A stretch of 64,000 nt of DNA, from contig NZ_CP088017.1 of NCBI RefSeq assembly GCF_021049285.1, forward strand, positions 3,173,380 through 3,237,379, in the 5' to 3' direction. Source of the stretch: Ruania halotolerans. GTDB taxonomy: Bacteria > Actinomycetota > Actinomycetes > Actinomycetales > Beutenbergiaceae. How positions within the stretch are numbered: position 1 is the stretch's first letter; each line of letters starts with the position of its first letter. The position numbers and the translations under genes were made by a program. This document shows, piece by piece, positions 1 to 64,000 of the stretch. Below the pieces are notes generated by a model that saw only the letters and a program-made list of their open reading frames with translations, was not told the DNA's origin and made no database searches.

Positions 1-1220
1 CGTGGGTTGCGCGCTAGCGGCAGCGTCGTCACGGCGCCGTTCACCTCGCCGGATTCGATGCGGTGCTGGGGAATCCCGACCGTCGCGATCTCCGGTGCGG
101 TGAAGATGTTGGCGGAGACCTGGCCGAGATCGAGCGGAGAGACGGCGTCACCCAGAGAGTGCCACATCGCGATCCGCCCCTGCATGGCTGCCACGGAGGC
201 CAATGGCAGCACACCCGTGCAGTCGCCGGCGGCATAGACGCCGCGCACCGTGGTGCGGGAGACCCGGTCCACCTGGATGTGTCCGGCGTCGTTCACGGCC
301 ACCCCGGTCTCGGCGAGGCCGAGGTCTTCGGTGTTCGGCACGCCACCGACGGCGATGAGGCAGTGGGACCCGGAGACCACTCGACCATCGGTCAGCTCGA
401 CCTCAACGCCGTTCTCCGTGCGGCGCGCTGATGCCGCACGGGACCGAGACAGCACCTCCATCCCGCGGCGCTTGAACACCTGCTCGATCAGTTCGGCGGC
501 GTCGGCGTCCTCCCCGGGCAGCACCCGGTCCCTGCTGGAGACCAGCACCACATCGGCCCCAAGGGCGTTGTAGGCACCGGCGAACTCGGCCCCGGTGACC
601 CCGGAGCCGACCACGATGAGCCGTTCGGGGGCCTCGGTGAGGTGGTACAGCTGCGTCCAGGTAAGGATCCGCTCCCCGTCTGGTTGCGCCGTCGGGAGTT
701 CACGCGGCCGGGCGCCGGTGGCAAGCAGCACCACATCGGCGGGTAGTTTCATGTCACCGTGCGCCGTCGTCGCGACGACCTGGTGCGGTCCGTCGATCCG
801 GCCGGTGCCGTCGACGAGGCGCACGCCCTCTCGCTCGAGGCGGGTGCGGATATCCGTGCTCTGCTTGTTCGCCAGCGCGACCACCCGGGCGTTGACCGTG
901 GCGAAGGCCGCCTCGAATGAGACTTGCTCATCACCGCGCGGCCGGATGCCGAGCTCGCTCGCACTCTCAGTGAGGGTCATCCACTCGGCCGTGGCGATCA
1001 GCGTCTTGGAGGGGACCACATCGGTGAGCACGGCCGAGCCGCCCACCCCTTGGCGCTCCACCAAGGTGACGTCGGCCCCGAGCTGGCTGGCCACGAGGGC
1101 CGCCTCATAGCCGCCAGGGCCCCCGCCGACGATCACCACGCGGGAGCCTGCGCGGGTGCTGGAGCGGCCGACGCCACTGCTCTGCTCGGCGGGTACTGGT
1201 GCATCGGGAGTCGTCGTCAC
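1..1220 (-). CDS. NAD(P)H-quinone reductase-like flavoprotein, C-terminus outside window
   Basis: FAD/NAD(P) oxidoreductase of the dihydrolipoamide-dehydrogenase-like fold; about 406 codons are visible and the C-terminal end lies beyond base 1. I see an N-terminal FAD site (VVIVGGGPGGYEAA, about residues 26-39), a second nucleotide site (IVVGSGVTGAEFAG) and a late FAD motif (GVYAAGDCTG). The redox disulfide CxxxxC of true lipoamide dehydrogenases is absent: the equivalent stretch reads GSAVLTDVVPSK with no cysteine. That resembles the mycobacterial Rv3303c (LpdA) subgroup, which are quinone reductases, so this is probably a soluble NAD(P)H:quinone reductase. The start chosen is GTG at 1220, since the ATG at 1228 is followed by an in-frame stop after three codons. 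CACAAT lies six bases upstream, so it may be leaderless. It diverges from punA across only 37 bp. Confidence 0.85.
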   Translation of the reverse strand, partial: MTTTPDAPVPAEQSSGVGRSSTRAGSRVVIVGGGPGGYEAALVASQLGADVTLVERQGVGGSAVLTDVVPSKTLIATAEWMTLTESASELGIRPRGDEQVSFEAAFATVNARVVALANKQSTDIRTRLEREGVRLVDGTGRIDGPHQVVATTAHGDMKLPADVVLLATGARPRELPTAQPDGERILTWTQLYHLTEAPERLIVVGSGVTGAEFAGAYNALGADVVLVSSRDRVLPGEDADAAELIEQVFKRRGMEVLSRSRAASARRTENGVEVELTDGRVVSGSHCLIAVGGVPNTEDLGLAETGVAVNDAGHIQVDRVSRTTVRGVYAAGDCTGVLPLASVAAMQGRIAMWHSLGDAVSPLDLGQVSANIFTAPEIATVGIPQHRIESGEVNGAVTTLPLARNP

Positions 1221-1226
1221 CCGTTC

Positions 1227-1232
1227 ATTGTG
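1227..1232 (-). promoter_or_regulatory. Candidate -10 box of the flavoprotein gene
   Basis: CACAAT on the minus strand (4 of 6 to TATAAT), six bases before the GTG start at 1220, fitting a leaderless transcript. It faces the punA -10 box in a 37-bp divergent gap. Confidence 0.35.
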
Positions 1233-1244
1233 CCTGCTGGGCGG

Positions 1245-1250
1245 TATCTT
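1245..1250 (+). promoter_or_regulatory. Candidate -10 box of punA (leaderless)
   Basis: TATCTT followed by seven bases and the GTG start at 1258. The spacing puts transcription start at or next to the start codon, as at many genes in this window. Confidence 0.45.
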
Positions 1251-1257
1251 CGAGCGC

Positions 1258-2136
1258 GTGAGCAATGCATCCGTGGAGAACACCAGCCCCTCCGATGGAC
1301 CGATCGATGTGGATGCCGCCGGCACCGATCCATTCGAGGCCGCTGAGCAGGCGGCCGGCCGAATCGCCGAGCTGACCGGCGTGGCGCGCCATGACATCGC
1401 CCTGGTGCTCGGCTCGGGCTGGGGACCCGCCGCCGATGTGCTCGGGGAGACGATGGCGGAGATCGATGCCAGTGAGCTGCCAGGATTCTCCCGTTCCGGG
1501 GTGCCCGGCCACTCCGGAACGGTGCGCTCCGTCCGCTACACCGACGCCGACGGCACCGCTCGGAATGCGCTCGTGCTCGGTGCCCGCACCCACTTCTACG
1601 AGGGGCGTGGGGTGCGACGGGTGGCACACGGAGTACGCACCGCCGCCGCCGCAGGAGCCCAGGCAGTGGTCCTTACCAATGGCTGCGGCGGGCTCCGCCC
1701 GGAATGGGTCCCCGGCACCCCGGTGCTGATCAGCGACCACATCAACCTCACTGCCGCCTCGCCGCTGGAGGGGGCCACCTTCGTGGACCTCACCGATCTC
1801 TACTCATCGCGGCTGCGGGAGATCGCCCGTCAGGTCGATCCGAGCCTTGCCGAGGGCGTGTACTGCCAGTTCCGCGGACCTCACTACGAGACACCCGCCG
1901 AGGTACAGATGGCGCAGCACATCGGCGGGGACCTGGTGGGGATGTCCACAGCATTGGAGGCCATCGCCGCGCGGCACGTGGGCTTGGAGATCCTCGGCAT
2001 CTCCCTGGTGACGAACCTGGCCGCGGGGATCTCTGATCGGCCGCTCTCCCATGCCGAGGTGATCGAGGCCGGGCAGGCAGCAGCACCGCGGATCGCCGAG
2101 CTGTTGGCGGAAATCGTGCGGCGAGCGATCCGATGA
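1258..2136 (+). CDS. punA: Purine nucleoside phosphorylase
   Basis: Cleaves purine (deoxy)nucleosides with phosphate to base plus (deoxy)ribose-1-phosphate in cytosolic purine salvage. The 292-residue length fits the trimeric PNP/MTAP family. Visible motifs are the phosphate loop GSGWG (residues 52-56), ARTHFYEG, the family signature GPHYETPAE, GMSTALEA and VTNLAAG near the base-binding site. An upstream in-frame start at 1156 exists but would overlap the divergent flavoprotein gene, and GTG 1258 has a well-placed TATCTT box seven bases before it. The last codons overlap the next gene by 4 bp (ATGA), so the mutase that isomerises its sugar-phosphate product is probably translationally coupled. 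Specificity between inosine and guanosine cannot be read here. Confidence 0.95.
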   Translation: MSNASVENTSPSDGPIDVDAAGTDPFEAAEQAAGRIAELTGVARHDIALVLGSGWGPAADVLGETMAEIDASELPGFSRSGVPGHSGTVRSVRYTDADGTARNALVLGARTHFYEGRGVRRVAHGVRTAAAAGAQAVVLTNGCGGLRPEWVPGTPVLISDHINLTAASPLEGATFVDLTDLYSSRLREIARQVDPSLAEGVYCQFRGPHYETPAEVQMAQHIGGDLVGMSTALEAIAARHVGLEILGISLVTNLAAGISDRPLSHAEVIEAGQAAAPRIAELLAEIVRRAIR

Positions 2137-4121
2137 GTGCTGACGACGCGAGCCCTGCGCCGAACGACGACGTCCGCAACCCTGACGTCCACCCGCGCCA
2201 CCCGCGCCACCCGCGCCGGCCCGATCCCGCTCAGGCTGATATCGACGCCCTCCTGATGCAGGTGCGCACGTGGATCGAGGACGATCCGGACCCGGCCACA
2301 GTGGACGAACTGCGCGAGCTGGTGAGCTACGCCGAGGGCGGCGGCGTGGATGAGACCGAGCGCGAGCAGGCGATCGCCGCCTTGGCCGACCGGTTTTCCG
2401 GCCCGCTGACATTCGGCACCGCCGGGCTGCGCGGAGCTCTCGGCGCTGGCCCGAACCGGATGAACCGAGCCGTGGTGATTCGTGCTGCCGCCGGGCTGAT
2501 GCGATACCTGCTGGACGAACTCGCGGGCGAGCCCGCACTGGTGGTGATCGGCTATGACGCCCGGTACGGATCCGAGGCGTTCGCGCGCGACACAGCTGAT
2601 GTCGTGGCAGCCGCCGGCGGCCGGGCGGTGCTGCTCCCCGGGGCGCTGCCCACTCCCGTGCTGGCGTTCGCGGTCCGTGCCCGTGGCGCCGATGCGGGCG
2701 TGATGGTGACGGCCTCGCACAACCCTGCGCAGGACAATGGCTACAAGGTCTATCTCGGTGGGCGCGTGGTCACCGGTGCCGGGCAAGGCGCGCAGATCGT
2801 GCCGCCGGCGGACGAGCGGATCGCCGCGGGCATCGCCGCCGTGCCGTCGGTGGCCGAGGTACCGCGGAGTGCGCAGGAGGCCGACCAACGCGGCGGCTCG
2901 GTCGAGACGGCGGAGGCCGCGCTCGTGGACGCATACGCCGAGCGCGCCGCCGGACTGGCCTCGCCGGAGGTGTCACCGTCGACGCGGGGTGAGCTACGGA
3001 TCGTGCTGACGCCGATGCACGGCGTAGGCGGAGCGCTCGCTCAGCGGGTGCTGCACGCGGCGGGTTTCGCCGATGTGCACCTGGTGCCCGAGCAGGCCGA
3101 ACCGGATCCGGACTTCCCCACCGTGGCATTCCCGAATCCGGAGGAACCAGGTGCGCTGGACCTCGCACTCGCGACGGCCCGGGAGCACCAGGCGGATCTG
3201 GTGCTCGCGAACGACCCCGATGCCGACCGATGCGCCGTGGCCGTGCCGGACCCGGACGTGGACGGTGGCTGGCGTCAGCTCACCGGGGACGAGGTGGGCT
3301 CGCTCCTCGGCGAGCAATCTGCCCGTCTCCTGCGACCCGCCGCCAACCCTGCCCGCGCCAACCCTGCCCGCGCCAACCCTGCCGACGCCAACCCTGCCGA
3401 GGGTGAAGTTGACGTCGATGATCGGGCCATCACCGACGTCAACGTCACCCGGGGTGCCCGTGCAGTGCCGGTGCTGGTGAGTTCCGTCGTCTCGTCGAGG
3501 ATGCTGGAATCGATCGCGAACGCCCATGGCCTGCATTACCGGGCCACGCTCACCGGATTCAAGTGGATCAGCCGGGTGCCCGGGGCGATCTACGGGTATG
3601 AAGAGGCTCTCGGTTACTGCGTGGACCCTGAGGCGGTACGCGACAAGGACGGCATCTCCGCGGCCGTACGGATCGCCGATCTCGCGGCGAGTCTGCGCGC
3701 TCAGGGCCGCACGCTGCTCGACGCCCTCGACGATCTGGCCCGCGCCCACGGCGTGCACGCCACCGCCCCGTGGAGCGTGCGCGTTCAGGACCTGCGCGTG
3801 ATCACCACCACCATGGACCGGCTACGCGAGGCGGGCCCCACCTTGCTGGCAGGCTCCGCCGTCGTGCACTCGATCGACCTGAACCACGGCGGTGGCGAGG
3901 CCTACCCCGACCTGCCGGCCACCAATGGCCTGCTCTACCTCACCGAGGCCGGCGACCGGGTGATCGTGCGGCCCAGCGGCACCGAACCCAAGCTGAAGTT
4001 CTACCTTGAGGTGATCGAACCGGTCGCCTCGGGCGAGCCAGTGACGGCGGCCCGCACCCGGGCAGCAGGCCGGCTGGTCACGCTCCGGGCCGACATAGCC
4101 GCAGCGGCCGGCCTCCCCTGA
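2133..4121 (+). CDS. PGM2-like phosphopentomutase / phosphohexomutase
   Basis: Alpha-D-phosphohexomutase superfamily enzyme of 662 residues. The catalytic serine loop TASHNPAQDNGYKVY has Ser195, the metal loop is NDPDADRC, the sugar-binding loop GYEEALGYC and the phosphate loop RPSGTEPKLKFY. The segment TLTGFKWIS and the general layout resemble eukaryotic PGM2, which is mainly a phosphopentomutase. Overlap with punA supports conversion of (deoxy)ribose-1-phosphate to the 5-phosphate; a phosphomannomutase or phosphoglucomutase role cannot be excluded. It is about 100 residues longer than usual. Part of the excess is an N-terminal HPR repeat (9-bp DNA unit, 2190-2216) and an internal ANPAR/ANPAD/ANPAE run encoded by four 15-bp tandem units at 3342-3401, placed between the metal-binding and sugar-binding domains. 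Confidence 0.9.
   Translation: MSADDASPAPNDDVRNPDVHPRHPRHPRRPDPAQADIDALLMQVRTWIEDDPDPATVDELRELVSYAEGGGVDETEREQAIAALADRFSGPLTFGTAGLRGALGAGPNRMNRAVVIRAAAGLMRYLLDELAGEPALVVIGYDARYGSEAFARDTADVVAAAGGRAVLLPGALPTPVLAFAVRARGADAGVMVTASHNPAQDNGYKVYLGGRVVTGAGQGAQIVPPADERIAAGIAAVPSVAEVPRSAQEADQRGGSVETAEAALVDAYAERAAGLASPEVSPSTRGELRIVLTPMHGVGGALAQRVLHAAGFADVHLVPEQAEPDPDFPTVAFPNPEEPGALDLALATAREHQADLVLANDPDADRCAVAVPDPDVDGGWRQLTGDEVGSLLGEQSARLLRPAANPARANPARANPADANPAEGEVDVDDRAITDVNVTRGARAVPVLVSSVVSSRMLESIANAHGLHYRATLTGFKWISRVPGAIYGYEEALGYCVDPEAVRDKDGISAAVRIADLAASLRAQGRTLLDALDDLARAHGVHATAPWSVRVQDLRVITTTMDRLREAGPTLLAGSAVVHSIDLNHGGGEAYPDLPATNGLLYLTEAGDRVIVRPSGTEPKLKFYLEVIEPVASGEPVTAARTRAAGRLVTLRADIAAAAGLP
3342..3401 (+). 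repeat. Coding 15-bp tandem repeat (4 units)
   Basis: Four head-to-tail copies of GCCAACCCTGCC plus a variable last triplet encode ANPAR, ANPAR, ANPAD, ANPAE inside the mutase. Being a multiple of 3 bp, copy changes would not shift the frame. Confidence 0.85.
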
Positions 4122-4215
4122 CGTCGCAACCGCACGGCCGTGTGAACCGTGACCGCAGACTCACGCGCCACCGTCGGCCGGGTCACAGTCACTCAGTCGG
4201 CCCAACGGCATCTGT

Positions 4216-4629
4216 TCAGTCGTTCGTTCCCTCGTGCGCTCTGCTGCCGTAGACGCCCGAGGTCAGCAGCGCATAGGACCTGCCGATGATCGACTCCAGG
4301 ATCGTGAGGTCGATCGCGTCGAGATCGGTGAGGTACAGGCACCCGACGCCCGTACGATGCGGGCCGAGGGCGGCCAGTTCGTCGGCGTACTTCTCGACGC
4401 CGTCCATCAGGTAGATGGTCGTGGCACCTTTCCGTGGTGCGAACCCGGCTGCCGCGGCGTCACCTTCACGCCCGCTCTCATACCGGTAGTGATAGCTGCC
4501 GAACCCGATGATGGTGCCGTGCAACTCGGGCTGCTGGCCCGTGACCCTCTGCATCAGCTCAAGCAAGGTGCGCGCGTCCCGTTGCCGTGTCGCGGGCGTG
4601 ACATGGTCGATGTACTCCTCGACGTTCAT
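4216..4629 (-). CDS. DUF1801 (YdhG-like) domain protein
   Basis: Small soluble protein of 137 residues. The segment GFGSYHYRYESGREGD followed by a core with GCLYL and a C-terminal VYGSR fits the DUF1801 family, whose biochemical role is not established. Its ATG overlaps the stop codon of the upstream mechanosensitive channel gene by 4 bp (ATGA), so the two are co-transcribed and probably translationally coupled. There is no signal peptide or membrane segment. The 94-bp gap to the convergent mutase gene holds no clear gene; it has short GC-rich dyads only. Confidence 0.8.
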   Translation of the reverse strand: MNVEEYIDHVTPATRQRDARTLLELMQRVTGQQPELHGTIIGFGSYHYRYESGREGDAAAAGFAPRKGATTIYLMDGVEKYADELAALGPHRTGVGCLYLTDLDAIDLTILESIIGRSYALLTSGVYGSRAHEGTND

Positions 4630-5681
4630 TGCTGCTCACGCCTTTGCGCTGGGTCCCCCAGCACGACGCGCTGGATCGGGAGTGCCTCTGGATTGTGTTC
4701 GCGCAGCCAGGTGGCCAGGTGCTCACGCACGTAACAGCGCAGCGTCCAGTCGGCATCGGTGTTCACGCTGGTCACCAGGGCGCGCACGGTCAACCGGTCC
4801 CCGGAGGAGTCCGTGACCAGGATGGAGCGGGCGCGACCGTCCCACAGGCCGCTCTCGTCAACGATCTCCTCGAAGGCAGCGCGCATCCGGGTCAGGTCCA
4901 CCCGCCAATCGAGCGAGAAGTACACCGTTCCGGTGACGGTATCCCCGGTGCGGCTCCAATTGATGAACGGGGTGGTGGTGAAGTAGGTCGAGGGCAGCAC
5001 CTTGTGGCGTTCGTCCCAGATGCTCACCACCACGTAGGAGAGCGTGATGTCCTCGATGGTGCTCCAGGTGCCGTCCACCTCCACCACATCGCCGATCCGA
5101 ATCGCATCGGTGAACGCGAGTTGCAGGCCGGCGAACAGATTGCCCAGGCTCGTCTGCGCGGCGATGCCCAGGACCACGGAGAGTAACCCGGCTGAGGCAA
5201 GCACGGCGGCGCCAATCTGCTCCACTCCGGGGAAGGTCAGCAGAACCAGCGCGATGCCGATGATCACGAACGCGACACCCACCACGCGCTGGATCAACCG
5301 CATCTGCGTCTCGATCCGGCGGCGGCCGCGGTCGTCGTCGACCTTGCGCTGGACTGCCTCGACCTGCAGGTGCGCGAGCCAGGCCAGCACCACCGTCTCT
5401 ACCAGCCAGACCGCGGCAACGATCACCGCGATGAGCAGCACATGGAGGCCGATGTCGCGGAAGGTGCCTGCTTCGGCGGTTTGGGAGAAGCTGATCCGCA
5501 GCGCGGTAGCCAGCACCAATGCCGTCAGGGGGCGGCGGACACCGCGCCATGCGCGTGCCACGGCAGGCACCCGTCGCCCGATCCGCACGACGACGAGGTT
5601 GGCAATGATGACGACGGCGATCACGGCGGCGGCCGACGCGGCCACTGCCACGACCCACCTCAGTACGTGCCAGACTTCCAT
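4626..5681 (-). CDS. Mechanosensitive ion channel, MscS family
   Basis: Inner-membrane channel of 351 residues that would release solutes on hypo-osmotic shock. Hydrophobic segments lie at about residues 8-32, 80-105 and 130-155, followed by the pore-lining glycine/alanine-rich helix (ASAGLLSVVLGIAAQTSLGN) and the MscS beta domain with the typical DAIRIGDVVEVDGTWSTIEDI. A cytosolic alpha/beta vestibule domain completes the protein. The ATG has an AAGGG sequence nearby, and TAGCAA six bases upstream could alternatively give a leaderless message. It is the first gene of a two-gene unit with the DUF1801 protein. Confidence 0.9.
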   Translation of the reverse strand: MEVWHVLRWVVAVAASAAAVIAVVIIANLVVVRIGRRVPAVARAWRGVRRPLTALVLATALRISFSQTAEAGTFRDIGLHVLLIAVIVAAVWLVETVVLAWLAHLQVEAVQRKVDDDRGRRRIETQMRLIQRVVGVAFVIIGIALVLLTFPGVEQIGAAVLASAGLLSVVLGIAAQTSLGNLFAGLQLAFTDAIRIGDVVEVDGTWSTIEDITLSYVVVSIWDERHKVLPSTYFTTTPFINWSRTGDTVTGTVYFSLDWRVDLTRMRAAFEEIVDESGLWDGRARSILVTDSSGDRLTVRALVTSVNTDADWTLRCYVREHLATWLREHNPEALPIQRVVLGDPAQRREQQ

Positions 5682-5788
5682 GTGCCCTTGCTAGCACAGG
5701 TTCGGCTCCCGCGCGGACGCGACGTGAGCTCGCACACGTGGCGGCGAGCCATATGCGCGGGCGGCAGGGGCCGGTGCCGCGTGCCTCC

Positions 5789-5794
5789 TAGACT
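5789..5794 (+). promoter_or_regulatory. Candidate -10 box of ilvA (leaderless)
   Basis: TAGACT ending six bases before ATG 5801. No attenuator or T-box leader can fit, so any control must be at transcription start or by enzyme feedback. Confidence 0.45.
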
Positions 5795-5800
5795 TCGAGG

Positions 5801-7069
5801 ATGCCGAGCGAACCTGTGACTGCCACATCCGTGCGCGAGGCCGCCCAACGGATCCAGCACGCGGTCAGCCGTACCCCGCTGCAACGGTGGGAGCGGATGA
5901 GCGCCGCGACCGGTGCGCAGGTGCTGCTCAAGCGCGAGGATCAGCAGTCGGTGCGCTCGTACAAGGTGCGCGGTGCGTTCAACCTCATGCTGCGTCTGGA
6001 CGAGCAGGATCGGGCGCGCGGTGTCGTGTGCGCGAGTGCCGGGAACCATGCCCAGGGGGTCGCGAAGGCGTGCCACGAGCTGGGGATTGCCGGGCGGATC
6101 TTCGTGCCGCGCACCACACCCAGGCAGAAGCTGAGCCGGATCGCCGAATTGGGCGGGGACCAGGTGACGCTGATTCCGGTGGGTTCCACGTTCGACGAGG
6201 CCTCGGCAGCGGCGCGGGAGTTCGCCGCCACGGACGGTGCCGTGCAGGTGCATCCGTTCGATGACGTCCGCACCATCGCCGGTCAGGGCACTGTGGCCAA
6301 GGAATTGCATGACCAGCTGGGACATCCGCCGGATGTGGTGGTGGTGCCGGTGGGCGGTGGTGGGCTGATCGCCGGGATGGGTGCGTACCTGGCCGAGGCG
6401 TGCCCACAGACGCGCGTGGTGGGTGTCGAGCCCGGTGGCGCCGCGAGCATGGCTGCTGCGTTGGCCGCCGGGGAGCCCGTCTCCCTCACCGATATCGACA
6501 CCTTCGTCGACGGCGCGGCCGTGCGCCGGGTGGGTGAGGTGCCGTTCGGGGTGGTCTCCGGGTTGGGCCTGCCGATGACGGCGGTGCCCGAGGGGCGTCT
6601 GTGCGCCGAGTTGCTCTCGGTCTACCAGACTGAGGGGATCGTGGCTGAGCCGGCAGGAGCGCTGACGTTGGCTGCTGTGGGACCGATGGGATCCGGGGCC
6701 GCCGTGGAGGTGCATCCAGGTTCGACGGTGGTGTGTGTGCTTTCGGGCGGGAACAATGACATCTCGCGGTATCCCGAGGTGGAGGAACGCGCCCTGGTAT
6801 ACGCAGGGTTACGGCACTATTTCGTGATCGACCTCCCGCAAGAACCGGGTGCTCTGCGGCGCTTCTTGGACCGGGTGCTCGGCCCGGAGGACGACATCTC
6901 GTTGTTCGAGTACACCAAGCGCTCCAACAGGGAGACCGGGCCGGCGTTCGTGGGCCTCACGCTGGGCTCGGCCGACGGCTACCTGCCGTTGCTCGAGCGG
7001 ATGGATGCGTCACGGCTCACCTATGAGGCCATCTCCCCCGAGTCACCGCTCTTTCGGTTCTTCACCTAA
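5801..7069 (+). CDS. ilvA: Threonine dehydratase (threonine ammonia-lyase)
   Basis: PLP enzyme converting threonine to 2-oxobutanoate and ammonia, first step of isoleucine synthesis. The PLP lysine is Lys55 in SYKVRGAFN; the substrate loop SAGNHAQGVA and the phosphate-binding glycine loop VPVGGGGLIAG follow. At 422 residues it is the short biosynthetic form with a single C-terminal ACT-like regulatory domain (from about residue 330, RHYFVIDLPQEPGALRRF), as in corynebacterial IlvA, rather than the about 515-residue E. coli enzyme with two. That domain normally carries isoleucine inhibition. The start is supported by a leaderless-type -10 box. It stands alone and converges on the tetR gene; a 56-bp palindromic repeat lies between them. 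Confidence 0.93.
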   Translation: MPSEPVTATSVREAAQRIQHAVSRTPLQRWERMSAATGAQVLLKREDQQSVRSYKVRGAFNLMLRLDEQDRARGVVCASAGNHAQGVAKACHELGIAGRIFVPRTTPRQKLSRIAELGGDQVTLIPVGSTFDEASAAAREFAATDGAVQVHPFDDVRTIAGQGTVAKELHDQLGHPPDVVVVPVGGGGLIAGMGAYLAEACPQTRVVGVEPGGAASMAAALAAGEPVSLTDIDTFVDGAAVRRVGEVPFGVVSGLGLPMTAVPEGRLCAELLSVYQTEGIVAEPAGALTLAAVGPMGSGAAVEVHPGSTVVCVLSGGNNDISRYPEVEERALVYAGLRHYFVIDLPQEPGALRRFLDRVLGPEDDISLFEYTKRSNRETGPAFVGLTLGSADGYLPLLERMDASRLTYEAISPESPLFRFFT

Positions 7070-7072
7070 ACG

Positions 7073-7128
7073 CGAGTACGGCGCTTCTCGCCCACCGAGT
7101 GAGACGTGGCCGAGATCGGACGCACTCG
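7073..7128 (-). repeat. 56-bp nested inverted-repeat element, copy 1
   Basis: Read on the minus strand this matches the elements at 20538-20593 (42/56 identities) and 38990-39045 (38/56). It begins CGAGTGC and ends GTACTCG. It holds an outer stem, a middle stem TCTCG/CGAGA and an inner stem CTCAC/GTGGG with a wobble pair. It fills the gap between convergent ilvA and tetR genes, so it may also act as a bidirectional terminator. Confidence 0.75.
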
Positions 7129-7144
7129 ATGACCCGGCGCTGCG

Positions 7145-7891
7145 TCAGGACAGGGTCGCGAGTCCGTCCAGGATGAGCTCGAGCCCGAACTCGTACGCAC
7201 GATCGGCGTCGTAGGCCGAGCCCTGGGTGGCGCCGGCCGTCGAGCCGATCCGGGTGGCCAGAGGATACTGAGCCGGGTCGATCACCTGTGCCAGCAACGG
7301 ACCGTTCGCGGCCCACCAGTGGGCGTCATCCATCCCGGAGGTGGCCACGGCCTGCGCGGCGCGCCGTGAGGCACGGGCCTGCTCCCGCACGAAGGAAAGC
7401 ACGAGCGTGCGGGCATGGTCGGTGGACAGATCGTCGAGTCCGAGCGGGATGAAGGCACCCAGCTCCCACTCGTAGGCGGCGATTCCGCCCGGACCGAGCG
7501 AGGGCCGGTTCAGTGCCTCCGCGTCTGCCAACCAACGGTGTGCCGAGACCATCGCACGGTGGGTATCGGCCACGATCCGCACCCGCGAGCGCCAGCCCAC
7601 GTTCCCCCACTCCCGGGCCGGCAGCTCGGCCAGCACGGCATCGACCATGAGAGCCAGTAGTCCCTCCTTGTCCGGAACGTGTGTATATACCGACATCGGA
7701 GCAATGCCCACACGTCGGGCGAGAGCGCGCACGGTCAGCGATTCGGCACCGTGCTGATCGGCCAGTTCGATCCCTGCGCGCACCAGGTCGCTCACCGAGC
7801 GGGAAGGCGCCGGACCTCGACGGCGGGACGCCGGAACGGACTCGCGCCACAGCAGGGCAAGCAGACGGTCCGGCTCCGGTTCGGGACTCAT
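7145..7891 (-). CDS. TetR family transcriptional regulator
   Basis: DNA-binding repressor of 248 residues from the chosen ATG. The helix-turn-helix is ESLTVRALARRVGIAPMSVYTHVPDKEGLL, split here as LTVRALARRVG and MSVYTHVPDKEGLL, at about residues 50-80. The rest is an all-helical ligand domain of the TetR_C type, in which a WxxHxxx-like region and DDLS loop are seen. The frame stays open upstream to a TTG at 7921, but that start would lie at the edge of the palindromic operator and has no ribosome site; GTG at 7909 is another option. It diverges from the VOC gene across a 25-bp palindrome, so autorepression and control of the VOC gene are the simplest model. Confidence 0.88.
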   Translation of the reverse strand: MSPEPEPDRLLALLWRESVPASRRRGPAPSRSVSDLVRAGIELADQHGAESLTVRALARRVGIAPMSVYTHVPDKEGLLALMVDAVLAELPAREWGNVGWRSRVRIVADTHRAMVSAHRWLADAEALNRPSLGPGGIAAYEWELGAFIPLGLDDLSTDHARTLVLSFVREQARASRRAAQAVATSGMDDAHWWAANGPLLAQVIDPAQYPLATRIGSTAGATQGSAYDADRAYEFGLELILDGLATLS

Positions 7892-7921
7892 GGGAATACA
7901 TTCTGGCACTCGCTCGTTCAA

Positions 7922-7946
7922 TATCTACGTACGCTGTACATAGATA
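7922..7946. promoter_or_regulatory. Palindromic operator for the divergent TetR regulator
   Basis: Arms ATCTACGTAC (7923-7932) and GTACATAGAT (7936-7945) match at 9 of 10 positions around a 3-bp spacer, with one more pair outside. It sits directly upstream of the ribosome site (AGGAG, 7946-7950) of the VOC gene and of the tetR start region. Confidence 0.7.
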
Positions 7947-7955
7947 GGAGATCAC

Positions 7956-8348
7956 ATGGCGATCACCGCCACCGCCCTGTCCCTGAACGTCGCCGACGAG
8001 GCCGCCTCAGCCGCATGGGCCACGCGCCACCTCGGCTTCGCCGAACAGATGTCTGCCGACGGGTTCGTCTCACTGACCCACACCGAGAGCGAGTTGAACC
8101 TGGTCTACTTGCGCACCGGTCTGTCCACGTTCAAGCCGAGTTCCGCTGCCGGGCATGCTGACGGCCTGCTAGTGGTGTTCGTGGTGGACGACATTGACGC
8201 CGAATACGCGCGCCTGCAGTCCGAGGGCGTCCGGATCGTCACCCCGATCGAGACCGAACCCTGGGGAGAGCGGTATTTCCAGATGGCCGACCCGAATGGG
8301 GTCATCTACCAACTGGTGCAGTGGGTAGAGGCGCCTTCCGAAGGCTGA
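7956..8348 (+). CDS. VOC (glyoxalase/bleomycin-resistance) family protein
   Basis: Small cytosolic protein of 130 residues made of two beta-alpha-beta-beta-beta modules. Visible features are LNVADEAASAAWATRHLGF in the first module and VVDDIDAEYARLQSEGV followed by WGERYFQMADPNGVIYQLVQW in the second, the usual VOC ending. The family covers metal-dependent dioxygenases, lyases and drug-binding proteins, and the substrate cannot be assigned. It is divergent from a TetR gene and preceded by a clear palindrome and an AGGAG five bases before ATG, so it is probably induced by the ligand of that regulator, perhaps as a detoxification or resistance protein. Confidence 0.88.
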   Translation: MAITATALSLNVADEAASAAWATRHLGFAEQMSADGFVSLTHTESELNLVYLRTGLSTFKPSSAAGHADGLLVVFVVDDIDAEYARLQSEGVRIVTPIETEPWGERYFQMADPNGVIYQLVQWVEAPSEG

Positions 8349-8363
8349 TGGCCGACGGCGGCC

Positions 8364-8378
8364 CTCGCCCAGGGCGAG
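8364..8378 (+). terminator. Hairpin after the VOC gene
   Basis: CTCGCCC and GGGCGAG pair perfectly around one base, 15 bp after the VOC stop. An alternative pairing CCCAGGG (8368) with CCCTGGG (8388) overlaps it. There is no U-tract, as usual in high-GC actinobacteria. Confidence 0.45.
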
Positions 8379-8396
8379 CACATCTCACCCTGGGCG

Positions 8397-8402
8397 TAGG
8401 GT
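8397..8402 (+). promoter_or_regulatory. Candidate -10 box of the SRPBCC gene (leaderless)
   Basis: TAGGGT followed by seven bases and ATG 8410. Confidence 0.4.
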
Positions 8403-8409
8403 CACCGGT

Positions 8410-9042
8410 ATGGGGAACCGGGGGATCTATGTGGAGATCCATGTGCAGGCGCCGATGGATCAGGTCTGGAATCTGAGCCAGGATCCTGCGCAGCACTCGC
8501 GGTGGGATCTGCGGTTCTCCTCGATCACTCCCACAACCCCCACCGTCGATGGAGCGATGCGCTTCACCTATACCCGTCGCACGCCGTTGCGCACTGTGGC
8601 CGGCGATGGGATCAGCATCGGTGAGCACCGCCGCCGGGACGGCACCCGCACCTCGGCGCTGCGCTTCGCCACGACGGACCGCCTCTCTCCGATCCGATCC
8701 GGGCGCGGGTACTGGCGTTACGTACCCACCGACACGGGCGTGCGGTTTCTCACTGGATACGACTACGAGCCAGGCTGGGGCCGCCTGCTGGACCGGCTCG
8801 TCCGGCCCTTGCTCGGTTGGGCGACGGCCTGGAGCTTCGACCGATTGCGGATCTGGGCCGAACGCGGCGAGGCACCGGAAGAGTGGCCGATCCACAGCGT
8901 GCTGTGGTTCTGGCGCCCGGACCGGCCCCGTGCGCGAGAGTGTCTGCGCGCACCACGCGGCGGCCGCCGTCGGGACGATCATTTACGGGCGGCGCCCAGA
9001 ACTCTCGCCGCACTTCGCAATCCGGAAGGAGACCATTCGTGA
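8410..9042 (+). CDS. SRPBCC (START-like) family protein
   Basis: Predicted soluble 210-residue protein with a hydrophobic ligand pocket. The start YVEIHVQAPMDQVWNLSQDP is the standard first strand and helix of polyketide-cyclase/SRPBCC proteins, then comes a beta-sheet region and a long C-terminal helix (RLLDRLVRPLLGWATAWSF). The last 30 residues are arginine- and proline-rich and look disordered. The stop overlaps the GTG of the following DUF4166 gene by 4 bp, so the two proteins are made together. No catalytic residues can be named and the ligand is unknown. Confidence 0.82.
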   Translation: MGNRGIYVEIHVQAPMDQVWNLSQDPAQHSRWDLRFSSITPTTPTVDGAMRFTYTRRTPLRTVAGDGISIGEHRRRDGTRTSALRFATTDRLSPIRSGRGYWRYVPTDTGVRFLTGYDYEPGWGRLLDRLVRPLLGWATAWSFDRLRIWAERGEAPEEWPIHSVLWFWRPDRPRARECLRAPRGGRRRDDHLRAAPRTLAALRNPEGDHS

Positions 9043-9707
9043 CGTCGATCTTCGCCCGCGCCATGGGTGCCGAGTTCGACCGACTACACCCGATGATGCA
9101 GCGACGCTTCGGTGTGGGCCTGGACTCCGGGCAAGCATGTACGGGGCGCGGGGTGATGTGGGAGGTTCGCCGCGGACCGTGGTGGACGGTGCCGTTCCTT
9201 CAAATCGGAAGGCTGCGGAACATCCTGGTGCCGGACGTGGGAACACTGGTGCCCTTCACAGTGGAGAACTACCCCTATCGCGACCCATTCGGCCGCGAGA
9301 CGGTCACCGTGGTCCGCGAGTACGCGATTGGCGGCAAGCAGCGGCGCTTCGACGCCACGATGACCCTGGCCGACGGCGCCATCGTGGACTACCTCGGCAC
9401 GCACCAGCACCTCGCAGTGGACCTGGACCTTCATGCCGATGATCGCGGCGGGCTGGTGCTCACCTCGGACGCGCAGCGGTTCTATGCCGGGCCGATCGGG
9501 TTCACGTTCCCGATGCTGTTCAGCGGTCGCGCCCGCCTGCGCGAGTGGTATGACGACGACGAGCAGCAGTTCCACATCGACCTGCGGGTGGTGAACTCGG
9601 TGTTCGGTTTCCTATTCGGGTACCGCGGCGCCTTCACCTGCGAGTGGACGCCCGCGGACGAGGCGCCGGACCGGCTCAAGCCGGTGCGCCATGAGCGCCG
9701 CACGTGA
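9039..9707 (+). CDS. DUF4166 domain protein
   Basis: A 222-residue protein of the DUF4166 family, often found fused or adjacent to saccharopine-dehydrogenase-like or SRPBCC proteins; function not established. The opening IFARAMGAEFDRLHPMMQRRFG and the closing segment VVNSVFGFLFGYRGAFTCEW are the typical conserved ends. GTG 9039 is chosen because it is preceded by GGAAGGAGA and overlaps the previous stop as GTGA; the same frame is open further upstream but only in the shadow of the SRPBCC gene. No signal peptide or membrane segment. Convergent with the LysR gene 30 bp away. Confidence 0.82.
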   Translation: MTSIFARAMGAEFDRLHPMMQRRFGVGLDSGQACTGRGVMWEVRRGPWWTVPFLQIGRLRNILVPDVGTLVPFTVENYPYRDPFGRETVTVVREYAIGGKQRRFDATMTLADGAIVDYLGTHQHLAVDLDLHADDRGGLVLTSDAQRFYAGPIGFTFPMLFSGRARLREWYDDDEQQFHIDLRVVNSVFGFLFGYRGAFTCEWTPADEAPDRLKPVRHERRT

Positions 9708-9737
9708 ACCGCACAGGTCCCCACGTGCTCCGCGAAG

Positions 9738-10628
9738 TCACCGCACCTGGTCGGGCGGTGTCATGTCCTCCACGCGGGCGAGGAATGCCCGGGCCGCAGG
9801 GCTCGGGTTGAAATCGCTCCAGGCGAGGTATTCGGAGCGCGCCGGTCCATCGACCACGGGGACTGTGGCAAGCCCGGGATCCTCCGGCACGAACCGCGAG
9901 GGGAGAAAGGTGATCGCGAGGTTCGCCCGGACCAGGGCCATCATCAAGTCGGTAGCCATCACCTCGAATGCGACGTGGCGCTCCAGGCCAGCCGCTTCGA
10001 AGGCGAGATCGCTCTGCGCCCGACCCGGCGTCCCCGAGGGAAAGTCGGCGAAGACCTCACCCACGAGTTCGCTGAGCCGAAGGCACTGAGCGTCCGCCAA
10101 CGCGTGTTCCCGGGGCAAGACGATCACAAGGCGGTCCGATCCCAGCAGCCGCCATGCCACTCCCTTCGGGTCCTGCCCGTCAGGCAACCCCAGGAAACCG
10201 ACGTCGATGGTGCTTCGCGCGATCGACGTCTGGAGTACGTCGCTGGCGGCAACCCGCATCGTGATCCCCACCTCGGGGTGTGCGCGATGGAATGCCGCGA
10301 GCACCCGGGGCACGTCAATGGCAGTCACGGTGGGGATGACCCCGACGGTCAGTCGACCACGGACCTGTCCGGCAGCCGCCGATGCCTCCGCTGCCGCACG
10401 TTCGGCCGCCTCCAGGCTCGCCCGTGCAGCCGGGAGGAAGGCCGCGCCAGCAGGAGTCAGCTCGACCCGCCGACTTGTCCGGGCGAACAGCCGCACGCCC
10501 AGTTCCGCTTCCAGCGCCTTCACCTGGTGGCTGAGTGCGGACTGCACCACGAAGCACTTCGCAGCAGCGCGCGTGAAGTTGGACTCTTCGGCGACCGCCA
10601 CGACGTAGCGGAGTTGCTGCAGTTCCAT
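9738..10628 (-). CDS. LysR family transcriptional regulator
   Basis: A 296-residue regulator. The N-terminal winged helix runs MELQQLRYVVAVAEESNFTRAA and continues through AAKCFVVQSALSHQVKALE, then the periplasmic-binding-like effector domain starts near residue 90 (GRLTVGVIPTVTAID). ATG 10628 is chosen over an upstream in-frame start because LysR proteins begin directly at this helix. It diverges from an EamA transporter gene over 79 bp that contain a T-N11-A dyad, the normal LysR arrangement, so it probably activates the transporter and the reductase behind it. The effector is unknown. Confidence 0.92.
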   Translation of the reverse strand: MELQQLRYVVAVAEESNFTRAAAKCFVVQSALSHQVKALEAELGVRLFARTSRRVELTPAGAAFLPAARASLEAAERAAAEASAAAGQVRGRLTVGVIPTVTAIDVPRVLAAFHRAHPEVGITMRVAASDVLQTSIARSTIDVGFLGLPDGQDPKGVAWRLLGSDRLVIVLPREHALADAQCLRLSELVGEVFADFPSGTPGRAQSDLAFEAAGLERHVAFEVMATDLMMALVRANLAITFLPSRFVPEDPGLATVPVVDGPARSEYLAWSDFNPSPAARAFLARVEDMTPPDQVR

Positions 10629-10643
10629 TGATCTATCTTCTCC

Positions 10644-10658
10644 ATCGATTGATGCGAT
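10644..10658. promoter_or_regulatory. Candidate LysR-box in the divergent promoter region
   Basis: ATCG and CGAT flank a 7-bp centre, and T10645 to A10657 gives the T-N11-A spacing of LysR sites. It lies just upstream of the lysR start. Confidence 0.45.
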
Positions 10659-10707
10659 GACAACCATGTGTTGGACTCATTGGTGATCGGGATCGCACCA
10701 TGGGTTC

Positions 10708-11622
10708 GTGACCACCACAACGACGCCCCTCCCAGCCGTGAGCTCGCAAGCGGGATTGATCGCACGGACGGCGCTCGCGCCCGCTGTCTGGGGTACGACC
10801 TACCTCGTCACCACCGAGCTACTCCCCGCGGGCCACCCGTTGTTCGCGGCGCTGATGCGCGCCCTTCCGGCTGGACTGCTCGCGCTCGCTCTCACGCGCA
10901 CGCTGCCCCGCGGCACGTGGCTCTGGAAAGCGGTAGTACTGGGCACGCTCAACATCGGTGCGTTCTTTCCGCTGCTGTTCGTCACCGCCGAGCGCCTGCC
11001 CGGGGGCGTGGCGGCCACCCTCGGGGCCATTCAACCGATTCTCGTCACCTTCCTGGTGATCGGTGTGCTCGGCGAACAGCTTTCTCGATGGCGGCTGGGC
11101 TGGGGAATCGTCGGCGTTCTTGGCGTCGGCCTGGTGGTCCTCGGCCCGGAAGCGGCACTCGACCCACTCGGGATCCTCGCCGGGATCGCCGGGGCTGCGT
11201 CGATGAGCCTGGGCGTCGTGCTCACCAAGCGCTGGGGCCGCCCACCAGGTGTCGGTCCGCTCGCCCTCGCCGGATGGCAGCTCGGCGCGGGCGGCATCGT
11301 TCTGCTGGTGCCGACCCTCCTCGTGGAGGGAGTGCCCGCCCAGATCGATGGGCCGGCAGTGGCCGGCTACTTGTGGCTCGGCCTGGTGGGAGGACTGCTC
11401 GCATACGGACTCTGGTTTGCGGGAATCCGCCAGCTTCCCGTGACGGCGACCGCCCTGCTGGTGCTGCTCTCTCCTCTGGTCGCGGCGGTACTCGGCGCGC
11501 TCCTGATCGGCGAGCGGCTCACCCCGGCCCAGGGGATCGGTTTCGCTCTGGCGCTGGCCGCGATGGTCGCCGGACAGCTCGCACCAGGACAACGTACACC
11601 TCACCGACAGACGAAGGACTGA
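10708..11622 (+). CDS. EamA (DMT superfamily) transporter
   Basis: Inner-membrane carrier of 304 residues with about ten hydrophobic segments arranged as two EamA repeats: the first includes VWGTTYLVTTELLP and LFVTAERLPGGVAATLGAIQP, the second starts near residue 155 and has GLLAYGLWFAGIRQLP. Family members export metabolites such as amino acids, purines or dyes; the substrate is not visible. The GTG start follows the divergent LysR gene region. The next gene starts two bases after the stop, so the transporter and an NAD(P)-binding protein form one unit under probable LysR control. Confidence 0.88.
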   Translation: MTTTTTPLPAVSSQAGLIARTALAPAVWGTTYLVTTELLPAGHPLFAALMRALPAGLLALALTRTLPRGTWLWKAVVLGTLNIGAFFPLLFVTAERLPGGVAATLGAIQPILVTFLVIGVLGEQLSRWRLGWGIVGVLGVGLVVLGPEAALDPLGILAGIAGAASMSLGVVLTKRWGRPPGVGPLALAGWQLGAGGIVLLVPTLLVEGVPAQIDGPAVAGYLWLGLVGGLLAYGLWFAGIRQLPVTATALLVLLSPLVAAVLGALLIGERLTPAQGIGFALALAAMVAGQLAPGQRTPHRQTKD

Positions 11623-11624
11623 TC

Positions 11625-12266
11625 GTGATCATCGCCGTCTTCGGCGCCACCGGCACTGCCGGTAGCGCCGTCACCTCCGAAGCGCTCTCTCGGGGGCACC
11701 ACGTCATCGCTGTTTCCCGCACCCCTGGACGGGACTCGGCACAACTCAGCTGGCGGAGCATCGATCTTGACGCAGGGGAGAAGCTCGAGCCGATCCTGGC
11801 GCACACCGATGTCGCGGTCCTCACCGTCCGGCCAGATCCGGGTCAGGAACACCGGATCGTGCAGTGGACGTCGACATTCCTTGATGCGGCGGCTGCCACC
11901 GAAACGAGGGTCATCGTGATCGGCGGTGCCGCTGCCCTCCGCACTCCCGGCAGCACGCAGACCCTCGTCGCCGACGACCCCGCGTACGTCGCACCGCAGT
12001 GGGCATCCGTGGCGCGTGCCAGCCTCGAGCAGTTCCGTGCCTGCGTCCGCCACTCCTCCTCGCGATGGACGTACCTGAGCCCGCCGGCCATCCTGGAACC
12101 AGGCCCGGGCGCCGGTACCTATCGCCGAGGTACCACGCGGCTTCTCACCAACGCCGACGGCGTCTCACAGATCACCGCCGGTGACCTCTCGCTCGCCGTG
12201 CTCGACGAGGTGGAGAGCCCCCAGGGTGACCAGCACTTCACCGTCTGCGCAGCCGATCCGCCCTAG
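11625..12266 (+). CDS. NAD(P)-binding oxidoreductase (atypical SDR, NmrA/YwnB-like)
   Basis: A 213-residue single-domain Rossmann protein. IIAVFGATGTAGSAV at the N-terminus is the GxxGxxG dinucleotide motif; the order of strands and a C-terminal segment with AGDLSLAVLDEVE fit atypical short-chain dehydrogenases that bind NAD(P)H as reductase or redox sensor. No classic YxxxK catalytic pair is evident. GTG 11625 is preceded by AGGA and lies two bases after the EamA stop, so it is co-expressed with the exporter. Substrate unknown. Confidence 0.8.
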   Translation: MIIAVFGATGTAGSAVTSEALSRGHHVIAVSRTPGRDSAQLSWRSIDLDAGEKLEPILAHTDVAVLTVRPDPGQEHRIVQWTSTFLDAAAATETRVIVIGGAAALRTPGSTQTLVADDPAYVAPQWASVARASLEQFRACVRHSSSRWTYLSPPAILEPGPGAGTYRRGTTRLLTNADGVSQITAGDLSLAVLDEVESPQGDQHFTVCAADPP

Positions 12267-12287
12267 TGGTGCCCGAATGCACAGCAG

Positions 12288-12313
12288 GTTCGGCGCGGGA
12301 TTTCACGCCGAAC
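12288..12313 (+). terminator. Hairpin between oxidoreductase and CYTH genes
   Basis: GTTCGGCG (12288-12295) and CGCCGAAC (12306-12313) pair perfectly over 8 bp around a 10-base loop, 22 bp after the oxidoreductase stop. Confidence 0.5.
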
Positions 12314-12326
12314 GGCCAGCACGGCG

Positions 12327-12332
12327 TAGCGT
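12327..12332 (+). promoter_or_regulatory. Candidate -10 box of the CYTH gene (leaderless)
   Basis: TAGCGT followed by seven bases and ATG 12340. The AGGAG two bases from the ATG is too close to serve as a normal ribosome site, which favours a leaderless start. Confidence 0.4.
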
Positions 12333-12339
12333 AGGAGCC

Positions 12340-12978
12340 ATGAGTGAGGCCGGATACGGCGACTTCGAGTTCGAGCGCAAGTTCTTCGTGCGCTCCTTGC
12401 CCACCGACCTGTGGGACGAACCTGCGCCGGATGTGATCGTGCAGTCCTACTTCCTCGCCTCCGAGGGGTACGCCCTGCGGGTGCGACTGCAAGCTCCTGC
12501 ACCCGCAGCGCTGGTGGGCAGGGCTGGCGACCTCGATGCCGGGACCGTCCTGAACGAATTGTCCGGGCAGTGGGAGCTGTGCACTCTGACCGCCAAGGGC
12601 CCGGCCGCCGGCGGTACCCGCTACGAGGCCGAGCGGGAGCTTGACCCCATCGTGGCCGAGGAGATGGTGCGCCGCGGTGGTGCGAAGGTGATCAAACTGC
12701 GCCATGCGATCTGGCTCGGTGAGGACGGCTGGGTACTGGACCAGTTCCTGGGCACCAATGCGCCCCTGGTGATCGCCGAGTGTGAGCGGGAGAGCCCGGT
12801 CACGGACCTGACCATCCCGGCCTTCTGCGCCACGGAGATCTCCGATGACGCCCGCTTCGCCAACGAGCAGCTGGCCGCCCGCCCGTACTCGGCGTGGTCG
12901 CGTCAGTTCAAGAGCGAGCTGGCTACCAGCGGCCCCCGTTACCTGCAAACGTTCGGGCCCAACACCTCCGGCCACTGA
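12340..12978 (+). CDS. CYTH domain protein (triphosphate tunnel metalloenzyme)
   Basis: A 212-residue cytosolic protein. The N-terminal FEFERKFFV carries the ExExK signature of the CYTH/triphosphate tunnel family, whose bacterial members hydrolyse inorganic triphosphate or nucleoside triphosphates in a beta-barrel lined with charged residues. Paired Arg/Lys/Glu strands (YALRVRLQ, CTLTAKGPA, YEAERELD, VIAECERES) are present. The exact substrate is not known. The frame is open further upstream, but ATG 12340 begins right before the signature strand and has a leaderless-type promoter. It stands alone between deoC and the EamA unit. Confidence 0.88.
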   Translation: MSEAGYGDFEFERKFFVRSLPTDLWDEPAPDVIVQSYFLASEGYALRVRLQAPAPAALVGRAGDLDAGTVLNELSGQWELCTLTAKGPAAGGTRYEAERELDPIVAEEMVRRGGAKVIKLRHAIWLGEDGWVLDQFLGTNAPLVIAECERESPVTDLTIPAFCATEISDDARFANEQLAARPYSAWSRQFKSELATSGPRYLQTFGPNTSGH

Positions 12979-13071
12979 CCCTCACCGGGGCACGTTGGCG
13001 GGCATTCGCGGCCTGATCTCCGGCCACCACCTTGCCGACACGACCCTGCCCTCTGCCCGGGGTGCCACGTC

Positions 13072-13077
13072 TACACT
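13072..13077 (+). promoter_or_regulatory. Candidate -10 box of deoC (leaderless)
   Basis: TACACT followed by seven bases and ATG 13085; the best-matching -10 box among the leaderless candidates here. Confidence 0.5.
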
Positions 13078-13084
13078 CGAGAGC

Positions 13085-14158
13085 ATGACTGCGATGTCCC
13101 CTGCGCCCCCTACCGAGCCGGTGCGCTCAACCAGTCCGGTGCGCTCGAGCAGCGGCGGCACCCACCCGGCCGCCCGCACGGCGGACCAGGTCGCGGCAGA
13201 CGCGAGCGCCGTCGTCGGATCAGCCGATCTCAGCAACGGTGCCCTGCGCACGTTCCTCCACGGCCTTCCGGGCGTGGACAAGGTCGGCCTGGATGCTCGT
13301 GCGGCCACTCTCGGGACCCGGTCGATCAAGACGACCGCCAAGGCATGGGCGTTGGACACGATCATCTCGATGATCGACCTGACCACCCTCGAAGGTGCCG
13401 ACACCCCCGGCCGGGTGCGCTCCCTCGTCGCCAAGGCACGCACCCCCGAACCGGCCGATCCCAGCTGCCCCCGGCCGGCCGCCGTCTGCGTGTACGGGGA
13501 CATGGTGACTGTGGCCAAGGAGGCCCTGGGGTCGTCCTCGGGAATCAACGTCGCCGCCGTGGCGACGGCGTTCCCCGCCGGGCGAGCGGGCCGCACCGCC
13601 CGGATCGCCGACACCACCGACGCCGTGAAGGCCGGCGCCGAGGAAATCGACATGGTGATCGACCGCGGCGCGTTCCTTTCTGGCCACTACCGGAAGGTGT
13701 TCGACGACATCGTCGCCGTCCGGGAGATCTGCCAGCAGCGCACCGGTGAGCCAGCGCACCTGAAGGTGATCCTGGAGACCGGCGAACTCGCCACCTACGA
13801 CAATGTGCGCCGCGCCTCCTGGCTGTCGATGCTGGCCGGAGCTGACTTCATCAAGACCTCGACCGGGAAGGTCTCCCCCGCCGCCACCCTGCCAGTGACA
13901 GTGCTCATGCTGGAGGCGGTGCGAGACTTCCTCGCGGCCACCGGCGTCCACGTAGGAGTCAAGCCGGCCGGTGGGATCCGTACCTCGAAGGATGCGATCA
14001 AGTACCTGGTGGCCGTGAACGAAGTGGCCGGGGAAGCCTGGCTGGAGCCGGAGTTCTTCCGGTTCGGCGCCTCATCCCTGCTCAATGACGTGCTGCTGCA
14101 GCGGCAGAAGCTCAGTACGGGCGCCTACTCCGGCCCCGACTATGTGACGATCGACTAG
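13085..14158 (+). CDS. deoC: Deoxyribose-phosphate aldolase, long eukaryote-like form
   Basis: Class I aldolase splitting 2-deoxyribose-5-phosphate into acetaldehyde and glyceraldehyde-3-phosphate. The Schiff-base lysine is Lys257 in ADFIKTSTGK and the second active lysine Lys293 in VKPAGGIRT. At 357 residues it is much longer than E. coli DeoC (about 260); the extra N-terminal region (first about 35 residues low-complexity Ser/Pro/Thr, then a helical segment with VGLDARAATLGTRSIKTTAKAW split by GL and TR motifs) and the C-terminal YVTID match the DERA type found in animals and some actinobacteria. The start has a leaderless -10 box. Two aldehyde dehydrogenase genes follow, an obvious sink for the acetaldehyde. 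Confidence 0.93.
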   Translation: MTAMSPAPPTEPVRSTSPVRSSSGGTHPAARTADQVAADASAVVGSADLSNGALRTFLHGLPGVDKVGLDARAATLGTRSIKTTAKAWALDTIISMIDLTTLEGADTPGRVRSLVAKARTPEPADPSCPRPAAVCVYGDMVTVAKEALGSSSGINVAAVATAFPAGRAGRTARIADTTDAVKAGAEEIDMVIDRGAFLSGHYRKVFDDIVAVREICQQRTGEPAHLKVILETGELATYDNVRRASWLSMLAGADFIKTSTGKVSPAATLPVTVLMLEAVRDFLAATGVHVGVKPAGGIRTSKDAIKYLVAVNEVAGEAWLEPEFFRFGASSLLNDVLLQRQKLSTGAYSGPDYVTID

Positions 14159-14173
14159 AAGGCAGCGACACTG

Positions 14174-15616
14174 ATGCCCCGATTCGAATACGCTCCCGCT
14201 CCGGAGTCGCGCGCCGTCGTCGACATCGACTCCTCCTACGGCCTGTTCATCGACGGTGAGTTCACCCAGGGCTCCTCCGGGCAGGCGATGAAGACGGTCA
14301 ACCCAGCCACCGAGGAGGTGCTCGCCGAGGTTGCGGTGGCCGACGAGGCGGACGTTGACCGTGCCATCAAGGCCGCCCGCAAGGCCCAGGAGAAGGTCTG
14401 GGGCCCGATGCCCGGATCCGAACGGGCCAAATATCTCTTCCGGATCGCCCGCCTGCTCGCCGAGCGAGCTCGGGAGTTCGCGGTGCTGGAGACACTCGAC
14501 AACGGCAAGCCGATCCGCGAGTCACGCGATGTGGATGTGCCCACTGCCGCTGCACACTTCTTCTATTACGCCGGCTGGGCGGACAAGCTCGAGCACGCCG
14601 GATTCGGGTCGAACCCCACGCCACACGGCGTGGCCGCACAAGTGATCCCGTGGAACTTTCCCCTGCTGATGCTCGCGTGGAAGATCGCTCCCGCGCTGGC
14701 CGCCGGGAACACCGTGGTGCTCAAGCCGGCCGAGACCACGCCGCTCACCGCCCTGCTGTTCGCGGACCTGCTCCGGCAGGCCGACCTGCCCGCCGGGGTG
14801 GTGAACATCGTGACCGGCGCCGGGCCGACCGGCCAGACCCTGGTGACCCACCCGGGAGTGGACAAGGTGGCCTTCACTGGGAGCACCGCCGTCGGGCGGC
14901 AGATCGCCCGCCAGCTCGCCGGGACCCGCATCCCTGCCACCCTGGAGCTGGGGGGAAAGGCCGCGAACATCGTGTTCGACGATGCCGCCCTGGATCAGGC
15001 GATCGAGGGCATCGTGAACGGCATCTTCTTCAATCAGGGGCAGGTGTGCTGCGCCGGGTCCCGGCTGCTGGTGCAGGAGTCGATCGCCGATGAGCTCGTG
15101 GACCGGCTCAAGGACCGCTTGGGCACCCTCAGGGTGGGTGACCCGATGGACAAGAACACCGATGTGGGTGCAATCAACTCGGCCCGCCAGCTGGACCGGA
15201 TCCGCGAACTCACCCAAGCCGGAGAGGACGAGGGTGCCACCCGCTGGACCAGCGACTGTGCGCTGCCCGAGACCGGCTGGTTCTTCGCGCCGACCGTGTT
15301 CACCGACGTCTCCGCCGCGCACCGGATCGCCCGGGAGGAAATCTTCGGGCCGGTGCTGAGCGTCCTGACGTTCCGCACCCCGGATGAGGCGGTGGCGAAG
15401 GCGAACAACACCCCGTATGGCCTCTCAGCAGGAATCTGGACCGAGAAGGGCTCGCGCATTCTCGCCATGGCGGACAAGCTCCGCGCCGGCGTGGTGTGGG
15501 CGAACACCTTCAACCGGTTCGACCCGACCAGCCCGTTCGGTGGGTACAAGGAGTCCGGGTACGGGCGCGAGGGTGGGCGCCACGGCCTTGGGCTGTATCT
15601 GAAGGAGTCGCGATGA
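14174..15616 (+). CDS. NAD(P)-dependent aldehyde dehydrogenase (ALDH16-like N-half)
   Basis: Full-length 480-residue ALDH. Cofactor and catalytic elements are all present: IPWNFPLLM, the Rossmann FTGSTAVG, the general base Glu258 in ELGGK, the nucleophile Cys292 in GQVCCAG, and the EEIFGPV and NTPYGL segments. It would oxidise an aldehyde to an acid. Placement 15 bp behind deoC suggests acetaldehyde from deoxyribose as substrate. Its stop overlaps the ATG of a second, catalytically incomplete ALDH protein (ATGA), and together the pair reproduces the domain order of ALDH16 proteins, in which an active domain is followed by a degenerate one. Confidence 0.92.
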   Translation: MPRFEYAPAPESRAVVDIDSSYGLFIDGEFTQGSSGQAMKTVNPATEEVLAEVAVADEADVDRAIKAARKAQEKVWGPMPGSERAKYLFRIARLLAERAREFAVLETLDNGKPIRESRDVDVPTAAAHFFYYAGWADKLEHAGFGSNPTPHGVAAQVIPWNFPLLMLAWKIAPALAAGNTVVLKPAETTPLTALLFADLLRQADLPAGVVNIVTGAGPTGQTLVTHPGVDKVAFTGSTAVGRQIARQLAGTRIPATLELGGKAANIVFDDAALDQAIEGIVNGIFFNQGQVCCAGSRLLVQESIADELVDRLKDRLGTLRVGDPMDKNTDVGAINSARQLDRIRELTQAGEDEGATRWTSDCALPETGWFFAPTVFTDVSAAHRIAREEIFGPVLSVLTFRTPDEAVAKANNTPYGLSAGIWTEKGSRILAMADKLRAGVVWANTFNRFDPTSPFGGYKESGYGREGGRHGLGLYLKESR

Positions 15617-16503
15617 GCACCACGACGGCGGCACGGGTAGACGTGCGCAAAACGTACAAGCTCTTCATCGGGGGGAAGTTCCCGCGCTCGGAGTCCGGGC
15701 GCACCTACGAGGTGTCCGACGCCAAGGGGCGCTTCGCGGCGAACGCCGCGCAAGCCTCCCGCAAGGACGCACGCGACGCGGTCCGAGCGGCCCGGGCTGC
15801 TCAGCCCGGGTGGGCCGGGGCGACGGCGTACAACCGTGGGCAGGTGTTGTACCGGGTGGCTGAGCTACTGGAGGGCCGCCGGGCACAGTTCGTCGCCGAC
15901 GTGGCCGCCGGTGAGGGGCTCTCGGCGCGGCGGGCCGAGGACGCAGTGTCCGCGGTGATCGACCGGTGGGTCTGGTACGCGGGCTGGACGGACAAGGTGG
16001 CCCAGGTGGCGGGGAACGCCAACCCGGTGGCCGGTCCGTACTTCAACCTCTCCGTGCCCGAGCCCACCGGCGTGGTGGCCGCGCTGGCGCCGCAGAAGTC
16101 CTCGTTGCTCGGGCTGGTCTCGGTGCTCGCGCCGATTCTGGTGACCGGGAACGCCGCGGTGCTGGTGGCCTCGCAGGATCGGCCGCTGCCGGCGATCACG
16201 CTCAGTGAAGTGCTCGCCACCTCGGATGTGCCCGGCGGCGTGGTCAACGTGCTCACCGGGAAGACGGCGGAGCTCGCCACTCCCCTGGCTCGTCATATGG
16301 ACGTCAACGCATTCGATCTGGCCGGCGCGGTCGGGGCTGCGGACCTGACCTGGGGCGAGGTGGAGGCGGACGCCGCCGAGAACCTCAAGCGCGTGCGGCG
16401 CCCGGCCAGGGACACTGAGCCGAACTGGAAGGACGAGCAGTCGCTGGCGGCGATCCTTGCGTTCACTGAGACGAAGACGGTGTGGCACCCGAAGGGGATG
16501 TGA
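15613..16503 (+). CDS. Catalysis-deficient aldehyde dehydrogenase half-protein
   Basis: A 296-residue protein with the N-terminal oligomerisation and cofactor region of the ALDH fold: YKLFIGGKFPRSESGRTYEV, then ARAAQPGWA and YAGWTDKVAQV, as in the preceding enzyme. NAD-binding hallmarks are altered (LAPQKSSLLGL where active enzymes have PWNFPLL; no FTGS) and the protein ends before any catalytic Glu or Cys. It is not a recent pseudogene by appearance: the reading frame is clean, codon use matches and it ends in a defined tail KTVWHPKGM. An AAGGAG inside the previous gene and a 4-bp overlap ensure co-translation. Probable role: structural or regulatory partner of the active ALDH. Confidence 0.85.
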   Translation: MSTTTAARVDVRKTYKLFIGGKFPRSESGRTYEVSDAKGRFAANAAQASRKDARDAVRAARAAQPGWAGATAYNRGQVLYRVAELLEGRRAQFVADVAAGEGLSARRAEDAVSAVIDRWVWYAGWTDKVAQVAGNANPVAGPYFNLSVPEPTGVVAALAPQKSSLLGLVSVLAPILVTGNAAVLVASQDRPLPAITLSEVLATSDVPGGVVNVLTGKTAELATPLARHMDVNAFDLAGAVGAADLTWGEVEADAAENLKRVRRPARDTEPNWKDEQSLAAILAFTETKTVWHPKGM

Positions 16504-16523
16504 GGCCCGGTTCCGGTGTGATT

Positions 16524-16560
16524 GCGATGCACTGAGTACGTCGACATCACATCGCATCGC
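16524..16560. terminator. Possible hairpin between convergent units
   Basis: GCGATGC (16524-16530) and GCATCGC (16554-16560) can pair over 7 bp around a 23-base loop in the 60-bp gap between the ALDH pair and the amino-acid importer. Weak evidence. Confidence 0.25.
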
Positions 16561-16563
16561 GGC

Positions 16564-17328
16564 TCAGGCGTGCAGCCGCGCCAGGAACTCCCTCGTCCTC
16601 ACCCGCTGCGGGTCCCCGAGCACCTGCGCCGGCGTCCCCGCCTCGTGCACGCGCCCCTCATGCAGGAAGCACACTTGATCGGCCACGTCCCGCGCGAAGG
16701 CCATCTCGTGGGTGGCGATCAGCATGGTCATCCCTTCATTGCGCAGTTCGGCGAGTAGCTCGAGCACCTCCCCCACCAGCTCGGGGTCGAGCGCCGAGGT
16801 CACCTCGTCCAGGAGCAACAACTCCGGTCCGTTCACCAGCGCCCGCGCGATCGCCGCCCGCTGCTGTTGACCGCCGGAGAGCTGGTCTGGATAGGCGCGC
16901 ACCTTCTCCGCCAGGCCCACGCGGGTGAGCATCTCGACGGCGGCCGCTTCCGCCTCGGCCTTGTCGCGACCGTGCACGAGTCGCGGCGCTAGCGTCACGT
17001 TGTCGAGCACGCTCATGTGTCCGAACAGGTTGTAGGACTGAAACACCATGCCCATCCGGGCCCGGGCAGCGTCGGCATCCACCCACGGATCGGCCAGGTC
17101 CACTCCGCGCAGCTCGATGGAGCCGTCGTCAACATCCTCGAGCAGGTCGATTGCGCGTAGCAGCGTGGACTTACCCGAACCGGAGGCGCCGATCAGCACC
17201 ACACACCCGTGCTCGGCCACCTCGAGGTCGAGGTCGTCCAGCACCACGTTCTCCCCGAACGCCTTACGCACGCCACTGACCCTCAGTAAGGGTTGCGCAT
17301 CGCCGGCGGGGCGAGCGGACGCCGTCAT
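16564..17328 (-). CDS. Polar amino-acid ABC transporter ATPase
   Basis: Cytosolic ATPase of 254 residues for import. Walker A is GASGSGKST (residues 47-55), the Q-loop is MVFQSYNLF, the signature LSGGQQQR, Walker B LLLLDEVTSALDPE and the switch histidine is in IATHEMAFA. The MVFQSYNLF and EVTSALDPE forms are typical of the polar amino-acid (PAAT/HisP-GlnQ) subgroup. ATG 17328 overlaps the permease stop by 4 bp; the longer open frame upstream is a shadow of the permease gene. Last gene of a three-gene importer unit. Confidence 0.92.
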   Translation of the reverse strand: MTASARPAGDAQPLLRVSGVRKAFGENVVLDDLDLEVAEHGCVVLIGASGSGKSTLLRAIDLLEDVDDGSIELRGVDLADPWVDADAARARMGMVFQSYNLFGHMSVLDNVTLAPRLVHGRDKAEAEAAAVEMLTRVGLAEKVRAYPDQLSGGQQQRAAIARALVNGPELLLLDEVTSALDPELVGEVLELLAELRNEGMTMLIATHEMAFARDVADQVCFLHEGRVHEAGTPAQVLGDPQRVRTREFLARLHA

Positions 17329-18185
17329 CGGATCGCCCCCGCCGCACCGCGTGCGCCACGCCAGCCGCGGCGGGCGTTGAAGGCGTCCACGGCGCGAGTC
17401 AGCGGCACCGAGACCAGCAGGAAGAGAAACCCTGCGGCCACGTAGGGCGTGAAGTTGTAACTGCCGGTCACCGCGATCTCGGCCACTCGAATCGCGTCCA
17501 CGGCCCCCAGCACCGAGATCAGCCCCGAGTCCTTCTGCAGCGCCACCACCATGTTCAGCAGCGCCGGCACCACGTTGCGCACGGCCTGTGGCACCACCAC
17601 CCGCCGGGTGGTCTGCCCCCGGGTGAGGCCGAGCGCTCGAGCGGCTGCCACCTGCGAGGGGTGCACCGACTCGATCCCAGACCGGAAGATCTCCGACAGG
17701 TAGGCCGAGTACGTGAGCACCAGGGCGAGCGAACCCAGGAATGCGGCCTGGTTCGGAAGCCACGGCAAGCGCAACGCTGGGAGTCCGAATCCCACCAGCA
17801 GCAAGACCAGCAGCACCGGCACGCCACGGAAAATGTCCACGTAGACCACCACGGCCGCCCGCAACGGGAACAGAGCGGGCGTGGTGGTGGTGCGGGCGAT
17901 CGCGAGCAGCAGTCCGAGCAGAATCGATAGCGCACCGGCGATGATCCACACGCGCAGGTTCAGCCACAGCCCCTCGGCGATCCCGGGGAGCACATCGGCG
18001 AACTCTCCCCGGTCGAAGAACGTCCCCTGGGCACGCTCCCACCCGGGTGAGGTGACCAGCACCCACCAGGCGAGCGCGGCCACGATCAGCGTGCTGGCGA
18101 AGGCCACGGCGAACGAACGCCGACGGCGGCCCGCACGGAACGCCGTCCGCTCGCGAGCGCGCTCGCTGGGCTCCCAGCCGCTCAT
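17325..18185 (-). CDS. Polar amino-acid ABC transporter permease
   Basis: Inner-membrane permease of 286 residues with about five or six hydrophobic segments. The EAA loop appears as AARALGLTRGQTTRRVVVPQAVRNVVP, quoted here in two parts: AARALGLTRGQ and VVVPQAVRNVVP; it contacts the ATPase. The region IFRGVPVLLVLLLVGF is characteristic of HisM/GlnP permeases. Only one permease gene is present, so the channel is probably a homodimer. Stop overlaps the ATPase start; the lipoprotein gene lies 42 bp upstream on the same strand. Confidence 0.92.
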   Translation of the reverse strand: MSGWEPSERARERTAFRAGRRRRSFAVAFASTLIVAALAWWVLVTSPGWERAQGTFFDRGEFADVLPGIAEGLWLNLRVWIIAGALSILLGLLLAIARTTTTPALFPLRAAVVVYVDIFRGVPVLLVLLLVGFGLPALRLPWLPNQAAFLGSLALVLTYSAYLSEIFRSGIESVHPSQVAAARALGLTRGQTTRRVVVPQAVRNVVPALLNMVVALQKDSGLISVLGAVDAIRVAEIAVTGSYNFTPYVAAGFLFLLVSVPLTRAVDAFNARRGWRGARGAAGAIR

Positions 18186-18227
18186 CGACTCCTCAGACTG
18201 TCCACTCAGGTGGTCTACTCAGCCGGT

Positions 18228-19091
18228 TCAGCTGAGTTCTTCGATGCCCTCGGTCTTCAGCCACTCGGCGCTGAGGTCCTCGATGGTGCCGTCGGCCTCC
18301 AGCGCCTCCACCGCCTCGGAGACGCAACCGGTGAGCTCGGAGTCCTGGTCGAGGACGAAGCCGAGCTGGGAGGGCTCACCCTCCTCGGGGAGGGTCCCGA
18401 CCACGGCAGAGTCCGGGAAGTACACGGTGGAGGCGGCCACGGCCTGGTTCACGTCCATCACGACGGCGTCGATCTGTCCGTTGGTCATCGCCTGCATGGC
18501 CTGGCCCGCATCGTCATAGGGGACCAGCTCAATTGCGTCGCCCCAGGCGGCCTCGGCGATCGGCATGGAGGTCTGCCCGGCGGTGACCCCGATGCGGGCG
18601 CCCTCGAAGTCAGCCAGGGCGGCCGCATCGGCGTAGTCGCCGCCCTCATCCACCACCACTCCCTGCGCCGTGGTGAGGTACGGGGAGGAGAAGTCCACCA
18701 CTTCGGCGCGCTCGTCGGTGATGGTGGTCTGGTAGGCGGCGAAGTCGAACGGCTTGATCGCCGGGGCGACGATCTGCTCGAAAGTCACGTCCTCCCAGAC
18801 CACGTCCTCCTCCGCGTAGCCCAGTTCCTCGGCCACGGCGTACACGAGGGCCGATTCGAAACCCTCGCCGGTGGTCTGGTCCTCGCCCACGTACCAGGGC
18901 TCGTACGGCACCGACGTGCCCACGGTGAGGACGCCGTCGGTGAGGGTGGGCAGATCCCCGGCGGTGCACTCGGCCCCGGCGGTGCCGTTGGCACCGTCAG
19001 AGGTGTCGGTGTCCGTGCTGCCGGCAGGGTCGGAGCACGCGGCAAGGGTGAGGCCGAGGGCTCCAACGATGATCAGGGCGCGTGTGCGCAA
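18228..19091 (-). CDS. Amino-acid ABC transporter substrate-binding lipoprotein
   Basis: Exported binding protein of 287 residues. The signal peptide ends in the lipobox LTLAAC with Cys19 as lipidated residue, followed by a Ser/Thr/Asp-rich linker and the SBP family 3 domain (VGTSVPYEPWY, DFAAYQTTITDERAEVVDFS, ARIGVTAGQTSMPI). The start is TTG at 19091: GAGGAG lies six bases before it and it places the signal peptide correctly; the long open frame upstream has no ribosome site. First gene of the importer unit. Substrate class is polar amino acids from domain type; the exact amino acid is unknown. The acidic mature domain fits a secreted actinobacterial lipoprotein. Confidence 0.9.
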   Translation of the reverse strand: MRTRALIIVGALGLTLAACSDPAGSTDTDTSDGANGTAGAECTAGDLPTLTDGVLTVGTSVPYEPWYVGEDQTTGEGFESALVYAVAEELGYAEEDVVWEDVTFEQIVAPAIKPFDFAAYQTTITDERAEVVDFSSPYLTTAQGVVVDEGGDYADAAALADFEGARIGVTAGQTSMPIAEAAWGDAIELVPYDDAGQAMQAMTNGQIDAVVMDVNQAVAASTVYFPDSAVVGTLPEEGEPSQLGFVLDQDSELTGCVSEAVEALEADGTIEDLSAEWLKTEGIEELS

Positions 19092-19200
19092 AGGGGTCTC
19101 CTCGAAGGTCGTGCCGCCGGGGTAGCGGCGCTTCTTTCGACGAGGGTATGCCATCGCCGGGGCCCCAGAGACCGAGCGGGTGAGGCGTCTCACCGTCGCC

Positions 19201-19331
19201 ATACCCGCGATGCACGCGGGCGGACTTCTGGTCGCTTCTGGTCGCTGAAACGACCGCAACTCCGCCCCCGATGAACCACCCGCCACCGAAGTCCGCCCGG
19301 GGCGGTCTGAGGTCAGGCCATAAGTCCGCCC
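19201..19331. repeat. Intergenic cluster of GGGCGGACTT motifs
   Basis: Part of a 326-bp gap without a gene. The 10-mer GGGCGGACTT occurs at 19218 on plus and at 19289 and 19322 on minus, giving inverted arrangement, and CTTCTGGTCG is repeated in tandem at 19225-19244. The same 10-mer and the CTGAAACGA string recur in the intergenic cluster at 39.6 kb. Confidence 0.7.
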
Positions 19332-19412
19332 CGGGCGACGATGGGGGGCGGGGCCCGGGCGACGATAGGGGGCGGGGGCGGCGCCCGGGCGACGATAGGG
19401 GGCGGGGGCGGC
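19329..19412 (+). repeat. 30-bp tandem repeat upstream of the add stop codon
   Basis: Two identical 30-bp units (19353-19382 and 19383-19412) and one truncated unit (19329-19352). Each unit begins GCCCGGGCGACGAT and ends in a G-rich stretch GGGGGCGGGGGCGGC. It ends six bases from the end of the adenosine deaminase gene, so it would lie in its 3' untranslated region. The G-runs could form G-quadruplexes. Confidence 0.85.
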
Positions 19413-19417
19413 CCCGC

Positions 19418-20506
19418 TCAGCCGCGCGCGGCCTCGAACCCGGGGATGATCTGCTCGGTCACCATCGCCTGCTTCACGTGGAATGGCGCGAATGCATTCC
19501 ACGCCGCCTGCAGCGTGACCTCCTCCAGGTCGTCCAGGTCCCAGTCGGCTTCATCGACCAGGCGCTGCATCTCGTTGCTCATCGAGGTACCGGACATGAG
19601 CCGGTTGTCAGTGTTGATGGTGACGGCGAAGCCCAGGTCTCGTAACGTGCTCACCGGATGCTCGGCGATGGTGTCGGCGATACCGGTCTGCAGGTTGGAG
19701 CAGGGGCACACCTCGAGCGGGATCTGCCGGTCCAGCACCCAGGCGGCGACCTCACCGAAGGTGGCGTCGATCTGTTCGTCCTCGCGCTCGATCTGGATGT
19801 CCTCAATGATCCGCACTCCGTGCCCGAGCCGGAGCGCTCCGCACACCTGTAGGGCCTCCCAGATGCTCTCCACTCCCGCTGCCTCGCCGGCGTGCGCGGT
19901 GGAGGGCATGTTCGCCTCGCGAAGGGTACGGAACGCCGACAGCTGGCGAGAGGGTGGGAACCCGTCCTCCGGACCGGCAATGTCGAAGCCGACCGCCCCC
20001 GCGTCACGGTTCGCGATGGTCAGTGCCGCGATCTCATCGGCGTTCTCCGCCTGCCGCATGGCGGAGAGCAAGGTGCCCACCTCGACCCGGTGCCCCTCCT
20101 CGCCGGCGGTAGCAACGCCGTCGGCAATCCCGGCATGGACGGCATCGACCACCTGCTGCAGACTCAAGCCCTGGCGCTGGTGCTGCTCAGGCGCGTACCG
20201 AAGCTCGGCGTAGACCACACCGTCAGCGGCCAGATCGAGCACGGCCTCCTTGGCCACCCGGTGCAGGGCCTCCTCGGTCTGCATCACCGCCACAGTGTGC
20301 TCGAAGGTCTCCAGGTAGCGCACCAGTGAACCCGAGTTGGCGGCCTCAACGAACCAGGAGCCGAGCGCCTCTGGATCGGTACTGGGCAGGGTGTGGCCGA
20401 TCTCGGCGGCGAGCTCGATCATGGTGGCGGGCCGGAGCCCGCCGTCGAGATGGTCGTGCAGCAGCACCTTGGGCAGGGCGGTGATCGTGTCCGGGGAGAG
20501 CGTCAT
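19418..20506 (-). CDS. add: Adenosine deaminase
   Basis: Cytosolic zinc hydrolase converting (deoxy)adenosine to (deoxy)inosine, 362 residues. Metal and catalytic motifs of the amidohydrolase fold are in order: HDHLDGG (normally HxHLDG), STAHAGEAAG with the catalytic Glu, LGHG, and the metal Asp in TINTDNRLMSG, with SNLQTG before it. Start ATG 20506 has TAGGCT six bases upstream, so it is probably leaderless. With punA it would complete adenosine breakdown. It lies downstream of deoA and the DUF202 genes on the same strand but is separated by a repeat element and has its own promoter. Confidence 0.93.
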   Translation of the reverse strand: MTLSPDTITALPKVLLHDHLDGGLRPATMIELAAEIGHTLPSTDPEALGSWFVEAANSGSLVRYLETFEHTVAVMQTEEALHRVAKEAVLDLAADGVVYAELRYAPEQHQRQGLSLQQVVDAVHAGIADGVATAGEEGHRVEVGTLLSAMRQAENADEIAALTIANRDAGAVGFDIAGPEDGFPPSRQLSAFRTLREANMPSTAHAGEAAGVESIWEALQVCGALRLGHGVRIIEDIQIEREDEQIDATFGEVAAWVLDRQIPLEVCPCSNLQTGIADTIAEHPVSTLRDLGFAVTINTDNRLMSGTSMSNEMQRLVDEADWDLDDLEEVTLQAAWNAFAPFHVKQAMVTEQIIPGFEAARG

Positions 20507-20512
20507 ACCCCG

Positions 20513-20518
20513 AGCCTA
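20513..20518 (-). promoter_or_regulatory. Candidate -10 box of add (leaderless)
   Basis: TAGGCT on the minus strand, six bases before ATG 20506. Confidence 0.45.
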
Positions 20519-20537
20519 GCCCGCACTCGACCACCCT

Positions 20538-20593
20538 CGAGTGCCCGAGATCTCGGCTATATCTCACACCATGAGCGAGATGGGCCGCACTCG
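20538..20593 (+). repeat. 56-bp nested inverted-repeat element, copy 2
   Basis: CGAGTGC at 20538 and GCACTCG ending at 20593 form the outer stem; TCTCG (20551-20555 region) pairs with CGAGA, and CTCA with TGAG around the centre. In this copy CCGAGATCTCGG is also a perfect palindrome. It lies upstream of add and downstream of the DUF202 pair. Identity to copy 3 is 42/56. Confidence 0.8.
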
Positions 20594-20608
20594 CGCAGGG
20601 AGGGGGAG

Positions 20609-20935
20609 TTAGCTGAACAGGTTCACCAGTGCGAGCAGCAGGCCCAGGCTGCCGAGCACCACCACGGAGATGCAGGTCATCTGCAGTACGGTCCACCGGG
20701 CCCGCGCGTGCGGGCCCCACTGGCGCAGGCTGCGCAGCACCAGAACGAGCAAGGCAAACGCCGTGAGTGCGGCGATCGCGGCGATCAGGGGATGCTCCAG
20801 CCGCTGAGCGGTGATCGAGACGACCAGCGTGCCCAGAGTCACCGAGAGCACCGTACGGTGCCAGGACAGCATCGTGCGCTGCGGCTGTGCGCCGGTATCG
20901 CCATCCAGCCCTGCGGTGGTCACCGGAGGGCTCAC
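20609..20935 (-). CDS. DUF202 small membrane protein (second of pair)
   Basis: A 108-residue membrane protein with three hydrophobic segments (about residues 27-43, 48-66 and 84-106) and the DUF202 signature of an RTxLSWxRTxLS type near the first helix (RTMLSWHRTVLS). The family (YidH-like) has no settled function. GTG 20935 overlaps the stop of the preceding DUF202 gene by 3-4 bp. Two divergent DUF202 paralogues in one unit suggest a hetero-oligomer. Confidence 0.85.
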   Translation of the reverse strand: MSPPVTTAGLDGDTGAQPQRTMLSWHRTVLSVTLGTLVVSITAQRLEHPLIAAIAALTAFALLVLVLRSLRQWGPHARARWTVLQMTCISVVVLGSLGLLLALVNLFS

Positions 20936-21420
20936 ATGAGCACCTGGTAGACCGCGTAGCCGGCCATCAGCAGCGCAAAGACCGCCACTGCACCCACCAG
21001 CACCGGCAGGATCCGTGGTGCCGGCAGCGGGTCACCGAGCCGGAGTGCACGTTCGCGGCGGCGCCAGCCGGAGATCGCAGCCAGTGCCAGCACTCCCCCG
21101 GCGAGGCATGCCAGGGCCGCGATCACATCGAGCACCGCGTGGCCGTCGCCAAAGGAGGCCAGCGTTGTCAGCGCCACGCCACCGGCCACCAGCGTCAGAC
21201 CGGTGCGCAACCAGGCCAGCGCCGTACGTTCGTTCGCCAGGGAGAACCGCACGTCAGGCTCGGTGCCGACCCCGTACACCGATTGTGGTCGCCTCGTCTC
21301 GCGCTCGGCCTCATCTGCAGCACCCGTGCCTTCGCCGGAGCCTGCCTCGACTCGATCGTCTTCGTCGTCGTACTCGGCCGGCTCCACGCCCAGCGCCTCC
21401 CTGGTCTCGCCCTCACACAC
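20932..21420 (-). CDS. DUF202 membrane protein (first of pair)
   Basis: A 162-residue protein with an acidic N-terminal tail of about 55 residues (EYDDEDDRVEAGSGEG) and then a DUF202 core: VRFSLANERTALAWLRTGL carries the conserved NERTxLAWLRT motif, followed by three membrane segments. The GTG start overlaps the end of deoA by 8 bp, so translation is coupled to thymidine phosphorylase although no functional link between DUF202 and nucleosides is known. A shorter start inside the tail cannot be ruled out. Confidence 0.83.
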   Translation of the reverse strand: MCEGETREALGVEPAEYDDEDDRVEAGSGEGTGAADEAERETRRPQSVYGVGTEPDVRFSLANERTALAWLRTGLTLVAGGVALTTLASFGDGHAVLDVIAALACLAGGVLALAAISGWRRRERALRLGDPLPAPRILPVLVGAVAVFALLMAGYAVYQVLM

Positions 21421-22705
21421 CTACTCGATCGAGCACGATACCGTCACGGCCCGTGCGCGATCCCACGGGAGCAAGCTGCACCGCGCCGTCGAGCGCTTCC
21501 ATCGCCCGCCCGAACCGTTCCGGGGTCTCCGTGTGCAGGGTCATCAGCGGCTCACCGGCACGGACGGCGCCGCCCGGTTTCGCGTGCAGTTCCACACCGG
21601 CGCCCGCCTGCACCGGATCTTCCTTGCGCGCCCTGCCCGCGCCGAGCCGCCATGCGGCGATCCCCACGGCCAACGCGTCCATCTCGACCACCACCCCATC
21701 GGCCGGGGCGAGCAGGTGCTCGGTGTGGCGGGCAGTCGGCAACGGGGCGTCTGGATCCCCACCCTGCGCGGCGATCATCGCGCGCCAGGAGTCCATCGCG
21801 CGCCCGTCCGCGAGCGCCGCCGCCGGGTCGGCGTCCGGGCGGCCCGCCGCATCAAGCATCTCCCGCGCCAGCGCGAGCGTCAGCTCCACCACGTCCGGGG
21901 GTCCACCGCCGGCGAGTACCTCCACGGACTCACGCACCTCCAGGGCGTTTCCGGCGGTCAGCCCGAGTGGGGTGGACATGTCGGTGAGCAACGCCGTCGT
22001 GCGCACTCCCGCGTCGGTTCCGAGCGACACCATTGTGCGGGCCAGCTCGCGTGCCTGGTCGAGTTCCTTCATGAACGCCCCCGAGCCGACCTTGACGTCC
22101 AGCACGAGCGCCCCGGTGCCCTCGGCGATCTTCTTGCTCATGATCGAGGAGGCGATCAGCGGAATCGACTCGACCGTGCCGGTCACGTCCCGCAGTGCGT
22201 ACAGTTTGCGGTCCGCCGGTGCGAGCCCCGAACCTGCCTGGCAGATCACCGCACCCACCGAGTCGAGTTGGGCGAGCATCTCCTCGTTGGTGAGCGCGGC
22301 CCGCCACCCGGGGATCGCTTCCAGCTTGTCCAGTGTGCCGCCGGTGTGCCCGAGGCCACGGCCGGAGAGTTGCGGGACGGCCACGTCGAAGACGGCGACC
22401 AGTGGCGCGAGCGGCAGGGTGATCTTGTCCCCCACGCCGCCGGTGGAGTGCTTGTCCACGGTGGGGCGGGACAGGGCAGCGAAGTCCATCCGCTCCCCGG
22501 TGGCGATCATCGCCCGGGTCCAGTGCGCCACCTCGGTGTCGGTCATCCCGCGCAGCACGATCGCCATGGCGAGGGCGGCCATTTGTTCCTCAGCCACCGC
22601 ACCGCGGGTGTAGGCGTCGATCACCCAGTCGATCTGACCGGCGCTGAGCGCGCCGCCGTCCCGCTTCGTGCGGATCACATCGACGGCATCATGATCGGAG
22701 GTCAT
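21413..22705 (-). CDS. deoA: Thymidine phosphorylase
   Basis: Cleaves thymidine or deoxyuridine with phosphate to base and 2-deoxyribose-1-phosphate; 430 residues, normal for the family. The signature SGRGLGHTGGTLDKLE is complete, and KHSTGGVGDK (phosphate binding), SSIMSKKIAEG and DVKVGSGAFMK follow in order. The C-terminal domain ends in a typical pyrimidine-phosphorylase beta region. ATG 22705 has TAAGGT six bases upstream, so although cdd lies only 38 bp before it, deoA has its own leaderless promoter. Its product would be isomerised by the mutase gene behind punA and split by DeoC. Confidence 0.95.
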   Translation of the reverse strand: MTSDHDAVDVIRTKRDGGALSAGQIDWVIDAYTRGAVAEEQMAALAMAIVLRGMTDTEVAHWTRAMIATGERMDFAALSRPTVDKHSTGGVGDKITLPLAPLVAVFDVAVPQLSGRGLGHTGGTLDKLEAIPGWRAALTNEEMLAQLDSVGAVICQAGSGLAPADRKLYALRDVTGTVESIPLIASSIMSKKIAEGTGALVLDVKVGSGAFMKELDQARELARTMVSLGTDAGVRTTALLTDMSTPLGLTAGNALEVRESVEVLAGGGPPDVVELTLALAREMLDAAGRPDADPAAALADGRAMDSWRAMIAAQGGDPDAPLPTARHTEHLLAPADGVVVEMDALAVGIAAWRLGAGRARKEDPVQAGAGVELHAKPGGAVRAGEPLMTLHTETPERFGRAMEALDGAVQLAPVGSRTGRDGIVLDRVGV

Positions 22706-22711
22706 GGCCTC

Positions 22712-22717
22712 ACCTTA
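22712..22717 (-). promoter_or_regulatory. Candidate -10 box of deoA (leaderless)
   Basis: TAAGGT on the minus strand, six bases before ATG 22705. Confidence 0.45.
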
Positions 22718-22743
22718 GGTGGTGCCGGGACCACCCGTGCTGG

Positions 22744-23193
22744 CTATCCTTGCCGGCCGGCGGCCAGGTCCTCGGGCCCGAACGCATCGGGGAGCACCTC
22801 GTTCATCGGCCGGATCCCGCGCGGGGTGTCCACCAGCAGTTCAGCTCCCCCGTGCTCCCAGAGCAACTGCCGGCACCGCCCACACGGCATGATGCGTTGC
22901 CCGCGCGAGTCGGTGCAGGTGAACGCCACCAGCCGGCCACCGCCGCCGGTGATCAGCGCCGACACGAGCGAGCATTCTGCGCACAAGGTCACCCCATACG
23001 CGGCGTTCTCCACGTTGCAGCCGGTGACGACGGCCCCTGAGTCCGTCAGCGCCGCCGCCCCCACCGGGTAACGCGAGTACGGCGCGTAGGCGCGCGTCAT
23101 CACCTGCCGTGCGGCCTCCCGCAGCCCATCCCAGTCGACGGCGGCCCCTCCCTGATCACGCGAGGTCACCTCGCCAGGTGGCTCCGCCGTCAT
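22744..23193 (-). CDS. cdd: Cytidine deaminase
   Basis: Zinc enzyme converting (deoxy)cytidine to (deoxy)uridine, 149 residues, the small homotetrameric type. Zinc and catalytic motifs are NVENAAYGVTLCAE (Cys and Glu of the CAE motif) and MPCGRCRQ (PCxxC). The first 20 residues before the conserved core are an extra flexible tail. ATG 23193 overlaps the stop of the preceding permease gene (ATGA), so cdd is the last gene of the nucleoside importer operon, which is strong context for the transported substrate being a nucleoside. Confidence 0.95.
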   Translation of the reverse strand: MTAEPPGEVTSRDQGGAAVDWDGLREAARQVMTRAYAPYSRYPVGAAALTDSGAVVTGCNVENAAYGVTLCAECSLVSALITGGGGRLVAFTCTDSRGQRIMPCGRCRQLLWEHGGAELLVDTPRGIRPMNEVLPDAFGPEDLAAGRQG

Positions 23194-24476
23194 GAGGGGT
23201 AGGCCTTCCCGGCGCCCGCCGGCGGGCGCACCCGGCCCACCAGCCCGGCCACGGCGAAGATCGTGGCCAGGTAGGGCAGCATCGCGAGGATCTCGTACGG
23301 CACCGGCGAACCAATGTTGTTCAGCACCCGGTTCAGCGAGTCGGCGAAGCCGAACAACAGGGCCGCGGCGAGCGCACCGGTGGGGCTCCACCGGCCCAGG
23401 ATCATCGCCGCGAGGGCGATGTACCCGCGCCCTTCGGTGACCTCCTTGGTGAACGCGAGCCCGGCGGCCACCATCGAGGCTCCGCCGAACCCAGCCACTG
23501 CGGACCCGAACACCACATTGCGGTACCGGGTGCGATTGACGTCGATGCCGACCGTGTCGGCGGCCTTCGGGTGCTCGCCCACGGCCCGCACCCGCAGGCC
23601 CCAGCGGCTGCGGAAGAGCCCGATGTGCAGCAGCACCACGGCCACGTACATCACATAGACGATGATGTTCTGGTTGAACAACGCCTGCCCGATCACCGGA
23701 ATGTCGGCAAGCAGCGGGATCCGCAGGGAGGACAACTGTGGCGGGCTGTTCAGGCGGAGCGGATTGTCGCTGAGCACAGTGGAGAACAGATAGCTGGTCA
23801 AACCCAGCACCAGCACGTTCACCACCACACCGACGATGATCTGATCCACCCGGTACTTGATGGCGAAGACGGCAAGCAGCAGACCCACCAGCGCGCCGCC
23901 GATGGGTGCGGCGATCAGACCGATGTAGGGGTTCCCGGCCACAGTGGCCAGCACTGCCGTGAGGAACGCCCCGGCGAGCAGTTGACCCTCGATGGCGATG
24001 TTGATCACCCCGGAGCGCTCGCACAGCAGACCGGCGAAGGCGCCGAAGATCAACGGCAGAGCAGCCGTCATGGCCGTGCTGAGCAGGAACGGCAATGGCA
24101 GGCCGGAGGCGTTCCCGGCCACCGCCCAGATCAGGAAAGCGAGCACCAGGCATGCACCGAAGACCACCGGGATGGCGACGGAGCGGCGGCGGTTCTGCGT
24201 GGTCCAGAAGCTGAGCCCGGCCAGAGCGAAGGCCACCAGCACCAAGGCGAGCGCCGATCCTCGCGAGGAGATCACCAGATCCGGCAACTGCCAGTCGGCG
24301 CCACCCCCGGTCAATTCGATCTGGGACTGCAGGTGCGCGGGGGTGAACAACGCGAAACCGAACAGGGCGAGAACAGCGAGCGCCGCCATGATGATCGGCG
24401 TGCGCCACGAGATCGGTGTCAGCACACTCTGGCCGATCAGGTCGCGCTCAGCGGGAGCCGTCGTGGGTGCACTCAT
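23190..24476 (-). CDS. Nucleoside ABC transporter permease (NupQ/YufQ-like)
   Basis: Inner-membrane permease of 428 residues in the BPD_transp_2 family used by BmpA-type nucleoside importers. About ten hydrophobic segments are visible; the core GAFAGLLCERSGVINIAIEGQLLAGAF is characteristic, quoted here as LLCERSGVINIAIEG, as is the loop RAVGEHPKAADTVGIDV that contacts the ATPase. ATG 24476 overlaps the previous permease stop and the end overlaps cdd, both by 4 bp. It pairs with the next permease as a heterodimer. Confidence 0.92.
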   Translation of the reverse strand: MSAPTTAPAERDLIGQSVLTPISWRTPIIMAALAVLALFGFALFTPAHLQSQIELTGGGADWQLPDLVISSRGSALALVLVAFALAGLSFWTTQNRRRSVAIPVVFGACLVLAFLIWAVAGNASGLPLPFLLSTAMTAALPLIFGAFAGLLCERSGVINIAIEGQLLAGAFLTAVLATVAGNPYIGLIAAPIGGALVGLLLAVFAIKYRVDQIIVGVVVNVLVLGLTSYLFSTVLSDNPLRLNSPPQLSSLRIPLLADIPVIGQALFNQNIIVYVMYVAVVLLHIGLFRSRWGLRVRAVGEHPKAADTVGIDVNRTRYRNVVFGSAVAGFGGASMVAAGLAFTKEVTEGRGYIALAAMILGRWSPTGALAAALLFGFADSLNRVLNNIGSPVPYEILAMLPYLATIFAVAGLVGRVRPPAGAGKAYPS

Positions 24477-25894
24477 GAGGTCACCTCCTTGGCCTGAACA
24501 CTGCGGCGCCGGGGCGTTCTGCCCGGCAGGTGGAACAGCGCGCGCACCAGCGGCGGCGCGGCGATGAACAGCACGATCACTGCCTGGATCACCAAGATGA
24601 TGTCCACCGGGGTGTTGGCCTCGGTCTGCATCAGCGCGGCACCGGCACGTAGGGCGCCGAACAACATCGCCGAGGCGACGATGCCCCCGGGCCGGTTCCT
24701 GCCCAGCAGCGCCACGGTGATCGCATCGAATCCGATCGAGCCGGCGCTGGAGGCGCGGAAGGTCCCCTCCACCCCGAGGATCTGCATGGCACCGCCCGCT
24801 CCGGCGAGCATTCCGGCAGCCACCATCACCATCACGAACACCCGGTTCACGGAGATGCCGGCGGTCCTGGCGGCGTGGGCGTTCGCACCGACGGCCCGGA
24901 ACTGGAAGCCAACCGTCGAACGCTCCATCAACCACCACACCCCCACCGCTGCCAGCAGCGCGAGCGGGAAGCCCCAGTGCAACAGCGACCAACCGCCGAG
25001 CAACGAGGGTAACTCAGCGGTGCCGAGCACGTGCGGGGCGATCGGCCGGTTGCCTTGGATCCGGTACACCGAGGTGGTGAGCAGGTAGGCCACCAGGTAC
25101 GTGGCGATCCAGTTCAGCATGATCGTCACGATCACCTCGTTCGCTCCCGTCCGGGCCTTGAGGAAGCCGGCGATACCGGCCCACAACCCGGCCACCAGCA
25201 CCGCCGCGGCGATCGCCAGGACCACGTGCAGCAGGCTCGGGCCGAACCCGGTTCCGCCCGGTGGGACGAAGGTGAAACCGATGAAGGACGCAGTCGCCGC
25301 GCCCATCAGCACCTGACCCTGGGCGCCGATGTTGAAAAGCCCGGACCGGAACCCGATCCCGATGCCGAGTGCGGCGAAGATCAGTGGGGTGGCCTCGACC
25401 ATCGTCTTGGTCAGCGGAGCCACCGCCTGCCCGAGCGCGGCGGTGCTGATTCCCTGGCGCAGCACCGTGTAGTCGAGCACCGAACCACGGAACAGGGCCA
25501 TGTAGGTGCCGGCCACGCTGTCCCACACCGCCGCCAGCATGTCCGCGGGTCGGCTGAAGAAGTACCCGGCGCTGGCGCGCACGTCGGCATCGGCCACGGC
25601 GATCAGGATCGAGCTGATCACCATCGCGGCGACGATGGCGAGCAGGGTGAGCAGCCAGTTGCCGGTGAGCATCTCGTGCCGGAAGGTGGCCCATCGGGCC
25701 TGTCCTTCACTCGGCCCGTCATCGACGGTGCGCGGGCGGGGCGCCGGGTCCGGCACCGTGGCCGACGGCGAGGCCGCGTCCCGCTCGGTCGTGGCGGAGT
25801 TCTGCTCGGCAGCCGCGGTGTCCTGCTCGGCAGCGCCGCCAGCCTCCTCGCCACGGCCCTCTGGCGTCTGTTGCCCGGCGCCCTCGTTCCTCAC
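24473..25894 (-). CDS. Nucleoside ABC transporter permease (NupP/YufP-like)
   Basis: Inner-membrane permease of 473 residues. The N-terminal 75 residues are hydrophilic and rich in Glu/Ala/Thr/Pro, longer than in most relatives. Then follow membrane segments with [14 protein letters not shown] and the coupling loop [17 protein letters not shown], both typical of the family. The start is GTG 25894, overlapping the ATPase stop (GTGA). Together with the second permease, ATPase and BMP lipoprotein it makes a complete importer. Confidence 0.92.
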
Positions 25895-27459
25895 CTCGGC
25901 TCCTCGCCCTCTGCGTCGTGCATCGTCGTCGGGTGCTGGTGGGCCTCCTGGAGTGCTTCCTCAGGAGGACAGCCCGCCATCATCAGACCGAGTACGTCAC
26001 GATCGGTGTCGGCGTCGACGATTCCGATGATGGCCCCGCGGTACATCACGGCGATCCGGTCGGCGAGCGACATCACCTCATCCAGCTCGGTGGAGACGAT
26101 CATGACCGGTGTTCCGGCGTCACGCTCGGCCACAATCCGCTGATGCACGAACTCGATCGAGCCCACGTCCAGTCCGCGGGTGGGCTGGGAAGCGATGAGC
26201 AGACGCAGCGGGCGGGACATCTCCCGTGCCAGCACCACCTTCTGCTGATTCCCGCCGGAGAGCGTACTCACCGGATCGTCGATGGAGGTGGTGCGCACAT
26301 CGAAGGCCTCCACGTACTCCGCCGCCTTCTCCCGCGCCACGCTGAGCTGCATCGCAGGACCCTTCGCGTAGGGCGGCTGCGCGAACTGGTCGAGCACGAA
26401 GTTCTCGATGATGGAGAAGGAGGCGATCAATCCGTCTTTGCTGCGGTCCTCGGGCACGAACCCGACGCCGGAACGCAGCACCTGGTCCACCGTCTTGCCG
26501 AGCAGTTCATCCTCGTCCAGGAGCACCGATCCGGCCGCAGCGCTGCGCAACCCCAGGATCGCCTCGGCGAGTTCGGACTGGCCATTGCCCTGCACGCCGG
26601 CCACGGCCAGCACCTCGCCGCCGCGAATGGTGAATGAGACGTCCCGCACCACATGGGTGCCGACGGCGTCCAGCACAGTGAGCCCGGTGACCTGCAGGGC
26701 CCGGTCATTGGTCTGCGGTGGGTCCTTCTGCACGCCGAGGGAGACCTCGCGGCCCACCATCAGCGAGGCGAGTTCGGCCTGGGAGTCGGTCGGCGCTGCA
26801 CTGCCCACGACCTTTCCGCGGCGGATCACGGTGATCTCGTCGGCCACGGCTCGGACCTCACGCAACTTGTGCGTGATGAAGACGATCGAGGTACCGGAGT
26901 CGCGGAGCTGGCGCATGATCTCGATCAGCTCGTCAGTCTCCTGCGGGGTGAGCACCGCCGTGGGTTCATCCAGGATCAGCACTTTGGCGTCCCGCGAGAG
27001 TGCCTTGATGATCTCCACCCGCTGCTGCACGCCGACCGGGAGGTCCTCAACCTTCGCATCCGGATCCACATCGAAACCGAAGCGAGCCGAGATATCCCGC
27101 ACCAGGGTACGCGCCTGCTCGATCCCGATGATGCCCAGCGGACCGGTGGGCTCATGGCCGAGCACCACATTCTCGGCCACGGTGAACACCGGCACGAGCA
27201 TGAAGTGCTGGTGCACCATACCGATCCCTGCGGCCATCGCCTCACCTGGCCCGGCGAACTCGACCGGCTCACCATCGATGAGGATCTCGCCCTCGTCCGG
27301 CGCGTACAGCCCGTAGAGCACATTCATCATCGTGGACTTGCCGGCGCCGTTCTCCCCGAGGAGCGCGTGGATCCGGCCCGGTTCGAAGGTGAGGTCGATC
27401 CGGTCGTTGGCCACGAGGGACCCGAACCGCTTCGTGATACCGCGAAGCTCGAGCGTCAT
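25891..27459 (-). CDS. Nucleoside ABC transporter ATPase (tandem domains)
   Basis: Cytosolic ATPase of 522 residues with two fused nucleotide-binding domains, like sugar and nucleoside (CUT2/NupO) importers. Domain 1 has Walker [10 protein letters not shown], a signature region [11 protein letters not shown] and Walker [13 protein letters not shown]. Domain 2 has the usual degenerate Walker A (GVQGNGQSE), signature [15 protein letters not shown] and a Walker B-like region [12 protein letters not shown] in which the acidic pair is partly replaced (IASQP), so the second site is probably weak. ATG 27459 follows GGAGG at six bases. It is separated from the upstream lipoprotein gene by a strong hairpin. 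Confidence 0.93.
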
Positions 27460-27594
27460 CTCGTCCCTCCCTCTCGTTCCGGCGCCATCGCTGGTCTGCC
27501 CGCACTGTAGTCCGCACACCACGGCCGGGGACATACAAGTCGGCATCCCGACGGCATGTTCCCGATGGCGGGCGTTCGTGATGGTGAGTGACCA

Positions 27595-27629
27595 CGGCGG
27601 CCCGGGCGAGGTGATCGCCCGGGCCGCCG
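27595..27629 (-). terminator. Strong 14-bp hairpin after the BMP lipoprotein gene
   Basis: Arms 27595-27608 (CGGCGGCCCGGGCG) and 27616-27629 pair perfectly over 14 bp around a 7-base loop, 13 bases after the lipoprotein stop and about 135 bases before the ATPase start. No U-run follows. It probably lowers read-through or protects the lipoprotein mRNA 3' end, giving more binding protein than transporter. Confidence 0.75.
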
Positions 27630-27641
27630 CTGCGGTCGTGA

Positions 27642-28736
27642 TCAGTTGGAGCTGGGTGAGGTGACCTCCAGGTCACCGGCGATGATCTGCGCCTCGAGGT
27701 CCTCGATCTCGGCCTGCAACTCGGCCGGCACGGCATCCTCGAAGTCGTGGTACGGGGCCAGACCCACGCCACCGTTCTCCAGCGTGCCCACGTACGGCTC
27801 GGAGCTGAACTCACCATTCACCGAGGACTCGATGGTGTCGAACACGGCAGTCTGGATCTGCTTGAGCACCGAGGTGAGGATGAGCTGCTGGTAGTCAGCG
27901 TTCGCGGGCTGCTCGTAGCCATCAGAGTCCACCCAGATCACCGAGACTCCCTCGTGTTCGGAGGCCGCTCGCAGCGAGCCGCCACCGACGGGACCAGCCA
28001 CCGGGAGGATGATGTCGGCGCCATCGGCGATGAATTGCTGGGTGGTGTTGTACCCGTTCTCCGTGTTGGTGAAGTCGCCCGTCATGGAGCCGTTCTGGGC
28101 TTCCTTGTCCCAGCCGAGGGCCTGCACATCGGTGCCGTGGGCCTCGTTGTAGGCGGCCACGCCGTCCACGAAGCCGTCCATGAAGATGGTCACCGAGGGG
28201 AATGGCTGCCCGCCGTAGGTGGCCACGGTGCCGGTCTCGGTCATCCCGGCAGCGAGGTAGCCGGCCAGGTAGGCGGCCTCCTGGGTGTTGAACAGCAACG
28301 GCTTGGCGTTCTCGAGTTCGACCGGGTTGAACTCGGCGTCGCTGAATGCGGAGTCGACGAGGGCGAAGTTGGCGTCCTCGTTCGCTTCGGCAACCTCCTG
28401 GATCGTGTCCTCGAGCGCGAAACCCACGCCGATCGTCAGCGAGCAACCGGCCTGAACCATCGCGTCGGCATTCGAGGCGTACTGGCCCGGGTCAGTGGAC
28501 TCGGCGTCGCGGATCTCCACACCCAGCTCGGATTCGGCCTGGGTGAGGCCGTTGTAGCCGGACTCGTTGAAGGAGGCGTCATCCCAGCCGCCCTCGTCGG
28601 AGATCATGCAGGCAAGGAAGTCGCTGTTGTCAGTACCGGCATCGCCGTTACCGCCGGACTCTTCCGGGGCGGCACCACATGCCGTCAGCGTCAGGGCTGC
28701 GGCAGCCACGATGGCTGCGGGGATGGACTTCTTCAC
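27642..28736 (-). CDS. BMP family nucleoside-binding lipoprotein
   Basis: Exported binding protein of 364 residues for the adjacent ABC importer. The signal peptide ends in the lipobox LTLTAC with Cys20 lipidated. The mature domain starts with [19 protein letters not shown], the typical BmpA ligand region containing Asp and Asn for ribose and base contacts, and continues with [15 protein letters not shown] and [11 protein letters not shown], both conserved in PnrA/BmpA proteins that bind purine or pyrimidine nucleosides. GTG 28736 has AGGAG at seven bases. An upstream TAAGGT box gives a roughly 60-base leader. Confidence 0.94.
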
Positions 28737-28803
28737 GTGGTCACTCCTGGTGTCGGTGGGACGCTCGACCGCTCAGGGTGCGAACGGCCAAGTGGCTGCC
28801 CTG

Positions 28804-28809
28804 ACCTTA
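28804..28809 (-). promoter_or_regulatory. Candidate -10 box of the nucleoside importer operon
   Basis: TAAGGT on the minus strand, which would start transcription near 28797, about 60 bases before the BMP start. No convincing -35 hexamer is seen. The same gap has no riboswitch that I recognise. Confidence 0.4.
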
Positions 28810-28860
28810 GACCCGCTCTGCGGCTCCTGTGTTACATGGTGAGATACCTGCCCGGAGTTG

Positions 28861-30150
28861 TTATCGAACTGGTACCTCACCTCCAGGCTCGGCCACGGCC
28901 TCGCCGGAGTGGAGATTCCTCCCGGCGTCCAAGGCGACGTGCGCGAGCAGTCGCGCACCGACGCCGATCGCGCGTTCGTCCACGACGAGCTCGGGCTGGT
29001 GCAGGTCGTAGCTGCGACCGCCCGGGGTGCGGGTACCCAGGCGCGCCATCGCCCCCCGGATCTGGGTGAGGTACCACCCGAAGTCCTCGCCCCCGAGAGA
29101 CTGCTCGGTGAGTTGCACTGCGTCCTCGCCGAGTACGGCGGCGGCAGCGTGCTCCATCAGCGCCACACTCCCAGCATCGTTGTCCACCGGCGGTACCCCA
29201 CGCACGATCTGCAGGTCCGCCTCCACCCCGGCCGGGGCGACGATCTGGTCCACCACCTCATGCAACAGAGATTCCGCCCGATCCCAGGCCCGCACGTCCA
29301 GACAACGCAGGGTCCCGCTGATGGTGCCCGTCGTCGGGATCGCATTCGGGGCCGTTCCTGCCTTGATTGCTCCCCAGGTGAGGTTCACCCCGGTGCGCGG
29401 ATCGAGGCGCCGCCCCAAGACAGCGGGCGTCATCGTGGCCACCAGGCCGAGCGCGTAGACCACGTCCCCCGTCAGATGCGGGCGGGAGGTGTGCCCACCC
29501 GAGGATCTGATGGTCACTGTGACGGTGTCCGAAGCCGACGTGATCGGCCCGATCCTGGTACCCACGTACCCCACGTCCAGCTTGGGGTCACAGTGCACAG
29601 CGAAGATCCGGTCCACCCCCTCCAACGCACCGGCGGCGAGCAGGTCGAGCGCTCCGCCCGGTTGGACCTCCTCGGCCGGCTGGAAGATCAGTCGCACACC
29701 GGCCGCAAGCTGGTCCTCCTGGGCGAGCCGGGCCAGGGCCAGTCCTGCACCGAGCACCACCGTGGTGTGCACGTCATGCCCGCACGAATGGCTCACGCCA
29801 CGCACGGTGGAGGCATAGTCGAGGCCGGTCGCCTCCTGGACCGGCAGGGCATCGAGGTCGGCACGCAGAGCGACCCGGCGGCGCTTTCGCGCCTGCGGAC
29901 CCCCTTGGATCCCAGGCGGGTCGATGTCCACGGCGAGGCCGGTGGGGCTGAACCGGTGCGCGGTGAGCCCGATCTGGGCGAACCGGTCGGCCAAACGGTC
30001 ACAGGTGCGGGTCTCGGTGCGGGCAAGTTCAGGATGCGCGTGTACATCCCGCCGAAACGCGATCAGTTCGGCGTCGAACTCGTCGAGGGCTGCCGAGAGC
30101 CGGTCGGTCAGGTCGGAACGGGAGAGCACCTTCCTGAGGTTACCCGCCAC
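28861..30150 (-). CDS. M20 family amidohydrolase / metallopeptidase
   Basis: Cytosolic dinuclear metal hydrolase of 429 residues. The HxHPE region (RRDVHAHPELARTE), the metal ligands in GVSHSCGHDVHTT, the catalytic Glu pair in FQPAEEVQPGGA and the late ligand HQPELVVDE fit the M20D group of N-acyl-amino-acid or indole-3-acetyl-amino-acid hydrolases. The dimerisation insert begins near residue 210 with SGGHTSRPH. Substrate unknown. It starts 17 bp after manC on the same strand and ends 125 bp before the nucleoside importer, so it is probably co-transcribed with manC. The GTG start has no strong ribosome site. Confidence 0.88.
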   Translation of the reverse strand: MAGNLRKVLSRSDLTDRLSAALDEFDAELIAFRRDVHAHPELARTETRTCDRLADRFAQIGLTAHRFSPTGLAVDIDPPGIQGGPQARKRRRVALRADLDALPVQEATGLDYASTVRGVSHSCGHDVHTTVVLGAGLALARLAQEDQLAAGVRLIFQPAEEVQPGGALDLLAAGALEGVDRIFAVHCDPKLDVGYVGTRIGPITSASDTVTVTIRSSGGHTSRPHLTGDVVYALGLVATMTPAVLGRRLDPRTGVNLTWGAIKAGTAPNAIPTTGTISGTLRCLDVRAWDRAESLLHEVVDQIVAPAGVEADLQIVRGVPPVDNDAGSVALMEHAAAAVLGEDAVQLTEQSLGGEDFGWYLTQIRGAMARLGTRTPGGRSYDLHQPELVVDERAIGVGARLLAHVALDAGRNLHSGEAVAEPGGEVPVR

Positions 30151-30166
30151 CGGCCGCCATGGAGCC

Positions 30167-31258
30167 TCAGGTGAGCGTGGTGCCGTCCTCGGACAGTTGC
30201 CGGACCACGTCCTTCACGTCTTGCGCCTGGGCGCGGGTGGTCACCAGTACGGCGTCATCCATATCCACCACGACGGCGTCCGGCACCCCGAGCAGCACCA
30301 CGCGCCGCCCGGAGGAGGGCACTGCGAGCGCCCCCGGGGAGTCAATGGCCATGACGTCGCCGGCCTGACCGAGGACCCGGACGCCGTCGGGCCCGGCAGG
30401 AAGAAGGCCTGCGAGGGAATGCCAGTCCCCCACGTCGTCCCAGTCGAACTCGCCGGGCACCACGGCGACGCCCCCGGCGGCGGCCACGGGTTCGGCGATT
30501 GCATGATCGATGGCGATCTTCGTCAGCGCGGGCCACTCCTGCGTGAGAACGGCCTCGCGCTCATCGGTGTCCCAGGCGGCGGCGATCCGCTCCAGTCCGT
30601 CCGCGAGAGTGGGTTGCAGGCGCGCCAGATGGTCGAGCAGGACCCGGGCACGGACGACGAACATGCCGGCGTTCCAACGGTAATCGCCAGTGGCGAGATA
30701 GCCCGCGGCCGAGTCCACATCAGGCTTCTCGGTGAAGCCGTGCACGTGGTGGGCGCCGGCGCCATTCGCCAGCGGCTCGCCCACGTGGATGTAGCCGAAC
30801 GCCGTCGACGGTGCGGTGGCGCGGATGCCGATCGTCACCACGTAGTCGTCGGCGGCGGTGGCCACAGCGGTACGAACAGCATCGGCGAACGCATCGGTAT
30901 CGGTGATCACGTGATCGGCGGCGAAGGAGCCGACGATCACATCCTCTCCGGGATGGCGGCGGTGCAGCACGGCGGCGGCGAGGCCGATCGCCGCCATCGA
31001 ATCCCGCGGGGCCGGTTCGGCGAACAGGTCGCTCGGGTCGAGATCCAGTTGAGCGGCCACGGCGTCGGCGTGTCTCGCCCCAGTGACCACCACGAGGCCG
31101 TCACTGAGCGGGCGAAGACGGTCCGCCGTCGCCTGCAGGAGAGTGCGACCGGTGCCAGTGAGATCGTGCAGGAACTTCGGATGGGCCTGCCGCGAGAGCG
31201 GCCAGAGGCGGGTACCGGCACCACCGGCGGGCACCACGGCGTAGAAGGACTGCGTCAC
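30167..31258 (-). CDS. manC: Mannose-1-phosphate guanylyltransferase
   Basis: Makes GDP-mannose from mannose-1-phosphate and GTP for glycan synthesis; 363 residues, the short form without a C-terminal isomerase domain. The nucleotidyltransferase signature VVPAGGAGTRLWPLSRQAHPK is split here as VVPAGGAGTRLWPLSR followed by AHPKF; FTEKPD and the WNAGMFV segment are also typical, as is DWDDVGDW near residue 280. GTG 31258 has TAGGCT six bases upstream and is probably leaderless. Only this step of GDP-mannose synthesis is visible nearby. Confidence 0.92.
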   Translation of the reverse strand: MTQSFYAVVPAGGAGTRLWPLSRQAHPKFLHDLTGTGRTLLQATADRLRPLSDGLVVVTGARHADAVAAQLDLDPSDLFAEPAPRDSMAAIGLAAAVLHRRHPGEDVIVGSFAADHVITDTDAFADAVRTAVATAADDYVVTIGIRATAPSTAFGYIHVGEPLANGAGAHHVHGFTEKPDVDSAAGYLATGDYRWNAGMFVVRARVLLDHLARLQPTLADGLERIAAAWDTDEREAVLTQEWPALTKIAIDHAIAEPVAAAGGVAVVPGEFDWDDVGDWHSLAGLLPAGPDGVRVLGQAGDVMAIDSPGALAVPSSGRRVVLLGVPDAVVVDMDDAVLVTTRAQAQDVKDVVRQLSEDGTTLT

Positions 31259-31264
31259 CGGCTC

Positions 31265-31270
31265 AGCCTA
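31265..31270 (-). promoter_or_regulatory. Candidate -10 box of manC (leaderless)
   Basis: TAGGCT on the minus strand, six bases before GTG 31258. Confidence 0.45.
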
Positions 31271-31278
31271 ATCACACC

Positions 31279-32361
31279 TCAGGCGTCGCGGGCTCCCTTG
31301 ATCTTGCGGCCGATCCATCCGATCAGTCCGCCCCAGTACGGCTCGGGAGGCGGTGGATCCTCGGGCTGGACCCGGCCGGTCACCGGGTCGTGTTGCCACG
31401 CGAGCGTCTCGGGATCACTCAGAGTCACGTAGTTCGGGCTCTCGTCGAAGTGCGTCACCATGTCGTCCTCCACCTCCGGCGGGGCGGGTGGGTTGGATAC
31501 CCACGCCGCCATCATCAACGTCACACGCACAATGAGGTTGATCCACAGCAGCAGTGTGGCCACTGCCGCCGCGGCTCCGGCGACCGGGCTGGTTTCCAGA
31601 CTCCCACTGACCACGGCAGTGCCCAGGTAGCGGATCACGCCAGCACCGACGCCGGCGACCAAGGCACCGATCCACAGGTCTTTCCTCGGGGGGCGGACTC
31701 CGGCGAGTGTGCGGTAGAGCCACACGAACACCAGAACGTCGACCACCAGCACCACGAGGAGGCCGACGAATCGCAGAATCCAGGTGCCAGCGGTGGTGCC
31801 GTCCCACCCTACGAGGGAAAGTAGCCAGTCTCCGGCCGCACCGGCTGCGATGCCGAGCGCCGACGTCAGTAGTACGGAGAGGGCGAGACCGAGGAAGCCG
31901 GCCAGGTCGCGCAGCTTGCCGAGTACGGGACTCTCGGGCGGGGCTACCATCCCGAACATCGCCCGGATGGCGAGTCGGAGCCCCGCAGGCACCCGGATGG
32001 CACTGTTGAGCAAGATGATGACGGCGATCACGCCGGCGATGCCCGTGCCTCCGGAGAAGGTCAGGGAGTCGGGGTTCAAGATCCCGCTGCTCTGGTCATC
32101 GCCTGTTTGGATCACACCCGGGAGCGCCTCCGCGACGCTATCGACCACCCTGTTGTGCAGTTCCTCGTTCCCGCCGAGAACGATCGTGAAGGCGGTGAAC
32201 GCGAGCGTAATGGCCGCCACCACCGAGAACAGTGCGGAGAAGGCGATCCCTCCGGCGAGCAGGTTTCCGTTGGCGGTGCCATAGCGCATGAGCCCCCGCA
32301 CCACGCGCGTGTTCTTCAGCCAATCGATGAACCCTGCCAGTCCGGTCTTCTCACCTGCCAT
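31279..32361 (-). CDS. YihY/BrkB family inner-membrane protein
   Basis: Integral membrane protein of 360 residues with six predicted hydrophobic segments. The start NGNLLAGGIAFSALFSVVAA and the central PPRKDLWIGALVAGVGAGVIRY, quoted in parts (GGIAFSALFS and KDLWIGALVAG), match YihY/UPF0761 proteins; a final segment LLLWINLIVRVTLMMAAWV precedes a 75-residue hydrophilic tail ending in basic residues. The family was once thought to be RNase BN but is a membrane protein of unsettled function. ATG 32361 is preceded by GGAG. It lies 21 bp before the manC promoter region. Confidence 0.9.
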   Translation of the reverse strand: MAGEKTGLAGFIDWLKNTRVVRGLMRYGTANGNLLAGGIAFSALFSVVAAITLAFTAFTIVLGGNEELHNRVVDSVAEALPGVIQTGDDQSSGILNPDSLTFSGGTGIAGVIAVIILLNSAIRVPAGLRLAIRAMFGMVAPPESPVLGKLRDLAGFLGLALSVLLTSALGIAAGAAGDWLLSLVGWDGTTAGTWILRFVGLLVVLVVDVLVFVWLYRTLAGVRPPRKDLWIGALVAGVGAGVIRYLGTAVVSGSLETSPVAGAAAAVATLLLWINLIVRVTLMMAAWVSNPPAPPEVEDDMVTHFDESPNYVTLSDPETLAWQHDPVTGRVQPEDPPPPEPYWGGLIGWIGRKIKGARDA

Positions 32362-32431
32362 GGCTCCAGCATGTCGAACCCAGCCCGACGGCGCACCTCT
32401 GGATCCGGATGCATATCAGGTGGGGTGGCCC

Positions 32432-33040
32432 TCAGGAGGTGAGCACGTAGGTGCTCACGTCACGCCAGACGCCGTCCTCGCCGTGCTCATACAGGCAGAA
32501 GTGCGCGACAGGGAAGACGGCGTCGAAAGTGCGCATGTCCCGCGAGGCGGCGTCGAGGGCTGCTTCGTCCACCTCGTGGGCGAGGGTGACGTGCGGATGG
32601 TACGGAAAACGTAAGTCCTGCTGCACCGGCCCACCGTTGACGGCTGACTGCAGCCGGCCGCACTCGGCGATACCGGCCACGACCCGCACGAAGACCACCG
32701 GGGAGATCGGACGGAAGGTGTCCGTTCCGCTCAGCTCCACCACGAACGGGCGCTGCCCGGCTGCGATGCGGCTCAGATGGTGATGGACGTCGGCCAGTTC
32801 CTCCGCCGAGATATCGGTGGGCGGCAGCAGCGTGATGTGCGGCGGGATCGCATAGGCGAGCGGATCCTGGGCATCAATCCGGGCCCGCACCAGGCTCGCG
32901 GCATACGGCTCGGGAATCGGGATCGCCACACCGATGCGGACCGTGCTCGCGGCCCCCTCGCGGGAGCGCACAGCCGCGTCCACGCGGGAATCGGCGCTCG
33001 TGGGCACCGATGGCGCGCCGCGCATCATTGCGCGCTCCAT
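32432..33040 (-). CDS. 2H phosphoesterase / 2'-5' RNA ligase family protein
   Basis: Small cytosolic protein with the two HxT motifs of the 2H superfamily: PPHITLLPP and YHPHVTLAHEV, about 85 residues apart. Members hydrolyse or form 2'-5' or cyclic phosphodiester bonds in RNA or nucleotides, but the bacterial substrate is generally unknown. The chosen start, ATG 33040, gives about 202 residues and is preceded by AGGGG; the frame also opens at 33103 and at a later ATG. The first 35 residues look disordered. The 134-197 bp to galT contain a 7-bp hairpin CGCTCGG/CCGAGCG but no gene. Confidence 0.82.
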   Translation of the reverse strand: MERAMMRGAPSVPTSADSRVDAAVRSREGAASTVRIGVAIPIPEPYAASLVRARIDAQDPLAYAIPPHITLLPPTDISAEELADVHHHLSRIAAGQRPFVVELSGTDTFRPISPVVFVRVVAGIAECGRLQSAVNGGPVQQDLRFPYHPHVTLAHEVDEAALDAASRDMRTFDAVFPVAHFCLYEHGEDGVWRDVSTYVLTS

Positions 33041-33224
33041 CGGTCCGGCCCCTGCGAGGACTTCATCGTCGTATTGTGCCTCACCTTGCTGCAGGCTCTG
33101 CACATTCCAGGCATGGGCCGGAAGCGCTCATCGACGCGGCGGCCGCTCGGCTCCGGCGTCCTGCCGAGCGCTCACGGGACGCTCGGTGATGTGTTTTTGT
33201 GTGCGAACTCGTGCACTCCTGTGA

Positions 33225-33230
33225 CAGACT
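33225..33230 (+). promoter_or_regulatory. Possible -10 box of galT
   Basis: CAGACT followed by seven bases and GTG 33238. The first base departs from TANNNT, so this is weaker than the other leaderless candidates. Confidence 0.3.
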
Positions 33231-33237
33231 GGTCGAC

Positions 33238-34443
33238 GTGAGTGACCTCCCCGCCTTGACCACCACGCAGGTGCGCCGCACGCCCACCACCCTCGCCGAC
33301 GGTCGCGACCTCTTCTACTACGACGACTCCCTGCCGTACGTCACCGGTGAACGGACCCGGCGCCTGGACGACCCGCGCCCGCTACCGGACCGGTTCGCCA
33401 CGGTCGAGGCCGAGGATGGCAGTGCCCAGCCCGTCACGGGTCCCGAGATGCGCTACGACGTGCTCACTGGTGAGTGGGTCCCGATGGCCGCGCACCGGAT
33501 GAACCGCACCTTCCTGCCCGGGCCGGACACGAACCCGCTGGCCCCTGCGAAGCCTGGCGCCGCGTACACCGACGGCGAGATCCCGGCCACCGACTATGAC
33601 GTGGTGGTGTTCGAGAACCGGTTCCCTTCCCTGATGCGGGTGCCTGGAACACCCGATGAGGTCACCCCTCTGGATGGCGACGACCTCTACCCGGTTCGCC
33701 CCGCCGTCGGACGGTGCGAGGTGATCTGCTTCTCCCCGGACGCCGACGCGTCACTGAGCACGGTGAGCCCCACGCGGATGCGCACCATCGTCGAGGCGTG
33801 GGCTGATCGCACCGCCGCGCTCGCGCGGATCGACGGCGTGGAGCAGGTGTACTGCTTCGAGAATCGTGGCGCCGAGATCGGCGTGACGTTGCACCACCCG
33901 CACGGGCAGATCTACGCCTACCCGTTCCTCACCCCGAAGACCGAGACGATGCTCCGGCAGGCGCGCACGCACCGCGAGCGCACCGGAAAGAACCTGCTGC
34001 GGGAGGTGCTGGACGCCGAACTCGCCTCGGGCCGGCGCATCGTGGCCGAGAGCGAGCACTGGGTGGCCTACGTGCCTGCGGCGGCGCGCTGGCCCGTGGA
34101 GGTGCACGTGGCACCACGCCGGGACGTGCCCGATCTGCCCGCCACCACTGATGCCGAGCGCACCGATTTCGCCGAGTTGTATCTGAGCCTGCTGTCGCGG
34201 TTGGACCAGTTCTTCGTCGACTCCGACGGCGCTGCGATGCCCTTGCCGTACATCTCCGGATGGCACCAGGCACCAGTACACCAAGGCAGGGATGACCTGC
34301 GCCTGCACCTGCAGTTGTTCTCGATCCGCCGCGCGCCGGGCAAACTGAAGTTCCTCGCCGGGTCCGAGTCGGGCATGGGTGCCTGGATCTCCGACACCAC
34401 GCCCGAGCGCATCGCCGACCGCCTGAAGGAGATCCACCCGTGA
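33238..34443 (+). CDS. galT: Galactose-1-phosphate uridylyltransferase
   Basis: Leloir pathway enzyme exchanging galactose-1-phosphate with UDP-glucose; 401 residues. The active-site motif HHPHGQIYAYPF carries the nucleophilic histidine; FENRGAEIG before it and VHVAPRR and SGWHQAPVHQG after it are the conserved nucleotide and metal sites. GTG 33238 is chosen over the upstream open frame because TSS-like spacing (CAGACT then seven bases) fits and the first conserved residues follow. The stop overlaps galK (GTGA), so the two genes are one translationally coupled unit. Confidence 0.94.
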   Translation: MSDLPALTTTQVRRTPTTLADGRDLFYYDDSLPYVTGERTRRLDDPRPLPDRFATVEAEDGSAQPVTGPEMRYDVLTGEWVPMAAHRMNRTFLPGPDTNPLAPAKPGAAYTDGEIPATDYDVVVFENRFPSLMRVPGTPDEVTPLDGDDLYPVRPAVGRCEVICFSPDADASLSTVSPTRMRTIVEAWADRTAALARIDGVEQVYCFENRGAEIGVTLHHPHGQIYAYPFLTPKTETMLRQARTHRERTGKNLLREVLDAELASGRRIVAESEHWVAYVPAAARWPVEVHVAPRRDVPDLPATTDAERTDFAELYLSLLSRLDQFFVDSDGAAMPLPYISGWHQAPVHQGRDDLRLHLQLFSIRRAPGKLKFLAGSESGMGAWISDTTPERIADRLKEIHP

Positions 34444-35636
34444 CCGACGTGGTGACTGCCTGGACCGATGATGAGGGTGCCGCGCACGCGCGCGCACTGT
34501 TCGCCGAGATGTTCCCCGACCACAGGCCCGACGGCGTGTGGTCTGCCCCGGGCAGGGTGAACCTGATCGGCGAGCACACGGACTACAACGGCGGCCTGGC
34601 TCTGCCCATCGCCCTGCCACACCGCACGTATGTGGCACTTCGCCGCCGCGATGACGGCGCGATCCGGTTGATCTCCGGCCGCGAGTCGGGCGCCTGGGAG
34701 ACCTCGCTCGACCAGATCGACCCTGGGGCCGTCAGCGGCTGGGGCGCCTACCCGGCTGGGGTGGCCTGGGCGCTGGAACAACTCGGTCATGCCGTGGGCG
34801 GCTTCGATGCCGCCGTGGCCAGTTGCGTGCCGTATGGGTCCGGGCTGAGTTCGTCGGCGGCATTGGAGTGCGCGTTCGCGGTGGCATTTGCTGCAGCCCC
34901 GGGCTGGACCGGTCCGGACGCAGCAACGGACCAGGGGCGCGTGCAGCTGGTGACTGCGTGTATCCGCGCCGAAAATGAGATCGCCGGAGCGAACACTGGC
35001 GGGATGGACCAGGCGGCGTCCTTGCGCAGCCAGGAGGGGCACGCCCTGCTGCTGGATTGCCGGGATGGCAGCATTCGGCACATCCCCTTCGACCTGGCCG
35101 CCGCCGGGCTCGAACTGCTGGTGATCGACACTAAGGCCGAGCACTCGCACGTGGACGGGCAGTACGCGCAGCGGCGCGCCACCTGTGAGGCAGCGGCGCA
35201 GACGCTGGAGGTGGCGACGCTGCGGGAGATCTCGCCGGACCGGCTGGACGGTGCACTGGCGGCGTTGCAGACGGACGAGGCGCGCAAGCGAGTGCGGCAC
35301 GTGGTGACCGAGATCGGCCGGGTCAAGCAGTTCGTCGAGCTGCTCGATTCCGGGCGGGTGCGCGAGGTGGGTCCATTGATGGACGCCTCGCACGCCTCAC
35401 TGGCCGAGGATTACGAGGTCTCCTGTGCAGAACTCGACGTGGCCGTGACCGCGGCGCGGGCAGCAGGTGCGCTGGGGGCCAGGATGACCGGCGGCGGATT
35501 CGGCGGTTCAGCGATCGCACTGATCGAGGCAGGGACGAGCACGCAGGTCTCCGCCGCGGTGAAGCTGGCGTTCACAGAAGCGGGCTTCGGCGCCCCCGCG
35601 TTCCTCACAGCGATCGCGTCCCGACCAGCGCACTGA
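34440..35636 (+). CDS. galK: Galactokinase
   Basis: GHMP kinase phosphorylating galactose at C1 with ATP; 398 residues. The galactokinase signature GRVNLIGEHTDYNGG, the ATP loop PYGSGLSSSAALE and the C-terminal MTGGGFGGSAIAL are all intact. GTG 34440 overlaps the galT stop. No galE or galactose transporter is adjacent, so UDP-galactose epimerase must be elsewhere. The following 164 bp before the convergent xth gene hold a short hairpin TGAGCA/TGCTCA (35710-35726) and no supported gene. Confidence 0.95.
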   Translation: MTDVVTAWTDDEGAAHARALFAEMFPDHRPDGVWSAPGRVNLIGEHTDYNGGLALPIALPHRTYVALRRRDDGAIRLISGRESGAWETSLDQIDPGAVSGWGAYPAGVAWALEQLGHAVGGFDAAVASCVPYGSGLSSSAALECAFAVAFAAAPGWTGPDAATDQGRVQLVTACIRAENEIAGANTGGMDQAASLRSQEGHALLLDCRDGSIRHIPFDLAAAGLELLVIDTKAEHSHVDGQYAQRRATCEAAAQTLEVATLREISPDRLDGALAALQTDEARKRVRHVVTEIGRVKQFVELLDSGRVREVGPLMDASHASLAEDYEVSCAELDVAVTAARAAGALGARMTGGGFGGSAIALIEAGTSTQVSAAVKLAFTEAGFGAPAFLTAIASRPAH

Positions 35637-35800
35637 CCTGCTGGCTTCTCACTCGCAGAATCGCTCGTCGATGGGCTCACCGCATGGCCAGGGCTTTCGA
35701 TCCGCAGGGTGAGCAATATCTGCTCAATCCGTAGGTCAAGGATCACACCGTAGGCGACCACCACCTCAGCGAGCGCAGGGCTGCCTGCCTGCGAGCCTTG

Positions 35801-36634
35801 TCAGGAGTACGTCACGCGCAACGGCGCGTGATCGGAGATGCGCTGGTCATACGCCGGCGCCCGATCCACCATCGCCTCAGTAGCGCGCCCGGCCAAGGCC
35901 GGGCTGGCGAACTGGTAGTCGATCCGCCACCCGGAGTCGTTGTCGAAGGCCTTCCCGCGCCAGGACCACCAGGTGTACGGCCCGTCCACGTCTCCGGCGA
36001 ACTGCCGCCCCAGGTCCACCCAGCCGTGCTCGGCGGTCCATTGGTCCAGATAGGCGCGCTCCTCGGGCAAGAACCCGGCGCTCTTGCGGTTGCCCTTCCA
36101 GTTCTTGATGTCGCGCTCGGTATGCGCGATGTTCACGTCCCCGCCCACGACGGCGGCCCTGCCCTGCGCAGCCAACTCACCCATCCGGGCGGTCACCTTG
36201 TCCAGGAAGGCGTACTTCTCCTCCATCGATGGCGTCCCCACCGTGCCGGAGTGGATGTAGGTGGAGATGACGGTCAGCGGTGTCCCCGCTCCTCCATCGG
36301 CGTGGCTCGCCATGATGTCCGCCTCCACCCAACGACCCACCTCGCCATCGGCCCGGGTGGCGGGATCTCCCACACCCAGCCGGACGCCGTCGAACGGGAT
36401 GCGGGAGGCAATGGCCACCCCGGCGCGCCCCTTGGCGGCCGATTCCTCATGCGCGAGGTGCCACCCCTCGCCGAGGAAGCCCTGCAGGATCTCATCCGTG
36501 GCGCGGACCTCCTGCAGGAGCAGCACATCGGGTGCGGCGGAAGTGAGCCACTCACCCATCCCGCGCCGGAACGCGGCCCGGATTCCGTTGACGTTGAAGG
36601 TGGCAATGCTGAATGTGGTGGAAGAAGACGACAT
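35801..36634 (-). CDS. xth: Exodeoxyribonuclease III (AP endonuclease)
   Basis: DNA repair nuclease of 277 residues in the endonuclease/exonuclease/phosphatase fold. Motifs in order: ATFNVNGIRA (metal Asn), LLQEVRA (metal Glu), STYIHSGT, VGGDVNIAH (catalytic Asp/Asn), DIKNWKGNR and the C-terminal RIDYQFAS and SDHAPLRV with the catalytic Asp-His pair. It would process abasic sites and blocked 3' ends in base excision repair. It stands alone, convergent with galK; ATG 36634 has a TGGGAT six bases upstream, which might be a weak leaderless box. Confidence 0.94.
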   Translation of the reverse strand: MSSSSTTFSIATFNVNGIRAAFRRGMGEWLTSAAPDVLLLQEVRATDEILQGFLGEGWHLAHEESAAKGRAGVAIASRIPFDGVRLGVGDPATRADGEVGRWVEADIMASHADGGAGTPLTVISTYIHSGTVGTPSMEEKYAFLDKVTARMGELAAQGRAAVVGGDVNIAHTERDIKNWKGNRKSAGFLPEERAYLDQWTAEHGWVDLGRQFAGDVDGPYTWWSWRGKAFDNDSGWRIDYQFASPALAGRATEAMVDRAPAYDQRISDHAPLRVTYS

Positions 36635-36712
36635 GCCGCCATCCCATCACGGGGCACCGACACCCATGTCAACCAGACACCGGGCCACCGGGCCAGTCCG
36701 TGTCAATCTGTG

Positions 36713-38941
36713 TCAGTCCTGCGGCACCCGCTTCGCCCACGGCCACCAGGTGCGGCGGCCCAGATCGTGCACCAGCCCCGGCACCAGCAGGCTGCGCACC
36801 ACGAAGGTGTCGATCAGCACCCCCACTGCCACGATGAAGGCGAGCTGGGCGAGGAAGAGCAGCGGGATCACCCACAGCGCGGAGAATGTGGCGGCCAGCA
36901 CCAGACCGGCCGAGGTAATCACTCCGCCGGTCACCGCGAGCCCCTTGCGCACACCCGGCCGGGTACCGAGTTGCACCGACTCCTCCCGCACTCTGGTCAT
37001 CAGGAAGATCGAGTAGTCGATCCCGAGTGCCACGAGGAACACGAACCCGTACAACGGCACGGTCGCATCCGCGCCAGGGAAGTCGAGTATGTGGTTGAAC
37101 ACCAGAGCCGCCAGGCCCATGGTCGCAGCGAAGGAGAGGACGTTCGCGGCGAGCAGCACCAGTGGCGCCACCACGGCGCGCAGCAGCAGGGCCAGCATGA
37201 GCGCGATCACGACGAGCACCACCGGGATGATCGTGCGCAGGTCCCGCTCGGCGGTCTCCTGGGTGTCCAGGCGTTGGGCGGCCTCCCCACCCACAAGAGT
37301 CTCGCCCGCCACCTCACCCAAGGCACTGCGCAGGTCTGCCACCGTGCTCAGCACCGCCTGACTCTCAGCGGAGTCCTCGGTGGTCACCTCCACCAGCACC
37401 CGGCCGTCGACCACCAGCACCTCCCCCTCGCCAGGGCCACTCTCGCCGTCGCGGACCACGGAGGCCGCAGTGACGCCGTCGACGTCCTCAGCTGCGGCGA
37501 TCACGGCGTCCGCCTCCCCCTGCGGCACCACCACCTCGATCGGCTGCACGGTGCCCACCTCGAAGTGCGCGGCGAGTACCTCCTCACCCGCCACGGATTC
37601 GGTCTCGTTGAGGAACACATCGGTGTCGCTGGTTCCCTCGGCCTGGAAGGTCGTCGCAAACCCGGCAAGAATCAGGAGCACGACGGCGGTGCTCACCCAG
37701 ACCGTGCGCGCTCGCGTGGTCACGACGTTCGCGACCGTGCTCCAGATGCCATGACTCTCGGCCTTGACGTGCTTGCCGGCCGAGTCCGAGGCCGCTGCGG
37801 GAGCGGCATCGTCGGGGACGTACCGGGGGCGACTCGGCCAGAAGACCGCGCGTGAACGCGAGCCGAGCACCAGCAGCAGCGCTGGAAGCAGGGTGAGGGC
37901 CCCGCAGACCGCGGCCGCGATGCCGATCGCGGCCACCGGGCCGAGGCTGGCGTTCGAGCCGAGGTCGGAGAGCAGCAGGCAGAGCAGTCCCACGATCACC
38001 GTGCCGGCGCTGGCCGCGATCGGTTCCAGCGTGGCGCGCCAGGCCACCTTCATCGCCGCGGCCGGGTGCTGATGCCGGGTGAGCTCCTCGCGATACCGGG
38101 CCACCAGCAACAACGAGTAGTCGGTGGCCGCACCGATGACCAGGATCGAGAGGATGCCCTGACTCTGACCGTTCAACAGCAGCACATCACCTCCAGCCAG
38201 CGGCACGATCACCAGGGCTGCCAGACACAGCGAGAACACCGACGTCAGGATCACCGCGAACGGCAGCAGCGGCGAGCGGTACACGATCGCCAGGATCACC
38301 AGCACCACGGCGAGGGCGACGCCGAGCAGAATTCCGTCGATCCCAGCGAACGCAGAGACCAGATCGGCCACGCCGGCGGCGGGACCGGTTACCCAGCCGG
38401 CCAGGCCGGCATCAGCAAGCGTGGCACCCACTTCCGCGCGCAGGCGCTCCACGACGGCGGTCGAGACCCGCTCGTCATCCTCGCCGACGAGGTCGCTGGC
38501 CTGGGCAGCGTCCAAGGAGACCGGGAGCAGCGCCGCCGCACCGTCCTCGCTGGGAACGACCGGGACCTGCCCGGCAGTGAGGTAGTCGGCGATGCTCGCA
38601 CCTCCCGGCAGATCCAGCCCGGGAATGGACTCGGCGAACGCGCCGATCGTGGCGAAGTCCTCCTGGGTGAGATTCTCGCCGTCGGCGGCCTCGACCACGA
38701 GCAACGCAGGGAGGGACTCATCCACCGAGAACTCGGCAATCAGCTCACTGGCACGGGTGGACTCCGCACTCTCTGGCAGGAAGGCAGCCTGGTCGTTCTC
38801 CTGAACGCTTGAGAGGTTGCCCTGGGCCATCCCCCCAAAGCCGCCGATGGCGAGCCAGGCCACCAGCGCGAAGCCCACCACGAGGGATCGAACCAGCGCG
38901 GGTCGTCGACCACCGGCAGAGTTAGTCAGCATGCTGAGCAT
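36713..38941 (-). CDS. MMPL/RND family exporter
   Basis: Large inner-membrane transporter of about 742 residues with the RND layout: one helix, a periplasmic loop of about 120 residues, five helices, a cytosolic stretch, then the same again. Key helix motifs are GAATDYSLLLVARYREE in half 1 and ALGIDYSIFLMTRVREE in half 2, which carry the proton-relay Asp-Tyr pair of MmpL proteins. Such proteins export lipids or drugs. A divergent MarR gene 156 bp away makes a drug or envelope-stress efflux pump likely. ATG 38941 is preferred; ATG 38932 and TTG 38968 are alternatives and none has a clear ribosome site. Confidence 0.9.
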   Translation of the reverse strand: MLSMLTNSAGGRRPALVRSLVVGFALVAWLAIGGFGGMAQGNLSSVQENDQAAFLPESAESTRASELIAEFSVDESLPALLVVEAADGENLTQEDFATIGAFAESIPGLDLPGGASIADYLTAGQVPVVPSEDGAAALLPVSLDAAQASDLVGEDDERVSTAVVERLRAEVGATLADAGLAGWVTGPAAGVADLVSAFAGIDGILLGVALAVVLVILAIVYRSPLLPFAVILTSVFSLCLAALVIVPLAGGDVLLLNGQSQGILSILVIGAATDYSLLLVARYREELTRHQHPAAAMKVAWRATLEPIAASAGTVIVGLLCLLLSDLGSNASLGPVAAIGIAAAVCGALTLLPALLLVLGSRSRAVFWPSRPRYVPDDAAPAAASDSAGKHVKAESHGIWSTVANVVTTRARTVWVSTAVVLLILAGFATTFQAEGTSDTDVFLNETESVAGEEVLAAHFEVGTVQPIEVVVPQGEADAVIAAAEDVDGVTAASVVRDGESGPGEGEVLVVDGRVLVEVTTEDSAESQAVLSTVADLRSALGEVAGETLVGGEAAQRLDTQETAERDLRTIIPVVLVVIALMLALLLRAVVAPLVLLAANVLSFAATMGLAALVFNHILDFPGADATVPLYGFVFLVALGIDYSIFLMTRVREESVQLGTRPGVRKGLAVTGGVITSAGLVLAATFSALWVIPLLFLAQLAFIVAVGVLIDTFVVRSLLVPGLVHDLGRRTWWPWAKRVPQD

Positions 38942-38989
38942 TATCGGTAGGAAGGCTGCTTCGCGCAAGTGGTGGTCGCGGCAATGGAT

Positions 38990-39045
38990 CGAGTGTTGGA
39001 CTTCTCGGCTCTATCTCACAAGGTGAGCGAAAAGCAGCGCACTCG
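38990..39045 (+). repeat. 56-bp nested inverted-repeat element, copy 3
   Basis: CGAGTGT at 38990 and GCACTCG ending at 39045 form the outer stem; the inner stem CTCAC/GTGAG is perfect around a 3-base loop. Identical length to copies 1 and 2. It lies in the divergent promoter region between the MMPL and MarR genes, 52 bases before the MarR start, so here it could also affect transcription of both genes. Confidence 0.8.
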
Positions 39046-39097
39046 CGCCACTGGGGCGGGCTGGGTGAGGAGGGCGGGCGGTGGCAGGATAGTCGTC

Positions 39098-39565
39098 GTG
39101 CCACACTCCACTCCGCCCGCTGACGCACCGGAACCTGCACCGGGCCCCGGGGTGGCCGAATCACCAGACCAGTGGCCCACCGGACGCCTGCTCTCCGCCG
39201 CCGCCCGCCGCGTGGAGCGAGCCTGGGACGCCTACCTCGCCCAGTGGTCGCTGAGCCACGCCTCGGTGCCTGTGTTGGCCATCCTCGCCGGCGGCGGCCG
39301 CTCCCAGCGTGAGATCGCCGAACACACCGGAGTCACCGAGCAGACGATGAGCCGGATGATTCTGGGCCTGGAACGCACCGGCTACGTGCAGCGAACACCG
39401 CACCCGGACGATCGCCGCCGGCACATCGTGGAGATCACCCGCGAGGGATTCGCCGCCCTGAGCTCACTGAACGTGGCCGACGCAATCGAAGGGCTCGTCC
39501 CGCACGATCTGGACGTGAGCGAACTCGCCGAGCTCCGCAGGCTACTCATCCGCTTTCTCGACTAA
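39098..39565 (+). CDS. MarR family transcriptional regulator
   Basis: A 155-residue winged-helix dimeric repressor. The DNA-binding part shows RSQREIAEHTGVTEQTMSRMILGLERTGYVQR, quoted in parts as REIAEHTGV and TMSRMILGLERTGY, followed by the wing HPDDRRRHIVEIT. The first 25 residues are proline-rich and probably disordered. GTG 39098 is chosen with CAGGAT seven bases upstream. It is divergent from an MMPL exporter, the standard MarR/efflux pairing, so it probably represses that exporter and itself. The ligand is unknown. Confidence 0.88.
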   Translation: MPHSTPPADAPEPAPGPGVAESPDQWPTGRLLSAAARRVERAWDAYLAQWSLSHASVPVLAILAGGGRSQREIAEHTGVTEQTMSRMILGLERTGYVQRTPHPDDRRRHIVEITREGFAALSSLNVADAIEGLVPHDLDVSELAELRRLLIRFLD

Positions 39566-39579
39566 CCGCACCCTCGCCG

Positions 39580-39660
39580 CTCGCCGGGGGCGGACTTGTG
39601 GTCAGCCCCAACTCGCCGGGGGCGGACTTGTGGTCAGCCCCAACTCGCCGGGGGCGGTCT
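39580..39660 (+). repeat. 32-bp tandem repeat with GGGCGGACTT core
   Basis: Two identical 32-bp units (39580-39611, 39612-39643) and a third that diverges after CTCGCCGGGGGCGG. Each unit holds GGGCGGACTTGTGGTC. The 10-mer and a following CTGAAACGA at 39673 recur in the 19.2-kb cluster. Confidence 0.85.
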
Positions 39661-39689
39661 GGTGGTCGATTCCTGAAACGAGGGCAGGA

Positions 39690-39723
39690 TTCTGGTCGCT
39701 CTCGGGCCGAGAATCGACCAGAA
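39690..39723. terminator. Large hairpin between convergent MarR and folD
   Basis: TTCTGGTCG (39690-39698) pairs with CGACCAGAA (39715-39723), and inside it TCTCGG pairs with CCGAGA, giving a nearly continuous stem of about 15 bp. It is 125 bp after marR and 43 bp after folD, so it can end both transcripts. Confidence 0.65.
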
Positions 39724-39765
39724 CCCCGCCCTACATGCGGTGGGGAGTTGCGCCCGGCGCTGTGC

Positions 39766-40653
39766 CTACTGAGCGCCAGTCCCCGCCCGGCGCTCGGCCG
39801 CCTCAACGGCGTTGCGGAACAACATCGCAATCGTCGTCGGGCCCACCCCGCCCACGCGCGGGGTGATGGCGCCCGCCACTGCCTCGCAGGATTCGTCCAC
39901 GTCCGGCAGCAGCTTGCGCCCTTCGTAGCGCACGCCTCCCCCGACCACGGTGACGCCCGGCGTCAGGTGCTCCGGCTGCAGGATGCCCGGCACACCGGCG
40001 GCCGCGATGACCACTTCGGCGCGGCGGGTGTAATCGGCCCAATTCGGCACCCCCGTGTGCACCACGGTCACGGCAGCGTTCGCCGTCGGGCGCTTCTGCG
40101 AGAGCAGCAGGGCGAGCGGGCGTCCCAACGTCGTCCCCCGGCCCAGGATGCACACCTCACGACCGGAGATCGGCACCTCGTAGTGCGCGAGGATCGCCTC
40201 GATGCCCGCGGGGGTGCACGGCACCGGACCGGGCATGCCAAGAGCCAGCCGACCCATGTTCACCGGGTGCAGCCCATCCACGTCCTTGTCCGGATCGAGG
40301 GCGAGCAATGCGGCGTCGAAGTCGATCTGCGGCGGGGTGGGGTGCTGGATGAGCACGGCGTCCACGTCGTCCGCGTCGTTCATCTCCCCGATCGCGGCGA
40401 GCACATCTGCCTGGCTTGCGTCCTGGCCCAGGTGAATGTGCGGCGAGGTGAAGCCGATCTCGGCAGCGCGCTCCTGCTTCATCCGGATATACCCGGCGCT
40501 GGCCGAGTCCTCGCCGACCAGGATCGTGCCCAACCCCGGGCGGTGCCCGGCTGCCACGAGTGCCTCGATCCGGGGCGCCAGGTCGGCGAAGACCGCCTCC
40601 GCCACCGGCTTTCCCGGCATCATTCGGGCACCTGCCTGCTGCGCCGCGCTCAC
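39766..40653 (-). CDS. folD: Methylenetetrahydrofolate dehydrogenase/cyclohydrolase
   Basis: Bifunctional one-carbon enzyme making 10-formyl-THF from 5,10-methylene-THF; 295 residues. The catalytic lysine region is [14 protein letters not shown], the LIQHPTPP and [13 protein letters not shown] signatures are present, and the NADP site [14 protein letters not shown] follows. GTG 40653 overlaps the glyA stop by 4 bp, so SHMT and FolD are made together under the upstream ZTP riboswitch. That order matches the metabolic order: serine to methylene-THF to formyl-THF for purines. Confidence 0.95.
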
Positions 40654-41963
40654 TGGACGAGCCCCGGGTAGAGCGGGAAAGCGTCAGTGAGCTTCTGCAC
40701 GCGAGCCTTGGCGGCCTCGATGTCGGCACCCGACCCCGCGGCCAGCACGGTGCCGATGATGTCAGCCACCTCGCGGAACTCGGTCTCGCCGAACCCGCGG
40801 GAGGCGAGCGCCGGGGTACCGATCCGCAGGCCTGAGGTCACCCGCGGCGGGCGGGGGTCGAACGGGACGGCGTTGCGGTTCACGGTGATACCGGCGGAGT
40901 GCAGGAGGTCCTCAGCCTGCTGCCCGTCGAGCGCGGAATCACGCAGGTCCACCAGCACCAGGTGCACATCGGTGCCGCCGGTGAGCACCGATACTCCAGC
41001 GCCGGCCACATCCGATCCGGTGAGCCGTTCGGCGAGGATCTGCGCACCCTGGACGGTGCTGGCCTGGCGAGCGGCGAACTCCTCGCCCGCGGCCACCTTG
41101 AGCGCCACTGCCTTCGCAGCGATCACGTGCATCAGCGGACCACCCTGCTGGCCGGGGAACACGGCGGAGTTGAGCTTCTTCCCGAATGCTTCGGCGTCAC
41201 GGGCCAGGATCAGCCCGGATCGCGGTCCGCCGAGCGTCTTGTGCACGGTGGTGGAGACCACGTCGGAGTGCGGCACCGGGCTCGGGTGCAGTCCAGCGGC
41301 CACGAGGCCGGCGAAGTGCGCCATATCGGTCCACAGGTACGCGCCCACCTCGTCGGCGATCTCCCGGAATGCGGCGAAGTCGAGCTGGCGCGGGTAGGCG
41401 GACCAGCCGGCGATGATCACCTTCGGCTTGTGCTCGAGGGCGGCATCGCGCACGGCGTCCATGTCCACCCGGTAGGTGTCCGGGTCCACGCCGTAGGCCG
41501 CCACGTTGTAGAGCTTGCCGGAGAAGTTGATCTTCATCCCGTGCGTGAGGTGCCCACCGTGGGCGAGCGAGAGCCCGAGAATCGTGTCGCCCGGGGTGGC
41601 GAGAGCGTGCAGCACGGAGGCGTTGGCGGTGGCCCCGGAGTGCGGCTGCACGTTCGCGTACTCGGCACCGAACAGCGCCTTGGCCCGGTCGATCGCGAGG
41701 TTCTCGGCGATGTCCACCTGCTCGCAGCCGCCGTAATAGCGCTTGCCGGGGTAGCCCTCGGCGTACTTGTTCGTCAACACCGACCCCTGCGCCTGAAGCA
41801 CCGCGCGGGGAACGAAGTTCTCGCTCGCGATCATCTCGAGGGTGTCACGCTGGCGGCCCAGCTCCCCCTCGAGGACGGCGGCGATCTCAGGGTCGAGCTC
41901 GGCGAGGGTCTGATCCCGCACCGGAGTACTGGCCGGGGACTGGTCGGTAGCGAACTGAGTCAT
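40650..41963 (-). CDS. glyA: Serine hydroxymethyltransferase
   Basis: PLP enzyme moving the serine hydroxymethyl group to THF, giving glycine and methylene-THF; 437 residues. Recognisable parts are [14 protein letters not shown], the [14 protein letters not shown] loop, [11 protein letters not shown], the metal-free DMAHFAG and the PLP-lysine segment [17 protein letters not shown] 41963 follows GGAGG at four to five bases. The 5' leader contains a ZTP riboswitch, so expression should rise when ZTP (AICAR triphosphate) signals low 10-formyl-THF. Overlaps folD at its end. Confidence 0.96.
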
Positions 41964-41996
41964 GAATCCTCCACGTGGCGATGCTCTCAGGGTTCA

Positions 41997-42076
41997 CTCG
42001 CGGCCCAGGCGGGCGACCGCGAGTTTCATCTGCTGCATCGCTCCCCGGTGGTGATCCACCTTCGCCAGTCGCGATG
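41997..42076 (-). promoter_or_regulatory. ZTP (pfl) riboswitch upstream of glyA-folD
   Basis: On the minus strand the RNA begins near 42076 with CAUCGC-ACUGGCG, then a hairpin GGUGG-AUC-ACCACC, GGGGAGCGAUG closing the first stem (CAUCGC/GCGAUG), a linker, and a second hairpin with arms CTCGCGG and CCGCGAG whose loop contains CCGCCUGGGC. The ACUGGCG, CACCGGGGAGC and CCGCCUGGGC blocks are the conserved pfl/ZTP core. It starts at the predicted transcription start and ends about 33 bases before the glyA ATG. The 3' hairpin lies close to the GGAGG site, so control of translation is possible. Confidence 0.88.
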
Positions 42077-42081
42077 GGTTC

Positions 42082-42110
42082 AGCCTAGCAAGGCAGTGCC
42101 CACAGGTCGA
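42082..42110 (-). promoter_or_regulatory. Promoter of the glyA leader
   Basis: Minus strand: -35 TCGACC (42110-42105), 17-bp spacer, -10 TAGGCT (42087-42082). Predicted start near 42075, exactly at the 5' edge of the riboswitch. Confidence 0.6.
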
Positions 42111-42129
42111 TCCACATGTCGAGTCCGGA

Positions 42130-42660
42130 TCAGCCGTTGACGGCGGAGGTGCTCTCTTCCGCAGACTCACTCTCGGCCGCCGCTGCCATCCCGCCGAGGA
42201 TCTTGCGCAGGTAGGCGTACGTGAGATCGCCGGCGTTCTGGTCGTACTGGTGCTCGAAGCCATGCTTGGCGTAGAGCGAGAGGTTCTGCTTGGAGTCCTG
42301 CCCGGTGAACACCCAGACCTCTTGGGTCTGTTCGGGCAGGTAGTGCAACACCGCCATCAACAGCTGGGTACCGATGCCCTGGCCCTGCAGGTCCGGCACC
42401 ACGGCAAGGCGGCCGAGCAGCGCGCGATCTTCCTCCAGCCCCACTCGTACCGACCCGACCAGGCGTCCGCCCGCCCAGGCGCCGAGCGTGACGACGTCGG
42501 TGCGAGCCAGGTCTTCGGTGAGCTCGTCCAGGGTCTGAGTGAGCGAGGGAATGTGCGGATCGTCGTAGAGCTGCGCCTCGGTCACGAATGCGGCACGGCG
42601 CACGGTGAGCAGTTCACCGGCATGCTCGGCGTCAATGACGTCGATCTTCAGCTCATCCAT
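42130..42660 (-). CDS. GNAT family N-acetyltransferase
   Basis: A 176-residue acyl-CoA transferase. The core shows the GRLVGSVRVGLEEDRALLGRLAVVP strand pair and the acetyl-CoA loop LQGQGIGTQLLMAVL (R/QxxGxG/A form), followed by SLYAKHGFE, all in normal order. The last 20 residues are Ala/Glu/Ser-rich. Substrate unknown. ATG 42660 is preceded by GAAGGA; the frame is open further upstream without a site. Divergent from purU. Confidence 0.87.
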   Translation of the reverse strand: MDELKIDVIDAEHAGELLTVRRAAFVTEAQLYDDPHIPSLTQTLDELTEDLARTDVVTLGAWAGGRLVGSVRVGLEEDRALLGRLAVVPDLQGQGIGTQLLMAVLHYLPEQTQEVWVFTGQDSKQNLSLYAKHGFEHQYDQNAGDLTYAYLRKILGGMAAAAESESAEESTSAVNG

Positions 42661-42761
42661 GGGCCCATCCTTCCATCCTCGGCCGGGCTCTGCGTACTGG
42701 AACACACGTCGAACACGCACCGGCTGGCCCGGCCGGTGCACGCGGCACCCGCACAGCGCAC

Positions 42762-42767
42762 TACCCT
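42762..42767 (+). promoter_or_regulatory. Candidate -10 box of purU (leaderless)
   Basis: TACCCT followed by six bases and GTG 42774. Confidence 0.45.
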
Positions 42768-42773
42768 CGCGGT

Positions 42774-43670
42774 GTGGCGAACGAATCGAACGAGACGACC
42801 GTGCCGATCCAGGCCGCTGAAGCGGCCGAGACGCACTGGGTCCTGACCCTCTCCTGCCCCGACCGCCCAGGGATCGTGCACGCGGTGGCGGGCGCCATCG
42901 CGACCCGCGGCGGCAACATCACCGAGTCCCAGCAATTCGGCGACGCCGCCACAGGCCTGTTCTTCATGCGGGTCCAGGTGGAGGCCGATCTGCCGCAGAC
43001 CGCGCTGGAGGCAGCAGTGGCCCCGGTGGCCGAGCAGTTCGGGATGACCTGGCTGGTGGACCGGGTGGGCCGGCCCATGCGCACCCTGGTGCTGGGCTCG
43101 ACCACTGAGCACTGCGTGGGAGACCTGCTGTTCCGCCAGCGTGCTCAGCGGCTTCCGGTGGACATCGTGGGCGTCGTCTCCAACCACACCGTGCTGCGGC
43201 CGTTGGCCGAGTTCTACGGGGTGGGGTTCCACCACGTGCCCGTGACGAAGGCGACCAAGGCGGACGCCGAAGCCCGGCTGCTCGAACTGGTGGACGAGTT
43301 GGACGTGGAGTTGGTGGTGCTCGCCCGGTACATGCAGATCCTCTCGGACGAGGTGTGCACAGCACTGGCCGGCCGGGTGATCAACATCCACCACTCGTTC
43401 CTGCCGAGCTTCAAGGGCGCCCGACCGTACGCGCAGGCGCACGATCGCGGAGTGAAGCTCATCGGAGCCACGGCACACTACGCCACGGCATCACTGGACG
43501 AGGGGCCGATCATTGAGCAGGACGTGGAGCGGGTGGACCACTCCGACGACGAGTCCGCGCTGGTGGCCATGGGGCAGGACGTGGAGCGTCGCGTGCTGGC
43601 ACGGGCGGTGCGCTGGCATGCCGAGCACCGGGTGCTCCTGGACGGTCACCGAACCGTCGTCTTCCGCTGA
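42774..43670 (+). CDS. purU: Formyltetrahydrofolate deformylase
   Basis: Hydrolyses 10-formyl-THF to formate and THF, balancing the one-carbon pool; 298 residues. An N-terminal ACT domain (LSCPDRPGIVHAVAGAIA, residues 20-90) is followed by a formyltransferase-like domain with NHHTVLRP-like SNHTVLRPLAEF, NIHHSFLPSFKGA and GATAHYATASLDEGPII, which hold the catalytic Asn, His and Asp. It is 650 bp from glyA on the other strand, so the window brings together glyA, folD, purU, purN and purH. No riboswitch precedes it; the message is probably leaderless. Confidence 0.94.
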   Translation: MANESNETTVPIQAAEAAETHWVLTLSCPDRPGIVHAVAGAIATRGGNITESQQFGDAATGLFFMRVQVEADLPQTALEAAVAPVAEQFGMTWLVDRVGRPMRTLVLGSTTEHCVGDLLFRQRAQRLPVDIVGVVSNHTVLRPLAEFYGVGFHHVPVTKATKADAEARLLELVDELDVELVVLARYMQILSDEVCTALAGRVINIHHSFLPSFKGARPYAQAHDRGVKLIGATAHYATASLDEGPIIEQDVERVDHSDDESALVAMGQDVERRVLARAVRWHAEHRVLLDGHRTVVFR

Positions 43671-43713
43671 CGAGGCTGCGCCGGGTGGAAGTCTCGACAG
43701 ACAGTGCTGAACG

Positions 43714-44436
43714 TCAGCGGTACAGGTCGTCGCCCTTGCCAGACTGCCCGCCGAACGGAGTATCGCCAGAGGAACCCGAACCCGGGATGCTCGAACCGCC
43801 CATGCCGGTGCCGTAGAGGCCGCCACCAGCCGCCGCCTGGGCTTGCGCGAGCTGCTTCTTCGCCTTGCTGTAACTGACCGCGCCCCGGATGCCGATAGCC
43901 AGGCCGATGAGGCCGAACCACCAGGGCCTGAAGTAAGTCCCGCCCGTCGGGGAAGACGCCGCGATCCCGAACGAGATAAGGAAAATCAGCAGCGCGGCAG
44001 CGGCGATGGCGAAGCCGATCCACATCCCGCGTCGGTTGTCCTTCACCTGCTTCTCGATCAGCGCCATACTGGCCCCGCCGGGGGCCATCGACGGGTCGTA
44101 ACCGCCGGGCTGGTTGGTGGACTGGGCGTACGGGCCGGTCTGTCCGGTGGCGGGAGCGGGGTCATAGGCGTTCCCGCCACCGTGTGCACCGGGGCTGCTG
44201 GGGTTCTGCACGCCCGGATTGCTCGGGCTGTAACCACCGGCCGGGCTCGCGCCACCATATCCGGGCTGACTGCCGTACCCGCCTTGACTGGCCTCACCGT
44301 AGCCAGCCGCATCATCGACCCAGAAGTTCCATCCGGAGGGGGCTTGCGGCCAGGACGGGTCCGGCTGCCACCCTTGAGTTGGTGCGAAGCCGGCCGGAAC
44401 CTGCCAGCCCGGAGGAGGATTGAATCGCTGCGCCAT
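43714..44436 (-). CDS. Gly/Pro-rich two-helix membrane protein
   Basis: A 240-residue protein of no recognised family. The first 120 residues are Pro/Gly/Ser/Gln-rich and start with short repeats PPPGWQVPAGF, QGWQPDPSWPQAP and SGWNFWVDD that resemble the tryptophan repeats of DUF2510-type actinobacterial proteins. Two hydrophobic helices lie at about 140-160 and 168-185, followed by a basic AKKQLAQAQ stretch and a Gly-rich tail ending in DDLYR. The layout suggests a membrane-anchored protein with two disordered ends. ATG 44436 has TAGAGT six bases upstream. Function unknown. Confidence 0.75.
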   Translation of the reverse strand: MAQRFNPPPGWQVPAGFAPTQGWQPDPSWPQAPSGWNFWVDDAAGYGEASQGGYGSQPGYGGASPAGGYSPSNPGVQNPSSPGAHGGGNAYDPAPATGQTGPYAQSTNQPGGYDPSMAPGGASMALIEKQVKDNRRGMWIGFAIAAAALLIFLISFGIAASSPTGGTYFRPWWFGLIGLAIGIRGAVSYSKAKKQLAQAQAAAGGGLYGTGMGGSSIPGSGSSGDTPFGGQSGKGDDLYR

Positions 44437-44442
44437 GCCGGC

Positions 44443-44448
44443 ACTCTA
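44443..44448 (-). promoter_or_regulatory. Candidate -10 box of the Gly/Pro-rich membrane protein gene
   Basis: TAGAGT on the minus strand, six bases before ATG 44436. A small dyad GGGCAG-AA-CTGCCC (44483-44496) lies about 35 bp upstream and could be an operator. Confidence 0.4.
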
Positions 44449-44506
44449 GCGAGTCGCGCGCCTCCCGCGCACCGCTGACCACGGGCAGAACTGCCCACAA
44501 GCACAT

Positions 44507-44553
44507 CTGTGCGGCGTCCATCGCGTGAATCCACCCGCGAGAACGCCGCACAG
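44507..44553 (-). terminator. Terminator hairpin after the alpha-mannosidase gene
   Basis: Outer arms CTGTGCGGCGT (44507-44517) and ACGCCGCACAG (44543-44553) pair over 11 bp, inner arms TCGCG and CGCGA over 5 bp, with a 10-base loop. It starts 19 bases after the mannosidase stop. Confidence 0.7.
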
Positions 44554-44571
44554 GGTTGCGCTCGCCGGGGC

Positions 44572-47500
44572 TCAGGAGCGGGCGAACCGCAACGTGCAGA
44601 GCTGGAACGGTCGCAAGATCAGGTGGGCTCGGTTGCCGTTGGCCCGCACCCCGGCCCGGGTGGGACCCGGGCGTTCAAGCAGGTCGGTCTCCACCGCTCC
44701 AGTGGTCTCGAAGTCAGCCTCCAGTACGGCCTCAGCACGCCGCCCATGCGCCTCATAGAGCCGCACCACCACATCGCCGGAACCGTCCTCGGCCAGCTTC
44801 ACGGCCTCCACCACCACGCCGGGGTGATCCACGGTCAGCAGCGGCGCCACCGCACGCTCGCCGGTAACCTTCCGCAGCGGCAGGTTGGTGGCGTACCCGG
44901 CACGCACGGCGCCGTCGATCCCCACGCCCACGGCAAGGGTGGTGCGCAGCACGTGTGTGCCCTGATCGGCGTCCGGGTCCGGGAACAGCGGCGCCCGCAA
45001 CAACGACTGCCGCACCACGGTGATCGGGTTCCCGGCATCGTCGGTGTCGGCGTGGATGTCGTGACCGTAGGTGACGTCATTGGCCACGGCGACGCCGAAG
45101 TCCGGCTCACCCACGTGCACCCACCGGTGGGCGACCGTTTCGAAACGTGCGGCATCCCAGGAGGTGTTGACCGCCGTCGGGCGGTGGATGTGCCCGAACT
45201 GGATCTCGGATGCCGCACGTTCGGCGGTCAGGTCGAGTGGGAAGGCCAGCTTGAGCAGCTTCTGCCGTTCGTGCCAGTCCGCCTCGGTGGTGAGCTGCAA
45301 GCCCTCGGCGGAGAGTTCGATGCGCTGCGTGATCGTGGAGTCCCCGAAGGAGCGCCGCACCACCACAGCCGCCGCGTGGCCGTGCGTTTCCGTCGTGATC
45401 TCCTCCGCGTCCACCAGATCCGTGACCACATGGCGGTAGTGAGCGTCGATATCCCAGGCGTCCCACTCGTTCGGGATGTCCCGGTGCACCTGCAGGAGGT
45501 TCGCCGCACGACCGGCCGGGATCACCTCGCGGTCGGTGGCCAGGTCCACCAGGGACGTGATCAGGCCGCGCCCGTCCACGCTCACACGGATCCGGGAGTT
45601 GGTGAGAATCCAGTCCTGACCGGCCACCTCGAGCCGCACCTCGCCCACCGGTTCGGGCGAGGTCACACCACCCAGCGCAGGCACCCCGCCGACGGCGTAG
45701 GGTCCCGCGTTCAGGGACAGTTCCGTCTCACCGGTGCCCACCAGGGCCGAGATCGCCTCAGCGATCAGATCGTTCAGCTCGGCGGCGATCGCCTCGTAGT
45801 GGCGCTCCGCCTCGCGGTGCACCCAGGCAATGGAGGAGCCGGGCAGGATGTCGTGGAACTGCTGCAGCAGCACCTGCCGCCAGATCCGCTGCAGCGCCTC
45901 GGCTGGGTACTCCGCACCCGTCCGCACGGCTGCGGTGCTCGCCCACAGCTCGGCCTCGCGCAGCAGGTGCTCGCTGCGCCGGTTCCCCGCCTTGGTGCGG
46001 TGCTGGGAGGTGTAGGTGCCGCGGTGGTACTCCAAGTACATCTCCCCGGTCCACACCGGGGGGTTCGGGTACTCCTCACGTGCCGCATCGAAGAACCGGT
46101 CCGGGGTGGAAAGCACCACCTGCGGGGAGCCCTCCAGATTCGCCACCCGGCGTGCCTGGGCGACGATCTCCCGCGTGGGCCCTCCCCCGCCGTCGCCGTA
46201 GCCGTACGGTGCGAGCGAGGTGTTCGCGCGCCCCTTCTCCGCATACTGCCGCTCCGCACGAGCGAGCTCGGGCCCGTCCAGCATGGAGTTGTAGGTGTCC
46301 ACCGGCGGGAAGTGGGTGAAGATCCGGGTGCCGTCCAGGCCCTGCCAGTCGAAGGTGTGGTGCGGCATCGTGTTGGTGTCGTTCCAGGAAATCTTCTGCG
46401 TGAGGAAGTACTCCTTCCCGCTGGCCCTGGCGATCTGCGGCAGGGCGCCGGAGTAGCCGAAGGAGTCCGGAAGCCAGACCTCGCGCGGCTCCACACCGAA
46501 CTCGTCGATGAAGAACTGCGTGCCAGCCACGAACTGGCGGGCCATTGCCTCCGCGCCGGGCATGTTGGTGTCGGACTCCACCCACATGCCACCCACCGGG
46601 ATGAACCGCCCTTCGCGCACCCGTTCGGCGATCCGGGTGTACAGCTCGGGGTAGAACTCCTTGATCCAGGCGTACTGCTGGGCCGAGGAGCAGGCGAAGG
46701 TGAACTCCGGGTCACGGTCCATCAGGTCCAGCACATTGGAGAAGGTGCGGGCGCATTTGCGGACCGTCTCGCGCACCGGCCACAGCCAGGCCGAATCGAT
46801 ATGCGCATGCCCGACCGCGTGCACCTGATGCGCCGAGGAGGTCGCCCCGGCACTGAGCACCCCCTCCAGGAGGCGACGGCCGTGCGCGGCGGTGCCTGCG
46901 ACGTCGTCGGGGTCCACAGCATCGAGCATGTCCTCACATGCGCGCAGGATCTGCGCGCGCCGCGGCGAGGAGGCGTCCAGCTCCAGCATCAGGCCCTGCA
47001 GCGCGAGGACATCGGCCGTGAGGTCGAACACGTCTCGGTCGAGGAGCGCAAGATCAGCGGCACGGAATCGGTAGATCGGTTCGGTGCCGGCGGTGGCCTT
47101 GTCCCCCATCTTCGTGGGCTTGATCCACTGGCCGTCCGGCACATCGGGGTTGGCCGCCGCTTCGACGTAGACATCCAGTTCGTGTGTGTCGCGGGCCAGG
47201 CCGAGGTGCTGGTTGCGTGGTTCGAGGCCCTTGAGGATGCGCCCATCCGGCGACCAGAGGGCCCCCTCGGCCTGGAAGCCGGGTCCGGCGCCGGTGAAGC
47301 CGATGTCGACCACCAGCTCCAGCTCGCAGGTGCCATCGGCCAGCTCATCGGCCCACCCGGTGGGCACGGAGCCGGTGAGGTGGAACCAGACGGTGCTCCA
47401 CGGCCTGCCCCACGGGGAGCCCACATCGAATGGACGGTAATCCTGCCTGACTGCCTCGGCGAACGGCACCGGTTCGTCCGGGACGTCCCAGGCCGTGATC

Positions 47501-47595
47501 GACAGTGGTGCCCGGGCACGGTACTTGGCCGGGAGGAGGCGTTCGGCGATGAATCGGCGCAGGCGGTGCTCGGTGCGGGCAGTCGTATCGTGCAC
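44572..47595 (-). CDS. GH38 alpha-mannosidase
   Basis: Glycoside hydrolase family 38 enzyme of 1007 residues, without signal peptide, so probably cytosolic breakdown of mannosides or glycans taken up by the cell. The metal and nucleophile sites are present: VGHAHIDSAWLWPVRE (His and Asp metal ligands), MWVESDTNMPGAEA, and WLPDSFGYSGALPQI with the catalytic Asp; later TFDWQGLDG and LPGSSIAWVHREAE follow. The N-terminal about 250 residues and C-terminal beta domains match bacterial Mngb/ManA-type enzymes. GTG 47595 follows GAAGG; the frame continues upstream but without conserved sequence. It has its own terminator and is not next to a transporter. Confidence 0.93.
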   Translation of the reverse strand: MHDTTARTEHRLRRFIAERLLPAKYRARAPLSITAWDVPDEPVPFAEAVRQDYRPFDVGSPWGRPWSTVWFHLTGSVPTGWADELADGTCELELVVDIGFTGAGPGFQAEGALWSPDGRILKGLEPRNQHLGLARDTHELDVYVEAAANPDVPDGQWIKPTKMGDKATAGTEPIYRFRAADLALLDRDVFDLTADVLALQGLMLELDASSPRRAQILRACEDMLDAVDPDDVAGTAAHGRRLLEGVLSAGATSSAHQVHAVGHAHIDSAWLWPVRETVRKCARTFSNVLDLMDRDPEFTFACSSAQQYAWIKEFYPELYTRIAERVREGRFIPVGGMWVESDTNMPGAEAMARQFVAGTQFFIDEFGVEPREVWLPDSFGYSGALPQIARASGKEYFLTQKISWNDTNTMPHHTFDWQGLDGTRIFTHFPPVDTYNSMLDGPELARAERQYAEKGRANTSLAPYGYGDGGGGPTREIVAQARRVANLEGSPQVVLSTPDRFFDAAREEYPNPPVWTGEMYLEYHRGTYTSQHRTKAGNRRSEHLLREAELWASTAAVRTGAEYPAEALQRIWRQVLLQQFHDILPGSSIAWVHREAERHYEAIAAELNDLIAEAISALVGTGETELSLNAGPYAVGGVPALGGVTSPEPVGEVRLEVAGQDWILTNSRIRVSVDGRGLITSLVDLATDREVIPAGRAANLLQVHRDIPNEWDAWDIDAHYRHVVTDLVDAEEITTETHGHAAAVVVRRSFGDSTITQRIELSAEGLQLTTEADWHERQKLLKLAFPLDLTAERAASEIQFGHIHRPTAVNTSWDAARFETVAHRWVHVGEPDFGVAVANDVTYGHDIHADTDDAGNPITVVRQSLLRAPLFPDPDADQGTHVLRTTLAVGVGIDGAVRAGYATNLPLRKVTGERAVAPLLTVDHPGVVVEAVKLAEDGSGDVVVRLYEAHGRRAEAVLEADFETTGAVETDLLERPGPTRAGVRANGNRAHLILRPFQLCTLRFARS

Positions 47596-47676
47596 GGTCA
47601 ACCTTCGGGTAGGACGGCGTCGGCCACGGTCCAACTTAGTCTGTTGCCCAGGCCGCGCACACATCCGAGTACGCGG

Positions 47677-47722
47677 CGAGGCCGCACCCTGCACGCGATC
47701 TCGCGGCAGAGGTGCGACCTCG
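47677..47722 (-). terminator. Hairpin between mdh and the mannosidase gene
   Basis: Arms 47677-47688 (CGAGGCCGCACC) and 47711-47722 pair with one mismatch over 12 bp; loop 22 bases with its own small dyad. It lies 40 bases after the mdh stop. Confidence 0.55.
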
Positions 47723-47761
47723 GCGGGTGGTGCTCAGCTCACGCTGATCGGGGCAGGCAGC

Positions 47762-48961
<1,200 letters not shown>

Positions 48962-49000
48962 TCACGACCTGCTCAGTCCTCCTTCTCGATGGGAATACGA

Positions 49001-50158
49001 ATGTCCACCCCCACCGCCACGGATCACCACGTGGGTACCCTCGCGCCGCAGGGCCACCCCGACTCGCTCGAGCAGGTTCGCCTCGCTGACCGTCCGCTCT
49101 TCATCCGGTTCGCCGCCGAGATCCTCGGCACCTTCATCCTCGTGTTCATCGGGTTCGGAGTGGCCCTCTACGCAGGGGTCGCGGTGAACCCGGACGAGGG
49201 AGCCAAGTTGCTCGCCTGGGCGGCAGGCGTACTCGTGGCCACGGCGCTGATCGGGCATGTCTCGGGCGCCCACCTGAACCCCGCAGTCACCCTCGGGGCC
49301 GCGATCACGGGCCGGATCTCGTGGGCGGACATCCTGCCGTACTGGGTGGCACAGCTCATCGGTGGCGTGGGCGCGGCGGCCCTGCTGTTCGTGACGATAC
49401 CCGCTGAGCTGCCCACCGCCGTCGGGCAGGCATCCACTCGATCGTTGTTCGCACCGCTTGCCAGTGGCATTGGGGAGAACTCAGCCCTGGGGCGGATCTC
49501 CGACGGGGCGTTGTCCACAGATCTCATCACGGTGCTCCTGATCGAGGCAGTCGCCACGGCGCTGTTCGTGGCAGTCGCCTTGGCGGCGGGCCGGGGCCTG
49601 CGCCGCAGCTCCTTGGCAGGTCCGGTGGTGATCGGTCTGGCCTACGGTGGGTTGACGCTGGCCGCGTACCCGCTCACCGGCGGTGCCCTGAACCCCGTGC
49701 GTGCGACGGCGGCTGCGATCTTCGCGGAGAGCTGGGCCCTGGGTCAGCTCTGGGTCTTCTGGGTCGCTCCGCTGCTCGGCGGTGCCATCGCGGGCCTGCT
49801 GTTCACGGTCTTCGCACCGGAGCCACTCGCAGAGGATGCCGAGGACTATGCGTGGGACGACGAGGACGATACTGACGACGATGCCGATGAGGACTTCACC
49901 GACGAGACGGACGTGCTCGATCAGGACATCGAGTCAGACGATTCCGTCCTCATCCTCACCGACGACGAGACCGACACCCCCGAGCGCGACGATGCCTTCA
50001 CCGAGGACTATGACGTGACGGCGCTGGACCCGGAATCCAGCACTGGCACGCAGCAGCGCCCCGACGAAAGCTCCGGGACATCGGCTGACGAGGACGCCGA
50101 GCGCGACGAGGACGCCACGACCGACGAAGGCGACGAGGGCGAGACCCCGCGTCGCTGA
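49001..50158 (+). CDS. Aquaporin (MIP family) with acidic C-terminal tail
   Basis: Six-helix channel protein of 385 residues for water or small neutral solutes such as glycerol. The first half-helix motif is SGAHLNPAVTLG (standard NPA); the second is GGALNPVRATAAA, with NPV in place of NPA. After the last helix (about residue 275) comes a tail of about 110 residues made mostly of Asp, Glu, Ser and Thr (YAWDDEDDTDDDADEDF), unusual for the family. ATG 49001 is used; ATG 48989 and 48944 are in frame. A glycine-rich gggaa lies just before. Divergent from mdh. Confidence 0.88.
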   Translation: MSTPTATDHHVGTLAPQGHPDSLEQVRLADRPLFIRFAAEILGTFILVFIGFGVALYAGVAVNPDEGAKLLAWAAGVLVATALIGHVSGAHLNPAVTLGAAITGRISWADILPYWVAQLIGGVGAAALLFVTIPAELPTAVGQASTRSLFAPLASGIGENSALGRISDGALSTDLITVLLIEAVATALFVAVALAAGRGLRRSSLAGPVVIGLAYGGLTLAAYPLTGGALNPVRATAAAIFAESWALGQLWVFWVAPLLGGAIAGLLFTVFAPEPLAEDAEDYAWDDEDDTDDDADEDFTDETDVLDQDIESDDSVLILTDDETDTPERDDAFTEDYDVTALDPESSTGTQQRPDESSGTSADEDAERDEDATTDEGDEGETPRR

Positions 50159-50179
50159 CGGCAACGGTCAGCGCTGCCA

Positions 50180-50488
50180 TCAGAGCGGGTCGAGACCGCT
50201 CGCGATCACGGCCAGCACAGCGACGCCACCGCCGCCGAGCATCAGGATGGTGACATCGAAAGCGCGAGACCGACTGGTGATCCCGTACGGGCCGGGGGCG
50301 CGAGAGACGGCACGCACGAAGCCCAGCACCACCAGTTCGGCGGCGAGCACCAAGGCTCCCGCGCGAGCTCCTTCGATCAGCATCACTGCGAACGCGGCGA
50401 GCAACCAGATCAGGGCAAACCACATGACCGCGTACCGGCGCCAATGCCCTCGTTCGGCAGGCGGTGTGGGGGGCCGGGAACTGGTCAT
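50180..50488 (-). CDS. DUF3017 small membrane protein
   Basis: A 102-residue protein with three hydrophobic segments (about residues 20-38, 43-62 and 78-98) and the conserved AVSRAPGPYGITSRSRAFDV loop between the second and third, quoted as RAPGPYGITSRSR. This matches DUF3017, an actinobacteria-specific family commonly found near folD or mdh, as it is here. Function unknown. The ATG has no obvious ribosome site; it is convergent with the aquaporin gene 21 bp away. Confidence 0.85.
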   Translation of the reverse strand: MTSSRPPTPPAERGHWRRYAVMWFALIWLLAAFAVMLIEGARAGALVLAAELVVLGFVRAVSRAPGPYGITSRSRAFDVTILMLGGGGVAVLAVIASGLDPL

Positions 50489-50541
50489 TGCTGTGAGCCT
50501 ACCGCCGCCCAGGCGCGGCGCAGGTAGCCGCTCGGCCCGAG

Positions 50542-50547
50542 TAGCGT
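50542..50547 (+). promoter_or_regulatory. Candidate -10 box of the ferredoxin-reductase-like gene (leaderless)
   Basis: TAGCGT followed by six bases and GTG 50554. Confidence 0.45.
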
Positions 50548-50553
50548 AGTCAG

Positions 50554-51810
50554 GTGAGTATCGACTCCGGCCCTGACACCGGTGCTGCCGAACGGGTCCT
50601 CGTGGTGGGCGCCGGCCTGGCCGGCCTTCGCACCGCCGCCGAGCTGCGCGCCGCCGGCTTCGCCGGCCACCTGCGGGTACTCGGTGCCGAACCGCACCTG
50701 CCCTACGACCGGCCGCCGCTGTCCAAGGAACTGCTCAGCCGGGTCGAGCCGGCCTGGCTCATCGAGGACCTCGAGCACGATCTCGCCACGCTCGCCGATG
50801 ACGTGCGCCTGGGGACGGCTGCCACGGCCCTGCATCTGGACGAGCATGCTGAACCTTCTGGCGGATCAGTCGCCGTGCGGACCGATGACGGCGATCTTCT
50901 CGAGGTTGACGCGGTGGTGGCCGCCACCGGGTCCCACGCCGTGCACCCGTCGCACTGGTCCGGCGTCCGCACACTGCACTCCCTCGAGGATGCTGTGATC
51001 CTGCGCGCACGGTTGACTCCTGGCTCCCGCTTGGTGGTGATCGGAGCCGGCTGGATCGGCGCCGAGGTAGCCGGAGTGGCAGCCGGCGCCGGCTGCGAGG
51101 TGACCGTCCTGGAGGCGGCGTCGACACCGCTGGCCAGACAACTCGGGGTCACACTGGGCGAACGCACCCGGCGCTGGTACAGCGAGGCAGGTGTGCAACT
51201 GAGCACCGATACCACGGTGGCCACGGTGCGGGACGGCGTCGTGCAGCTGAGCGATGGCAGCGAGTTGGGGGCGGACGTGGTGCTGTGCGCCGTCGGCGCC
51301 CGTCCGAACACCGACTGGCTGGCGCCGGCCATGCCCCTGACGGCGTCCGGTCACCTTCCGGTGGACGCGACAGGACGCTCGGCGCACCCGCAGGTGTGGG
51401 CTGTCGGAGACGTCGCCGAACGCGCGCATCCCTTGTTCGGCGCTGTCCCTGGCGGGCACTGGTCGGCTGCCCTGACCGATCCGGTGCCCCTGGCGCGCGC
51501 CCTCGCGGGGCACGATCCAGGAAGTGGGCCTGCACCTGCCGAACCGGCCCCGTACGTGTACTCCACCCAACTCGGGCACCACCTCACCGTGTTCGGGCGG
51601 GTCACCGACGATCAACTCACCCGCGGCGACCTGGCTGGCCCCTGGACCACACTGTCCTTCGAGGGCGAACATCTGGTGGGCGCCGTGATCACCGACGCCC
51701 CGCGGGAGGTGGCGGCAGTCCGCAAGATGCTCAGCCGCGGGACTCTCCCCCACCTGGACCGCACGCTCGCGGGAGATCCTGCCGCCCCGCTGAAGTCCGC
51801 CCTCATCTGA
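50554..51810 (+). CDS. FAD-dependent ferredoxin reductase-like oxidoreductase
   Basis: Flavoprotein of 418 residues of the rubredoxin/ferredoxin reductase type used with P450s or Rieske oxygenases. The FAD loop VLVVGAGLAGLRTAAELRAAGF, quoted as VVGAGLAGLRTAAELR, is at residues 11-27; RPPLSKELL and ATGSHAV follow; the NAD(H) loop is VVIGAGWIGAEVAGVAAGAG; the second FAD motif is VWAVGDVAER. The last about 80 residues form the reductase C-terminal domain. No ferredoxin, P450 or oxygenase gene is nearby, so the electron partner is unknown. Start supported by a leaderless -10 box. Confidence 0.88.
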   Translation: MSIDSGPDTGAAERVLVVGAGLAGLRTAAELRAAGFAGHLRVLGAEPHLPYDRPPLSKELLSRVEPAWLIEDLEHDLATLADDVRLGTAATALHLDEHAEPSGGSVAVRTDDGDLLEVDAVVAATGSHAVHPSHWSGVRTLHSLEDAVILRARLTPGSRLVVIGAGWIGAEVAGVAAGAGCEVTVLEAASTPLARQLGVTLGERTRRWYSEAGVQLSTDTTVATVRDGVVQLSDGSELGADVVLCAVGARPNTDWLAPAMPLTASGHLPVDATGRSAHPQVWAVGDVAERAHPLFGAVPGGHWSAALTDPVPLARALAGHDPGSGPAPAEPAPYVYSTQLGHHLTVFGRVTDDQLTRGDLAGPWTTLSFEGEHLVGAVITDAPREVAAVRKMLSRGTLPHLDRTLAGDPAAPLKSALI

Positions 51811-51816
51811 GCCCGG

Positions 51817-52588
51817 TCACTCTTCCCGCCGTCCCGCGCGCTCCGCGAACGCATCCACAGCAGTCAGTACCTCGTCGGCGCGCCAGAACGGACCGAGCCG
51901 GTGCTCGCGTCGGCTGCCAGCGCTGCCGACACCACCGGCCTGCGGAGCAGCACGTCCAGCAGCCGCCACGCATGACTGTCCCGACGAACCCTCAACCGCT
52001 CCTCCCAGCGCGCCCGGTCCGACCGTTGCCGTCCGTCAACGGATGGATGGTCTCGAACTGCGCATGCACCACGCTCAGATGAACCACGGGCGAGATGTCA
52101 CGACGTGACGCGAGCGCGACAAGATCGTCGATGAGAGCGGGAATCCGCGCATGGTGCGGCGCCACACACTCGGCATCCACAGGGCTGTCCGAGCGAGTGC
52201 CCACCCAGACCGCCTCGTCGCGCCACCGCCCCCGGGGGTGTGCGGTCTGGTTCTCCATCAGCACAGCGTGCATCTGCAGAATCGCTGCTGGCGATATCTC
52301 GTCGGCCAAAGCAATCGCCGATTCCAGCAGTCGCGTGTTCGCGGTGATCTGCTCGGCATCGAGACGACTCAACTCCCGTTCAGCATCTCGTGCTGCGCCC
52401 TCGACATCAGTCAAGAGTGCGGGGACTTGTTGAGCGACCAGGGCGGGCACTGCAGCGAGATACCTCTGCTCGCGACCGCGATTCGCTGCTCGTACACCCC
52501 ACTGGCCCGCGGGAGTCCAGACCCGCTCTTCCCACTGGAGGGCAGGCAATGCACCGTCTGCCGAGAGCGAATCCGTCACATCTCCCAC
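51817..52588 (-). pseudogene. Decayed Fic family protein gene
   Basis: The 5' part (GTG 52588 to stop at 51992, 198 codons) encodes a normal Fic N-terminus and ends within the active site: HPLTDGNGRTGRA then a short GRSG and stop. The usual helices after the motif are missing. In the +1-shifted frame directly after the junction the DNA encodes a Fic C-terminal piece with RARWEERLRVRRDSHAWRLLD and, after another frame change, ADEVLTAVDAFAERAGRREE ending at 51817. So the gene seems to have lost roughly 60-90 codons inside the catalytic domain and then shifted frame. Fic proteins transfer AMP or other groups to target proteins; this copy should be inactive. Only the truncated ORF would be translated. 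Confidence 0.8.
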
Positions 52589-52644
52589 CGAGATTATGGG
52601 TTCTAACGTAGCTCATACTTTCTCAATGCCGAGGGTGCCAGCGA

Positions 52645-54228
52645 TCAGTGCGCGAAGTGCCGGGTCCCGGTGAAGTAGAGGCTCACCCCGGCAGCGTTCG
52701 CGGCGGCGATGACCTCCTGGTCACGGATCGATCCACCCGGCTGCACCACGGCCTTCACCCCAGCGTCGATGAGCACCTGCAGACCGTCGGCGAACGGGAA
52801 GAACGCATCGGACGATGCCACGGCACCGCGAGCTCGCTCCACCTCGCCGGTGTTGGCCCGCTCCACGGCGAGTTTGCAAGAGTCCACCCGGTTCACCTGG
52901 CCCATCCCGATACCGACGGAGGCGCCGCCGGCGGCGAGCAGAATGGCGTTCGACTTCACCGCCCGCACGGATCGCCAGGCGAACGCCAGATCGGCCAGTG
53001 TGGCCTCGTCGGCGGCAGCACCGGCGGCGAGTGTCCAGGCAGCCGGGTCGTCACCGTCGGCGTCGATCTGGTCGGAGTCCTGGACGAGGAATCCACCACA
53101 GATCTGCCGTACGTCGAGGCCACCGGGCCGACCCTCGGTGCGCAGGATCCGGATGTTCTTCTTCCGCTGCAGCACCTCCAGCGCGCCCTCGGCGAACGCG
53201 GGGGCCACGATCACCTCGGTGAACACCTCAGCCACCTGCTCAGCCATCGCCACCGAGACGGTCGTGTTCGTGGCGATCACTCCGCCGAACGCCGAGACGG
53301 GGTCGCATTCGTGCGCCTTGCGGTGTGCCTCGGCCACATTGTCACCCACGGCGATCCCGCACGGGTTGGCGTGTTTGATGATCGCGACGGTCGGGCCCTC
53401 ACCGTGGTCGTTCGCGGCGCGGATCGCTGCGTCCGTGTCCACGTAGTTGTTGAAACTCATCGCCTTGCCATGCAGCTGTTCGGCGGTGGCGAGGGTGTCT
53501 CCGGCGTCGGGGTGGGTGTAGAGAGCGGCGCGCTGGTGGGGGTTCTCGCCGTAGCGCAGGACCTTGCTGCGCTCCACTGCCGTTCCCATCCACGCGGGGA
53601 ATCCGGTGGACTCGCCCTCAACCACGGAGGTGTCGGTGAGCACGCTGGACATCCAGGACGCGACCTGTACGTCGTAGGTGGCGGTGTGCACGAACGCCTT
53701 CGCGGCGAGCTGCTCACGCTCGGCCTGGGTGAACCCTCCGGCATGGACGGCAGCCACGGCCGGGGCGTAGTCGGCACCGTCGGTCACGATCGCCACGCTG
53801 GCGTGGTTCTTCGCGGCGGCGCGCACCATCGACGGTCCGCCGATGTCGATCTTCTCGATGCAGTCCTGCTCGCTGGCTCCGGTGGCCACGGTGTCCGCGA
53901 ACGGGTACAGGTTCACCACGACGAGATCGAACGGCGCCACGTCGAGCTGCTCGAGCTGGGCCACATGCTCGGGCAGGCGACGGTCGGCGAGGATGCCGGC
54001 GTGGATGCGCGGGTGCAAGGTCTTCACCCGTCCGTCCAGGCACTCGGGGAAGCCGGTCACCTCCTCCACGCGGGTCACCGGGACACCGGCGGCCTCGATC
54101 GTCGAAGCAGTGGATCCAGTGGAGACGAGTTCCACGCCCGCTGTGTGCAGGGCAGTGGCGAGTTCGTCCAGGCCGGTCTTGTCGAAGACGGAGACGAGGG
54201 CTCGGCGCACGGGGATCTGATCGGTCAC
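52645..54228 (-). CDS. purH: Bifunctional AICAR transformylase / IMP cyclohydrolase
   Basis: Last two steps of purine synthesis; 527 residues. The N-terminal IMP cyclohydrolase (MGS-like fold) shows [25 protein letters not shown] and IDIGGPSM; the C-terminal transformylase shows [27 protein letters not shown], and the K-x-H-like catalytic region, then FFPFADG and QPGGSIRD. It uses 10-formyl-THF, so control by a ZTP riboswitch in its leader is direct feedback: AICAR is its substrate. GTG 54228 follows AGGAG at six bases. It lies 191 bp after purN on the same strand. Confidence 0.96.
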
Positions 54229-54290
54229 GGCGTACTCCTGGTGGGTCTCGAGGGGTGCTCCGGTCGCGGGTCGCTTCCGGCTCGGGACGT

Positions 54291-54376
54291 GGCACCCAGG
54301 CGATCGGTGCACGAAGTCACAGCTTCTCGGGCCGCTCCCCGGTGGTGCTCCACCTCATGACGCCAGTCACTGCCCA
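54291..54376 (-). promoter_or_regulatory. ZTP (pfl) riboswitch upstream of purH
   Basis: Minus-strand RNA starts near 54375 with GGGC-AGUGACUGGCG, then GGUGG-AGC-ACCACC, GGGGAGCGGCCC closing the first stem (GGGC/GCCC), a linker, and a second hairpin CGUGCACC / GGUG-C-CACG with CGCCUGGGU in its loop, matching the pfl/ZTP core. TAGGCT at 54387-54382 puts the transcription start at the first aptamer base, the same layout as at glyA. About 60 bases separate it from the purH start; no U-tract terminator is seen. Confidence 0.88.
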
Positions 54377-54381
54377 TGATC

Positions 54382-54387
54382 AGCCTA
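54382..54387 (-). promoter_or_regulatory. Candidate -10 box of the purH leader
   Basis: TAGGCT, identical to the -10 of the glyA leader, seven bases before the aptamer. It makes purH expression separable from purN. Confidence 0.5.
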
Positions 54388-54419
54388 CCGGTTCGCTCGC
54401 TGAGCTGGCCCGGGACCCA

Positions 54420-55040
54420 TCACCCGCCGACGATGACCCGGCGCCCCTCGACCCGCCATCCCTCTCGCGCGAGCCGCCCCACCTGTTCCACCAACTGAAC
54501 GCGTTCGGCCGCCTTGATCCGTTCGGTCAGCGTGTCCTCGGTGTCATCGTCCAGCACCGGCACGGCCACCTGGGCGATGATCACGCCGGTGTCGATTCCC
54601 GCGTCCACCACGAACAGCGTGGCCCCGGCCACCTTCACCCCGTACTCGAGTGCATCCCGCGGCCCGTGGATTCCCGGGAACGCCGGCAGCAACGAATTAT
54701 GCGTGTTCAGGTACCGACCGCCGAAGGCAGCCAGGAAGCGATCTCCCACGAGTTTCAAGAACCCTGCCGAGATCACCAGGTCCGGTTCGTGGCCGTCGAC
54801 GGCGGCCGTCAGGGCCGCGTCCCAGGCGTCCCTATCGGTGTGGTCACCCACCCGCTCCACGAACGTGGGGATGCCCGCCTCGCGGGCGAGGTCCAGGCCT
54901 GCGGCACTGGGCCGGTCGGCCCCTACGGCCACCACCTGCGCTCCGTACGCAGGGTCTCGGGTGGCCTCGAGCAGAGCAGCGAGGTTCGATCCCCCGCCGG
55001 AGATCAGGACGACGAGCCGCGTGGCCAGCTGGGTACTCAC
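54420..55040 (-). CDS. purN: Phosphoribosylglycinamide formyltransferase
   Basis: Third step of purine synthesis, transferring formyl from 10-formyl-THF to GAR; 206 residues, normal size. LVVLISGGGSNLAALLEA is the phosphate-binding start; the catalytic set is NTHNSLLPAFPGIHGPRDAL (Asn, His) and the Asp in VDAGIDTGVIIAQ. GTG 55040 has TAGGCT eight bases upstream, slightly longer than the usual leaderless spacing. It is followed by the purH riboswitch region, so purN and purH can be transcribed together or separately. Confidence 0.95.
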   Translation of the reverse strand: MSTQLATRLVVLISGGGSNLAALLEATRDPAYGAQVVAVGADRPSAAGLDLAREAGIPTFVERVGDHTDRDAWDAALTAAVDGHEPDLVISAGFLKLVGDRFLAAFGGRYLNTHNSLLPAFPGIHGPRDALEYGVKVAGATLFVVDAGIDTGVIIAQVAVPVLDDDTEDTLTERIKAAERVQLVEQVGRLAREGWRVEGRRVIVGG

Positions 55041-55122
55041 GATGCGTCAGCCTACCGGGGCGATGCCATGGCTCATCGGCGGCCCTGGCAGAATTGCGTC
55101 AGAGACGAGCGCGAGGAGCACA

Positions 55123-55683
55123 GTGCCTAACCCGTACGCCCCACCGGACCCGAACGCCCCGCCGCCGCCCAAGCGTGAGTGGCCGGATCGGGAGGCCGAA
55201 CGACGCCGCCGGGATGATCAACGGCGCAGCGACCAGGGTGACGGCGGCTCCGGTGACCCGGAAGGCAAAGGGGGCGGCCGCCGTCGGGACGGTTCGCGTG
55301 CTCCGACTCCGGAGGAGGCTCGTGCAGCGAGCAAGTCGGTGCTGACCTTCGCTGTGATGATGTTCTGCGGTCTCCTGGCCCTGAACTGGCCGATCCCGTG
55401 GCAGTTGGCCGCACCGCTGTTCTTCGCCGTGTCGGTGGCGCTCGGGATCCGGGCCCTCATCGTGCACCGGCGGATCAGCGCCACCGGCACGTTCTCCGTC
55501 TTCCTGATCTTCGGCGTGGGGATGGCGGGACTGCTCACCTTCAGCGCCCTCGCACCGCTGGCCCTCTGGGATGCCCAGGTCGAACGCCAGGAGTGCCTCG
55601 ACTCGGCCCTGACGATCGCCGCCGAGCAGCAATGCGAGGACGCCTACGCCGATGCGCTCGCGAACAGGTTCGATACGGAGTAG
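55123..55683 (+). CDS. Hypothetical membrane protein with charged N-terminal tail
   Basis: A 186-residue protein. The first 75 residues are hydrophilic and disordered: PNPYAPPDPNAPPPP, then an Arg/Asp/Gly-rich stretch. Hydrophobic segments at about 75-90, 92-108 and 120-140 follow, then a short outer domain with two cysteines (RQECLDSALTIAAEQQCEDA) which could form a disulfide and a conserved-looking ADALANRFD end. The C-terminal part, a small cysteine-paired segment after a last helix, resembles the DUF4190-like or similar Gly/Pro-tailed actinobacterial membrane proteins, but I cannot assign a family. GTG 55123 follows AGGAG. Function unknown. Confidence 0.72.
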   Translation: MPNPYAPPDPNAPPPPKREWPDREAERRRRDDQRRSDQGDGGSGDPEGKGGGRRRDGSRAPTPEEARAASKSVLTFAVMMFCGLLALNWPIPWQLAAPLFFAVSVALGIRALIVHRRISATGTFSVFLIFGVGMAGLLTFSALAPLALWDAQVERQECLDSALTIAAEQQCEDAYADALANRFDTE

Positions 55684-55729
55684 CCCCCAGCGCATCGTCG
55701 GAACGCCGCGAGGTCAGCGTTGACCCTTC

Positions 55730-57034
55730 CTACCGTCCCGGCCGGCCCTCGAAGTCCTCGGACGGTGTGCCGCGTACCTGCTCCCACCAGACGCTCCCGC
55801 TGCGGCGGGCGCGAGTGGTCACACGGGCGAACGCATGCCCGGTGAGCGAGTGACCGAGCACAGCAAGCACAGCAACGGGCGCTCCCACCTGCCAGAGCAT
55901 CGCCAACCCGACGGCCATCGGATCCGCCCCCACCTCGGCCATCCGGCCCGGACCGGCCGCACCGGAGGCAAGGAGGGTGAGCAGTGCCATGCCCGCGGCG
56001 GGGAGCACAGCGGTGAGCACCACCACGGCACCCACCTGCCCGGGCGCACGGCCGCGCAGCGTGCGCAGCAACCACAGTCCGACCGCCAGACCGCTGACCA
56101 GACCCACCAGCCCGAGTACGGGAAGCTGTCCCGCCAGGCCGTCCGGGCCAGGGAGGCCGCCGAGCACCGGGATCACCGGCAGTGGACCGGCCTCCACGCC
56201 GCTCGGGGAGAACAGCGTGCCCTCCCCCACCGCGAAACCGGGTCCGAGCAGGAACGCGGCGGCATAGACGATCAGGTTCGCCACCACGAAGAGCTGGGCA
56301 GCGACCAGCACCACTGTGCTCACGGCATCGGGGTGCAGCCCCTCGTGCAGTTCCCGCACCTGTGGCGCTTGGAGCACGAGCGCGGCGACCACCGCGGCGG
56401 TAGCCAGCACCACGTGCACTGCCAGCGCGCGCCAGGAGGCCCGCAGCGCCAGGCGGACCCAGTCGGGCACCTTCTCGACCGCGGAGCTCACCCACGCGGG
56501 GCGGGCGGCAGCGCGTAACCCTATGGCCACGCCCAGGGCAGCCACGATCAGCGCGCCAACGATGGCACGCGCGGCACCTGGTACCCCGGCGAAAGCGACG
56601 AAGAGGACCGCCAGCAGCACGTACACACCGGCCGCAATGGCGCCGGGCAACCAACCGGTCAGCCGTGCGCGGCGCACCGAGCCGGCCGTCAGGGCAATGC
56701 CGAGCATCGTGATGCCGAGCGGGATCAACCCGATCGAGAACTCAGCGGTGGAGATCGTGGCGCCGTGACCGAGCAGCCATGCGGCGGTGCCGATCCGCGC
56801 GGCTTCGAGCCATCCTGCCGACCCGAGAGCCGGGGCATCGGCGGTGGCTACATAGCCGGCGATCGTCGGAACGACCACCACGAGCCAGCTGAGCAGCGCA
56901 GCCTCGGCTCCGGCGAGCAGTCCCCGCAGACCTCCCTCCGGCAACCGCAGCGCTCGGGTGGTCGAGGTGTGTTCGACCACTCGGGGCGGGATCCGGGGCG
57001 GCGCTGATGCCGAGGGCGGGCTCATTGATCCCAT
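55730..57034 (-). CDS. DUF6350 family membrane protein
   Basis: Polytopic membrane protein of about 434 residues with around ten hydrophobic segments, rich in Ala, Val and Leu. It matches the DUF6350 family of actinobacterial proteins by position (between sucCD and purNH, its usual neighbours) and by segments such as LLSWLVVVVPTIAGYVATADAP and GLIPLGITML. No motif for catalysis or transport. The start is uncertain: ATG 57034 and ATG 57025 are in frame, and an earlier start at 57058 would lie inside the hairpin after sucD. Function unknown. Confidence 0.82.
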   Translation of the reverse strand: MGSMSPPSASAPPRIPPRVVEHTSTTRALRLPEGGLRGLLAGAEAALLSWLVVVVPTIAGYVATADAPALGSAGWLEAARIGTAAWLLGHGATISTAEFSIGLIPLGITMLGIALTAGSVRRARLTGWLPGAIAAGVYVLLAVLFVAFAGVPGAARAIVGALIVAALGVAIGLRAAARPAWVSSAVEKVPDWVRLALRASWRALAVHVVLATAAVVAALVLQAPQVRELHEGLHPDAVSTVVLVAAQLFVVANLIVYAAAFLLGPGFAVGEGTLFSPSGVEAGPLPVIPVLGGLPGPDGLAGQLPVLGLVGLVSGLAVGLWLLRTLRGRAPGQVGAVVVLTAVLPAAGMALLTLLASGAAGPGRMAEVGADPMAVGLAMLWQVGAPVAVLAVLGHSLTGHAFARVTTRARRSGSVWWEQVRGTPSEDFEGRPGR

Positions 57035-57051
57035 GGTGCGCCAACGCCGCC

Positions 57052-57069
57052 CCGCCACCAGGGTGGCGG
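57052..57069 (-). terminator. Hairpin after sucCD
   Basis: CCGCCACC (57052-57059) and GGTGGCGG (57062-57069) pair perfectly over 8 bp with a 2-base centre, 25 bases after the sucD stop and just before the DUF6350 start. Confidence 0.55.
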
Positions 57070-57093
57070 AGCGGCGTGTCGGCGTCGGTCGAG

Positions 57094-57987
57094 TCAGCCG
57101 ACGAGGAGCTGGCGGGCGAGTTCCGCCGTCTCGCTGGGAGTCTTGCCCACCTTCACGCCCACAGCCTCGAGCGCTTCCTTCTTCGCCTGGGCAGTGCCCG
57201 CGGAGCCGGAGACGATGGCGCCGGCGTGACCCATGGTCTTGCCCTCGGGGGCGGTGAACCCGGCCACGTACCCGACCACAGGCTTGGTCACATGCTCGGC
57301 GATGTACGCCGCAGCGCGCTCCTCGGCATCCCCGCCGATCTCACCGATCATCACGATGACCTTGGTCTCGGGGTCGTTCTCGAAGGCCTCAAGCGCATCG
57401 ATGTGCGTGGTCCCGACGATCGGGTCGCCGCCGATGCCGATGGCGGTGGAGAACCCGTGGTCCTTCAGCTCGTACATCATCTGGTAGGTCAGCGTGCCGG
57501 ACTTGGACACCAGTCCGATCGGGCCCTTGCCGGTGATGGTGTGCGGGGTGATGCCGGCCAGGGACTCCCCCGGGGTGATGATGCCGGGGCAATTCGGGCC
57601 GATCATGCGGGTCTTCTTACCCTCGAGGTAGGACCACACCTCGGCGCTGTCCTGCACCGGAACGCCCTCGGTGATGACCACCATGAGGTCGATGCCGGCG
57701 TCGATGGCCTCGATGCAGGCGTCCTTCGTGAACGCCGGCGGTACGAACAATACGGAGACGTTCGCCCCGGTCTCGGCCATCGCCTCAGCGACGGTGCCGT
57801 ACACCGGGAGCGTGACGTCGGCGCCCGTGGAGTCCTTGTGACTGACGGTGGTGCCGGCCTTGCGGGCGTTCACTCCGCCGACGATGGTGGCACCGGACTC
57901 GAGCATCAGGGCGGTGTGCTTGGCACCCATCCCACCGGTGATGCCCTGGACGATGATCTTCGAATCAGAGTTCAGGTAGATCGACAT
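57094..57987 (-). CDS. sucD: Succinate-CoA ligase, alpha subunit
   Basis: TCA-cycle enzyme subunit forming succinate and ATP/GTP from succinyl-CoA; 297 residues. The CoA-binding N-terminus has [19 protein letters not shown], quoted as [14 protein letters not shown], and the central [12 protein letters not shown]. The active histidine loop is [14 protein letters not shown] with the phosphorylated His in the GHAGA motif. ATG 57987 is preceded by GGAAAG and lies 25 bp after sucC, so both subunits are co-expressed. A hairpin follows the stop. Confidence 0.95.
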
Positions 57988-58012
57988 GTGTCAGAGTCTC
58001 TTTCCGCAGGTC

Positions 58013-59188
58013 TCAGGCGTTGGCCAGCTCGGCTGCCTTGTCGGCGCCGCCGTCCATGGTCTCGGCAAGGGTCACGAGCGGGTGGTTGCGCTCGGCGAGG
58101 ATGGCGCGGCCCTTGTCCACGCTGTTGCCGTCGAGGCGTACGACCAGAGGCTTCGTCGCCGCATCTCCGAGCAGGTCGAGTGCGCCCACGATGCCGTTGG
58201 CAACCTCGTCGCAGGCGGTGATTCCGCCGAAGACGTTCACAAAGACAGCCTTGACCTGGTCGTCGCCGAGGATCACATCGAGGCCCGCGGCCATCACCTC
58301 GGCGTTCGCGCCGCCGCCGATGTCGAGGAAGTTGGCGGGCTTGACGCCGCCGTGCTTCTCTCCTGCGTAGGCCACCACGTCGAGGGTGGACATCACCAGA
58401 CCGGCGCCGTTTCCGATGATGCCGACCTCACCGTCGAGCTTGACGTAGTTGAGGCCATTCTCGGCAGCCTTCGCCTCGAGAGGATCGGCAGCGGCCTTGT
58501 CCTCGAGTGCGGCGTGATCGGGGTGGCGGAAGTCGGCGTTGGCGTCCAGGGTGACCTTGCCATCGAGGGCGAGGATCTCCCCGGAGCTCGTTTTCACCAG
58601 GGGGTTCACCTCGACGAGCGTGGCGTCCTCGGCGGAGAAGACGGTCCACAGGGTCTGGATCACGTGGGCGACCTTGGGGGTGTCCTCGGCGGAGAACCCG
58701 GCGGCCTGTGCGATCTCCGTGGCCTTCGCCTCATCGACGCCCACCTGCGGGTCGACGGCTACCTTGGCCAGTGCCTCGGGGCGTTCCACGGCGAGCTGCT
58801 CGATCTCGACGCCACCCTCAACGCTGCACATCGCCAGGTAGCGGCGCTCGGAGCGGTCCAGGAGCAGGGAGATGTAGTACTCCTCGGCGATATCCGCACC
58901 TGCGGCGATCATCACGCGGTGCACGGTGTGGCCCTTGATGTCCATTCCCAGGATCTCGCGGGCACGGTCGGCAGCCTCGTCAGCGGACTTGGCGATCTTC
59001 ACACCGCCGGCCTTGCCGCGGCCCCCGACCTTCACCTGGGCCTTGACGACCACCACGTTGCTGCCCGCTCCGAGGAGCTGCTCGGCCGCGGCTCGTGCTT
59101 CATCCGGTGTTGTGGCGACCACGCCGCCCAGCACGGGTACGCCGTGCTTCTCGAAGAGATCTCGTGCCTGATACTCGAACAGGTCCAC
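58013..59188 (-). CDS. sucC: Succinate-CoA ligase, beta subunit
   Basis: ATP-grasp subunit of 391 residues partnering SucD. Start [19 protein letters not shown] is the family standard; [19 protein letters not shown] holds nucleotide-binding lysines; later [28 protein letters not shown] and FVNVFGGI appear in normal order. GTG 59188 is preceded by GAGGCG. A perfect 10-bp inverted repeat 32 bases upstream could be an operator for this operon. Confidence 0.95.
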
Positions 59189-59219
59189 CTGCGCCTCGCC
59201 CTTCTGTTGTCACGCGATG

Positions 59220-59245
59220 AGTCTCGATACCTCGATATCGAGACT
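59220..59245. promoter_or_regulatory. Inverted repeat upstream of sucC (operator candidate)
   Basis: AGTCTCGATA (59220-59229) and TATCGAGACT (59236-59245) are perfect reverse complements around a 6-base centre. It also holds a direct CTCGATA repeat. It sits 32 bases upstream of the sucC GTG, in or next to the promoter. Confidence 0.6.
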
Positions 59246-59360
59246 TTCCTCGGCAACCTTACCGCGGCAACGGCCGACCGCGAGATGCGGGTAAGCGCTG
59301 TCCGCACGGAAGTGTGGCCGTGTGGGCAACCTCACGCGTGCGCTGCCCACGCTGAACCGG

Positions 59361-61349
59361 CTAATCAGCGGGGAGGTGCTCCAGTGCCGCCTGCACGACC
59401 TCGGCGTAGAGGTACATGCCCTCCATGTCCGGGTGGATCCGGTCCGGCTGCAGATCCTCGGGATGGTCCAATGCCGCCTGGTGCCAGTCGGCGATCACCA
59501 CGTTCGGGTAGTCGGCAGCAATCTCGACGAGGGTCTCGTTTGAGTCCTCCACCCAGAATGAGGAACCGTAAATGTTGACGAGCACCACCTGCCGGTCCGG
59601 GCCGAGCAGGTCGAGAGTCTGCCGGACGATCTCCGGCTCTCGCACACCCGCATTGGTTCCAGCCGCGATCACCACCAGGTCCCGGACCGTGCCCTCGTCC
59701 AGGGCGGCCGCTACCGCCTCAGCCACTTCGGGCCATTGGCGGTTGGACTCGGCGTCGATGGCCATCCCGGGGAAGGTGGCGTTCAGGCCGGGCGCGGCCA
59801 CGTACATCATCGAGTCACCGAAGCCGCTGATCCGCTCGCCCAGCCCCTCGCTCGAGGTCGAACTCTCGCCCGCGCGGTCGCCGTCGTCCGCATTGGCCTG
59901 CGGCTCGTCGCCGTCCTCACCCTCGGCGGCGCCGTCCGCGCTCTCACCGTCCGCGCTCTCACCATCCGCGCTGTCCCCTGCTGTGACTCCATCACCGGTG
60001 CCTGCCTCACGCGCATCATCTGTGTCAGGCGCACCTGCTGCGCTCCCGGCGACGCTCCCGGCCTGGGCCCCGGAGGCCTCGACCACTCCTGCAGCCTCAT
60101 CCATGGCGATCTGCACCTGGGAACGGTCGGGAGCGGTGGACACGGCCACCGCGAACAGGGCGAGGGCCGCCGTCGTACCGAGGAACGCCACCCGCGGCGG
60201 GGTCAGTGAACCGGGTGCCGTGAGGGCTCCGATCATGCGACGCGCTGTGGCGCGGAACCCGTCCCGGCGTACCGGCTCTTCGATCCAACGGTAGGAGGCG
60301 GCGGCGATGGCGAGGGTGAGGACCAGGGCTGCCCCACGCTGCACCCAGTGCGCCACTGAGTCCGGCGCGGTCGCCGGTGCGAAGGCGGCGACGAGCAGAA
60401 TGACCGGCCAGTGCCAGAGGTATATGCCGTAGGAGCGCTCGCCAATCCATGCGAGCGGCCGCAACCGGAAGATCAGGTGCAGCACATTGGTGGGCCCGGG
60501 CAGGGCGCCGAGCACGAGGGCGGTGAGCAGGCAGGCGGCGAGGATCCCGCCCCGGTAGGCGAGCGGCTGGGTGGGATCGAGCACCAGCATGAGCGCCACC
60601 AGACCGCCGAGGGCACCGAGGGCGAGCAGGACCCGCGCACGCCGGTACCAGGTCTGGGCGAGCAGGTTCCAGGATTCGCCGGCAGCGCTCAGCGCGAGGG
60701 CAGCGCCGATCATGAGCCCGAAGGCGTGCGTGTCGGTCCCGTAGTAGACGCGGGTGGCGTCCTGGCCGGGCGTGTAGAGCACAGCCATCAGCAGCACCGA
60801 GGCTGCGGCCAGGCCGAGCACCACGCCCACCCGCTGGCGACCCGTGCGCGTGGTCGCCATGATCAGCACGAACAGCAGCGGCCAGACCAGGTAGAACTGC
60901 TCCTCCACCGCCAACGACCAGAAGTTCACGAACAGCTGGGGTGAGGTGGCGTTGAAGTAGCTGGAGCCGGCGCTGATCTCGAGCCAGTTGTTGGAGAACG
61001 TGAGCGCCCCGACCACCTGCCGGCCGATGTTCACCAGCAAGTCATCCCCGGCGAAGTACGCCAGCGCCACGGAGGCCACCACCACAGTGGCGAGTGCGGG
61101 AAGCAGCCGGCGCGCGCGACGGGTCCAGAAGGCAGTCAGGTCAAGTGCCCGGTTCGCGCGCAACTCGCGCACCAGCAGCGTGGTGATCAGGAAGCCGGAG
61201 ACCACGAAGAACACGTCCACGCCCAGGTAGCCGCCAGGCAGGCTGTGCGGACGCAGATGGAAGATGAGGACGGCCACGATCGCGAGCGCGCGAACACCGT
61301 CGAGGCCTTCGATCCGCCCTCGACCCTGCATCGTCGTGTTCGTCGCCAC
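59361..61349 (-). CDS. OafA/YrhL-type acyltransferase with SGNH domain
   Basis: Membrane O-acyltransferase of 662 residues for cell-envelope glycans. The N-terminal acyltransferase-3 domain has about ten helices, with LDGVRALAIVAVLIFHL (catalytic His), GVDVFFVVSGFLI and FWSLAVEEQFYLVWP. A linker of about 90 residues follows, rich in Ala, Gly, Asp, Glu with DGESADGESADG repeats. The C-terminal SGNH-like domain has GFGDSMMYVAAPGL, VIAAGTNAG and DRIHPD, i.e. the Ser, Asn and Asp-x-x-His catalytic positions. It may acetylate teichoic acid, arabinogalactan or exported glycans; the acceptor is unknown. GTG 61349 is preceded by GGAGGG. Confidence 0.9.
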   Translation of the reverse strand: MATNTTMQGRGRIEGLDGVRALAIVAVLIFHLRPHSLPGGYLGVDVFFVVSGFLITTLLVRELRANRALDLTAFWTRRARRLLPALATVVVASVALAYFAGDDLLVNIGRQVVGALTFSNNWLEISAGSSYFNATSPQLFVNFWSLAVEEQFYLVWPLLFVLIMATTRTGRQRVGVVLGLAAASVLLMAVLYTPGQDATRVYYGTDTHAFGLMIGAALALSAAGESWNLLAQTWYRRARVLLALGALGGLVALMLVLDPTQPLAYRGGILAACLLTALVLGALPGPTNVLHLIFRLRPLAWIGERSYGIYLWHWPVILLVAAFAPATAPDSVAHWVQRGAALVLTLAIAAASYRWIEEPVRRDGFRATARRMIGALTAPGSLTPPRVAFLGTTAALALFAVAVSTAPDRSQVQIAMDEAAGVVEASGAQAGSVAGSAAGAPDTDDAREAGTGDGVTAGDSADGESADGESADGAAEGEDGDEPQANADDGDRAGESSTSSEGLGERISGFGDSMMYVAAPGLNATFPGMAIDAESNRQWPEVAEAVAAALDEGTVRDLVVIAAGTNAGVREPEIVRQTLDLLGPDRQVVLVNIYGSSFWVEDSNETLVEIAADYPNVVIADWHQAALDHPEDLQPDRIHPDMEGMYLYAEVVQAALEHLPAD

Positions 61350-61440
61350 GCACCCTCCAGCCGTCGGTGCTCAGCGTATGACCAGCAGCGGGCGTTCCAC
61401 GGGACACACGCCGCGCCGCCGCACGGTTCGACACGAGGAG

Positions 61441-61833
61441 TTACGCACCAAACGGGGCGTTGCGGCCATGGACGACGTGACGGATCAGCAGGACCGTCGC
61501 GAGCAGGCAGGCAGCAGTGAGGGCGGCGGACGTCAGCATGCCGATCGTCCAATCAATCGCGACGATCCATGGACCACCCTCATCACGGCAGAGCAGCCGT
61601 GGAGGGAAATCCTCGAACCGGTACTCCATACGCCACTCCGAGTAGCCGTTCGTGGCCATCGCATGGCATTCGTCAACCGACTTGTTCAGCGACCGATTGA
61701 AATACCCGCGTAGCACCTGTGGCAGCAGCAGCGTCGCGATCCCTCCCGCCACCGTCAACAATGCGCACACGCCAGCCCATTGGCGTGCTGCCCAGTTCCG
61801 TTTGCGGCCCTGCGCTTCCTCGATCGTCTGCAT
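61441..61833 (-). CDS. Hypothetical two-helix membrane protein
   Basis: A 130-residue protein of no recognised family. A short basic start (EEAQGRKRNWAARQ) leads into helix 1 at about residues 18-40; a loop of about 55 residues with two cysteines (VDECHAM, PRLLCRDE) follows, then helix 2 at about 95-118 and a short basic end. The two cysteines would be outside the cytoplasm and could form a disulfide. ATG 61833 follows GAGGGG at five bases, and -35 GTGACG, 16 bp, -10 TACAGT (61863-61858) form a promoter, so it is a genuine gene. Lies between the acyltransferase and pcrA. Confidence 0.7.
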   Translation of the reverse strand: MQTIEEAQGRKRNWAARQWAGVCALLTVAGGIATLLLPQVLRGYFNRSLNKSVDECHAMATNGYSEWRMEYRFEDFPPRLLCRDEGGPWIVAIDWTIGMLTSAALTAACLLATVLLIRHVVHGRNAPFGA

Positions 61834-61953
61834 ACGGTCCCCTCAGCCGAAATCTCACTGTACGACTGAGGATCACCTCGTCACCGTGCTGAATCAGCCT
61901 GGCATCGGATCTTCACACCTTCCGCAAGGAGCCTCCGCAACGACGCAGTGGCC

Positions 61954-64000
61954 TCACAGCTTCTCCACCGGCGAGTACCTCAGCAGCAGACGCTTGACCC
62001 CACTGTCACCGAAGTCGATCTTTGCGACGGTGTTCGACCCGGTACCTTCCAGCGCCACCACTCGTCCCATGCCGTAGGCGTCGTGGGTGACCCGGTCGCC
62101 GATGTCGAGCGTGGGCACCTCCCCACGCGGAGTGGCCGAGCCGAAGCTCGCCGGCCGCTCGCCCCGCGTGGTGGTCTGCACCGGAGCCGACGGTCCGCGC
62201 GAGCCGCCACGCCCCTGCCCGGCACGTCCACCACCCCAACCGCTGCCCCCCGCTCGCAGGGCGGACATCGAGGACTCGGCCCGCTTCCAGTCGAGCAGCT
62301 CCTCGGGCACATCGGAGAGAAACCGGCTCGCGGGGAACTCGTTCGGGAGGCCGAAGGACGTCCGGACGGCGGCCCGGGTGAGATAGAGGCGCTGCCTCGC
62401 CCTGGTCAGCGCGACGTAGGCGAGCCGTCGCTCCTCGGCGAGTTCACTCGGGTCGGCGAGAGAGCGCTGGTGCGGGAATGTGCCGTCCTCAAGTCCGGTG
62501 ACGAACACCATCGGGAACTCGAGCCCTTTGGCGGTGTGCACGGTCATCAGGGTGACCATGCCCTGATCGTCATCGGGGATCTGATCGGCATCGGCCACCA
62601 GGGAGACCCGCTCAAGGAAGTCACCCAGGTCGCCCTCAGGATCAGACTCAGAGAATTCAGCGGCCACCGCGTGCAGCTCGGCGAGGTTCTCCACCCGGGA
62701 GTGGTCCTGTGGATCGCTACTCGCCCGCAGCTCTGCCAGATAGCCGGACCGATCGAGGGCCGCGTCGAGCACCTCGGCCGGAGGTGCCCCGCCGTCCGCG
62801 AGCGCCCGCAACTCACGCATCATCTGAGCGAACCCACGCACCGCCGTCATGGACCTCGTCGCAAGCCCGAGCACGTTGTCCAAATCCTCGATCGCGGCTC
62901 CGAAGGAGACGCGTTCGCGTTCGGCGTGTGCGGCAAGCATCGCCTCGGCGCGGTCTCCGAGGCCACGCTTGGGCACATTCAGGATGCGGCGCAGGTTCAC
63001 CGAATCGTCCGGGTTGGCGATCGAGCGCAGGTAGGCGATCGCGTCCTTGATCTCCTTACGCTCGTAGAACCGGGTGCCGCCCACTACCTTGTAGGGCAGT
63101 CCCACGCGGATCAGCACTTCTTCGAGGGCACGGGACTGGGCATTGGTCCGGTAGAACACGGCCACGTCGCGCGGGCTGATCTCACCGGCATCGATGAGCC
63201 CGTCGATCTCCTCGGCAATGAACCGGGCCTCTTCGTGTTCGTTGTCGGCCACGTAGCCGATGATCTGGGCGCCGGCGCCGGAGTCGGTCCATAGGTTCTT
63301 GGCGCGCCGCTCCGGGTTCTTGGCGATCACGGAGTTGGCCGCGGACAGGATCGTCTGTGTGGACCGGTAGTTCTGCTCCAGCACGATGGTGCGCGCGTTG
63401 GGATAGTCACCCTCGAACTCGAGGATGTTGCGGATGGTGGCGCCGCGGAAGGCGTAGATCGACTGATCCGAATCACCCACCACGGTCAGCTCGGCGGGCG
63501 GGAGCGCGGCCGGCGCACCTTCCTCGGCAACCGAACCTGCGCCGTCGGGGCCGTCAGCACCACCGGTGGCACCGGTGAGCTCGCGCACGAGCACGTACTG
63601 GGCGTGGTTGGTGTCCTGGTACTCGTCCACGAGGATGTGGCGGAACCGGCGCCGGTAATGCTCGGCCACTGCGGGGAATGCCTGCAGCAGGTTCACCGTG
63701 GACATGATGATGTCGTCGAAATCGAGGGCATGAGCCTGCCGGAGCCGCTCATTGTAGAGACGGTACGCGGCGGCAAGGTTCTGCTCGAACGGGTTCGACT
63801 CCCCCGCGGTGGCGGCATAGTCGTCCGGGTCGATGAGCTCATTCTTCAAGTCGGACACCCGGCGGCTGAACGCCTTCGGCGGGAATCGCTTGGGGTCGAG
63901 GTCCAGTTCCCGGCACACCAGCGTCATCAGCCGCTGGGAGTCGGCGGCATCGTAGATGGAGAACGAGGATCGGATCCCGAGGGTCTTCGCCTCGCGCCGA
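61954..64000 (-). CDS. pcrA: ATP-dependent DNA helicase PcrA/UvrD (5' end outside window)
   Basis: Superfamily 1A helicase for repair and removal of RecA or RNA polymerase; 681 codons of its C-terminal part are visible and the Walker A region lies beyond base 64000. Present: DEYQDTNHAQY (motif II), VVGDSDQSIYAFRGA (motif III), EQNYRSTQTIL (motif IV), TVHTAKGLEFPMVFV (motif V) and LAYVALTRARQRLYLT (motif VI). The end has a basic Gly-rich linker and the PcrA tudor-like domain (VTHDAYGMGRVVALEG) that binds RNA polymerase. Likely the last gene of its unit; the 120-bp gap before the small membrane protein gene contains that gene's promoter. Confidence 0.94.
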   Translation of the reverse strand, partial: RREAKTLGIRSSFSIYDAADSQRLMTLVCRELDLDPKRFPPKAFSRRVSDLKNELIDPDDYAATAGESNPFEQNLAAAYRLYNERLRQAHALDFDDIIMSTVNLLQAFPAVAEHYRRRFRHILVDEYQDTNHAQYVLVRELTGATGGADGPDGAGSVAEEGAPAALPPAELTVVGDSDQSIYAFRGATIRNILEFEGDYPNARTIVLEQNYRSTQTILSAANSVIAKNPERRAKNLWTDSGAGAQIIGYVADNEHEEARFIAEEIDGLIDAGEISPRDVAVFYRTNAQSRALEEVLIRVGLPYKVVGGTRFYERKEIKDAIAYLRSIANPDDSVNLRRILNVPKRGLGDRAEAMLAAHAERERVSFGAAIEDLDNVLGLATRSMTAVRGFAQMMRELRALADGGAPPAEVLDAALDRSGYLAELRASSDPQDHSRVENLAELHAVAAEFSESDPEGDLGDFLERVSLVADADQIPDDDQGMVTLMTVHTAKGLEFPMVFVTGLEDGTFPHQRSLADPSELAEERRLAYVALTRARQRLYLTRAAVRTSFGLPNEFPASRFLSDVPEELLDWKRAESSMSALRAGGSGWGGGRAGQGRGGSRGPSAPVQTTTRGERPASFGSATPRGEVPTLDIGDRVTHDAYGMGRVVALEGTGSNTVAKIDFGDSGVKRLLLRYSPVEKL

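Follow-up and report, generated by a model that had tools for sequence, protein, structure and literature searches.

GTAG REPs are commonly regarded as passengers of RAYT transposases, and in the BIMEs of E. coli gyrase and IHF are said to act on repeats that lie behind transcription units. REPs are described as dispersed palindromes found close past stop codons, in convergent and same-direction gaps, in few divergent ones and at times within genes (PMC3733652), and they usually exceed 100 copies per genome (PMC2817692). According to the sections of the survey that treat them, CGTC-tagged REPs and Rickettsia palindromic elements (RPE) include in-frame intragenic palindromes, also in RNA helicase genes, with no dedicated transposase known, and two Xanthomonas species carry different REPs at much the same position of recB (PMC3733652). 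Where that survey gives the phyla of the GTAG repeats, Actinobacteria are not among them (PMC3733652).

Here we describe a palindrome family, f1, in Ruania halotolerans (G000) and in a congener that also carries it (G004); three copies lie in the window, that is, the whole 64-kb stretch of R. halotolerans DNA that was analysed. The reading that we hold to be likely, though well short of secure, is that f1 belongs with the REP- and RPE-type elements, as a palindrome that is mobile but non-autonomous, with inverted repeats that are probably read by a protein. Its placement copies that of published REPs, but the tag and the RAYT are missing. As with REP/REPIN elements, most copies lie past the ends of genes, in gaps that are convergent or flanked by same-direction genes; unlike those that go with a RAYT, f1 lacks the GTAG tag, has a longer core and about 45 copies, the 44 firm places in G000 being below the usual REP number, and neither G000 nor G004 gives a Y1 transposase match. 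With CGTC-tagged REPs and RPE it shares in-frame intragenic palindromes, an RNA helicase gene among the hosts and a transposase that was not found, but not the CGTC tag: neither GTAG nor CGTC is present as an unpaired tag at one end in the f1 alignment or column frequencies, and a sister family, f2, carries CCGTC solely within its stem.

The three copies in the window had been reported in an earlier note, and their coordinates, strands, 56-bp lengths, gap-free alignment, identities (42/56, 42/56 and 38/56) and invariant blocks were all reproduced. The pattern CGAGTGN7TCTCGGCN4TCTCAC, with up to 3 mismatches, matches the window 3 times, versus a mean of 0.07 in 100 shuffles, none of which (0/100) contained 3 or more matches. 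The 56 bp form the core of a larger unit, with a box upstream and a G-rich tract behind. The core has an outer inverted repeat, CGAGTGC...GCACTCG, and an inner one, CTCA...TGAG, and is often followed by CG; the box CCGCACTCG, 8 nt ahead of the core, and the G-rich tract, from 5 nt past it (CG + 3 nt), are both over-represented among copies. The gene contexts, obtained with our own gene caller and Pfam, also fit the earlier description. Copy 1 (core 7073..7128, minus strand; ortholog at G004 C1:483765) lies between the convergent genes of a threonine dehydratase and a TetR regulator, and its right end is separated by 3 nt from the stop codon of the former (plus strand, 5897-7069); at the place of the box (7137..7145, minus) the sequence has decayed to ACGCAGCGC, and the copy is nearly devoid of a G-tract. 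Copy 2 (20538..20593, plus; G004 C1:461719) is found between two minus-strand genes, for a DUF202 protein and an adenosine deaminase, and ends on the right 15 nt short of the stop codon of the DUF202 gene (20609-20923); it alone in the window retains the box (20521..20529, plus), which is complementary to the left arm CGAGTG, and its G-rich tract is at 20598..20608 (plus). Copy 3 (38990..39045, plus; G004 C1:437885) lies between the divergently oriented MMPL and MarR genes, with a decayed box, TGGTCGCGG, at 38973..38981 (plus) and a G-rich tract at 39053..39065 (plus). The MarR frame could start further upstream, at 38969, and would then cross the element. The fold proposed for all three copies stands in part: the outer and inner stems are optimal in copies 1 and 3, while the optimum of copy 2 is another fold. 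Folding z-scores are weak both for the copies as given (−2.0, −1.1 and −0.9) and for the opposite strand (−0.6, −1.8 and −1.8).

A search with E up to 1 gave 45 places in G000, of which 44 are firm; the weak one, at 334299 (E 0.04), was dropped from later counts. The window thus holds 3 of 44 firm dispersed places, and G004 also has 44. The earlier note, which had staked its small REP/MITE-type family on the existence of further copies, is favoured by these numbers, and likewise by the REP-like placement and by an insertion into coding sequence present in one genome (see below). The 54 unique sites comprise 21 convergent gaps, 20 in which both genes are opposite to the element, 4 in which both run along it, 5 divergent gaps, 3 intragenic sites and 1 without a called left gene. 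The excess of opposite over along (20 versus 4) has P 0.0015; a stop codon faces the right end at 41/54 sites, and in 36/41 of these it is at most 60 nt away. Among the last 15 coding bases, the C fraction is 0.536 in 26 gene ends that bear f1 (from the two species together) and 0.342 in 903 genes of G003; in the 6 element-free G003 orthologs of f1-bearing ends it is 0.511 (P 0.001). These few cases, with a test on only 6 genes, suggest that the G-rich tract at the right end is older than the insertion.

That f1 moves is shown by hrpA, in which a copy at site 2 lies in frame in G000 alone and is absent from 11/11 other genomes; this is the one insertion that the coding comparison dates to the G000 lineage. 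The sequence CGCCAG flanks hrpA site 2 on both sides; as a would-be target duplication it is a single case. Site 1 of hrpA is empty in G002, G005 and G007, and a third gene with f1 inside, at G000 3846204, is shorter in G002, G005, G007, G008 and G020; as in RPE, in-frame palindromes in protein genes go with empty orthologs. Between genes, a clean empty site was recognized in G003 as compared to G004 C2:1012294, and two further ones align less cleanly. The check for a RAYT-type transposase proposed in the earlier note was negative: PF01797 has no match in G000, G004 and six other congeners, and in all it was found in 1/14 genomes (two matches in G008), as compared to 5/14 control genomes. As PF01797 is absent from the f1 and f2 carriers of the genus, a RAYT origin was rejected. 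A search of viral contigs gave no match.

Once installed, f1 does not decay freely, as about 30 of its bases are nearly invariant, in contrast to the turnover at silent sites and in the flanks. In 34 pairs of G000/G004 copies at orthologous places, paired by hand, the 30 best-conserved columns are 0.966 identical, a value that carries selection bias, since the columns were picked on the same copies; against such a bias, 34/44 copies are recognisable in the other species. The comparison set, 20,521 four-fold sites in 111 flanking genes, is 0.623 identical, and the left flank 0.657; the f1 bases are therefore constrained (96.6% versus 62% at silent sites and 66% in flanks). The variable columns are 0.675 identical between orthologs but 0.432 between paralogs, and this memory of the site argues against the copying of one f1 unit over another. 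Alignment of two f1-bearing gaps to their counterparts, between G000 and G004, failed because the gaps are too diverged.

The position of f1 behind stop codons and between convergent genes recalls intrinsic terminators, with which it shares a hairpin close past the stop, and its hairpins might act as RNA, as 3'-end stem-loops kept by selection that terminate transcription or protect or mark mRNA ends. We consider this possible but unlikely. In 88 copies, with kinship retained, both the A-B hairpin and its alternative, U-A, lie above shuffles for paired cells, for double-changed cells and for the covariation score (0-1 of 500), although not for the number of pairs or pair types, that is, in 3/5 measures; in 27 copies covariation is absent. 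The sister family f2 does covary strongly (0.216 versus 0.138 ± 0.015). However, a control in which U-A was slid has a higher count of double-changed cells (66) than the unslid structure (58). Between the 34 ortholog pairs, double changes that preserve pairing are no more frequent than chance predicts (4 versus 2.67, P 0.28; for U-A 4 versus 2.38, P 0.20), and of 70 single changes in the variable stem 44 create or destroy a pair. The excess of G-U over A-C (85 to 49) owes 25 of the 85 to one column pair, without which it is 60 versus 49. The orthologs thus keep bases rather than pairs and the wobbles favour neither strand, which leaves the structured RNA of the earlier note unsupported for f1; nor does Rfam contain a match (gathering cut-off for the whole window, E up to 1 for copy 2 only). 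Unlike terminators, f1 has bases conserved across copies, no conserved T-tract (the conserved flank columns lack a T- or A-run), and divergent and intragenic copies; moreover, three convergent f1 sites correspond in G003 to short gaps (26, 28 and 4 nt) with no palindrome scoring ≥16.

The inverted ends, the dispersion and the size would also suit a MITE that descends from a DDE-type transposon and has CGAGTGC/GCACTCG for its terminal repeats, an explanation that we regard as improbable. Neither mark of a MITE, a target duplication or a parent element, was found. The mean longest word shared by the 20-nt flanks is 3.72, versus 3.64 ± 0.09 when flanks are swapped, although decay could account for this, as most copies are old; the inner part of f1 is conserved as well. 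Solitary halves able to frame a transposase gene were sought, for the right half and by eye, and all 84 pattern matches (up to 3 mismatches, G000 and G004) fall at mapped copies; with no transposase recognised by eye among the genes between close G008 copies, an autonomous parent was rejected. Base-by-base conservation of inverted repeats at fixed places is also what the binding sites of one dedicated, non-mobile regulator would exhibit, but f1 is placed behind genes, only 5/54 sites are divergent gaps, and there are in-frame copies inside hrpA and the gene at G000 3846204, so that we deem an operator family very unlikely. Finally, the arms could be kept alike, without selection, by template switching in imperfect palindromes, a published mechanism as PMC8794818 presents it, and both G004 (2417650, 2440184, 535101) and G008 do contain palindromes, perfect or nearly so, in which the two arms have changed in step. 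This would account for covarying arms, but not for near-fixed bases beside turned-over flanks; it is compatible with the other readings, and as the explanation of f1 it has little probability.

We thus return to a mobile palindrome of the REP/RPE sort. Behind the observed copies, insertion, placement and orientation would stand a trans-acting enzyme, a mover that is an assumption, since no transposase, half-element or target duplication was found. The element inserts in a fixed orientation with its right end near a G-rich tract, and therefore comes to lie mostly behind the stop codons of C-rich gene ends and occasionally in frame inside genes. The conserved bases are then probably held by a DNA-binding protein that recognises the inverted repeats and may be the mover or a host factor acting behind transcription units; a protein reader is put forward because bases rather than pairs are kept, with the counterpoint that arm covariation beyond shuffles, seen in some measures, is not needed by a purely base-reading account. 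By analogy, f1 may resemble the BIMEs of E. coli as repeats behind transcription units that are possible targets of DNA-binding proteins.

Sister species hold different palindrome families, one of them at the same hrpA position as f1; a position in hrpA is occupied by f1 in two species and by f2 in three, its state (empty, f1 or f2) depending on the clade. Third and fourth families were recognised by eye. At f1 sites in G003 other palindromes occur in 5/12 rows (two of which share one gap) versus 2.66 expected, which is not convincing, and clustering all G003 palindromes by shared words merged them into one group, a result that was left out of account. Two observations at contig ends were set aside: apparent repeats where G004 contigs start, which seem to be redundant ends, and a palindrome of 142 bp in G008, probably a fold-back artefact. 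It is conceivable, if rather doubtful, that every Ruania clade has a palindrome family and a reading protein of its own, that families swap at shared landing places, and that the installed repeats are preserved base by base to serve a function behind transcription units, with no RAYT involved. There are, then, several palindrome families whose genomes show no Y1 enzyme that could be recognised, and they occur in a phylum absent from the REP survey as far as its account of phyla goes (PMC3733652). Kept base by base at fixed sites, f1 offers a tractable case for what moves untagged palindromes and whether their hosts use them, and the hrpA site provides a ready comparison.

The three 56-bp stretches at window positions 7073-7128 (-), 20538-20593 (+) and 38990-39045 (+) align without gaps with 42, 42 and 38 identities, just as the earlier note had counted, and a pattern for their left half matches 3 times in the window versus 0.07 in shuffles. 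The common fold that the note had also claimed is weaker: the optimum for copy 2 is another fold, and the fold z-scores of the three copies, on the given strand, range from -0.9 to -2.0. The proposal of a small repeat family (here f1) is borne out by further copies. With up to 3 mismatches the f1 pattern recovers 27 copies in the whole 4.27-Mb genome (G000), 6 forward and 21 reverse, and a reversed control pattern has 0 matches there; a covariance model built from these 27 yields 82 two-strand matches at E ≤1, which collapse to 45 places, or 44 after a weak one (E 0.04) was dropped. On G000:C1 from 0 to 1.63 Mb the minus strand holds 18 of 23 places (the weak one counted), and elsewhere the strands are mixed.

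At E ≤1e-6 the congener G004 also has 44 places and G006 one, and five other congeners have none. Matches at 0.01 occur, under stricter filters, in 7 of 59 genomes (G000, G004, G006, G008 and three of genus g4), and in 0 of 35 outside the family. A looser pattern was scanned over a named genome collection from which close relatives of the window may be missing; of the 23 stretches that it gives, 21 lie in the metagenome-assembled genome 5_8_m_bin7 (G008) and 2 in Occultella aeris, whose genus shares the family Ruaniaceae with Ruania; among viral contigs there are 0 matches. Several of the G008 copies that were read (L123, L130 and other contigs) are near-perfect palindromes of 80-84 bp, and since several matches sit at contig ends, this suggests that such palindromes break the assembly of this genome.

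Constraint on the bases of f1 was estimated from 34 orthologous pairs between G000 and G004, hand-chosen from protein matches. Identity is 0.966 in the 30 best-conserved columns, a figure inflated by picking these columns on the same copies, 0.891 in ten middling columns and 0.675 in eighteen variable ones; the comparison values are 0.657 for the left flank, 0.607 for the spacer and 0.623 for four-fold sites. Independently of the choice of columns, 34 of the 44 copies can still be recognised in the other species. Because orthologs exceed paralogs in the variable columns (0.675 vs 0.432), each copy keeps a history of its own, and wholesale homogenisation between copies is unlikely.

The 27 copies alone show no covariation, and compensatory changes between orthologs are at chance level. 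Both an upstream box, CCGCACTCG, 8 nt 5' of the core, and G-rich positions starting 5 nt 3' of it are over-represented in G000 and G004. The box is able to pair with the left arm, which makes that arm part of two competing hairpins. In the set of 88 copies each hairpin scores above shuffles, which ignore relatedness, in 3 of 5 measures, and a slid control of the box hairpin gives 66 double-changed cells vs 58 for the hairpin itself.

Insertion is seen in hrpA, a DEAD helicase gene with DUF3418 that carries two in-frame f1 copies. At site 2 only G000 is filled, and 11 other genomes carry no element at this position. Site 1 is occupied by f1 in G000 and G004 and, in G001, G003 and G006, by a palindrome from a second family (f2: AACTGACGG...CCGTCAGTT around GTGCCATATCTGGCAC); it is empty in G002, G005 and G007, which resolves 8 of 12 genomes. 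At the third intragenic site, G000 3846204, the counterparts in G006 (L186), G003 (L187) and G001 (L188) contain, by eye, yet another palindrome, in frame, with arms CGAACGCTGAGTT/AACTCAGCGTTCG that recur elsewhere in G003; thus 2 of the 3 intragenic sites hold another palindrome family in sister species.

The cleanest f1/empty pair outside these genes is G004 C2:1012294, whose G003 counterpart is an empty 4-nt gap with the C-rich gene end present and both core and upstream box absent; two further pairs align less cleanly. Gene ends lying no more than 12 nt from f1 have a C content of 0.536 (26 ends, pooled over the two species); six element-free G003 orthologs have 0.511, vs 0.342 in 903 G003 genes (P 0.001). 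Since the element-free orthologs and the empty site are C-rich as well, our reading, from few cases, is that f1 chooses a target next to a G-tract on its own strand.

Placement counts rest on a simple gene caller written for this analysis, so that gene starts are especially uncertain. The stop of the right-end gene faces f1 at 41 of 54 unique sites (21 convergent, 20 same-direction), in 36 cases within 60 nt; the others are 4 reversed, 5 divergent, 3 intragenic and 1 with no left gene called. Orientation in same-direction gaps is 20 vs 4 (P 0.0015); where the genes converge, the stop on the right tends to lie nearer, not significantly (P 0.058).

The f2 family gives 50 two-strand matches in G003, 52 in G006, 42 in G001 and 33 in G004, with few in G002 (6), G000 (5), G005 (1) and G007 (0); variants with other arms occur in G004, G002 and G005. 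The 24 sites examined in G003 (12 convergent, 4 + 4 same-direction, 2 divergent, 2 intragenic) display no orientation bias, and 3 of them adjoin the same genes as f1 sites. Covariation is strong in 16 f2 copies, and therefore the finding for f1, of bases rather than pairs, need not extend to f2. Long imperfect palindromes scoring at least 16 number 91 in 1.2 Mb of G003, ordinary terminators included, where about 3 are expected by scaling from one 0.4-Mb shuffle. In the window, a 50-bp palindrome at 3401-3450 (+), GGGTGAAGTTGACGTC...GACGTCAACGTCACCC, lies within the phosphoglucomutase frame 2256-4121 and looks like another mobile family common to the genus, because similar ones are found in G003 near 544412 and 625281. 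Three further palindromes, long and imperfect, lie in gaps, centred at 19242, 19315 and 39706; the first and last share TTCTGGTCGCT and are perhaps one more family. The window also contains two riboswitches of the ZMP/ZTP class (Rfam RF01750, each scoring 58 bits), at 41996-42082 (-) and 54287-54380 (-).

As to a mover, no genome of the genus that carries f1 or f2 has a Y1 transposase match, no solitary f1 right halves occur in G000 or G004, no target duplication was found at f1 copies, and Rfam has no match for f1. According to PMC3733652, tagged REPs have the same placement as f1 together with coding insertions, different REPs occupy roughly one position in recB, and CGTC REPs are without a dedicated transposase; Actinobacteria are not among the phyla it lists, and the word is absent from its main text. 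The palindrome-count table of PMC12306157 includes three Actinomycetota genomes. A search joining repetitive extragenic palindromic, Actinobacteria and RAYT found no paper, and among the matches listed for Ruania genomes none concerns repeats, judging by titles and the start of abstracts; as far as these searches reach, we know of no earlier report of the f1 family. In its workings the family resembles REPs and RPEs, but it passes neither the tag test nor the RAYT test and is for this reason not classed as a REP. Of the facts on f1, the strongest are that it inserted at hrpA site 2, that its bases are constrained at the 34 sites common to both species, and that its orientation is fixed; we infer that a protein reads the element and that it has a job.
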